DNA of 64,000 nucleotides from Strigops habroptila (taxonomy: Eukaryota; Chordata; Aves; Psittaciformes; Psittacidae). Made by a program: the position numbers and the translations under genes. Shown here piece by piece: positions 1-64,000 of the stretch; within the stretch, counting starts at the first letter, position 1; each line of letters starts with the position of its first letter. Where the stretch lies: the NCBI RefSeq assembly GCF_004027225.2, contig NW_022651087.1, forward strand, positions 1 through 64,000. Reading direction: 5' to 3'. Under the pieces are notes generated by a model that ran no database searches, was not told where the DNA came from, and saw only the letters and a list, made by a program, of their open reading frames with translations.

Positions 1-172
1 CCACCTATGGCTCCCACCCCCTATCTATGGTTCCCACCCCCATCTATGGGTCCTGCCCTATTTGTGTGGATCCCGCCCCATAAGTGTGGCTCCCGCTATG
101 GGGGTCTTTACACATCCCACCCCACAAGTGTGGGTCCCACCCCATAAGTGTGGGTCCGGCCCCATGGCTGAC

Positions 173-3100
173 CGGCGCCGCCGTCGCGGAAGCCCGCCAC
201 GTGCAGGCTGTACCCGTCCTCCTCGGCGCTGACGGCGCGCGGGGACAGCGCGAAGGAGCCGTACGTGGCGGCGGCAGAGTTGTTCTCGAAGTCCTCGAGC
301 TCCACCCGCAGCTCGTACGGGGCCTGCAGCGTCAGCAGGTGCAGCGTCTGCAGCCCTGGGGGTTATGGGGCAGCTATGGGGCAGCTATGGGGCACAGCGG
401 GGCGATGGGGTGGGATATGGGCTGGGATATGGGGCACACCCGCAGCTCGTACGGGGCCTGCAGCGTCAGCAGGTGCAGCGTCTGCAGCCCTGGGGGGCAG
501 GATGTGGGGCAGCTATGGGGTGGGATATGGGCTGGGATATGGGGCACACCCGCAGCTCATACGGGGCCTGCAGCGTCAGCAGGTGCAGCGTCTGCAGCCC
601 TGGGGGGTTATGGGGCAGCTATGGGGCAGCTGTGGGGCAGCTATGGGGCACAGCGGGTCTATGGGGTGGGATATGGGCTGGGATATGGGGGTGGGATGCC
701 CCCTGTGGACCACTTATGGATCTCTATGGGTCCCTATGGTCTCTATGGGTCCCTATGGTCTCTATGGGTTCCTATGGATCTCTATGGAGTCTCTATAGTC
801 TCTATAGGTCCCTATGGGTCTCTGTGGGTCCGTATGGGTCTCTAGGAGTTCTTATGGTTTCTATGGGTCTCTACGGGTGTCTATAGGTTTCTATGGGTGT
901 CTATGGGGTCTCTATGGTGTCTATGTGCCTCTGTGGGTCTCTATGTATCTCTATGGGTTTCTATAGGTCTCTATGGATCCCTATGTATGTCTATGGGTCC
1001 CTATAGTCTGTATGGGTCCCTATGATGTTTATGTGTCTATATAGTCTTTTTAGGTCTCTATAGGTGTCTATAGGTCTCTATGGGTGTGTATAGCTGTCTA
1101 TGGGTCCCTGTGGTCTCTATTTGTTCTTATGGTCTCTATGTGTCCCTATGGGTGGCTGTGGGTCTCTATGGGTGGCTGTGGGTGGCTGTGGGTCCCGCTA
1201 TGGGTCCTTATGGGTCGCCGTGGGTCCCACTATGGGTCTCTATGGGTGGCTGTGGGTCCCTATGGGTTGCTGTGGGTCCCGCTATGGGTCCCTATGGGTG
1301 GCTGTGGGTCTCTATGGGTTGCTGTGGGTCCCGCTATGGGTCCCTATGGGTGGCCGTGGGTCTCTATGGGTTGCTGTGGGTCCCGCTATGGGTCCCTATG
1401 GGTGGCCGTGGGTCGCGCGGTGGGTCGCTGCGCTCACCGAGCCAGTACTCGCCGTCGGCCCGGCCGAAGCCGCGCCGGTAGTCGTTCCAGCCGCGGAAGA
1501 AGCTCACGGAGCCGTTGAACCTCTTCTGGAACACCTGCAACGCGGGCACCCATGGGTGCTGGGGGGCCCAGGGGGGGTATGGGGGGTGTGGGTGCTGGGG
1601 GGGCGTGGGGGGGATGGGGCCCAGGGGGGGTATGGGGCCCATGGGTGCTGGGGGGCGTGGGGGGGATGGGGGGCATGGGTGCTGGGGGGGGTCCATGGGT
1701 GCTGTGGGGCACCCATGGGTGCAGTGGGGGGGCACCCATGGGCGCTGGGGGGCAGGTACCGTCCACACGTGGCCCTCGGTGCTCATGTCGCAGTAGACGG
1801 GGACGGGGGCCCCGTCGCGCCCCCCCGGGTAGATGAGGTGGACGCCGTCGCTGCGGGAGCCGCCGGCGTGGACGTCGTGACAGTCGCGGGGGGCCAGCGG
1901 CGGGCAGAAGGGGGGCGCTGCCAGCAGGGACACACCCACGTCGCGATATAGCCGTGTCGCGATATAGCCGTGTCGCAATATACCCATGTCGCAATATACC
2001 CATGTTGCGATATACCCATGTCGCAATACTCCCAGATCCCCGTGTCGCGATATGCCCATGTTGCGATATGCCCATGTCGTGATATACCCATACCACGATA
2101 CTCCCATGTCCAAATATACCCATGTCACGATATACCCAGATGTCCATGTCACGATATACGCATGTCAAGATATAACCGTGTCGTGATATATCGATGTCAC
2201 GATACACCCGTATCACTGTGTTGCAATATACCCATATCTCCATGTCACGATATCCTCATGTCACCATGACCCCATGTCACAATATACCCCTCTCGCTGTG
2301 TTGCGATATACCCGTATCCTCACGTTGCGATACAACCATGTCCCAATATCCCCATATCGCCATGTCCCCGTGTCCCCATGTCGCAATATATGTATGTCAC
2401 GATATCCCCATGTCCCCATATCCCCATGTTCCCATATCGCCATGCCCCTGTGTCCCTATGTCGCAATATCCCCATGTCACGTTATCTCCATGTCGCGATA
2501 CCCCCATGTCGCGATCCCCCCCCCCCCCGTGGCGTTCCCCGGGGCTCACCGTGGGGGTCAATGGGCTGCCCCTGCCCCAGCGCCACCAGTCCCACCAGCA
2601 CGGCCAGACCCAGCGCCTGCGGGGCCAGACGGGGCCATAGGGGGCCAGATGGGGGGTATGGGGGGGTATGGGGCGCTATGGGGCCATGGAGGGAGCATAC
2701 GGGGGGGGAGGGGACACTTGGGGGCTCATATAGGGGCTGTATGGGGGGGGTGAGGAGCCATATGTGGGGCTATGGGGCCATATAGGGGCCATAGAGCAGG
2801 GGAGCTATGGGGCCATATAGAGGGAGTTATGGGGCATGGGGGGGCTATTGGAGCATATAGGAGCTATATGGGGGGGGGAACAGGGGCCATATGTGGGGCT
2901 CAGAGGATGTGGGGGGTTCCGGAGTGGCTCCAAGGCCATATAGGGTCCATATAGGGGCTATGGGGCCATATAGGGGCTACATCGGGGGCTATGGGGCCAT
3001 ATAGGGGCTATATCAGGGGCTATGGGGCCATATAGGGGCTATATCGGGGGCTATGGGGCCGTATAGGGGCTATATCGGGGGCTATGGGGCCATATAGGGG

Positions 3101-3382
3101 CTATATCGGGGGCTATGGGGCCATATAGGGGCTATATCGGGGGCTATGGGGCCATATAGGGGCTATATCGGGGGCTATGGGGCTGAATAGGGCAGGTTAT
3201 GGAGCATGGAGGTATGTGGGGAGGGGCTTGTGGGGCTCTATAGGATCCCTATAGGGGCTGTATAAGGGGGCTGAGGGGTATATGGGGGGGATTAGAGGCT
3301 ATGGGGGGGGGCTGAGGGCCCTATGGGGGGGGTAAGGACCCTATAGGGCCCTATGGGGGGGTGGGGTCCCGGTTACCTCCAT
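173..3382 (-). CDS. MFAP4: MFAP4, microfibril-associated glycoprotein 4 (3' part outside window)
   Basis: Secreted extracellular-matrix protein with a fibrinogen-related domain; the family binds elastin/collagen microfibrils. Five exons were chained by splice sites and phase: 3377-3382 (only Met-Glu, ATG at 3380-3382), 2550-2616, 1760-1917, 1438-1534, 173-355. They give about 170 aa: a hydrophobic signal peptide ([15 protein letters not shown]), a short linker, then the fibrinogen-like domain with [61 protein letters not shown] and [15 protein letters not shown]. These match human MFAP4 as I recall it. The RGD present near the N terminus of human MFAP4 is not seen. The donor at 171-172 leads to exons beyond the left edge. 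The two-residue first exon is inferred from an ATGGAG directly before GTAACC and a matching phase. The adjacent intron holds two extra copies of the last exon's edge. Confidence 0.92.
305..605 (-). repeat. Triplicated MFAP4 exon edge with its splice acceptor
   Basis: A 51-bp piece of the MFAP4 exon (true copy 305-355) recurs at 439-489 and 549-599, each with the acceptor CCCAG and about 50 bases of exon, separated by CTATGGGG-type array DNA. Both extra copies run on the minus strand into GTGTGCC where the true exon continues with GTGGAGC. Confidence 0.9.
606..1437. repeat. Tandem array, MFAP4 intron
   Basis: Short degenerate repeats of TCTATGGGT/CCCTATGG type, changing after about 1140 into units around GGGTGGCTGTGGGTCTCTAT. 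No exon seen. Confidence 0.85.
1535..1759. repeat. G-rich array, MFAP4 intron
   Basis: Repeats of CCCATGGGTGCTGGGGGG type on the plus strand. No coding signal. Confidence 0.8.
1938..2512. repeat. CATGTCGCGATATACC-type minisatellite, MFAP4 intron
   Basis: About thirty degenerate units of roughly 16-20 bp around CCCATGTCGCGATATA. Units contain the palindromes TCGCGA and GATATC-like cores and carry CpG. The composition differs from all other arrays in the window. Confidence 0.88.
2640..3370. repeat. GGGGCCATATAGGGG array, MFAP4 first intron
   Basis: Irregular repeats; 2945-3185 is a regular block of about seven units of roughly 36 bp built from GGCCATATAGGGGCTATATC. Confidence 0.85.
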
Positions 3383-3419
3383 GGCGGCCGGAGCTGCTGT
3401 GGATGGAGCGGGAAGGGGC

Positions 3420-3960
3420 CCCTATAGGGGTGTCGGGAACAATGGGGGCCCCTATAGGGGGAAATAGCCTTAACCCCGCCCCTTTATAGGGGAAGGAGGC
3501 TGAGCCCGGCCTCTCTATAGGGGAAAGAGCCCCCAGATCACGCCCTATAGGGCCCTACACCATTAAACCCGCTACTCTATAGGGGCTACACCCTTAAACC
3601 TGCCCTTCTATAGGGACTCTATGCTTAACCCTGCCTTTCCATAGGGTCTATGGCCTTATTTGTGCCCATCTAGAGGGGCAGTGCCCTTTAGGCTTAGCCC
3701 CGACCGTCTATAGGGTCTGTAGCTTATTTCTCTCCCACCTATAGGGTGTATACCATTAACCCTGGCCCTATATAGGGGAAACGGCCTTGATTTTGGCCCC
3801 TATAGGACCTTTAGCCTTAACCATGCCCATCTATAGGGCCTTTACCCTTAGCCCCGCCCATCTATGGGGTCTATAGCGTTAGCCCCGCCCATCTATAGGG
3901 TCCACACCCTTAGCCCCGCCCCTCTATAGGGCCCTATAGCCCCAGCTCAGCCCCTCAGTC
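3420..3960. repeat. CTATAGGG / CCTTAGCCCCGCCC spacer array
   Basis: Spacer between MFAP4 exon 1 and the SRRM2 promoter, made of degenerate units combining CTATAGGG with CCTTAACCCCGCCC, so it also holds many GC-box-like CCCGCCC words. No open coding signal. Confidence 0.75.
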
Positions 3961-3966
3961 CCCCCT

Positions 3967-4362
3967 CACAAGATGGCGGCCGCGCGCAAGGCACGCCGGG
4001 AAATGTAGTTCCTCGGCGGAGCCTCCCCCATAGAGAGCAATGGGAAGAGCGACTACAAGTCCCGTCGCCCCTCGCGCGCGGGCAGACACCGGCAGAGCCA
4101 CAAGATGGCGGCCGCGCGCGGAGCACCCTGGGAGTTGTAGTCCGCCTGCCCACGGCGCCCTATGGGGAAGACGGGTCCGGAGAACTACACTTCCCGTCGT
4201 GCCTCGCGCGTCGCCCCGGGGTCCGCGCATGCGCATTGGGCGCGGCTGGACCCTCTCGCTGTCGGCCGGAAGAGGAGGCGGCGTCGCGTGGCGTCGCTTC
4301 GCGTTCCGGTTGTTCGGGCCTCGGCGGCCGCGGACAAACCTCGTTGGACCCCATCGGAGCCG
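3967..4362 (+). promoter_or_regulatory. SRRM2 CpG promoter with duplicated ZNF143/YY1 module and 5' UTR exon
   Basis: CpG-rich segment. Four ZNF143/STAF-like sites are readable: minus-strand ACTACATTTCCCGGCGTGC at about 3991-4010, plus-strand ACTACAAGTCCCG at 4052, minus-strand ACTACAACTCCCAGGGTGC at about 4123-4141 and plus-strand ACTACACTTCCCG at 4184. AAGATGGCGG (YY1 type) occurs at 3970 and 4102. Every corresponding site is 132 bp apart, so this is a tandem duplication. An NRF1-type CGCGCATGCGCA lies at 4224-4235 and an inverted CCAAT at 4235-4239. The non-coding first exon probably starts near 4240-4300 and ends at 4362 before GTGAGG; the start site is inferred. Confidence 0.8.
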
Positions 4363-4419
4363 GTGAGGGCGGGGGGGGCGTTCGGTGGCCGTTAATGGCC
4401 GTTAGTGGCCGTTGGAGAC

Positions 4420-6640
4420 CGTTAGTGACCGTTGGGGGGGGGGGGGGGGGGTGCGAGGGTTCCTGAGGGGAAATGGCGGTTCCCGAGGGAGAAAGGGGCG
4501 AAAAAGGGGGGTTGAGGTGGGGAAATGGGGGTTTTGAGGGGGAAAAAAGGGGGTTTTGGGGGGTTGGGGGTGGAAAAATGGGGTTTGGGGAGGGAAAAAT
4601 GGGATCGGGGGGGTTTGAGGGGGGAAAATGGGGGTTTTGGAAGGGAGGGAAAATGGGGGGTTTGGGAGGGGAAAAGGGGGATTTGGGAGGGGAAAAATGG
4701 GAGTTTGGGGCTTCATGAGGGAGAAAGGGGGGTTTTGAGGGAAAAAGTGGGGTTTAGGAGAGGAAAGGGGGGTTTGGGGGGGGAAGTGGGATTTATGAGG
4801 GAAAAAGTGGGGTTTTGGGGAAGAAAAGTGGGATTTATGAGGGGAAAGGGGGGGTTTTGGGGGGAAAAGTGGGGTTTATGAGGGAAAAAGTGGGTTTTAT
4901 GTGGGTGCAAGTGGGGTTTGGGGTAGTTTGGAGGGAAAAAGGGGAGAGAGGGCAAAAATGGAGGTTTTTAGGGCAAATTGGGGGGTTTTGAGGGAAAAAG
5001 TGGGATATTTGAGGTGAAAAGGGATTTTTTAGGGGAAAAAGTGGGGTTTATAGGGGAAAAGTGGGATTTGTAAGGGGAAAAGTGGGGTTCGTGAGGGAAA
5101 AAGGGGGGTTTGGGGGAAGAAAAGTGGGTTTTATGAGGGGAAAGGTGGGAGTTTGGGGGGATTCTGAGGGGAAAAGCGCGGTTTATAGTGTTAAAAGGGA
5201 GATTTTTATGAGGGGAAAAAGGGATTTTGTGTGGGAGAAGGTGGGGTTTGGGGGTAGTTTTGAGGGGAAAAGTGGGATTTATGAGGGAAAAAGTGGGTTT
5301 CAAGGGAAAAAATGGGAGTTTAAAGGCATTTTATGAGGGGGAAAGTGGGGAGTTTGAGGCAAATTGGGGGGTTTTGAGAGAAAAAGTGAGTTTATGGGGG
5401 GGAAAAATGAGAGTTTTGGGATTTGTGAGGGGAAAAGTGGGATTTATGAGGGAACAAGTGGGATTCATGTGGGAAAAAATGGGATTTATGAGATGAAAGT
5501 GGGGGTTTTGAGGGGAAAAGTGGGGTATTGAGGGAAATGGGGTTTTGGGGAGAGAAGTTGGTTTTATAACGTAAAATAGCAGATATTATGAGGGGGAAAA
5601 GGGATTTTAGGGGGGAGAAATTGGGGTTTGGGGGTAGTTTTGAGGAAAAAAGTGGGGGCTTGGGGGTTCTTGAGGGAGAAAGTGGGTTTTTGAGGGGAAA
5701 ATGTGAGATTTATGATGGAAAACAGGGTTTATGAGCGAAAAAGAGGGGTTCATGAGGGGAAAAGTGTGATTTTTGAGGGGGAAAGTGGGGTCTATAGGGG
5801 GAAAAGTGGGATTTTTGGGGGAAAAAGTGGGGTTTTCGGTAAGAAAAGTGGGGTTTATGGGAGAAAAGTGGGATTTATGAGGAAAAAGTTGGTCTGTAAG
5901 GGGAAAAGTGGGATTTATGAGGGAGAAAGTGGGATTTGTGAGGGGAAAAATGGGTTTTGTGATGGGAAAAGTGGGATTTATGAGGAAAAAGTGAGGTTTT
6001 TGAGGGAAAAAGTGGGATTTATGAGGGAAGAAGTGGGATTTAAGAGGGAAAAGTGGGATTTATGAGGTGAAAGTGGGGGTTTTGGTGGATAAAGTGAGGT
6101 TTTTGAGGGAAAAAGTGGGTTTTGTGGCAGGAAAAGTGGGATTTGTGAGGGAAAAAATGGGGTTTATGAGGGAAAAGTGGGATTTATGAGGGGAAAAATG
6201 GGTTTTGCGATGGGAAAAGTGGGATTTATGAGGAAAAAGTGGGGTTTATGAGGGAAGAAGTGGGGTTTATGAGGGAAAAGTGAGATTTTTGAGGTGAAAG
6301 TGGGGGTTTTGGTGGATAAAGTGAGGTTTTTGAGGGAAAAAGTGGGTTTTGTGACAGGAAAAGTGGGACTTATGAGGGAAAAAGTGGGCTTTATGAGCAA
6401 AAAGTGGGATTTATGAGGGAAAAGTGGGATTTATGAGGAAAAAGTGGGGTTTATGAGGGAAGAAGTGGGATTTAAGAGGGAAAAGTGGGATTTATGAGGT
6501 GAAAGTGGGGGTTTTGGTGGATAAAGTGAGGTTTTTGAGGGAAAAAGTGGGTTTTGTGTCAGGAAAAGTGGGATTTATGAGGGAAAAAGTGGGGTTTATG
6601 GGGAAAGTGGGGTTTGTGAAGGGAAATACGGTGCCGGGTG
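4420..6640. repeat. Purine-rich minisatellite, SRRM2 intron 1
   Basis: About 2.2 kb of degenerate units of about 20-25 bp around GAAAAAGTGGGATTTATGAGG. The plus strand has G and A with some T and almost no C. No exon found. Confidence 0.9.
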
Positions 6641-6727
6641 AGGGCTGGGGGTGCCACGCGGGGGTGCGGGGGGGTGGGGGGTCCCTGACGGCGGCCCCCC
6701 CGCAGGGGCGGTCGCGCGGCGCCCGCC

Positions 6728-18340
<11,613 letters not shown>

Positions 18341-18353
<13 letters not shown>

Positions 18354-18504
18354 CGGGCTTATGGGATGCGGCGGACGTATGGGTGGGAGCTGCCTGCACC
18401 GTTTCCATGGTAACGGGGGCCTCGGGGGGGCGGGGCTGGGGGGCTGCGGCGGCAGCCGATTGGTCGGGCTGTGCGGGCAGCGGGCATCCCTGGCAGCCAA
18501 TTGG
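18341..18504. promoter_or_regulatory. Duplicated RFX X-box-like sites with CCAAT boxes
   Basis: GTTTCCAGGGTAAC (18341-18354) and GTTTCCATGGTAAC (18401-18414) match the RFX X-box consensus and lie 60 bp apart in similar flanks (TGCCTCCATC / TGCCTGCACC), so they are probably a tandem duplication. An inverted CCAAT (18459-18463) and CCAATTGG (18497-18504) follow. Function is inferred. Confidence 0.45.
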
Positions 18505-18656
18505 GGCGCGGCGGGGGGGGGCGGGGGGTGCTGTTGCCATCACCACCATCACCATCACCCCCCGCACCCCCAACTCCATCCCCGCGTCGGGGGGGGGGGC
18601 CACGGGGGGGGGGACCCCGCCGCGTGCACCCTCCCCCTTCGCCATCACCCCGGCCA

Positions 18657-19233
18657 TGGCGTCCCGCATGGCCCAGTACGGGATGGGGGCGTCCCAGTAT
18701 AGCATGGGGGGGGGCTCCTCCTCGCAGTACAGCATGGGGGGGGGTGTCCCAGTACAGCATGGGCTCGGCCCAGTATAACGCCACCTTGTCCCAGTACAAC
18801 AGCGCCCAGTACCAGTATGCCATCAGCTCCCAGTACGCGGCTGGGAGCGGAAGCGCCGCGTCCCAGTACGCCCAGTACGCCCAACTGGCTGCTTCCCAGT
18901 ACACCCCCCCCAGCAGCGGTGAGGTGACCCAGTACACAGCCACCACCACCACCGGGGCGGGGGGGGACTCCCAGTACAGCACCAGCGCGGCCCAGTACGC
19001 GGCCAGCGCCGCCCAGTACGTGGCATCGGGGGCGGCTGCGGCGGCGGCGGCAGCGGCCGCGGGGGGGGGGCGGGACGGAGGCCGCCCAGTACGGAACTGG
19101 GAGCCAGTATGGGGCCAGCGGGGGGCAATGGGGGGACGTGGGGCAAGAGGCCGCGTGGGCCACCTCCGGGGCCGTGGCCACTGGGGGGGGCGCGGGGGTC
19201 ACTTGGGGGTCTTGGGTGTCGCCTGCCCCATAG
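18657..19233 (+). CDS. Unassigned SQY/AQY-repeat reading frame
   Basis: I do not recognise this gene. From an ATG in good context (GGCCATGG, 18657) the reading gives MASRMAQYGMGASQYSMGGG, then about fifteen SQY/AQY motifs (SAQYNATLSQYNSAQYQYA, SSQYAAG, AAQYVASG), an alanine run, then TEAAQYGTGSQYGASGGQWG and EEAAWATSG-like sequence to a TAG at 19231-19233. This needs one frame change at the G-run near 18735-18745 and one at 19062-19071. The same motif type continues across both breaks, which suggests homopolymer errors rather than decay. The frame is open upstream to at least 18299. It could be a separate gene driven from the X-box region or a bird-specific C-terminal part of SRRM2. The composition (Q/Y/S/A/G) resembles low-complexity, phase-separating RNA-binding proteins, but no folded domain is visible. 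Confidence 0.5.
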
Positions 19234-19259
19234 AGGGTGCCCTCCCTCCCCCCCCGCCA

Positions 19260-20340
19260 CGTTTACTGACCCATAAGCGTACATGTATGTGAGCCGCCCC
19301 CCCCCCACCCCCCCCGCACATACGTGACACGCGACACGCGTGTGGAAGGCGCGGAGGCCTCGGCGGCGCCCCTCCCCCCCCCCACCGTGGGAACGGGCCC
19401 AGGTGAGGAGGAGGGGGGGGAGGGGCGGTGCTGTGGGGCGCGGGGGGGGGGGCTATGGGGCACAGGGGGGTGATGTTGTGCTCGCTTATGGGGCAGATGT
19501 ATGGGGGGGGGTTGTTATTTGGGGGGTGGGTCTATGGGGCCCACGGGGTTGATGTTGGGCCCGTTTAGGGGGGGGATGTGTGAGGGGTGTTGTTGCTTAT
19601 GGGGTGAATCTATGGGGAGGGAGGGATCTATGGGGCCCACGGGGTTGTTGTTGGGCCCACTTAGGGGGCAGAGCTTTAGGGCCCGTTGTTGTTGGGGGGG
19701 GGGGGATCTATGGGGCCCACGGGGTTGACGTTGTGCTCACTTAGGGGGCAGATGTAGGTGGGGGGGTTGTTGCTTATGGGGTGAATGTATGGGGGGGAGG
19801 GATCTATGGGGCCCACGGGGTTGATTTTGGGCCCACTTAGGGGAGAGAGCTATAGGGCTTGCAGTTATTTGGGGGGGATCTATGGGGCCCATGGGGTTAA
19901 TCTTGTGTCCAGCGGGGGGAGATGTGTGGGGCGTGGTGGTGTCGCTTAGGGGGCAGATCTGGGGGGCCCATGGGGTTAATGTTGTGTTCACTTAGGGGGC
20001 AGAGCTATAGGGCCTATTTGGGGGCACACCCAGGAGGCCCATGGGGTAGACGTTGGGCCCAGGTGGCGGTTAGATCTATGGGGCCCATCGTTACTACTAA
20101 GGGGGCAGATCCATGGGGCCCGTGGGGTGGGTGTTGTACCCGGTTAGGGGGCAGAGCTGTGGGGCCCATTGTTATCACTTGGGGGGCAGATCCATGGGGC
20201 GCGCTGTGCTCATTCCTTATGCTGCTTTTAATAGTTGTTATGGGGCAGAGACCCCCACTTGGGGGGCAGAGATGTGGGGCTTGTTCATTTGCATCAGCAG
20301 TTGGTGGCAGGCACTATGGGGCAGAGCAGTGGGGCTGTCA
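19260..20340. repeat. CTATGGGGCCCACGGGGTTG spacer array
   Basis: Degenerate units of about 60-110 bp containing GATCTATGGGGCCCACGGGG and TTAGGGGGCAGAGCTATAGG. A GTGAGG donor-like site lies at about 19402 after an exon-like CpG stretch (19325-19401), but nothing confirms an exon. Confidence 0.75.
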
Positions 20341-20990
20341 GTAGGATATGGGGCTCGGAGGGGGCCTATGGGGCTGTCAGCCAGATGTGGGGCTCGGAGG
20401 GGGTCTATGGGGCTGTCTGTGGGGCTCGCAGCAGGCTATGGGGCTGTGTGTGGGGCTGTCTATGGGGCTGGCAGCACTATGTGGGGCTGGGAAGGGGCCT
20501 ATGGGGTAGGCAGCAGGATGCGGGGCTGGCATCAGGCTATGGGGCTGGCAGCAGGCGCTGGGGTTGTCTATGGGGCTGTCTATGGGGTTCGCAATAGGAT
20601 GTGGGGCTGGGAGAGTGTCTGTGGGGCTGTCAGCCAGATGTGGGGCTGGGAGGAGGGCTATGGGGCTGTCCATGGGGCTGGCAGCAGGATGTGGGGCTGG
20701 CAGAGGGGTTATGGGGCTGCCAATGGGGCTGGCTGCAGGATGTGGGGCTGGGGGGAGGAAATATGGGGCTGTGAGTGGGGCTATGGGGCTGGCAGCCAGA
20801 TGTGGGGCTGGGAGGGGGTCTATGGGGCTGGCATCAGGCTATGGGGCTGTCCATGGGGCCGTCAGTAAGATGTGGGGCTGGAACGGGGTTGCTGGGGTTG
20901 TCTGTGGGGCTGTCAGCAGGATGTGGGGCTGGTGTCACGCTATGGGGCTGCCTATGGGGCAGCAGCAGCAGCGGTTCTGGGCTGTGTGGG
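20341..20990. repeat. GATGTGGGGCTGGGAGGGG array
   Basis: Units of about 30-36 bp such as AGCCAGATGTGGGGCTGG and GGCTATGGGGCTGGCAGCAG. No coding evidence despite long open frames. Confidence 0.85.
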
Positions 20991-21270
20991 GCGGGGGGGG
21001 GGGTACCGGCCGCGCCGTGGGGCAGCAGTGCCGCCACCATCGCTGTGGGGCAGCAGCGCCGTGGGGCTGACCCCTGTCCCCCCCATCAGCCACGTGGTGC
21101 CCGCGCCGAGGACCAATCAGCTGCTCCCAGGGGGCCCCCGCAGTGGCCGGTGGCCGGTAGGTGTGGGGCACGGCAGCCAATGGGCAGCCGATGGGCAGCC
21201 AATGGGGTGGCCGATGGGGGCAGCTCCCCCCCCTCCCCTCCCCACCCCTCACCCCTCTCTTCTCTTGCAG

Positions 21271-21390
21271 CGCCCCATAGCCCTGGAGCCCCGCCCCCTC
21301 TGTCTCCAAGCCCCGCCCCTTCTCGCGTTAGCCCCGCCCCCTTTAAAGCCCCGACCCCCCCCTTTTTGTGCGTGTTTTACAGATAAAACT
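21271..21390 (+). other. Candidate 3'-terminal exon
   Basis: A strong pyrimidine tract and acceptor (TCTCTTCTCTTGCAG, ending 21270) precede a short stretch without array structure that ends with TTTTACAGATAAAACTGG, where ATAAAA may act as a weak poly(A) signal. It could end SRRM2, the SQY frame or a non-coding RNA. Confidence 0.3.
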
Positions 21391-21429
21391 GGCCAATGGC
21401 AGCTGTCGGCGTGGTCTGTGGGGCGGGGC

Positions 21430-21905
21430 CTGAGGGAGGGGGTGCGGTGTTGATTGGGTCTGAAGGGGAGGGGGCGTGGCTATGGGGAGGGGGGTGGCTT
21501 GGGAGAGGGGCGTGGCTTAGGGAGTGAGGGGCGGGGTCTCAGGTACGGGTTGGGAGAGGGGCGGGGCTTAAGGAGGGGCGTGGCCTTGAGTGGGTCTAAA
21601 GAGGATGGGGCTTGGCTTAGGGAGGGGCGGGGCTAGGAGTAGGGGGCGTGGCCTGAGAGGGGCGGGGCTCAGGGAGGAGGCGTGGCCTTGATTGGCGCTA
21701 AAGGGGCAGTGGTGGCTTGGGAGAGGGGCGGGGCTAGGAGTAGGGGGCGTGGCCTCAGGAGGCGTGGGTTGGGAGGGGGCGTGGCTTAGGGAGGGGGCGG
21801 GGGTTTAATTGGCTCTGATGGGGAGGGGGCGTGGCTTGGGAGAGGGATGGTGCTAGGGTTGGGGGCGTGGCAAAGGGGAGGGGGCGTGGCCTTGGCTGGT
21901 CCAAC
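21430..21905. repeat. GGGGGCGTGGCTTGGGAGAG array (KLF/Sp words)
   Basis: About 35-bp units alternating GGGGCGTGGCTT and GAGGGGCGGGGCT. Each unit carries a GC-box or CACCC-type word. Confidence 0.85.
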
Positions 21906-22199
21906 TCTTATGGGGGGGGGGAAATGGGGCCCTTCCCTCCCCCCCTCGACCTCATTGACCCCCCCCCATGATCCCAACCCCCTCCCCCCGCCCCCCAATG
22001 CCGTCATTTGGCCCCTCCCCCTTCTGAGCCCACCCCCCTCCTTGCACGAGGATCTCGCACAAGGAGCCACAGGTAGAGGTTTGGGGGGGGACACACACAC
22101 GTGGCACACGCGTGTGCGAAGGGATGTGCACATGGACACGCATGTAGGTGCCGCGACCCACACACGTGTGAGGCTTGGGACACGCGTAAGGAGCGTGAC

Positions 22200-22550
22200 A
22201 CCCCAAAAGCCCTCCAGGGACCATCAAATGGGGCTCAGGGACCCCAAATGGCCTCAAAGGACCCCAAAATGGGGCTCAAGAACCCGAAAATGGGCTTCAG
22301 GGACTCCAAATGGCCCCCAAAGAGCCCAAAACCCACCCAAGGGAGCCCAAAATGGGGCCCAGGGACCCCAAAATGACTCTCAATGACCCCAAAATGGGGC
22401 TCAAGAACCCCCAAATGGGCCCTAGGGACCCCCAATGGTCTCAAGGGGCCCCAAAATAGGTCTCAGGGACCCCAAAAGGGACCCCAGAAGGGACTCAATG
22501 GCCCCAAAAGGGGGCTCAAGGACCCCAAAATGACCCAACCCCCCCGATGT
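22200..22550. repeat. GGACCCCAAAATGGGGCTCA array
   Basis: About 30-36-bp units around CAGGGACCCCAAAATGGGGCTCAAG; each unit has a short inverted pair CCCCA...TGGGG. Confidence 0.85.
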
Positions 22551-22619
22551 CCCCTCCATCACCACCTTTATTGTCGCCATTGAGACCAATCGCCCCCCCC
22601 CCCATGATCCCCGTGTCCC

Positions 22620-23560
22620 CCAATGGGGCTCTTCCCATTGGATCCCGCCCCTCCCATTGGCCCGTTCCCTCTCCTTCACCCAATCCCCTTCCTCCTCCCT
22701 TAGCCCCGCCCATCTCTTCCCCTTCACCCAATCCCGTCCCACCCTCACCCCCATCTCCCATCCAATCCCCTCCCTCCTCCCTCCCTTCATCCTGCCCTTC
22801 CCCTCCCATTGGCCTGTCCCTTCCCCTCTCCCCCAATCCCCTTCCTCCTCCCTTAACCCCGCCCCTCCCTTCTCTCAACCAATCCCGTCCCTTCCTTAAT
22901 TCCTCCGTCCCTTCTCCCATCCAATCCCGTGTTCCCTCTCCCTCCCTTCATCCCGCCCCTCTCGTCTCCCAGCCAATCCCGTCCCTCCTCCCTTCGCCCC
23001 GCCCCTCCCTCCTCTCATCCAATCCCCTTCCTCCTCTCTTAGTCCCCCTCCGCCCGTCCCTTCTCCCATCCAATCCCATGTTCCCTCTCCGTCCCTTACC
23101 CCGCCCCTCCCTCCTCCCACCCAATCCCCTTCCTTCTCCCTTAACCCCTCCCCTCCCTCCTTCCACCCAATCCCGTCCCTTCCTTTTAACCCCTCCCTCC
23201 TCCCACCCAATCCCCTGTTCCCCCTCCCTCTATTCGCCCCGCCCTTCTCCTCCCATTGGCCCATGCCCTCTCCTTCCCCCAATCCCCTTCCTCCTCCCTT
23301 AGCCCCCCCTCCCGTCCCTTCTCCCATCCAATCCCGTGTTCCCCCTCCCTCCCTTAGCCCCGCCCCTCTCTCCTCACATCCAATCCCCTTCCTTCTCCCT
23401 TCGCCCCCCCCCGTCCCTTCTCCCATCCAATCCCGTGTTCCCCTTCCCTCCCTTAGCCCCGCCCTTCCCTCCTCCCACCCAATCCCCTTCCTTCTCCCTT
23501 CGCCCCGCCCCTCCTTTCCCCCACCCAATCCCGTCCCTCCCTTCGCCCCGCCCCTTTCCC
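22620..23560. repeat. CCAAT / GC-box minisatellite upstream of ARMC5
   Basis: About twenty units of roughly 35-60 bp with the order CTTAGCCCCGCCCCTCCC then CACCCAATCCCCTTCC, plus some CCCATTGGCC variants. CCAAT (NF-Y type) and CCGCCC (Sp/KLF type) words thus alternate regularly up to about 100 bp before the ARMC5 ATG. Confidence 0.85.
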
Positions 23561-23666
23561 GCCACCCCGCGCGCGCGGCGTCCCTTCTCTCTCCTTCCCC
23601 CCCTCCCTCCTCCTCCCTCCCTCACCCCCCCCCCCTCCCCGCGCTCTGTCGCGACAGCCGGTCGCG

Positions 23667-26600
23667 ATGTCGGAGCCGCTGGGCTGGTGCGTGGAGGCGG
23701 TTCGCGCCGCGGCCGAGCCGGGGCTGTCGCGGGCGCTGTGGGCGCTGCGGGCGCGGCACACGCGGGGCCCCGGCGGCGCCGCTCGCTTCCGGGAGCGCGG
23801 CGGGCTCGGGCCGCTGCTGGAGCTGCTGGGCCCGGAGCGGCCGCGGCGCCGCCTGGAGCTGGCGCTGAGCGTGCTCGCGAACCTCTGCACCGAGAGCGGC
23901 TGCCGCCGGCAGGCCAGGGCGCTCGGCGCCGTGCCCGGCCTCGGTCAGAGCCCGCGGGGACGGGGGGAAAGGGGGGGAATGGGGGGGATAGAGGAGGAAT
24001 GGGGGGGGAAATAGGGGGGAAAGGGGGAGAAATAGGGGGGAAAGGGGGGAGAAATAGAGGAGAAAGGGGGGAAATGGGGGGGAAGGGGGGAGAAATAGGG
24101 GGAAAAGGAGGAACTGGGGCTAAATAGAAGGGAAAAGGGGGGGATAGAGGGGGAATGGGGGGATTAATGGGGCCAAATAGAAGGGGAATGGGGGGAAATA
24201 GGGGGAAAAGGGGGAGAAATAGGGGGGAAAGGGGGGGAATGGGGGGAAAAGGGAGAAATAGGGGGAAAAGGGGAAGAAATAAGGGGAAAAGGGGGAACTG
24301 GTGCTAAATAGAACGGAAATGGGGAAATGGGGGGGGAATGGGGCTAAATAGAAGGGAAATGGGGGGAAAAGGAAGGGAATGGGCAGAATAAGGGGGAAAG
24401 GGGGGAAATGGGGCTAAATAGAAAGGAAATGAAGGGGAATGGGGAGAATTGGGTGGGGAAGGAGGAATAGAGGGGGAATGGGGGGATAAATGGGGCTAAA
24501 TAGAAGGGGAATGGGGAGAATAGGGTGAGAAATAGGGGGGAAAAGGGGGAACTGGGGTAAAATAGAAGAGAAATGGGGGGGAAAGGGGGGGAATGGGGAG
24601 AATAAGAGGGGGAATGGGGGAAAAGGGAGGAATGGGGTGAATAGGAGAGAAAGGGGGGGAATGGGAAGAATAGGGGGGAAATGGGGCTAAATAGAAGGGA
24701 AATGGGGGAATAGAGGGGAAATGGGGGAGAAATAGGGGGAAAAGGGCAGAAAAGGGGGAGAAATAGGGGGTAATTGGGAGAAAAACGGGAGAAATATGGG
24801 CGAAAAGGGGGCAATGGGGCTAAATAGAAGAGAAATGGGGGGAATGGGGGAAATAGAGGGGAAAGAGGGTGGAAAAGGGGGAGAAATAGGGGAGAAATGG
24901 GGGGGAATAGAAGGGAAATGGGGGGCCATGGGGAAAAGGGGGTAAATAGAGGGGGAAGGGGGGGAGAAATGGGGGGAAATAGAGGGGAAAAGGGAGGAAG
25001 GGGGTTAAATGTGGGGAGAAGGGAAGGAATGGGGAGAAATAGGGCGGGAAGGGGGGAAATGGGGTAAAGTGGGTGGAAAAGGGGGTCATAGAGGGGGAAT
25101 GGGGGGATAAATGGGGCTGAATAGAACAGAAATGGAGGGAATGGGGAAAAGAGGGGAAATAGAACAGGAATGGGGGGAAATAGGGGGAAAAGGGAGGAAT
25201 CGAGGGGGAAATGGGGTAAAAAGGAGGGGAATGGGGGGAAATGGGGGAAATAGAGGGGAAATGGGTGAAAAGAGGGGGAATAGAGGGGGAAAAGAGGAGA
25301 AATGTGGGAAAAGGGGGGTAAAATGGGAGTAAATAGAGGGGGAAGGGGGAAATGGGGGGGGAAAGGGGAGAAATAGGGGTAAAAAGGGGAAAATGAGTGG
25401 AAAATGGGTGGGAAAGGGGGGAATAGGGTAAGAATGGTGGAGAAGGAGTTAAAATGGGGGTAAATAGAGGGGGCAATGGGGTAAAATGGGGGGAAAAGGG
25501 GGCAATGGGAGAAAAGGGGGGAAATGGGGGGAAAAGGGGGGAAAAAGGGGGGGAATGGGGGGGAAAAGGGGTAACGTGGGTCCCATTGCCCCCCACTGAT
25601 CCTCCCATTGATGCCCCCATTGCCCCCCACTGATGCACCCCCCAATGCCCCCATTGCCCCCCCATTGCTCCCCCCATTGATGCCCCCATTGCCCCCCATT
25701 GCTCCCCACCGATGCCCCCACTGATGCCCCCATTGATGCCCCCCATTGCTCCCCACTGATGCCCCCATTGATGCCCCCATTGCCCCCCCCAATGCCCCCA
25801 TTGATGCCCCATTGCCCCCCATTGCCCCCCCACTGATGCCCCCGATGCCCCGTTGCCCCCCCGCAGTGGCGCTGCTGTCGTCCCCCGGCCCCGAGAGCGT
25901 GCACAACCGGGTGGCGCGGGCGCTCGCCAACCTGGCGCTGGAGCCCGACGGGGCCCGCGACGTCCTCGAGGCGGGTGAGCCCCAGGGGCCCGCGGTGGGG
26001 CTGGGGGGGCTGTGGGGTGCCTGGGGGGGGTATGGGGGGGGGTATGGGGTGTCTGGGTGGGGGCTATGGGGGGCTGTGGGGTGCCTGGGGGGGGCACTAT
26101 GGGGGGCTGGGGGGGGGTATGGGGTGTCTGGGTGGGGGCTATGGGGGGCTCTGGGGTGCCTGGGGGGGCACTATGGGGGGCTATGGGTGCCTGGGGGGGG
26201 GCTGTGGGGGGCTATGGGGTGCCTGGGGGGGGCACTATGGGGGGCTGGGGGGGGTATGGGGGGCTATGGGGTTCGGGGGGGGGGCTATGGGGGGCTGTGG
26301 GGTCCCTGGGTGGGTTCCTCAGGTCCATAAGTGTCCCTATAGCGCCCTTAAGTGTCCCTATAGTGCTCCTGAATGTCCCTGTAGCACCCCTAAGTGCCTC
26401 CATAGCGCCCCTAAGTGTCCCTATAGTGCCCCTAAGCATCCGTATAAGCCCCCTAAGCGTCCTTATAGCACCATAAGTGTCCCTATAGCACCCATAAGTG
26501 TCCCTATAGCACCCATAAGTGTCTCTATAGCACCCATAACCGTCTCTCTAATGCCTACATGTGCCTGTAGTGCCCCTGAGCACCTCTATAGCACCCCTGA

Positions 26601-29600
26601 GGGTCCCCGTAGCGCCCATAGGCAGGTCTGTGGCGCCCGCCGTGCCCGTGCAGGCCACTGACTGCTCCGTCCCCCGCAGGAGCGGCGCCGCTGCTGGTGC
26701 GCCTGGCGGGGGGCTGCCGCGGCGCCTCGTGCCTGCACAGCGCGGCGCGGGCGCTGCGCATCCTGGCCTCGCACCCGGCGCCGCGGCGCGCCCTGGCCCG
26801 CGCCGGCGCCGTGCGGGCCCTGGCGCTGCGCCTGGCGGGGCTGGCCCCCGCGCACCCCGCGGCGCCCGCCCTGGCGCGCGCCCTGCGGGGGCTCACGGCC
26901 GAGCCCGGCCCGGCGCTGCGCGACCTGCGCCCGGCGCTGCCGGCCCTGGCCGCCCTGGCCCGCCACCGGCGCCGCGACCACCGGCACCCGGCGCTGGGCG
27001 CCATCGGCAACGCCTGCGCCCAGGCCACCCTGCGGCCCGCGCTGGGCGCCGCCGGCGCCGTGGAGCCCGTGCTGGACGAGGTGAGGCGGGCGCTGGGCGC
27101 CGCCGGCAGCCTCCGCGGCTGCGGCGCCGTCCGCGCGCTCTGCCTGCTGGCGCGGGAGGCCGTGAACCGGCTGCGCATCCGCTCGGCCGGCGGCCTGGAG
27201 CTGCTGCTGCGGCTGCTGGCGGAGCCCCGCGCCAAGGCCTGCCGGCCCCGGCTGCTGCTCGCCCTGGCCGCCTTCGCCTACGACCACGAGGCGCTGCTGG
27301 CCATGGAGGCGCACGGCGCCGTGCCGCTGCTCGCCGACGTGCTGCGCGCCCGCGCCGAGCAGCGCGAGGCCGCGCCGGCGAAGAAGGGGAGAGGCCGGGA
27401 GCGCCGCGGCGAGGAGGAGGAGGAGGAGGAGGAGGAGGAGGAGGAGGAGGAGGATGAAGCCGCCGCGTCCTGCGACCAGCCCCGGGACGTGGTGGAGCAG
27501 CACAAGGCGGCCACGGGGAGCTTCAGGGGGCTCAGGTGAGCGGGGGGGCGGAGATGGGGGGATGGATGGAGGTGGTGGGATGGGGTTGGGATGGATGTAG
27601 GACATGGTGGGATGGCGTTTGGAGATGGTGGGATGAGGGGCAGGATGTGGTGGGAGGGTTCCTGATGGTTCTTTACCCGCTTTGGATGGTTCTTGGTGGT
27701 TCTTTAGGCCCTTTAGGTGCTTCTTGATGGTTCTTTGGGACCTTTAGTTGGTTTTAGATGGTTCCTGATGAGTTCTTGTGGGTTCTTTAGTCACTATAGA
27801 TGGTTCTTAATGGGTTCTGATGGGTCCTTCCGCCCCTTTAGATGGTTCTTGATGGTTGTTTATCCCCTATAGATGGTTCTTGATTGGTTCTGATGGGTTC
27901 TGATGGGTCCTTCAGCCCCTTTAGATGCTTCTTGATGGTCCTTCAGCTCCTTTAGTTGGTTCCTGATGGTTCCTGATGGGTTCTGATGGGTTCTGTTGGG
28001 TTCTGATGGGTCCTTCAGCCCCTTTAGATGGTTCTTGATGGTTGTTTATCCCCTATAGATGGTTCTTGATTGGTTCTGATGGGTTCTGATGGGTCCTTCA
28101 GCCACTTTAGATGCTTCTTGATGGTCCTTCAGCTCCTTTAGTTGGTTCCTGATGGTTCCTGATGGGTTCTGATGGGTTCTGTTGGGTTCTGATGGGTCCT
28201 TCAGCCCCTTTAGATGCTTCTTGATGGTCCTTCAGCTCCTTTAGTTGGTTCCTGATGGTTCCTGATGGGTTCTGATGGGTTCCGTTGGGTTCTGATGGGT
28301 CCTTCAGCCCCTTTAGATGCTTCTTGATGGTCCTTCAGCTCCTTTAGATGGTTCCTGATGGGTTCTGTTGGGTTCTGATGGGTCCTTCAGCCCCTTTAGA
28401 TGCTTCTTGATGGTCCTTCAGCCCCTTTAGATGGTTCTTGGTGGTTCTTTGAGACCTTTAGTTGGTTTTAGATGGTTCCTAATGAGCTCTGATGAGTTCT
28501 TTAGCCGCTATAGGTGGTTCTTGATGGTTCTTTGAGACCTTTACGTGGTCCCTGCTGGCTCCTGACGTGTGTCTCGTCCCTCGGCAGGTCGTGGCTGCTC
28601 TCGGAGTCGCTGTCCCCGCCGCCCTCTCCGCCGCGCTCGCCCCCCCCCGCGGCCGCCGCCGCCGCCCCCCCGCTGGCGCCGCTGGCGCTGCCGCAGGGGC
28701 GGTGCTACGGGGACCCCCGGCACCCCGACGCCCCCGTCCTGCTGCTGCTGGCGCGCTTCACCTTCCTGGCGGAGCCCAGCAGGGCGCTGGTCGCCCCCCC
28801 GGTGCTGCGGGGCCTCCTGCGGTACCTGGCGGGGGTCCCGGCGCCCCCCCCCGTGCTGCAGAGGCTGCTGCAGCACCTCTTGGGGTACCCCCCGTTCCTG
28901 GGGGTGCTCGTCAGGGGCTTCGTGCCCTCTCTGCTCCGCTCCTGGCTGGTGCTTGGGGTGGCCCCCCCCTGCGGCCGCGACCCCCCGGGGGGGGCGGGGG
29001 GGGCCCCGGAGGCGTGGGGAGCGGAGAGGAGGGAGAGGCTCAGGGAGACCGGTGAGTGGGGGGGGACGGGGAGGGTACGGGGGGGTATAGGGGGGGTGTG
29101 GGGGGTTATAGAGGAGATATGGGGGGGGTTTGGGGGGTATAGAGGGGATATGGGGGGGTTTGGGGGATATGGGGGGTTATAGAGGGGTTATGGGGGGGGT
29201 TTGGGGGGATATGGGGGTTATGGGGGGTTTGGGGGGTAGGGGGGGATATGGGGGGGTATAGGGGGGATATGGGGGGGTTTGGGGGGGTAGGGGGGGATAT
29301 GGGGGGGTATAGCGGGGGTATGGGGGGTTATAGAAGGGATATGGGGTGGGTTTGGGGGGATATAGGGGAGATCTGGAGGGTTATAGAGGGGATATGGGGG
29401 GGTATGGGGGGATATGGGGGGGTATGGGGGTTTGTAGAGGAGATGTGGGGGTTTGGGGGGTATAGGGGGTGTATAGGGGGGTTTGGAGGGGTATGGGGGG
29501 TTATAGAGGGGATATGAGGTGGGTTTGGGGGGATATGGGGGGGTATAGGGGGGATATGGGGGTTATAGAGGGGATATGGGGGGGGTTTGGGGGAATATAG

Positions 29601-32600
29601 GGGGGATATGGGGGGTTATAGAGGGGATATGGGGGGTATAGGGGGATATAGGGAGGGTTTGGAGGGGTATAGGGGGCTATGGGGGGGTATAGAGGAATAT
29701 AGAGGAGGTATGGAGGAGTATAGAGGGGATATGGGGGGGTATTGGGGGGGGTTTGGAGGGGTATAGGGTGGTTTTGGGGGGATATAGAGCGCTATGGGGG
29801 GGTATAGGGGTGTATGGGGGGTTATAGAGGGGATATGGGGTGGGTTTGGAGGGATATGGGGGTTATAGGGGGTTATAAGAGGATGTAGGGGGCTTTGGAG
29901 GGGTATAGGGGGCTATGGAGTGGTTTTGGGGGGGATATAGAGCGCTATGGGGGGTATAGGGGGGAATTGGGAGGATATATAGAGAAGTTAGAGGGGGATA
30001 TGGGCGGTGGGTGGGAATGGGGGAGATATAGGGGATATGGGGGGGATATGGATGGGAATTGCGGGGCTATGGGGGTTATAGAGGGGCTATGGGGGTTATA
30101 GAAGGGCTGTGGGGGGTATAGAGGGGCTATGGGGGGCTATGGCGGGTTACAGAGGGGCTATGGGGGGTATGGGGGGGTATGGGGCGCGCCGGGGCGCTGC
30201 AGAGGCGCCCATGGGTGCCCGTGCCCCGCAGGCGAGGCGCTGCTCCGCACCGTGGCCGCCGTGGCCGCGGCTCCCTTCGGCGTCGGGCTCCTCACGCACA
30301 TGCTGCGCTGCGGGAGCGCCCCCACGCGGCTGGCGTGTGCCACTGCGCTGCCGCTGCTCGCCAGGTACCCACAGACACCCATAGACACCCATAGAGCCCC
30401 CACAGAGACCCATAGAGACCCATAGACACCCATAGAGAGCCATAGGCACCCCATAGACACCCCATAGAGCCCCATAGACACCCACTGGCGTGTGCCACTG
30501 CACTGCCGCTGCTCGCCAGGTACCCACAGAGCCCCACAGAGCCCCATAGAGCCCCATAGACACCCCATAGAGACCCATAGAGACCCATAGACATCCACTG
30601 GCATGTGCGACTGCACTGCCGCTGCTCGCCAGGTACCGCGGAGCCCCATAGAGACCCATAGAGCCCCACAGAGCCCCACAGAGACCCATAGAGACCCATA
30701 GAGCCCCCATAGAGACCCACAGAGGCCCCATAGAGACCCATAGAGACCCATAGACACCCCATAGAGCCCCATAGGCATCTATAGATACCCCATAGACACC
30801 TATAGATACCCCATAGAGCCCCATGGATACCTGTAAATACCCGTTGACACCTATTGGTACCCCATAGGCACCCCATAGATCCCATAGACACCCATTGACA
30901 CCCTATAGATCCCCATAGACACTCAATGATACCCCATAGACACCCAATGATACCCCATTGATACCCCATAGATCCCCATAGCCCCCCATAAACACCACCC
31001 CACTCCCCGCAGACCCCCCTAAACCCCATAGACACCCCATAGACACCCCATAGCTGCCACAGACCCCCCCTAGACCCCCCCCAGACCCCCATCGCCACCC
31101 CCTATAACCCCCCCCAGACCCCCCCCATTGCCCTCCCCACCTGCCCCCCTCCCCCCTTCCCCCTTAGCATGACGTTGGCATGACGCTGGCGTGTGCTTGG
31201 CGTGTCCAGGCCCTCGTCGCCGGCGCACGAGCTGCTGTGGGGCGGGGGGGCCGTGGCGCTGCTGCTCTCGGCCGTGGCCCAGGGCCCCGCGTCCCCCTTC
31301 GAGCCCCCCCCGGCCTTCCTGCTCTACGCCGCCGACGCCATCGCCCTGCTGCGCGCACACGCCAAGGACACGTCTGCGCACGCCAAGGACACGTCTGCGC
31401 ACGCCGAGGACACGTCTGCGCACGCCAAGGACATGCCTGGACACGCGGAGGACACGCCAAGGCGGGTGCTGGCCGCGGCAGCGCAGCCGGAGGATGCTCT
31501 GGAGGTTGAGGTAGGGGCTGGTGTGGGGCGCGTGCCCCATAGATACCCCATGGGCACAGCATTGAGCTCCATAGGTGCCCCATAGATGGCATGGAGCCCC
31601 CATAGATGCCCCATAGATCCTCATAGATACCCCATAGATGGCATAGACCCCCCATAGATGCCCCATAGACCCCCATAGACCCACATAGATACCCCATAGA
31701 TGCCCCATAGACACCAATAGACTCCCCATAGAGCCCCAAAGATACCCTATTGACCCCCATAGACACCCCATAGATCCCCATAGATGCCCCATAGATCCTC
31801 ATAGATACCCCATAGATGGCATAGACCCCCCATAGATGCCCCATAGACCCCCATAGACCCACATAGATACCCCATAGATGCCCCATAGACACCAATAGAC
31901 TCCCCATAGAGCCCCAAAGATACCCCATTGACCCCCATAGACACCCCATAGATCCCCATGGACACCATAGACACCCCATGGACACCCATAGACACCCCAT
32001 AGATCCATATAGACACCAATAGACACCCCATAGAGTGCCCCGTAGGCACCCATATACCCACGTAGACACCCCATAGACGCCCCATAGATGCCCATAGGCT
32101 CCCCATAGACACCTGAAGACACCCCATAGAGCCATGTAGACTCCCCATAGACACCCCAGGGACCCCCATAGACACCCCATAGATGGCCATAGACCCCCAT
32201 AGACACCCCATAGACCCCCCTGGATGGTCTCCAACCCCCCGCCTGCTCCCCCATAGGTGCCCAATGGGGCCGGCGAGGAGCTGTGGGGCCCGGCGGAGCC
32301 AGAGGCCGCCCCCCAAGCGGACGTCCTGGCCCAGCTGCCCCCATTGCTGTCCCCTCTGCCCCACGGCGCCCCCCCGGCCTCCTCCCCTCCCTGTGGGGGC
32401 ACGGGGGGCTCCAGCCCGTGGCCAAGCTCTTCTGACCCACGTCCAGCCTCTCCCAACCCACCTCCAGCCTCTTCCACCCCAGTCCCAAGCTCCAAACCCT
32501 CTCCCAACCCATCTCCCACCCCATTCCTGAGCTCCAACCCACCTCCAGCCTCTTCCAACCCATATCCAATGTCCTCCAACCCACCTCCAACAGGTTCCAA

Positions 32601-33993
32601 CCCATCTCCAACCCCTTCCAACCCATATCCAATGTCCTCCAACCCATCTCCAACCTGTTCCAACCCATCTCCCACCCCATTCCTAAGCTCCAACCCATCT
32701 CCAACCTTCTCTAACCCATCTCCAACAGGTTCCAACCCATCTCCAACCCCTTCCAACCCATGTCCAATGTCCTCCAACCCATCTCCAACCTCTCCCAACC
32801 CATCTCCAACCTGTTCTAATCCATATCCAATGTCCTCCAACCCACCTCCAACAGGTTCCAACCCACCTCCAGCCTCTCCCAACCCATCTCCAACCTGTTC
32901 TAACCCATATCCAGTGTCTTCCAACCCATCTCCAGCCCCTTCCAACCCATGCGTGGTGACTTCCAACCCATTTCCAGCCTCTCCCAATCCATCTCCAACC
33001 TTCTCGAACCCATGTCCCACCCTATTCCTGAGCTCCAAGCCACCTCCAACCTCTCCCAACCCACCGCCAACCTTCTCCACCCCATCTCCAACCTGTTCTA
33101 ACCCATATCCAGTGTCCTCCAAGCCACCTCCAGCCTCTCCCACCCCATGTCTGATGTCCCCCAACCCATCTCCAACCTGTTCTAACCCATCTCCAGCCTC
33201 TCCCACCCCATGTCTGATGTCCCCCAACCCATCTCCAACCTGTTCTAACCCATCTCCAGCCTCTCCCACCCCATCTCCGCCAGGTTCCACCCCATCTCCG
33301 ACCTTCTCCCCCCCCGCTCCAGCCCCCCCCGCCCCCTGCCCTTACTCCCAAGCCCCCCACGACCTCCTCCTGCTGCCGGGCGGCCTCCCCCCCGCCATCC
33401 CGGCGTGGCGCTCGGCGCTGGCCGCCTCCTCCCCGGTGCTGCGGGCGATGCTGCTGGGTCCCTTCCTGGAGGCCCGGCAGCGGGAGGTCTCCTTGGCCGG
33501 CGCCCCCCGCCTGCCGCTGCTGCTGCTGCTGCACTTCCTGCACGGCTGCCGCCGCTGCCCGCTGCTGGCAGCGCCGGTGCCGCCCGCTGCCGCCGGCGCC
33601 GCCGCCGCGCTGGCGCGCCGCTTCCTGCTGCCGCAGCGCGGCCTGTTCGAGCGCACGGTGGCGGCGGCGGCGCGGGGGGCGCCGGCCGCGCTGTGGGCCG
33701 CGGCGGAGCGCTGGGGCTCGGCCCCGCTGGCGCTGCGGGCCTGCGCGCTGCTGCTGCGGGGGCCGCCGCGGCGCGTGGCGCGGCGCCTGGCTGCCGTGCG
33801 CCGCTGCGCCCGCTGCCCCCGGCGCCTGGCCGCCGCGCTCATGGGCGCCATAAGGGGCGCGGGGGAGGGGGACATGGGGGGCTGGGGGGACGGGGACCCC
33901 CTGCTCATGGAGCCCGCGGCGGGGTGGGGGGCTGAGCTGGAGGGGGAGGGGGGGGGGCTATGGGGAGAGCCGGGACCCCCAGGAGGACCCTGA
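23667..33993 (+). CDS. ARMC5: ARMC5, armadillo repeat-containing protein 5
   Basis: ARM-repeat plus BTB protein. The human protein is a cullin-3 substrate adaptor acting on RNA polymerase II subunit RPB1 and a tumour suppressor of the adrenal cortex. Exons 23667-23943, 25867-25974, 26680-27535, 28588-29051, 30232-30364, 31210-31510, 32257-33993 chain in phase to 1,291 aa (human about 935). Recognisable: LELALSVLANLCTESGCRRQ, ARALANLALEPDGARDVLEA, GAIGNACAQATLRPALG, REAVNRLRIRSAGGLELLLR, ARFTFLAEPSRALV, LLRSWLVLGVAP, FGVGLLTHMLRCGS, then the BTB-like HDLLLLPGG / RAMLLGPFLEARQ / LLHFLHGCRRC near aa 1078-1245. The extra length is a Glu run (about aa 372-387), an AHAKDTS repeat (exon 6) and about 300 aa of NPSP repeats between ARM and BTB. 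The stop at 33991-33993 follows a G-run. A second open frame continues beyond it. Confidence 0.95.
23944..25590. repeat. GGGGGAAATGGGGCTAAATAGAAG array, ARMC5 intron 1
   Basis: About 1.6 kb of purine-rich degenerate units; the plus strand is almost entirely G and A with T in ATGGGG and TAAATAG. Confidence 0.9.
25590..25860. repeat. CCCCCATTGATGCCCCCATTG array, ARMC5 intron 1 end
   Basis: Abrupt switch from purine-rich to pyrimidine-rich units CATTGCCCCCCATTGATGCC, ending at the exon 2 acceptor. Confidence 0.85.
25975..26679. repeat. G-rich then CCTATAGCACCCCTAAGTGT arrays, ARMC5 intron 2
   Basis: 25985-26310 is made of GGGGGGCTATGGGGTGCCTG units; 26320-26620 of CCCTAAGTGTCCCTATAGCG units of about 20 bp. 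Confidence 0.88.
27536..28587. repeat. TTTAGATGGTTCTTGATGG array, ARMC5 intron 3
   Basis: Higher-order units of about 125 bp (for example CCTTCAGCCCCTTTAGATGC, TTCCTGATGGTTCCTGATGG), repeated at least four times from 27820 to 28440. T-rich compared with the other arrays. Confidence 0.88.
29052..30210. repeat. GGGGGGATATGGGGGGTTATAG array, ARMC5 intron 4
   Basis: About 1.1 kb of G-rich units of 15-30 bp, such as GGGGATATGGGGGGTTATAG and GGGGGGTTTGGGGGGATAT. Confidence 0.9.
30330..30640 (+). repeat. Triplicated ARMC5 exon 5 end with its splice donor
   Basis: The last 35 bases of exon 5 and the donor (CTCGCCAG before GTAC) occur at the true site (GT at 30365) and again with GT at 30520 and 30633, embedded in CCCATAGAGACC array DNA. 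The copies differ at a few bases (TGCGCTG to TGCACTG). Confidence 0.92.
30641..31190. repeat. CCCATAGAGACCCATAGAC array, ARMC5 intron 5
   Basis: Short repeats of ACCCATAGA and CCCCATAGA type; the last 130 bases before the acceptor are C-rich. Confidence 0.88.
31511..32256. repeat. CCCCATAGATGCC array with a 178-bp duplication, ARMC5 intron 6
   Basis: 31604-31781 and 31782-31959 are near-identical copies 178 bp apart, within shorter CCCCATAGA units. Confidence 0.88.
32430..33330 (+). repeat. Coding minisatellite in ARMC5 exon 7 (NPSP repeats)
   Basis: In-frame units coding PNPSPTCSNPSPASPTP, SNPYPMSSNPPPTGSNP and similar, based on TCCAACCCATCTCCAACC. The frame stays open into the BTB-like region, so the repeat is translated if exon 7 is used. 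Confidence 0.88.
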
Positions 33994-35026
33994 GGGCTTG
34001 GGAGAGGAGTTGGGGGTCGCGTGTAAGGACCTTGGGGAGCTCCGGGACCCCCATGAGGACCTCAGTGAGCCCCATATGGATCTCAATGACCCCCATATGG
34101 ACCTCAATGACCCCCATATGGACCTCGAAGATCTCCATGAGGACTTCAATGACCCCCTTGAGGACTTCAATGACCCCTATATGGACCTCAATGACCCCCA
34201 TGAGCACCTCAAAGATCTCCATGGGGACCTCAATGACCCCCATATGGACCTCAAGGATCTCCATGAGGACCTCAATGACCCCCGTATGGACCTCAAAGAT
34301 CTCCATAAGGACGTCAAGGACCCCCATGAGCACCTCAGTGACCCCCATATGGACCTCGAAGATCTCCATAAGGACCTCAATGACCCCCATATGGACCTCA
34401 AAGATCTCCATAGAGACCTAAGGAACCCCCATAAGGACCTCAAGGACCCCCATAGGGACCTAAGGGACATGGAAGATGACTTCGGAGACCCCTATAAGGA
34501 CCTCAAGGATCCCCATATGCATCTCAAGCACCTCCATAAGGACCTTAGGAACCCCCATAAGGACCTCAAGGCCCCCCCTAGGGACCTAAGGGACATGGAA
34601 GATGACTTTGGAGACCCCCATATGGCCCTCAAAGACCTCCATAGGGACCTGAGGAACCCCCATATGGGCCTCGAGGACCCCCATGGAGACCTAAGGGACA
34701 TGGAAGATGACCTTGGAGACCCCCGTGAGGCCCTCAAGCGCATGGAAGATGACTTGGGGGTCACGTCTAAGGACCTTGGAGAGCTCCAGGACCCCCATGA
34801 GGACCTCAAGGACCCCCATAGGGACCTAAGGGACATGGAAGATGACTTGGGGGTCCCTTATGGAGACATCGAGGCCCATGGGGACCCCCAGGAGGACCTG
34901 AGGACCATGGCCCGTGACGTGGGGGTCTCCTGTGGGCCCCCCCAAGGAGCCTTCCCCTCCGAGGACCCCTCCATGGAGCTTGGGGAGCCCATAGGGGAAG
35001 CCATGGACACGAAGGGACCCCTCTGA
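33944..35026 (+). CDS. Possible ARMC5 C-terminal extension: acidic DPHMDL repeats
   Basis: Just after the G-run at 33948-33958, the +1 frame reads YGESRDPQEDPEGLGEELG and continues for about 350 codons of NDPHMDLKDLHEDL / RDMEDDFGDPHKDL repeats, ending in a non-repeat tail (SMELGEPIGEAMDTKGPL) at a stop 35024-35026. The ARMC5 frame itself stops at 33993. One base more or fewer in the G-run would join the two. The repeat period is a multiple of three, so openness alone is weak evidence; the non-repeat tail staying open argues a little more. The alternative is 3' UTR, since the poly(A) signal is at 35492. Confidence 0.4.
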   Translation, partial: GRGGGYGESRDPQEDPEGLGEELGVACKDLGELRDPHEDLSEPHMDLNDPHMDLNDPHMDLEDLHEDFNDPLEDFNDPYMDLNDPHEHLKDLHGDLNDPHMDLKDLHEDLNDPRMDLKDLHKDVKDPHEHLSDPHMDLEDLHKDLNDPHMDLKDLHRDLRNPHKDLKDPHRDLRDMEDDFGDPYKDLKDPHMHLKHLHKDLRNPHKDLKAPPRDLRDMEDDFGDPHMALKDLHRDLRNPHMGLEDPHGDLRDMEDDLGDPREALKRMEDDLGVTSKDLGELQDPHEDLKDPHRDLRDMEDDLGVPYGDIEAHGDPQEDLRTMARDVGVSCGPPQGAFPSEDPSMELGEPIGEAMDTKGPL

Positions 35027-35440
35027 AGGCCTTGCCTGGAGCCCCGGAGGTGATGGGACCTATAGAGGGACCCTATATGGACCTTCAGTGGGGCCTATGG
35101 GGCGCCCCTTTGATGGGTGGTGGGGACATGGAGGTCAATGGGACCCCTGGGAGACCCCGTGGCTGGGGGTGGGGAAGAGGAAGGACCTTGGGGACCCCCA
35201 TAAGGACCTATAGGACTCCCTAAGGACCTTGGCGACCCCTATAGGGGCCCTATAGGACCCCCATAAAGACCTTGGCGACCCCTATAGGGGCCTTGGGGAC
35301 ACCCATAGTGCCATTAGGTCCCCTTTGAGGCCCTATAGGACCTCCATTAAGATGTTGAGGACCCCCATAAGGCCCTTTGGGATCCCTATAAGGCCCTTTG
35401 GGACCCCTATAGGACCCCCATGGTGGGGGGGGGCCACGTT
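35027..35440. repeat. GACCCCTATAGGGGCCCTATAGG array, ARMC5 3' UTR
   Basis: Short units of CCCCTATAGGGGCC and AAGGACCTTGGCGACC type. Confidence 0.75.
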
Positions 35441-35491
35441 TTGGGTGCATTTCATGGGGTTTTGGGGCCGCGGTTGTAACGCTGGAGCCAC

Positions 35492-35497
35492 AATAAA
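35492..35497 (+). terminator. AATAAA poly(A) signal, ARMC5
   Basis: CACAATAAAGGAGG, about 1.5 kb after the ARMC5 stop and 290 bp before the TGFB1I1 ATG. No better signal was seen between. Confidence 0.7.
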
Positions 35498-35681
35498 GGA
35501 GGTGGGAGACGATGCTCCTGGGTCCCATTGATTCCATAGGGTCCGGCCGCCCCTATAGCCCCTAGACCCAGGGCTCTCCCTCCCTCCCCCCATAGGCCAT
35601 AGATCCCAATGGTGGGACACCCCCCCCCCCCATTCCCAACCACTTCCGGCCTCTTCCCGCCCTTTTCCTGGCCCGATCCCA

Positions 35682-35706
35682 ACATTCCGGACACTTCCAT
35701 ATAAGG
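35682..35706 (+). promoter_or_regulatory. CArG box and CATTCC word, TGFB1I1 promoter
   Basis: CCATATAAGG at 35697-35706 is a perfect SRF CArG box, which could also serve as a TATA element. CATTCC (TEAD type) lies at about 35683. The ATG is 80 bp downstream. SRF/MRTF control of Hic-5 fits its muscle and stress-fibre role, but is inferred here. Confidence 0.55.
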
Positions 35707-35785
35707 GCATGGAGGGGCCCCGCGGGCGATGATGTCACCGGGGGGGGGGAAGGGGGGGGGAGCGGGGGGAATAAGGGCTCCGGCC

Positions 35786-38700
35786 ATGGAGGACCTGGGT
35801 AGGAGCCATAGGGATGGGGCCGTCGGGTAGGGATGGGGCCATGGGATAGGGCTATGGGGTAGGGGATGGATCCATAGGGATGGGGCCATGGGGATGGATC
35901 CATAGGGATGGGGCCATGGGGATGGGGCCGTGGGGTAGGGATGGGGCCATAGGGATGGGGCTATGGGGTAGGGGCTGGGGCCATAGGGATGGATCCATAG
36001 GGATGGGGCTATGGGGCTGGGGCCATAGGGATGGGGCTATGGGGTAGGGAATGGGGCTATGGGTTATGGGATGGATCCATAGGGCTGGGGCCATAGGGCT
36101 GGGGCTATGGGGCAGGGGCTGGGGCCATAGGGCTGGATCCATGGGGCTGGATCTCTGGACGCTGCCCTCAGATGCCCTCTTGGCCGACCTGGAGACAACA
36201 ACGTCCCACCTGAGCCTGGAGCCCCCGCCCCACGGAAAGGTGGGGAGTGGGGTGCGGGTGTGGGGGGTGGGGTGTGGGGTGCGGATATGGGGGGTGGGGA
36301 CCTCACTATGTCCCATTAACCCTCAATGTGCTGGTATCCAGGTGCCTGAAGGTGACAAGGAGCAGCTCTACAGGTAGGGGGGCAATGGGGGTGATGGGGG
36401 GCAATGGGGGCAATGGGGCAATGGGGCAATGGGGGGCAATGGGGGAATGGGGCAATGGGGGCAATGGGGCACGGGAGGTGCCATTGGGGTCTATGGGGGG
36501 CTCAGGCTGTGGGCCCCCCCCCCCCCAGCATGGTGCAGAAGCCGCGACCGCCCCCCCCCGGCCTTGGGGAGCTCGACCGGCTCCTGCGGGACCTCAACGC
36601 GACCCACAGCTCCATCGCAGGTACCGAACCACCCCAATACCCCCAGAGCACCCCAAAACTGCCCAAAAGCACCCCAAAACTGCCCAAAGCTGCCCCAAAT
36701 CACCCCAAAACTGCCCAAAATACCCCCAAAGCACCCCAAAACTGGCCAAAATCACCCCAAAACTGGCCAAAATACCCCCAAACTGCCCAACATATCCCCA
36801 AATCACCCCAAAACTGAACAAAATACCCAAAAATCACCCCAAAACTGCCCAAAATACCCCCACATCACCCCAAACCTGCCCAACATACCCCAAACCTGCC
36901 CAAAATACTCCAAAATCACCCCAAAACTGCCCAAAATCACCCCAAAACTGCCCAAAATACCCCCAAATCATCCCCAAAAATAGTCCAAAACACCCCAAAA
37001 GAGCCCAAAATCACCTGAAATCACCTCAACCCCCCCAAAACACCCCCAATCACCCCAAAACTCCCCCCAACCGGTCCAAAATGGCCCAAAATACCCCCAA
37101 ACAGCCCCAAAACACCCCAAAATGGCCCAAACCAGCCCCAAATCACCCTCAAATCATCCCAACCCCACCTTTTGGACCCCAAAACCACCTTAAGAACCCC
37201 CAAACCAGCTTTATTCCCCCCAAAACCCCCCTTGAAGACCCCCAAAACCATCTTATTTACCCCCAAATCACCTTGAAGACCCCAAAACCCCCCTTGAAGA
37301 CCCCCAAAACCCACCTTATTCACCCCAAAACTCACTTTATTCACCCCAAACCCCACTTTATTCCCCCCCCCCCCCCATAGACGAGCTCTTGGCGCGGTTC
37401 CCCCCCTCGCTGCCCCCTGAGGAGCTGAAGAAGACCCCACCAGATGCCACCAAGGATGGAGCAGCCCCACCTGGGTGAGCAGGACCCCAACCCCGGGGCT
37501 TTGCACCCCAAAAATGGGAGGGTTTGGACCCCAAAATGGTGGTTTCCCCCCCTTGGAACCCCAAAAGCCTTCTCTTTGCCCCCCCAAAAGCAGGTCGGGA
37601 CCCCCCCAAGTGACCCCATCTTCAGCCACCCAAGAGCTGGACAAGCTGATGGCCTCGTTGTCCCACTTCCATCTCCAGCACCAAGTGAGACCAATGGGGG
37701 GTCCCCATTGTCCCCCCCTTGTCTTCTCCAGCCCCATAAGTGTCTTTCGCACCCGCTGGTCCCCCCAGAGCCCCCCAAGTAAGGAGGTTCCTCAAGAGGA
37801 GAACCTGGACTCGATGCTGGTGGCGCTGCAGAAGGACCTGGGCCGACAAGGGGTCCCCATGGGGAACAAGGGGGTGTGCGGGGGCTGCCTGAAGCCCATT
37901 GCCGGGAAGGTGAGGTCTGGGGGGGCCTCTTTGGGGCAGAGCCCGCAACGGGGCCCAGGGGTGCCCCCGTAATGGAGATGGTCATTGATGGCCCCAGCAC
38001 GGGCAGTGGGGGGGCAGTGGGGATCGATGGGTGCCAATGGGGTCAATGGGGGGCAATGGGTGCCAGTGGGATCAATGGGGGTCAGTGGGTGTCACTGGGA
38101 TTGATGGGGATCAATGGGTGTCCGTGGGATCAATGGGTGCCAATGGATGTCACTGGGTGCCAATGGGATCGATGGGGATCAATGGATGTCAGTGGGTGCC
38201 AATGGGATCGATGGGGATCAATGGGTGTCAGTGGGATCAATGGGTGCCAATGGATGTCAATGGCTACCAATGGGGGTCAATGGGTGTCTATGGGTGCCAA
38301 TGGGAGCCAATAGGAGTAAATGGGTGCCATTGGGATCAATGGGTGTCAATAGGAGCAAATGGGTGCCCATGGGAGCCAGTGGGAACCAATAGGAGTAAAT
38401 GGGTGCCACTGGGAGCAAATGGGTGCCCATGGGAGCCAAAGGGTGCCAATGGGGATCAATGGATGTCAATGGGTGCCCATGGGAGCCAAAGGGTGCCAAC
38501 GGGGATCAATGGATGTCAATGGGTGCCAATGGGAGCCAAAGGGTGCCAATGGGGATCAATGGATGTCAATGGGTGCCAATGGGAGCCAATGGGATCAATG
38601 GGAGCCAATGGGCATCAATGGGAGCCAATGGGCATCAGTGGGAGCCAATGGGATCAATGGGTGTCAATGGTCATCAATGGGAGCCAATGGGCATCAATGG

Positions 38701-40785
38701 GAGCCAATGGGATCAATGGGTGTCAATGGGCATCAATGGGAGCCAGTGGCAGCCAATGGGAGCCAAGGGAGGAGCCCATTGGTTGCCCCCCCCATGACGC
38801 GCAGCCAATTGGTACCGCCCACCCGCAGGCGCTGCTGGCGCTGGGGCGCTGGTGGCACCCGCGTCACTTCCGCTGCGCCGCCTGCGGGCAGACGTTGGCC
38901 GGGAGCGGCTTCTTCGAGCGGGACGGCGCCCCCTACTGCCCGGAGGACTACGGGCGCCTCTTCGCGCCGGCGTGCGCGGGCTGCGCGCGCCCCATCCTGC
39001 ACGTGCGCCGCGGGTCACGTGGGGGGGCAACGGGGGGCAATGGGGGGTCAGTGGGGGCAATGGGGGGAATGGGGGGTAATGGGGGGTAATGGGGGGACAT
39101 AGGACCCTATGGGAGGGCAATGGGGGGCAATGGGGGGACATAGGACCCTATGGGGGGGCAATGGGGGGCAATGGGACCCTATGGGGGGGCAACGGGGGTC
39201 AATGGGGGGTCAATGGGGGGACATGGGACCTTATGGGGGGGCAATGGGGGGCAATGGGGGGTAATGGGACCCTATGGGGGGGCAATGGGACCTTATGGGG
39301 GGGCAACAGGGGGGCAATGGGGGCACAATGGGACCCTGGGGGGGGCAATGGGGGGCAATGGAGGCACAATGGGACCCTATGGGGGGGCAATGGGGCGCTA
39401 TGGGGGCAATGGGGGGCTGTCACGGGCTCATTATGGGATGGAGCCCCCCCTCCCTGCAGCAAATGGTGACGGCGCTGGACAAGACCTGGCACCCGGAGCA
39501 CTTCTGCTGCACCCACTGCGGGGGGGTGCTGGGGGAGCAGGGTCAGGCCCCACGGGCCCCACACACCCCATATATCCCATACCCCATATATCCCACACCC
39601 CACACCCCATATCTCAATATCCCACACCCCACATCCCACACCCCATATATCCCATATCCCACACCCCATACCCCACACCCCACATCCCATATACCCCGTA
39701 TCCCACACCCCACACCCCATACCCCATATACCCCACACCCTACACCCCATATCCCATATACCCCATATACCCTGTATCTCACACCCCATATCCCACATCC
39801 CATATACCCCACACCCCATATATCCCCCACCCCACACCCCATATATCCCATATCCCACACCCCACAACCCATATACCCCGCACCCCATATCCCAATATCC
39901 CATACCCCATATCCCATATATCCCATACCCCACTCCCCATACCCCACATCCCACACCCCATATACCCCACACCCCATACCCCATATATCCCATATCCCAC
40001 ACCCCACATCCCATATACCCCACACCCCATATGCCAATATCCCATACCCCATATGCCAATATCCCATACCCCATTCCCCATATATCCAATATCCCACACC
40101 CCATATCCCATATACCCCATATCCCACACCCCACACCCCATATATCCCCCACCCCATATCCCACACCCCACACCCCATATCCCACACCCCATACCCCATA
40201 TATCCCATATCCCACACCCCATATACCCCACACCCCATATATCCCCCACCCCAAACCACGCATCCCATATACCCCACACCCCACACCCCACACCCCATAT
40301 ACCCCATATCCCACACCCCATATATCCCGCACCCCCCCGTGCCCCGCTGCAGGGTTCGTGGCGCGGGAGCAGCGCCCGTACTGCCCGCGGGACTATGGGC
40401 AGCTCTTCGGGAGCCGCTGCCGGGGCTGCTCCAGCCCCATCCTGGCGGGGTTCATCTCGGCTCTGCAGGGCCTGTGGCACCCCCAGTGCTTCGTGTGCGC
40501 GGTGAGGGCCGCCAGCCCATAATACCCCGCGCCCCGCACCCCATATCCCGCACCCACACCCCGTATCCCCCATCCCGCCCCCAGGAATGCTCCGCTCCCA
40601 TCACCGGAGGCACCTTCTTCGAGGCCGACGGGCGCCCCGTGTGCGAGCGCCATTCCCAGCCCCGCTCCCAGCCCCTCTCCCAGCGGAGCTGCACCTTCTG
40701 CCTCCAGCCCTTCCGTGGGGCTGCCCCACAGCAGCGCGACGGGAAGCTCTATTGCCAGCTCTGCGCACAGCACCTCCTCCAGTGA
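35786..40785 (+). CDS. TGFB1I1: TGFB1I1 (Hic-5), paxillin-family LIM adaptor
   Basis: Focal-adhesion and nuclear-receptor co-activator adaptor of the paxillin family. Exons 35786-35798, 36172-36239, 36342-36373, 36529-36620, 37381-37474, 37594-37684, 37769-37909, 38829-39002, 39460-39541, 40353-40501, 40585-40785 chain in phase to 378 aa (human about 461). LD motifs: MEDLDALLADLE, GELDRLLRDLNA, DELLARF, QELDKLMASLSHF, ENLDSMLVALQKDL. LIM1 (CGGCLKPIAG...HFRCAAC...YCPED), LIM2 (CAGCARPIL...HFCCTHC...YCPRD) and LIM3 (CRGCSSPIL...CFVCAEC...VCERH) have their zinc ligands. LIM4 has only its second half (CTFCLQPF...YCQLC); about 34 residues with the first finger are replaced by SQPRSQPLSQRS. The acceptor at 37593 was preferred to that at 37625 because only it keeps phase. 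Confidence 0.93.
35799..36165. repeat. GGGGCCATAGGGATGGATCC array, TGFB1I1 intron 1
   Basis: Units of about 15-20 bp around CCATAGGGATGGGGCTATGG. Confidence 0.88.
36621..37370. repeat. CCCCAAAACTGCCCAAAATA array, TGFB1I1 intron
   Basis: C/A-rich degenerate repeats, almost free of G on the plus strand for about 500 bases. Confidence 0.88.
37980..38780. repeat. GGTGCCAATGGGATCAATG array, TGFB1I1 intron before LIM1
   Basis: About 12-18-bp units CAATGGGTGCCAATGGG and CAATGGGAGCCAATGGG, with dense CCAAT words. Confidence 0.9.
39003..39459. repeat. GGGGGGCAATGGGACCCTATG array, TGFB1I1 intron
   Basis: Degenerate units of GGGCAATGGGGGGCAATGG and CATGGGACCCTATGGGG. Confidence 0.88.
39542..40335. 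repeat. CCCATATCCCACACCCCATAT array, TGFB1I1 intron
   Basis: About 790 bp of CCCACACCCCATATACC units of roughly 10-12 bp; the plus strand is almost only C, A and T. Confidence 0.92.
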
Positions 40786-40791
40786 GGGGCC

Positions 40792-41033
40792 CCATGGGGC
40801 TGCCTGCCCCATAGATGCACAATGGGCCCATCGCAACCATCATGAGAAGGTTCTATGGGTCAATCATTGCGTTGGGTCCATCATTGAGGTGCTCTTCAGG
40901 GTGGTTGAAGGTGCCCCATGGGGTTGCCTGCCCCATAGATGGCCAATGGGCCCATCGCAACCATCATGAGAACGTTCTATGGGTCAACCGTTGCGTTGGG
41001 TCCTCATTGAGGTGCTCTTTAGGGTGCTCCAGA
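40792..41033. repeat. Two-copy 124-bp duplication after TGFB1I1
   Basis: CCATCGCAACCATCATGAGA and its flanks (CCCCATGGGG start, GAGGTGCTCTTCAGGGTG end) occur twice, 124 bp apart, in the probable 3' UTR. Confidence 0.85.
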
Positions 41034-41139
41034 GGGGTTGGGGGGCTTCAGACGGGGGGATGTGGCTTCTCTGAGGTCTAATATGGGGCTGGGGGGCCCA
41101 GAGGTGACCAACGGGCCCATTGCAGCCACCGTAAGGTCC

Positions 41140-41345
41140 CATTCTCCCCATTTGGGGTCAATTCCTCCCATTTTGGGTCTAAATCTCCCCATTTTGGGTC
41201 AATTCCTCCTATTTTGGGTCTAAATCTCCCCATTTTGGGTCAATTCCTCCTATTTTGGGTCTAAATCTCCCCATTTTGGATCAATTCCTCCTATTTTGGG
41301 TCTAATTCTCCCCTTTTTGGGTCAAATTGTCCCCATTTCGGGTCA
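41140..41345. repeat. CATTTTGGGTCTAAATCTCCC array
   Basis: About five units of roughly 40 bp: CCATTTTGGGTCAATTCCTC followed by TATTTTGGGTCTAAATCTCC. Intergenic, between two convergent genes. Confidence 0.88.
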
Positions 41346-41420
41346 AGTCCTCCCCCATCCCTTAATGCCCCCCCCCCCATTTCCCCCCCTTTATCAATGG
41401 GGCGACTCCAAAAGGGTCAA

Positions 41421-41426
41421 TTTATT
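41421..41426 (-). terminator. AATAAA poly(A) signal, MYLPF
   Basis: Minus-strand GGGAATAAATTGACC, about 510 bp after the MYLPF stop, so the 3' UTR would include the array at 41625-41850. Confidence 0.65.
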
Positions 41427-41624
41427 CCCATCAAGCAACAGGGACCCCAACTTGGGGGGCCCAAAGGAACAAGGGGGGCTCCATAGGACCCAATGGGCGC
41501 CCTTTGGGGTCTGGGGGGGGTCCCCCATGTTCTTGGGGGGGTCCTTTGAGTGTTGGGGGTCCCATAGGACCAATGGGGGCTTGGAGGGATCCCCCCCCCC
41601 TCGGGTTTGGTATGTTCCAATGGG

Positions 41625-41850
41625 GGGGGCGGGAGGTTCCATTGAGCCAATGACGGGGGGGCGGGAGGTTCCATTGAGCCAATGAGGGGAGGGCAGGAGG
41701 TTCCATTGAGCCAATGAGGGGAGGGCGGGAGGTTCCATTGAGCCAATGGGGGGGGCGGGAGGTTCCATTGAGCCAATGAGGGGAGGGCGGGAGGTTCCAT
41801 TGAGCCAATGGGAGGGGACGGGAGGTTCCATTGAGCCAATGGGGGGGGAT
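41625..41850. repeat. GGAGGTTCCATTGAGCCAATG array in MYLPF 3' UTR
   Basis: Seven units of about 32-36 bp, each with ATTGAGCCAATG, spaced by GGGGAGGGCGGGA. Confidence 0.9.
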
Positions 41851-41936
41851 CTGTGGGTCTGGGCTGTCCCATTGGAGGCAATGGGGGGTCTCTGCTGCCG
41901 GGGGTGCCTGCGGCGATGGGGTTGGGGGTCCCCCCC

Positions 41937-44900
41937 TCACTCGCCCTCCTTGTCCTCCCCGTGCGTGATGATGTAGCAGATGTTCTTGTAGTCCACGTTG
42001 CCGGCCACGTCGGGGGGGAAGGCGGCCCACATGTTCCGGATCTGGGAGCCCACAGCCGTCAGAGACCCCTATAGGGGCCCTATAGACCACCATAGACCCC
42101 CCCCATGCACCCCCCCCCATAGACCCCTCATAGATAATCATAGACACCCCCCCATAGACCCCCCACAGACCATTATAGACCCCCCATAGACCATTATAGA
42201 CCCCCCACAGGCAATCATAGACCCCTATAGACCCTTATAGATGCCCTCATAGACAATCATAGACCCTCCCATAGGTCATTATAGACCCCCCCCAGAGACC
42301 CCCTATAGGGGCCCCTATAGACCATTATAGACCCCCCCATAGACACCCCCCCATAGACCATCATAGACCCCCCCAGACCATCATAGACCATCATAGACCC
42401 CCCATAGACCCCCCATAGACCATCACGGGGACCCAGGTGGGGTCAATGGGGGTCTCTCACCTCCTCGGGGGTGAACCGGTCACACTGGGTGGTCAGGAGC
42501 TCCTCCAGGCTGGGGGGGGGGGGGAAAGGGGGTGGGGGTTAGAGATGGCCACGGCCCCTGGACCCCCATATCCCGCACCCCATATCCCGCACTCCCACAC
42601 CCCATATCCCATGCCCTGCACCCCATATCCCATGCCCATGTCTCACAAGGTCTTCTTGATGGATCCCTTCCCATCGGGGTCCAGCACCTTGAACGCTCCC
42701 ATGATGACATCCTCGGGGTCAGCACCTGATTGGCCGGTTCCAGGAGGTCAATGGGCGGCTATGGGGTGTCTATGGGGGTCTATAGGGGTAGATGGGGGCC
42801 TATGGGGTATCTATGGGAGTCTATGGGGTTTCTAAGGGTGTCTATGGGGTGTCTATAGGGTGTCTATGTAGGTTTATAGGGGTCTATGGGGTGTCTATGG
42901 GGGGCTATTTGGTGTCTATGGGGTATCTATGGGAGTCTATGGGGTTTCTAAGGGTGTCTATGGGGTGTCTATGCAGGTTTATAGGGGTCTATGGGGTGTC
43001 TATGGGGGGCTATTTGGTGTCTATGGGGTGTCTATGCAGGTTTATAGGGGTCTATGGGGTGTCTATGGGGGGCTATGGGGTGTCTATGGGGTGTCTATGC
43101 AGGTTTATAGGGGTCTATGGGGTGTCTATGGGGTGTATTGCATATCTAGGGCCTATAGGGCTCTATTGGGGTATACGTGATGTCTGTGGACTCAGGTACC
43201 TACAGCGTCTACGGGTGTCTATGGGGTGTCTATAAGAGTCTATGGGTGTCTATGCATCTCTATGGGTCTCTGTGGTTGCTGTGGTCTCTATGGGTCTCTA
43301 TGGGTCGCTATGGGTCGCTATGGTCTCTATGGTCTCCATGGTCTCTATGCGTCTCTATGGATCTCTCTGTGTCTCTATGGTGTCTATGGGGCTCTGTGGG
43401 GCTCTGTGGTCGCTGTGGGTCGCTGTGGGTCGCAGTGGGTCGCTGTGGGTCGCCGTGGGGCTCACCCTTGAGCTTCTCCCCGAACATGGTGAGGAACACG
43501 GTGAAGTTGATGGGTCCCGACGCCTCCTTGATCATCGCGTCCAGCTCCTCGTTCTTCACGTTCAGCCGGCCTGGGGGCGGGGCCTCAGCGGGACACGCCC
43601 CCTCCCCAATACCCCAACTGAGCTGAAGCCCCGCCCCTTACCACTAAGACCCGCCCACCTCTAAGCCCCTCCCCTTTCCCTTAAGCCCCTCCCCTTTCCC
43701 ACAGCTGTCCATTGAAGCCCCTCCTCTTCCCTTAAGCCCCGCCCCTCTCCTCTAAGCCCCTCCCCTTCCATTTTAGCCCCTCCCCTTCCCCATACCCCAT
43801 CCATTGAAGCCCCTCCCCTCTCCTCTAAGCCCCTCCCCTCTCCTCTAAGCCCCTCCCCTTCTCTGATTCCACCATATAAACCACTCCCCTTCCCCTTAGC
43901 CCCTCCCCTTCCCCATTCGATCCCATTCTCTAAGCCCCTCCCCTTCCCCTAAAGACCCCCCCCTCCCCATTGGATCCCATTCTCTAAGCCCCTCCCCTCC
44001 CATTTTAGCCCCTCCCCTCTAGCCTAATCCTCTTAAGCTCCTCCCCTTCCCCATTGGATCCCATTCTCTAAGCCCCCCTCCTCGCAGACAAGCCCCTCCC
44101 CTCCCCTTTTAGCCCCTCCTCTTCCTCTTAAGCCCCTCCCTTTCACCTTAAGCCCCTCCCCTTTCCATTAAGCCCCTCCCCTCTAGCCTAAGCCCCTCCC
44201 CTTTCCCACCAAACCCCATTCCCTAAGCCCCTCCCCTTGCCTTTAAGCCCCTCCCCTTCTTACCCCTAAACCCCGCCCCCTGTAGCCCCGCCCCTCTGAT
44301 TGGCCACTCCCCCTCCCGTGGCCCCGCCCCTACCCATGGCGGCAAAGGTCTCCCTCAGGTCGTCCTTATCAATGATCCCATCCCGGTTCTGGTCAATGAC
44401 CGTGAAGGCCTGGGGGGGGGGGGGATCCAATGAGAGGGCAGGGACCAATCAGAGGGCAGGGGCGGTCAGGGGGCGTGGCCAATCGTGGGGGGCTGGGGCC
44501 ATGAATGAGGCCTTGGGCTTAATGGGAATGGGAGGGGGTGGGGGGGGTGGGGTGGGGGTCAGGAGGGAGGCGTGGCCAATAAGGGAACGGGGACCAATCA
44601 GAGGGCGGGAGCAGGCAGGGGGCGTGGCCACAAGGGGCAGGTTAATGGAAAGGGGCGGGGCCAAAGGAGTGGATAAAAGGGGGAAGGGGCCAAGGAAAGA
44701 GGGCGGAGCCAAAGGAAATGGGCAGAGTTAAAAGAAAGGGGCGGGGCTAGAGGAAAGGGGCGGGGCTAAAGGGGGGGGTCCCACCTCCTTGAACTCCTGG
44801 ATCTGGGTCTGGTCGAACATGGAGAAGACATTGGAGCTGCCCTCGGCCGCGCGGCGCTTCGCCTTCCTGGGGGCCTGTGGGGGGCTCTGGGTCCTTATGG

Positions 44901-45911
44901 GGCTCTATGGGGGGGTCTATGGGGGTCTATGGGGCACTATGGGGTGTTTATGTGTCCTTATGGGGCTCTATGGGTCCCTGCTGGGGGGTTTGGACAGTCT
45001 AAGGGGTCCCTATGGGTCTCTATTTGGCTCTATGGGGCCTTAGGGTTCTCTATGGGGCCTCTATGGGTCCCTATTGGGGGGTTTGGAGGGTCTAAGGGGT
45101 CCCTATGGGTCTCTATTAGGCTCTATGGGGCCCTAGGGTTCTCTATGGGGCTCTATGGGTCCCTATTTGTGGGTTTGGAGGGTCTAAGGGGGTCTCTATG
45201 GGGCTCTATGGGGCCTCCGTGGGTCCCTATTGGGGGGTTTGGAGGGTCTAAGGGGTCCCTATGGGTCTCTATTTGGCTCTATGGGGCCCTATGGTTCTCT
45301 ATGGGGTGCTATGGGTCCCTATTTGGGGGGTTGGAGGGTCTAAGGGGGTCTCTATTTGGCTCTGTGGGGCTCTATGGGTCTCTATGGGGTCTCTATAGGT
45401 CCCTGTGGGTCCTTATTAGGGGGGTTTGTGGGGTCTAAGGGGGTGTAAGGGGGGGGGTTGCGGGTCCCTTATGGGGGTTATAGGGGGCATTGAGGGCATT
45501 GGGGTCAAGGGGGTTTGGGGGGGTCACTGTGGGGCTCTATAGGTCTCTATGGGTTCCTTTTGGGCGGGTTGGGCGTCTATGGGGGTCCCTATGGGTCTCT
45601 ATAGGTCTTTAATGGGGGATTATGGGGGTCATTGGGGTGGCGGGGGGGTGTCCAGGGGGGTTTGGGGTGTCCCTATGGGTCCCATAAGGGTTATTCGGGG
45701 TCTACGGGGGTCTATGGGTGTCTATAGGGTGTCTATAGGTGTCTATGGGGTATCTATAGGGATCTATGGGGGTCCATAGGGGTCTATGGGGTGTCTATAG
45801 GGGTCTATGGGGTGTCTTTAGGGGTCCATGGGGGTCCATAGGGGTCTATGGGGTATCTATAGGGGTCTGTGGGGGTCTATGGGGGTCCGGGGGGGGTCGG
45901 GCTCTCACCAT
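41937..45911 (-). CDS. MYLPF: MYLPF, fast skeletal myosin regulatory light chain
   Basis: Regulatory light chain of fast skeletal muscle myosin II; binds the myosin heavy-chain neck, a Ca/Mg ion through EF-hand 1, and is phosphorylated by MLCK near the N terminus. Exons: 45909-45911 (Met only), 44785-44874, 44334-44409, 43466-43570, 42647-42725, 42461-42509, 41937-42041. The sum is 507 nt, giving 168 aa, the known length. Residues: [20 protein letters not shown] with the phosphorylatable Ser-Ser-Asn, the EF-hand loop [12 protein letters not shown], then [80 protein letters not shown] and [14 protein letters not shown]. Small differences from the chicken protein as I recall it (K4R, and Arg for Lys before NMWAAF) could be species or allele changes. 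Confidence 0.96.
42060..42440. repeat. CATAGACCCCCCATAGACCAT array, MYLPF intron
   Basis: Units of 12-25 bp around CCCCCATAGACCATTATAGA. Confidence 0.88.
42740..43455. repeat. TCTATGGGGTGTCTATG array, MYLPF intron
   Basis: Higher-order unit of about 60 bp containing CTATGCAGGTTTATAGGGG, repeated from 42850 to 43130; then TCTCTATGGGTCGC units. Confidence 0.88.
43571..44333. repeat. TAAGCCCCTCCCCTTCCC array, MYLPF intron
   Basis: Units of 18-30 bp with CCCCTCCCC (KLF/Sp type), some with CCCATTGGATCCCATTCTCT. Confidence 0.88.
44410..44780. repeat. GGGCGTGGCCAATNAG-type spacer, MYLPF intron
   Basis: Degenerate G-rich sequence with repeated GGGGCGGGGC and CCAATCAGAGGGC words; no exon. Confidence 0.7.
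44875..45905. repeat. CTATGGGTCCCTATTTGGGGG array, MYLPF intron 1
   Basis: Higher-order unit of about 90-100 bp (TTTGGAGGGTCTAAGGGGTC, TCTCTATTTGGCTCTATGGG), about five copies from 44990 to 45350, then shorter CTATGGGGTGTCTATAGG units. Confidence 0.9.
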
Positions 45912-45959
45912 TGTCTCCTTGCCGATGGGGGGGGTCGATGGAGGCTCCGTCCAATCGCG

Positions 45960-46136
45960 GGGGGTTTTATTGCCCCCCTTGGGGGGGGGGCGGGGGGGTT
46001 GGGCCCCGCCCCCTTCCTCGCCCCTCCCCCCGCCTTGAGGCGCCTCGTGCCCTTTCTCGGGAATAACCGGGAATAGAAACGGGAAGGGGGGGGGGGGGGG
46101 GACCCGCACCTGCTGCCCCTCCCCCCACGGCAGCTG
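45960..46136 (-). promoter_or_regulatory. MYLPF promoter: TATA-like word and paired E-boxes
   Basis: On the minus strand an ATAAAA word (about 45966-45973) lies 55-60 bp before the ATG. E-boxes CACCTG/CAGGTG (46107-46112) and CAGCTG (46131-46136) lie about 200-225 bp upstream and suit MyoD-family control. Inference from motifs only. Confidence 0.45.
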
Positions 46137-46184
46137 CGGGGAGGGGGAGGGGAGCAGGGGGGAAGGGGACATCCCGGGGATCCC

Positions 46185-46640
46185 ATCGATCCCAGTGCTC
46201 CCAGTGCTCCCAATGGATCCCAGTGCTCCCAGTGCGGGTCTCATTGATCCCATTGATCCCAGTATGGATCTCAGTGCTCCCAATGGATCCCAGTGTGGAT
46301 CCCAGTGCTCCCAGTGTGGATCCCATTGATCCCATTGATCCCAATCTGGATCCCAGTGCTCCCAGTGTGGATCCCATTGACCCCAGTGTGGATCCCATTG
46401 ATCCCATTGATCCCAATCTGGATCCCAGTGCTCCCAGTGTGGATCCCATTGGTGACATTGATCCCAGTATGGATCCCAGTGCTCCCAGTATGGATCCCAT
46501 TGATCCCATTCGGGATCCCAGTGCTCCCAGTATGGATCCCATTGATTACATTGATCCCAGTATGGATCCCAGTGCTCACACTGGCTCCCAGTGTGGATCC
46601 CATTGATCCCAGTGTGGATCCCATTGATCCCATTGATGCT
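46185..46640. repeat. CCCAGTGTGGATCCCATTGAT array
   Basis: Units of about 20-40 bp around GATCCCAGTGCTCCCAGTGTG, between MYLPF and the SPNS1 promoter. Confidence 0.9.
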
Positions 46641-46675
46641 CTTGGGGCCAGTCCCAGCCCCTCCCACTCCCCCCT

Positions 46676-47066
46676 CTCCAGCCAATCAGCGCCGAGGGGG
46701 CGGGGCCAAACCCGGCCGAATGGCGGGGGGGGGGGAGGCGACGCACGACACAGACACAGCGCGGTGACGTCACAAACTGCGCCCCCCGGTGACACCGCTG
46801 GGTGTGACGTCACAACGAGGGGGGGGCAGGGTGGAACCGCACGCAGCGACGTCACCGGTGACATCACGATTAAATCCCGCGTTTCCACCTCAAACGGCGC
46901 TTCCTGATTGGTTCCTTCCCCGGCCGGAAGGGGCGGGGCAACGAGAGGTTTTGTGTGTGTGTAGGGGGGGTGCGGTCACGTGGGGCCGCGGTCACGTGAG
47001 GGCGCGGCGGCAGCGACTCGCCGGCGGGTAACGGGGGGGATGGGGGGGGGAAGGGACGGTCACGTG
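46676..47066 (+). promoter_or_regulatory. SPNS1 promoter and non-coding exon 1: CRE cluster and three GGTCACGTG sites
   Basis: Two perfect CREs, TGACGTCA (46765-46772, 46805-46812), plus variants near 46848 and 46859. GGTCACGTG at 46974-46982, 46990-46998 and 47058-47066 resembles the TFEB/TFE3 CLEAR element. A CCAATCAG (about 46681) and an inverted CCAAT are also present. A donor (GGCGG before GTAACG, 47028) suggests exon 1 ends at 47027. Confidence 0.65.
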
Positions 47067-48235
47067 AGCGGGGCGCTATGGGGCGTCTATAGGGGTCAGT
47101 GGGGCTCTATGGGGCGTCTATACGGGTCTATGGGGCTCTATGGGGTGTCTATAGGGGTCTATGTGGCGCTGTGGGGCGTCTATAGGCGTCTATGGGGCGC
47201 TGTAGGGGTCTGTGGGGTGTCAGTGGGGGGCTATGGGTCTCTATGGGGGTCTGTGGGGCTCTATGGTGTGTCTGTGTGGTGTCTATGGGGGGCTATGGGG
47301 CTCTATGGGGTGGCTATGGGGTGTCTATGGGGGGCTATGGGGCTCTATGGGGTGGCTATGGGGTGTCTACCGGGGTCTATGGGGTGTCTGTGGGCATCTA
47401 TGGGGTAGCTATGGGGGTCTCCGGAGTGCCAGTGGGGGTCTATGGGGTGTCTATAGGGGTCTATGGGGCTCTGTGGGGTGTCTATGGGGGTCTATGGGGC
47501 GCTGTGGGGTGTCTATGGGGTGTCTATAGGGGTCTATGGGGCGCTGTGGGGGTCTATGGGGTGTCAATAGGGGGCTATGGGGGATCTTTGGGGCTCTATG
47601 GTGTGCCTATGTGGTGTCTATGGGGGTCTATGGGGCGCTGTGGGGGTCTATGGGGTGTCTATAGGGGTCTATGGGGCTCTATGGTGTGTCTATGGGGGTC
47701 TATGGGGCGCTGTGTGGGTCTATGGGGTGTCAATAGGGGGCTATGGGGAGTCTATGGGGTGTCTATGGGGGTCTCTGGAGTGCCAGTGGGGGTCTATGGG
47801 GTGTCTATAGGGGTCTATGGGTGTCTATGGCGTGTCTATGGGGCGCTACATGGGTCTATGGGGTGTCTGTGGGGGTCTATGGGGTGTCTATAGGGGTCTG
47901 TGGGGCTCTATGGGGTGTCTATGGGGGTCTATGGGGGGCTATGGGGCTCTATGGGGTGGCTATGGGGTGTCTACAAGGGTCTATGGGGTGTCTGTGGGCA
48001 TCTATGGGGTGTCTCTATGGGGGTCTATGGGTGTCTATGACATGTCTATGGGGTGCTATGTGGGTCTATGGGGTGTCTATGGGGGTCTATGGGGGTCTAT
48101 GGGGTGTCTATGGGGTCTACGGGGCTCTATGGCGTGTCTATGGGGGGCTATGGGGGTCTATGGGGTGTCTATGGGGTGTCTGTGGGGGTCTATGGGTCTC
48201 TCTGTGTCTCTGTGGGGCAGCCCCATAACCCCCCT
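47067..48235. repeat. GGGGTCTATGGGGTGTCTATAG array, SPNS1 intron 1
   Basis: About 1.15 kb; higher-order units of about 150-200 bp are visible (for example TCCGGAGTGCCAGTGGGGG near 47420 and its variant at 47773). Confidence 0.92.
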
Positions 48236-48259
48236 TTGTGTCCCCCCCAGGGCTGCCCC

Positions 48260-49701
48260 ATGGCGTCGGGGCCGGAGCTGCTTCGCGCCGATGACACCAG
48301 CGATGGGGGGGCCCCGTCCTGCCCCACCGCACCCCACAGCGACGGCTCCTGCCCCACAGCGCCCCATAGCGATGGCTCCTGCCCCACAGCGCCCCATAGC
48401 GATGGCTCCTGCCCCATAGCGCCCCCCGGTGCCCGCCTGAGCATCGCCATCCTCTGTTACATCAACCTCCTCAACTACATGGATCGCTTCACTGTGGCTG
48501 GTACTTGGGGGGCGCTATGGGGCGGGATGCGGGGTGGCGGTGGGGCGCTATGGGGTGCCCTGTGGGTCCCTCTGGGGTGCCATAGCATGGCTATGGGTCC
48601 CTACAGGGTGCCCTAGCGTGGCTATGGGTGCCCTATGGGTCACTATGGGGTGCACAGGGTGGCTATGGGTCCCTGTGGGTGCTATGGGGCAGCCCCACAT
48701 CCCGCCCCCCCACCAGGCGTCCTCCCCGACGTTGAGGATTTCTTCAGCATCAGCGACAGCAGCTCCGGGCTCCTGCAGACAGGTGGGACCCCCCTGCCCC
48801 ACACGTGTGGGGCTGACCCACAGCTATGGGGCTGAGCCACATCTATGGGGCTGAGCCACACTTATGGGTCTGACCCATACTTATGGGTTTGACTCACACT
48901 TATGGGGCAGACGCACAGCTATGGGGCCACCCCATGCTTATAGGGCTGCCCCACAGCTCTGGGGCTGCCCCACACATAGGGGTCTGACCCACAGCTGTGG
49001 GGCCACCCCATGCTTATGGCCCTGCCCCACACTTACAGCTCTGCTCCACACTTATGGGGCCTCCCCACACTTATGGGGCTGCCCCACAGCTCTGGTGCTG
49101 CCCCACACATAGGGGTCTGACCCACAGCTATGGGGCCACCCCATACTTATGGCCCTGCCCTACACTTATGGCTCTGCTCCACACTTATGGGGCTGCCCCA
49201 CAGCTCTGGGGCTGCCCCACATATAGGGGTCTGACCCACAGCTATGGGGCCGCCCCACACTTATGGCTCTGCTCCACACTTATGGGGCCACCCCACACTT
49301 ATGGGGCTGCCCCACACATAGGGGTCTGACCCACAGCTATGGGGCCGCCCCATACTTACGGCCCTGCCCCACACTTACGGCTCAGCTCCACATTTATGGG
49401 GCTGCCCCACAGCTCTGCGGCTGCCCCACACATAGGGGTCTGACCCACAGCTATGAGGCCACCCCATACCTATGGCCCTGCCCCACACTTACGGCTCCGC
49501 TCCGCGCTTATGGGGCCGCCCCACACTTATGGGGCCGCCCCACACTTATGGGGCTGCCCCACAGTGTTCATCGGCAGTTACATGGTGCTGGCGCCCCTCT
49601 GTGGCTATTGGGGGGATCGCAGGAGCCGGAAGCGGCTCCTCAGCCTCGGCCTCGCCCTATGGGCGGCTGCGACCATGGCCGGGAGCTTCGTCCCCCCCCA
49701 G
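48260..49701 (+). CDS. SPNS1: SPNS1, spinster homolog 1 (first three coding exons)
   Basis: Lysosomal major-facilitator transporter that exports lysophospholipids. Coding exons 48260-48500, 48717-48782, 49565-49701 chain in phase to 148 aa. A variable N-terminal tail contains a 10-residue repeat (SDGSCPTAPH, about four copies), followed by TM1 with IAILCYINLLNYMDRFTVAG, the motif VLPDVEDFFSISDSSSGLLQ, then VFIGSYMVLAPLCGYWGDRR and SRKRLLSLGLALW, as in human SPNS1. The donor after VPPQ at 49701 is followed by array DNA and a 500-N gap. None of the remaining two-thirds of the protein is found to the right, so those exons lie in the gap or are missing from the assembly. Confidence 0.92.
48783..49560. 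repeat. Higher-order array with inverted GGGGC/GCCCC pairs, SPNS1 intron
   Basis: Unit of about 110-125 bp (CACACTTATGGGGCTGCCCC, ACATAGGGGTCTGACCCACA, CTTATGGCCCTGCCCCACAC), four to five copies. Many short inverted repeats such as TGGGGCTGCCCCA. Confidence 0.9.
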
Positions 49702-49833
49702 GTGAGGCGCTGTGGGGCGCTGTGGGGCGCTATGGGGCGGCTATGGGTGGCTATGGGTGGCTATGGGGTGTCTATGGGGCGCTATGGGGTGTCTATGGGG
49801 GTCTGTTGGGGTGGCTATGGGTGGCTATGGGGT

Positions 49834-50333
49834 NNNNNNNNNNNNNNNNNNNNNNNNNNNNNNNNNNNNNNNNNNNNNNNNNNNNNNNNNNNNNNNNNNN
49901 NNNNNNNNNNNNNNNNNNNNNNNNNNNNNNNNNNNNNNNNNNNNNNNNNNNNNNNNNNNNNNNNNNNNNNNNNNNNNNNNNNNNNNNNNNNNNNNNNNNN
50001 NNNNNNNNNNNNNNNNNNNNNNNNNNNNNNNNNNNNNNNNNNNNNNNNNNNNNNNNNNNNNNNNNNNNNNNNNNNNNNNNNNNNNNNNNNNNNNNNNNNN
50101 NNNNNNNNNNNNNNNNNNNNNNNNNNNNNNNNNNNNNNNNNNNNNNNNNNNNNNNNNNNNNNNNNNNNNNNNNNNNNNNNNNNNNNNNNNNNNNNNNNNN
50201 NNNNNNNNNNNNNNNNNNNNNNNNNNNNNNNNNNNNNNNNNNNNNNNNNNNNNNNNNNNNNNNNNNNNNNNNNNNNNNNNNNNNNNNNNNNNNNNNNNNN
50301 NNNNNNNNNNNNNNNNNNNNNNNNNNNNNNNNN
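49834..50333. other. Assembly gap, exactly 500 N
   Basis: A run of 500 N inside SPNS1, flanked by CTATGGGG array on the left and GGTCATTG array on the right. The round length suggests a placeholder, not a measured size. Confidence 0.99.
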
Positions 50334-51095
50334 ATTGGGTCATTGGTTGGGTCATTGAGGGGATCATTGGGTCATTGATGATGTCATTGGGTCATTGGTG
50401 ATGCCATTGGGTCATTGGTTGGGTCATTGAGGGGATCGTTGGGTTATTGGGTGGTTGGATGCTCAATGAGGTTGGATGGTCAATGGGTGGTTGGATGGTC
50501 AATGGGTGGTTGGGTGCTCAATGGGTGGTTGGATGCTCAATGAGGTTGGATGGTCAATGGGTGGTTGGATGGTCAATGGGTGGTTGGGTGCTCAATGGGT
50601 GGTTGGATGCTCAATGAGGTTGTTGGATGCTCAATGAGGTTGTTGGATGCTCAATGGGTGGTTGGGTGCTCAATGGGTGGGTCAGTTGGGTCACCAACTG
50701 GTGGGTCAGGCAGGCAATGGGTTGGTGAACTGGGGGGATGGGTGCTGATCAGCTGGTTCAATGGGTGGTGGCGTCACCATTGACCATGAGACGGGTCAAC
50801 CCACCCCAGCCCATCACTTCAGGTCAACCCGACCCATAACCCCCCTTTCTGAGACCCCCTATTGGGTGAACCTGCCCCATGGCCCCTCCCTATGGTCAAC
50901 TCAACCCATGGTCCTTCCTATGGTCAATCCAACCCAAGACCCTTCCTATGGTCAACCCAACCCGAGAGCTCTCCCTGTGGTCAACCCAACCCATGACTCT
51001 TCCTATGGTCAACCCAACCAAAGCCCTTCCCTATGGTCAACCCAACCAAAGCCCTTCCCTATGGTCAACCCAACCCATGACCCTCCTTGAGCATC
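50334..51095. repeat. TTGGGTCATTG, GGTTGGATGCTCAATG and CTATGGTCAACCCAACC arrays
   Basis: Three successive arrays of about 17-30-bp units between the gap and the STX1B 3' end; no exon of SPNS1 recognised. Confidence 0.85.
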
Positions 51096-51373
51096 ACCCC
51101 CCATTGACCCCTCTGCCCCCACCTTGAGGCCACCTCCTGCCCCCCAAGTGTGTCCCCCCCCCCCACCAAGCGCATGGATGGAGGCTCATGGCAAGGGGGT
51201 GGAGCCAAGGAGCGAAGGGGAGGAGCCAAACAGCCAATGGACGCCATGATTGGATGGGCGGAGGCCGAGGAACCGCTGCGATTGGTCGGCTCCGTGAACC
51301 ATTGTCTCTTCATTGAGTCTCATGAATGGAGAAGGACATGGAGGAGATGATGGGGGGGGTCAACTGGGGGGCC

Positions 51374-56749
<5,376 letters not shown>

Positions 56750-56974
56750 GGCGTGGGGGGGGTTTGGGGGGGGGGGTGGGGGGGGGAGGGGGGAGGGGCC
56801 GGACGCGGCGCGTGCTGCTGGGGGGGGGGGGGGGGAGGTGGGGGGAGGGGTTGCGGCTGCGGCTGAGGCTGGAGGGGGGGGAGGGGGGCTGCGGAGAAGG
56901 GGGCGGGGCCTCGGGGGAGGGGGCGGGGCTTGTGGGGGGATGCACCAATGGAGGGGGGAAGGGCTCGTATTGGG

Positions 56975-57515
56975 GTCCCCAGGTCCTGTATCGTGATCCC
57001 AGACCCCATGTCGTGATCCCACATCCCAGTTTTGGGGTCCCACGTCCCATATTATGATCCCAGATCCCATTTTGGGGGTCCCAGACCCCATTTTGGGGGT
57101 CCCGCTTCTCATATTATGATCCCAGATCCCATTGTGGGGGTCCCAGACCCCATTTTTGGGTCCCACATCCCATATTATGATCTCACGTCCCATTTTCGGG
57201 GTCCCACATCCCATTTTTGGGGTCCCACGTCCCATATTATGATCCCAGATCCCATTTTTGGGTCCCAGACCCCATTTTTGGGGTCCCACATCCCATATTA
57301 TGATCCCAGATCCCATTTTTGGGGTCCCACATCCCATTTTCGGGGTCCCACGTCCCATCTTGTGATCTCAGATCCCATTTTTGGGGTCCCACATCCCATT
57401 TTTGGGATCCCAGATCCCATTTTGGGCGTCCTAGACCCCATTTTTGGGTCTCAAATCCCATTTTGGGGGTCCCACATCCCATATCGTGATCCCACATCCC
57501 ATATCGTGATCCCTA
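56975..57515. repeat. GATCCCAGATCCCATTTTTGGGG array between STX1B and STX4
   Basis: About 22-bp units (CCCACATCCCATTTTTGGGG, CCCACGTCCCATATTATGAT). It fills the space between the two divergent syntaxin promoters. Confidence 0.92.
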
Positions 57516-57689
57516 TTGCTCATGGGTCCGCCCCCCCCCCTTGGAGGACCTTCCCCCGCGCTCCTCTCTATGGTTCGGCGGACTCCATGGCCAGAGCGTC
57601 CACCTCTCCCTCCGCCTCCACTGTGCCGGCGCAGGCGCAGAGCGGCCGCCGGCACTTCCGCATCCGGCCGGCGGGAGAAGGGCGCCACC

Positions 57690-60600
57690 ATGCGGGACAG
57701 GACGCGGGAGCTCCGCCAGGTGGGGTTGGGGGGGGACACACACCCCAAAAAGGACCTAAATGGGCCCAAAATGGGCCCAAAATGGGGCTCAGGGACCCCT
57801 ATATGGCCCCATGGACCCCTCTATGGACCCACTGACCCCTACATGGACCCCAATATGAACTCATTGACCCCTATACGGCCCCATTCACCCCAATATGGCC
57901 CCACGGACCCCAATATGGACCCATGGACCCCTATATGGACCCCAATATGGCCCCATGGACCCCAATATGGCCCCATTCACCCCAATATGGCCCCATGGAC
58001 CCCTACATGGACCCCTTGACCTCTATATGGACCCCAATATGGCTCCATGGACCCCTACATGGACCCCAGTATGGCCCCATTGACCCCCATAGGACCCCAT
58101 GGACCCCTATATGGGCCCCAGTATGGCCCCATTGACCCCAATATGGCCCCATGGACCCCTCTATGGACCCCAATATGGCCCCATTGACCCCCATATGGCC
58201 CCATGGACCCCTCTATGGACCCCAATATGGCCCCATGGACCCCTATATGGCCCCATTGACCCCTCTATGGCCCTATAGACCCCTATGTGGCCCCATTGAC
58301 CCCTATGTAGCCCCATGTCCCCCCAGGCCTATGGCAGCAGCTCGGAGGAGGAAGAGGAGGACGAAGACGGGGCCAAAGTGGCTCTAATGGGGCTGAACCC
58401 CCTCCTGCAGGTGAGTGTGTGTGTCCCCCCCTTTTACACGCTACTCACACGCCCTTAGCGTGTCCTTAGCGTGTGCTTGGCGTGTTCCGGCAGGCGGGGG
58501 GGGTGCGGGCGGCGCTGCGGGCACTGGAGCTGAAGCTGGAGGCGCTGGAGCTGCTGCAGGAGACGGTGCTGGGCAGCCCCCTGCCCCAGGAGGGTGCGTA
58601 GGGGCCTATAGGGGCCTATAGGGGGCTATAGGGGGGCCTAGAGGGGCGGTATGGGGAGGGTATAGGGGTTTGTGGGAGGCTATGGCGTGTTATGAGCAGC
58701 TATAAGGGGGTTATAGGGGTCCATATGGGGCTCTGGGGGGCTATAAGGGGGTTATAGAGGGGCTATAGGGGGTTATAGGGGGCTATAGGGGGTTAAAGGG
58801 GGGTTTTGGGGGCTATAGGGGGGCTATAGGTAGGTTTGGGGGGGCTATAGGGGGCTGTAGGGGGCTATAGGGAGTCTATGGGGCTATGGGAAGGTTATGA
58901 GGGTCTGTAGGGGGCTATGGGGGGGCTATAGGGAAGCTATATGGGGGTTATGGGGGGCTTATGGGGGCCTATAGGAGTCTATAGGGGGGCTATAAGGGGC
59001 TATAAGGGGATTATGGGGGCCTATAGGGGGGCTATAAGGGGCTATAAGGGGGTTATGGGGGCCTATAGGGGTCTATAGGGGAGCTGTAAGGGGCTATAAG
59101 GGGGTTATGGGGGCCTATAGGGGTCTATAGGGGAGCTGTAAGGGGCTATAAGGGGGTTATGGGGGCCTATAGGGGTCTATGGGGGGCTGTAAGGGGCTAT
59201 AAGAGGGTTATAGGGGCCTATAGGGGGGCTATAAGGGGCTATAAGGGGCTATAAGGGGATTATGGGGGCCTATAGGGGTCTATAGGGGTCTCTAGGGATC
59301 TCTTCTGGTCTCCCCCGTGCCCCCCCAGGGCAGAAGCGGGATCTGCAGCTCCACCGGGATGAGATCCAGGAGCTCACCCAGGAGATCCGCTCCCGGCTGC
59401 AAGGTGGGACCCACAGCGCCCCATAGCGCCCCATAGCGCCCCATAGCACCCCATAGACACCCCACAGCACCCCATAGACACCCATAGACACCCCATAGTG
59501 CCCCATAGCACCCCATAGCGCCCCATAGCACCCCATAGTGCCCCATAGACACCCATAGACACCCCATAGTGCCCCATCGACACCCCATAGACACCCCATA
59601 GCGCCCCATAGCTCCCCATAGACACCCCATAGACATCCATAGAAACCCATAGACACCCCACAGCGCCCCATGGGCACCCCATAGCATCCCATAGCATCCC
59701 ACAGCGCCCCATAGCGCCCCATGGACACCCCATAGCACCCCCCAGACACCCCATCGACACCCCATAGCACCCTGGCGCTATGGGATCTGTGGGGCCGCCC
59801 CATAGCGCTGGAGCCAGCGAAGGAGGAAGAGGAGGATGAGAACAGGAACAGCATCAGGGCGCGGGTGAAGCGCACCCAGGTAAGGGGGGCTTGGGGGCCC
59901 ACAGGCGTTTTTGGGGTCCCCCGGCTGGTTTGGGGGTCCCCGGATGCGTTTTTGGGGTCCGTGAGTGTGGTTTTGGGCTCTCAAAGGTGTTTTCGGGGGC
60001 CCTGAGTGCATCTTTGGGCTCCCCACATGCATTTTTGGGGTCACAGATGGGTTTTTGGGGTCCCTGAACACGTTTCTGGGCCCCCAGATGTGGTTTTGGG
60101 GTCCCCGGGGGGGGGGGTTTTGGGCTCCCAGAGGTGTTTTGGGGCTCCCCGAGGCATAATTGGTGTCTCTTGGGGGGTTTTTGAGGTCCCCGGGGGGGTT
60201 TTTGGGGTCTCTTGGAGGGTGTTTGGTGTCTCTTTGGGGGGTTTTGGGTGTCTCTTGGGGGGTTTTTGGGGTCTCTTGGGGGTTTTTGGTGTCTCTTGGG
60301 GCATTTTTGGTGTCTCTTGGGGGGTTTTTGGTGTCTCTTGGGGGGTTTTGGGGTCCTCGGGGGGGTTTTTGTTGTCTCTTGGGGGGTTTTGGGGTCTCTT
60401 GGGGGGTTTTTGGGATCCCCGGGGGGGTTTTTGGGGTCTCTTGGGGGGTTTTGGTGTCTCTTGGGGGCTTTTGGTGTCTCTTAGGGGACTTTTGGTGTCT
60501 CTTGGGGGTTTTTGGGGTCCCTGGGGGGGGTTTTGGTGTTTCTTGGGGGTGTTTGGTGTCTCTTGGGGGCTTTTGGTGTCTCTTGGGGGTTTTTGGGATC

Positions 60601-63073
60601 CCCGGGGGGGTTTTTGGGGTCTCTTGGGGGGTTTTGGTGTCTCTTGGGGGCTTTTGGTGTCTCTTAGGGGACTTTTGGTGTCTCTTGGGGGTTTTTGGGG
60701 TCCCTGGGGGGGGTTTTGGTGTTTCTTGGGGGTGTTTGGTGTCTCTTGGGGGGGTTTTGGTGTCTCTTTGGGGGTTTTCGGGGTCCCCGGAGCTGGTTCG
60801 GGGTCCGTGGGTGCGCCTGGGGGTGCCGGTGAGGTCTGGCCCCGCAGCACGCGGCGCTGACGCAGCAGTTCCTGGCGCTGACGGGCCGGTGCCACGCGGC
60901 CCAGGCCCGCTTCCGGCAGCGCAGCCTCGAGCGCCTGCGGCGCCAGCTCCACGTCGGTGAGATGGGAGGGGGGGGCTGGGGTTGGGATGGGATTGGGATG
61001 GGATTGGGATGGAATGGGATGGGATGGGATGGGATTGGATTGGGATTGAAATGGGATTGGGATGGACTGGGATGGGATTGGGATGGGATGGGATTGGGAT
61101 GGGGTGGGATGGGATGGGATGGGATGGGATTGGGATGGGATGGGATGGGATGGGATTGGGATGGGATTGGGATGGACTGGGATGCAGTGGGATGCATTGG
61201 GATGGACTGGGAGTGCTGGGATGAACTGGGAGCGCTGGGATGAACTGGGATGAACTGGGATGAACTGGGAGCACTGGGATGAACTGGGATGAACTGGGAG
61301 CACTGGGATGCAGCTGGCAGCGCCCCGGTCACGGAGGAGGAACTGGAGCAGATCCTGGAGTCGGGGCAGAGCGAGATCTTCATCAGCAACGTGAGGCAGC
61401 ACCCATGGGTGCTGGGGGGGCACCCCTGGGCTCTGGGGGGTTAATGGGTGTCAATGGGTGCCAATGGGTATCAATGGCAGTCAGTGGGTGCCAATGGGGT
61501 CAATGGGTGTCACCGGTGATCAATGGGTGTCAATGGGTGTCAGTAGTGATCAGTGGGTGCCAGTGGGTGTCACTGGTGATCAATGGGTGTCACTGGTGAT
61601 CAATGGGTGCCAATGGGGATCAGCGGCAGTCAGTGGGTGCCAATGGGGATCAATGGCAGTCAGTGGGTGCCAATGGGTGTCACTGGGCACCCATGGGTGC
61701 AGATGCCGGGCGCGTCGCGGGCGCTGGAGGAGGTGGGGCTGCGGCACCGGGAGCTGCAGCGCCTGGAGCGGGGCCTCCGGGACCTGGGCGAGCTCTTCAC
61801 CCTGCTGGGGACCAGCGTGGAGCAGCAGGTGGGTGCCGGTGGGTGTCAATGGGTGCCGGTGGGTGCCAATGGGTGCCAATGGGTGTCAATGGGTGCCAAT
61901 GGGTGCCAATGGGAGGCACTGGGATGCACTGGGGGGTGGTTACAGCACAGCTCTATCAGGGCATACTGCTTTATATTGGGTTATACTGGTTCTTATTGGT
62001 CTGTACTGGTTTGTTACTGGTCCATATTGGCCCATATTGGTTTATTACTGGATTATACTGGGCCATGTTGGACCATAGTGGCTTATTACTGGTCCATATT
62101 GGCCCATATTGGTTTATTACTGGATTATACTGGGCCATGTTGGATCATAGTGGCTTATTACTGGGCTGTATATGGTCCGTACTGGCTTATGACTGCTTTA
62201 AATAGGTCTGTTTGGGTGCATACTGGTTTATACTGGATTAGACTGGCCCATAGAGGTCCATACTGGTTTATTACTGGTTTATTACTGGTTTATACATGTT
62301 TCTTTTGGTCCATACTGGCTTATTACTGGTTTATACTGGTCCATACTGGCTTATGATGGGTCTGGATTGGCCCATAGTGGTTTATTACTGGTTTGTACTG
62401 GCCCATACTGGCTTATTAGTGCATTACACTGCTCTATATTGATCCATACTGGCTTATTACTGGTCCAGATTGGCCCATACTGGTGTGTTACTGGTTTACA
62501 CTGGCCATATTGGCCCATGTTGGTTTATTACTGCATTATACTGGACCATATTGGTCCATACTGGTTTATTACTGGTGTGTATTGGTCCATAATGGCTTAT
62601 TATTGGTTTATATTGGTCCATAATGGTTAAATACTGCATTATACTGGTTTATTACTGCCGGCCCATACTGGTCCGTATGCTGCAGGGGAGCTGCTGGACC
62701 GCATCGAGCACCATGTGCAGGGCTGGCCTGTACCGGTCCATACTGCTCCATACTGCTCCATACCAGTCCATACTGCTCCATAGTGGTCTATACTGGTCCA
62801 TATGCTGCAGGGGGAGCTGCTGGACCGCATCGAGCACCATATACAGGACTCGGGCTCCCGCCTGGACAAGGGGACCCGGCACTTGGGGGCAGCAGCCCGG
62901 AGCCAGCAGGGGGCGCGAAAGGTCAGGCCCCGCCCCCTTCCCCCCTTCCCCCCCCTTGACCCACGTGACCCCCCCCTCCCATCCAATAGAAGAAGCTGCT
63001 GCTGGCCGGGTGTGTCGTCATCACCGTCGTCATCATCGCCGTCATCATTGCCGTCACCATGGCAACCGGCTAG
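57690..63073 (+). CDS. STX4: STX4, syntaxin-4
   Basis: Plasma-membrane Qa-SNARE for exocytosis outside neurons, for example GLUT4 vesicle fusion with SNAP23 and VAMP2 in mammals. Exons 57690-57719, 58327-58410, 58494-58593, 59329-59403, 59806-59879, 60848-60956, 61314-61390, 61703-61828, 62811-62921, 62990-63073 chain to 870 nt, 289 aa (human 297). MRDRTRELRQ N-peptide, acidic [12 protein letters not shown], Habc helices (LRALELKLEALELLQETVLG to RRQLHV), EELEQILESGQSEIFISN, SNARE motif (LRHRELQRLERGLRDLGELF, EQQGELLDRIEHHIQDSGSR), then the tail anchor KKLLLAGCVVITVVIIAVII. The acceptor at 61313 was chosen over 61320 because only it keeps frame (HVAGSAPVTEEE). A decoy copy of the exon 9 start lies 125 bp upstream of the true one. 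Confidence 0.96.
57780..58315. repeat. CCCCAATATGGCCCCATGGACC array, STX4 intron 1
   Basis: Units of about 18-36 bp around ATGGACCCCTATATGGACCC. Confidence 0.92.
58594..59310. repeat. GGGGGCTATAGGGG arrays, STX4 intron
   Basis: Short GGGGGCTATAGG units, then from about 58950 a higher-order unit of about 60 bp (AAGGGGCTATAAGGGGGTTA, TGGGGGCCTATAGGGGTCTA), five copies. Confidence 0.92.
59404..59780. repeat. CCCCATAGCGCCCCATAGAC array, STX4 intron
   Basis: Short CCCCATAGCGCCCCATAG units up to the acceptor at 59805. Confidence 0.92.
59880..60835. repeat. GGGGTCTCTTGGGGGGTTTT array, STX4 intron
   Basis: Units of about 22 bp, with a larger duplication of about 183 bp (for example CTTTTGGTGTCTCTTAGGGG at 60470 and again near 60650). 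Confidence 0.92.
60957..61310. repeat. GGGATGGGATTGGGATGGGA array, STX4 intron
   Basis: GGGATGGGATT 5-16-bp units, then AACTGGGAGCACTGGGATG units up to the acceptor. Confidence 0.92.
61391..61695. repeat. CAATGGGTGTCACTGGTGAT array, STX4 intron
   Basis: Units of about 17-24 bp around GATCAATGGGTGTCACTGGT. Confidence 0.9.
61829..62800. repeat. ACTGGTTTATTACTGGTCCATA array, STX4 intron 8
   Basis: About 0.7 kb of AT-richer units (TGGTTTATTACTGG, TGGTCCATACTGG, TTGGCCCATATTGG), unlike the GC-rich rest of the window. Confidence 0.9.
62677..62721 (+). repeat. Decoy copy of the STX4 exon 9 start
   Basis: TATGCTGCAGGGGAGCTGCT and the next 25 bases repeat the true acceptor and exon start (62801-62845), 125 bp upstream, with one G fewer after the acceptor and a diverging end (CCATGTGCAGG against CCATATACAGG). 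Confidence 0.92.
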
Positions 63074-63151
63074 GCCACGCCCCTGTGCTCCCATTGGCTG
63101 CCGGATGTGGCTGAAGCTCCACCCACCCCCTCCTGGGGCCTTGTTGGACCA

Positions 63152-63157
63152 AATAAA
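63152..63157 (+). terminator. AATAAA poly(A) signal, STX4
   Basis: ACCAAATAAAATGG, 79 bp after the STX4 stop codon. Confidence 0.85.
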
Positions 63158-63284
63158 ATGGTTTTCGGCTCAAAAGGGTGGCGGGAAATTGGGGGGGGGG
63201 ACACCCAATGTGTGACCCCTCCCCCATGGCCCGTATCCCATAATATCCCATATCCTATGTCCTGTATTGCTCTCTGGGGCACCC

Positions 63285-63555
63285 ATGGGTGCCATGGGGA
63301 CATCGGGGGCTATGGAGCACCCATGGGTGCTGTGGGGACATGGGCGGGCTATGGGGCACCCATGGGTGCTATGGAGGGGCTATGGGGCACCCATGGGTGC
63401 TGTGGGGATATAGGGGGGCTATGGGGCACCCATGGGTGCTGTGGGGAGATAGGGGGGCTATGGGGCACCCATGGGTGCTGTGGGGAGATAGAGGGCTATG
63501 GGGCACCCATGGGTGCCGTGGGGACACGGGGGGGCTATGGGGCACCTAGTGGTTC
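63285..63555. repeat. GGGGCACCCATGGGTGCTGTGG array
   Basis: Six or seven units of about 37 bp; each holds the palindromic GCACCCATGGGTGC. Intergenic between STX4 and VKORC1. Confidence 0.92.
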
Positions 63556-63780
63556 TGTATAGATCTCTATGGGTCCCTGGATGTACCTATGGGTCGGGGG
63601 GTGTCTCTATGGGTCCCAGGATGTACCTATGGGTCGGGGGGTGTCTCTGTGGGTCCCTGGCTGTATCTGTGGGCCCGAGAGGGTTCTCTATGTGTTTCTA
63701 TGGGTCTCTGTGGGTCTCTATAGGTCTCTTTGGCCCTTTATACGTGTCTATGGGTCCCCCCGTGTTCCCATCCGCAGCCC
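63556..63780. repeat. TCTCTATGGGTCCC spacer
   Basis: Degenerate CTATGGGTCCCTGG and GGTCGGGGGGTGTCTC units. Confidence 0.75.
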
Positions 63781-63788
63781 CCCACCTC

Positions 63789-63900
63789 AAAACTACATCC
63801 CCCATCATCCCCCGCGGCAAACTTCCGGTGAAGGGGGAGGTGGTGGGGGGAGCTCCATCCAATCAGAGGCAGGGGAGGAAAGGCAGCCAGCCAATAGGGG
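63789..63900 (+). promoter_or_regulatory. VKORC1 proximal promoter
   Basis: AACTACATCCCCCATCATCC (63790-63809) resembles a ZNF143 site. CCAATCAG (63858) and CCAATAGG (63891) CCAAT boxes lie within 60 bp of the ATG. Confidence 0.5.
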
Positions 63901-63915
63901 GCGGGGGAAGCGGCG

Positions 63916-64000
63916 ATGGCGGCGCGCGCGGCGCTGTGCGTGGCCGGCGCGGCGCTGTCGCTGTACGCGCTGCACGTGGAGCGGGAGCACGCGCGCGACC
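63916..64000 (+). CDS. VKORC1: VKORC1, vitamin K epoxide reductase subunit 1 (first 28 codons)
   Basis: ER membrane enzyme that recycles vitamin K epoxide; the warfarin target. The ATG at 63916 starts MAARAALCVAGAALSLYALH followed by VEREHARD, then the window ends. The first transmembrane segment with LSLYALHV matches human VKORC1 (LSLYALHVKAARARD). VKORC1L1 has LSIYAYHVEREKERD, so VEREHARD is partly like the paralogue, but the ALH core and the STX4 neighbour favour VKORC1. No catalytic cysteines are in view. Confidence 0.85.
   Translation, partial: MAARAALCVAGAALSLYALHVEREHARD

Follow-up and report, generated by a model that had tools for sequence, protein, structure and literature searches.

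Avian dot chromosomes are small, GC-rich, gene-dense and repeat-rich (Huang et al., 2023, PMC9974502), and their kind of GC-rich gene has been overlooked by assemblies (Hron et al., 2015, PMC4539667). A recent study in chicken (Hron et al., 2026, PMC12954441) described a process of 'sequence stuttering', called 'exon stuttering' where the donor or acceptor had been copied along with the end of its exon. As given in the main text of that study, exon stuttering was found in 190 of 5,572 dot-chromosome introns (3.4%), and 36 macrochromosomal introns were also counted. More than 90% of the chicken copies lay within one base of the exon border, their exon part was 20–187 bp long (median 36), and their number ranged from 1 to 44 (median 4), with the proviso that a single copy may have arisen in another way. 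The structure at PHF8 was verified in raw nanopore reads, coding regions were called intact, no repeat block was reported to extend into an exon, and other birds were mentioned, with their loci not named. Exon stuttering is further characterized by heavy tandem-repeat coverage of the introns, by a marked preference for dot chromosomes, by its absence from paralogues located on other chromosomes and by differences in length among individuals. A second system to which such copies can be compared is intron gain by tandem genomic duplication (Gao and Lynch, 2009; Hellsten et al., 2011; both as summarized in a review, PMC3443670).

Here we analyze three genes of a parrot, Strigops habroptila, in which exon ends have been captured by tandem arrays. 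The first-pass annotation of this DNA had presented such capture as lacking a general description for bird microchromosomes, which was wrong in view of the published account of exon stuttering in chicken (Hron et al., 2026), whose screen comes near to the one that the annotation had proposed.

Gene models

The window, by which we mean the whole stretch of DNA analyzed, comprised the first 64,000 bases of the 67,833-bp contig C59, in a genome of 1.149 Gb represented by 89 contigs. We built models by hand for eight genes, which together contained 61 exons, 55 introns and 113 internal splice edges: MFAP4 (reverse strand), SRRM2, ARMC5 and TGFB1I1 (all forward), a MYLPF-like light chain (reverse), SPNS1 (forward), STX1B (reverse) and STX4 (forward); VKORC1 seems to start near the window end. 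The hand-built models had AG at 57 of 57 internal acceptors and GT at 55 of 56 donors, the sole non-GT donor being the end of the large SRRM2 exon, where the model boundary is one base short. The frame was open over the full length of the TGFB1I1, light-chain, STX1B and STX4 models, and across the portion present of MFAP4 and SPNS1, the latter of which is interrupted by a 500-N assembly gap at 49834–50333. Pfam searches, run on six models (MFAP4, STX4, residues 1–662 of ARMC5, TGFB1I1, the light chain and SPNS1), agreed with the gene types and assigned Fibrinogen_C to MFAP4, ARM_ARMC5 to ARMC5, and Syntaxin and SNARE to STX4; a PDB search with the STX4 model returned syntaxin-1A as its top matches. 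Beyond this agreement in type, the names MFAP4, SRRM2, TGFB1I1, MYLPF-like, SPNS1, STX1B, STX4 and VKORC1 are those that we take the genes to bear.

The frame broke in two models. The joined SRRM2 model contains stops in exon 11, where an alternative frame is open throughout 11703–16430, and this break possibly reflects the placement of the junction between exons 10 and 11, or an indel there, within 11510–12040. The ARMC5 model reaches a stop at 33991.

Copies of exon ends and splice sites in adjacent introns

We compared the terminal 30 bases of each exon with 500 bp of adjacent intron, a test applicable to 112 of the 113 edges. Near-identical extra copies (29–30 of 30 bases) were present at three of the 112: the MFAP4 acceptor, the ARMC5 donor and the STX4 acceptor, which scored 30, 29 and 30 of 30, respectively. 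The next-best edge scored 19/30, and the maximum among 1,310 mismatched pairs of probe and intron was 21/30. A second probe, which joined 15 exon bases to 10 intron bases, had a null maximum of 18/25 among 896 pairs, and together the two nulls ruled out chance likeness of GC-rich sequence. Thus, the array copies with exon end and splice site that the first-pass annotation had reported in these three genes lie where it had placed them, with scores of 29–30 against a null maximum of 21.

In MFAP4, the exon concerned encodes part of the fibrinogen-like domain (173–355, reverse strand; frame-checked model with Pfam support), and bases 303–355 were captured with the acceptor. The captured block spans 60 bp (303–362), comprising 53 exon bases and the acceptor, and recurs on the same strand at 437–496 (60/60 identical, 134 bp away) and at 547–606 (59/60 identical, 244 bp away). 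In ARMC5, the captured piece is the last 35 bases of exon 5 (30232–30364, forward strand; open-frame model with Pfam support) together with the donor. One forward-strand copy lies 155 bp downstream at 30485–30519 (34/35), followed by the donor GTACCC, and another lies 268 bp downstream at 30598–30632 (32/35), followed by the donor GTACCG. In STX4, the first ~41 bases of exon 9, which encodes the SNARE motif (62811–62921, forward strand; gene model with Pfam support), were captured with the acceptor. The single extra copy (62670–62730, forward strand) has its exon start at 62686, 125 bp upstream of the authentic one, carries ~15 bp of the upstream intron, and differs from the authentic ~41 bases by one missing G and three A-to-G changes. 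Identity was 91–100% for the MFAP4 and ARMC5 copies. The authentic exons were in frame in the part of MFAP4 that is present, in exons 1–6 of ARMC5 and in STX4.

Every repeat unit of the three captures combines exon end, splice site and array-type intron sequence; in all three, the copy extends up to the exon border and takes the splice site with it. That the captures are independent, as had been proposed, held up: local tandem units took in an exon end and its splice site three times, at unrelated loci. At the three exon-intron junctions of the copied pieces, inspected by eye, the shared bases numbered a few at most. As a first step, slippage or template switching would fit these junctions better than exchange between long repeats, although three junctions are weak evidence.

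The probe of 15 exon and 10 intron bases added one edge, the donor of the large SRRM2 exon (21/25), as a weak, putative fourth case on the forward strand at 16414–16740, with degenerate donor-like copies in the next intron. These units may be an old exon-edge copy, and the case, which is diverged, may instead reflect a chance GC-rich motif. The intron 3′ of this exon (16429–16740) carries the degenerate donor-like units as GGGTAAGCC. The two probes differed in what they could detect: the longer was blind to short captures, and the shorter, owing to the indel in the G run, did not rank STX4 exon 9 among its 15 best edges. Machine-predicted exons yielded candidates that we rejected. An edge of a predicted MFAP4 exon at 1412–1543 scored 26/30, and was intronic, the hand-built exon ending at 1534; four machine matches in the window of at least 20/25, in addition to those at MFAP4 and ARMC5 (1412–1543, 10072–10143, 16142–16411 and 18744–19061) were taken as mispredicted, wrong-strand or coding-like repeats.

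Distribution of tandem copies around exon borders

Arrays occupied 42 of the 55 introns, with a median array coverage of 0.72 across all 55, and 39% of the window's 30-mers had a tandem copy nearby. We profiled, by position around all edges, the 30-mers that had a copy of at least 26/30 within 500 bp. Such 30-mers were found at 0 of 68 positions 60 bases inside the exon, at 0 of 100 positions 30 bases inside and at 3 of 112 exon ends. On the intron side they rose from 7 of 113 for bases 0–30 to 35 of 113 for bases 30–60, 39 of 101 for bases 60–90 and 39 of 87 further in; ~150 bp into the intron the count was 41 of 79. The difference between the terminal exon bases (3/112) and intron bases 30–60 (35/113) was highly significant (Fisher's exact test, p = 5e-9). 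Exon ends had no significant excess over exon interiors at this threshold (3/112 versus 0/68 and 0/100), and at a laxer threshold of 24/30 the interiors had 2 of 68 and 2 of 100 versus 3 of 112 at exon ends.

A crude placement model pointed the same way. When 69 array segments were placed at random in the 55 introns, each lying at least half inside its intron, 25 edges were predicted to be entered by at least 20 bp; the clear cases observed numbered three. Tandem copies become more frequent farther from the splice site, and arrays therefore mostly avoid exon borders and do not start there. The idea that array growth often begins at exon borders, which the first-pass annotation had drawn from the same captures, thus had the direction reversed, the arrays being rarest in and beside exons. 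By this density profile, exon ends are protected, not favored.

Strength and predicted consequences of the copied splice sites

We scored splice sites with a matrix derived from the window's own sites. In MFAP4, the copied acceptors at 437–496 and 547–606 scored 13.5 and 8.6, compared with 6.3 for the authentic acceptor; in ARMC5, the copied donors scored 4.3 and 4.6, compared with 4.3; and in STX4, the copied acceptor scored 3.2, compared with 2.1. Chance sites in these introns were equally strong, with examples scoring 9.4 at 512 in MFAP4 and 5.7 at 30604 in ARMC5. The earlier wording 'cryptic splice sites' is therefore a fair one for what the matrix predicts, since the copies score at least as high as the authentic sites, although chance sites score similarly. 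For each of the four copies in MFAP4 and ARMC5, splicing at the copy is predicted to run into a stop codon. Use of the STX4 copy would add 125 bases, shift the frame and lose the normal C terminus; no stop occurred in this frameshifted extension through exon 10 and 67 bases further.

Arrays inside coding exons

Arrays also occur inside six coding exons: exon 11 of SRRM2; exons 3, 6 and 7 (to 33900) of ARMC5; exon 1 of SPNS1; and exon 10 of STX4. They span 11731–16428 in SRRM2, 31351–31446 and 32429–33900 in ARMC5, and 48317–48429 in SPNS1. In these exons the best lag was divisible by three for all 2,739 of 2,739 array words, which overlap and are not independent, whereas outside exons this was so for 33.9% of 21,666 array words. 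Lags that are all in frame reflect selection on the reading frame, and they hint that exons, like introns, undergo active duplication. Behind the stop of the ARMC5 model, at 34001–35026, all 649 of 649 array words likewise had lags divisible by three, and this stretch is probably coding, with a frame break upstream of it, either an assembly error or real, that perhaps lies in a G run.

Proteins of the SRRM2 type contain coding repeats in many animals, and the duller reading of the in-frame arrays is that they are ordinary coding repeats of this sort. We also entertain, with somewhat less than even confidence, a form of coding stuttering, in which local duplication would act within coding exons too, filtered only by frame, and would lengthen proteins by three-base steps. 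The in-frame exon arrays offer a simple way to test whether the stuttering process reshapes proteins.

Exon-end copies elsewhere in the genome

Tandem copies were plentiful in other small contigs, with a mean tandem 30-mer fraction of 0.31 over 22 loci (131 kb, with some overlap, L035 overlapping L052 and L017 lying inside L048), compared with 0.39 in the window and with a mean of 0.017 and a median of 0 over 43 large-contig loci (125 kb). Arrays were nearly absent (fraction of at most 0.03) from 4 of 12 sampled small-contig stretches. The 30-base test found no copy at any of 149 machine-predicted edges in 20 loci of the other small contigs, a count free of overlaps, and the 3 of 112 of the window was nominally higher (p = 0.08). 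With the probe of 15 exon and 10 intron bases, 2 of these 149 edges scored at least 20/25, of which one holds up. It belongs to a PLD-like exon on the reverse strand of C80 (locus L048, C80:110001–120000, positions 900–2350 of the locus), the likely donor of which falls within a 23-bp repeat: GTGGGTATC occurs 29 times across ~1.4 kb, including the exon's own occurrence, in a unit that holds only about a dozen exon bases and with an exon end that is approximate. Several other candidates were not counted. The match at L049 (2679–2930) was to a CCCCATAG-type repeat; and the predicted exons with some internal similarity in L039, L042, L044, L046 (twice), L050, L053 and L055 were short-period repeats, low-complexity sequence or, at L046 1818–1952, an array of 50 bp mistaken for an exon by the exon finder.

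The codon model had been trained on GC-rich exons and found few exons in AT-rich loci; large contigs were scored from protein-match coordinates. Among kinase matches on large contigs, 0 of 29 had a copy, in a sample made up of the best 30 of 141 matches, 29 of which lay on large contigs; some of these may be intronless, and their ends do not always coincide with exon ends. As a separate observation, kinase matches that share the profile range 43–160 lie on several small contigs (C62, C67 and C69), near the start of C13 and on C19, and have the appearance of a kinase gene that multiplied recently.

For syntaxin paralogues, we analyzed 13 of the 16 matches outside the window, leaving out three long single-frame ones. 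Neither exon copies nor arrays were found at the six matches on C14 or the four on C11. On C4, arrays were present at three of three matches and a capture at one of them (locus L065, C4:2077440–2078762, positions 150–630 of the locus, reverse strand). The captured unit, an acceptor with 16 exon bases, recurs in the preceding intron once exactly and five times at 18–20/23. At 24/30 in the 30-base test, it was recognized by reading the sequence. The comparison of microchromosomes with macrochromosomes that the first-pass annotation had proposed pointed both ways in this small sample: small contigs were tandem-rich on average and large ones mostly were not, yet this capture sits at 2.08 Mb of C4, a contig of 86 Mb. 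Capture thus also occurs outside the window and on a large contig, and does not require a dot chromosome.

Discussion

We consider it very probable that the extra copies arose by exon stuttering, here taken as tandem duplication across a splice junction within a hypermutable, GC-rich, minisatellite-like intron. This explanation builds on what was directly observed, namely the copies, their units and identity, the open authentic frames and the repeat gradient away from exons. A stretch of tens of bases to ~150 bp that straddled a splice junction would have been duplicated in tandem, through slippage or a template switch as the DNA was replicated or repaired, with unequal exchange or conversion following within the array, and the intron would thereby have gained extra copies of the exon end and splice site. 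The gene would survive because the copy joined to the exon body stays intact. If spliced, the extra copies would be expected to spoil the protein, by premature stops in MFAP4 and ARMC5 and by the 125-base frameshift in STX4, and purifying selection would keep arrays out of exons. Captured pieces are exon ends, not middles, because a contiguous duplication of part of an exon that spares the gene must cross a splice junction. With this, the published border statistic is recast as a matter of geometry and selection.

An account in which exon borders are preferred start points of array growth, for instance if a splice junction stalls replication, would explain why three independent captures occur within 64 kb and why the exon end itself is the basis of each captured unit, and it could draw on the more than 90% of copies that lie at the border in the main text of the chicken study (Hron et al., 2026). 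We nonetheless hold it to be quite improbable: uniform placement already predicts 25 entered edges where three are clear, arrays are scarcest in and near exons and increase with distance, and the border position follows from the geometry just described without any preference.

It is very unlikely that the copies are artefacts that noisy long reads left in the assembly of a repeat-rich contig. The contig is only 67.8 kb long and includes the 500-N gap at 49834–50333, and the frame is likely broken in ARMC5 and possibly in SRRM2, all of which would suit an artefact, but the copies differ by substitutions, are unequally spaced and occur at three unrelated loci, and a similar structure was confirmed by raw nanopore reads at chicken PHF8 in the published account (Hron et al., 2026). 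Retention of the copies for a function, as alternative or decoy splice sites in regulated or poison splicing, strikes us as scarcely credible; the scores of the copies, which equal or exceed the authentic ones in MFAP4, ARMC5 and STX4, are what it would call for, yet those introns also contain chance sites with comparable scores, all four MFAP4 and ARMC5 extensions run into a stop, and the STX4 extension shifts the frame.

Comparison with known systems

The tandem-repeat-rich surroundings of the window resemble avian dot chromosomes, and the setting described by Huang et al. (2023) and Hron et al. (2015) is shared with the window; exon-end capture is not described in the available parts of those two papers. 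Intron gain by tandem genomic duplication is alike in that exon sequence and splice signals lie within the duplication, as outlined in the review (PMC3443670). In that system, however, duplication of an AGGT segment within an exon gives rise to a new intron, whereas here the unit spans an existing junction, and none of our hand-built gene models requires a new intron.

The likeness to chicken exon stuttering, as set out in the main text of Hron et al. (2026), is much closer. The subject here differs in being a parrot, in coming from a contig without chromosome assignment and in having one further case on a large contig, and MFAP4, ARMC5 and STX4 are absent from the main text of that study, the gene list in its Figure S5 lying outside this comparison. 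The number of extra copies (two, two and one) is at the low end of the chicken range of 1–44 with its median of 4. In both birds, partial copies of exon ends with their splice site stand in tandem in an adjacent, repeat-filled intron, and the coding sequence is intact. The exon parts of 53, 35 and ~41 bp fall inside the chicken range of 20–187 bp, with its median of 36, and the copies sit at the border in three of three cases here and within one base of it in more than 90% in chicken. The rate of 3 in 55 introns is consistent with the chicken rate of 3.4%, which predicts 1.9 (binomial p = 0.29), in a comparison of differing criteria, namely a BLASTn score over the whole adjacent intron in chicken and 30 bases over 500 bp here. 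The three cases in the window are therefore exon stuttering as already described in chicken, not a new phenomenon, and they would extend it beyond chicken, to a parrot, in three genes.
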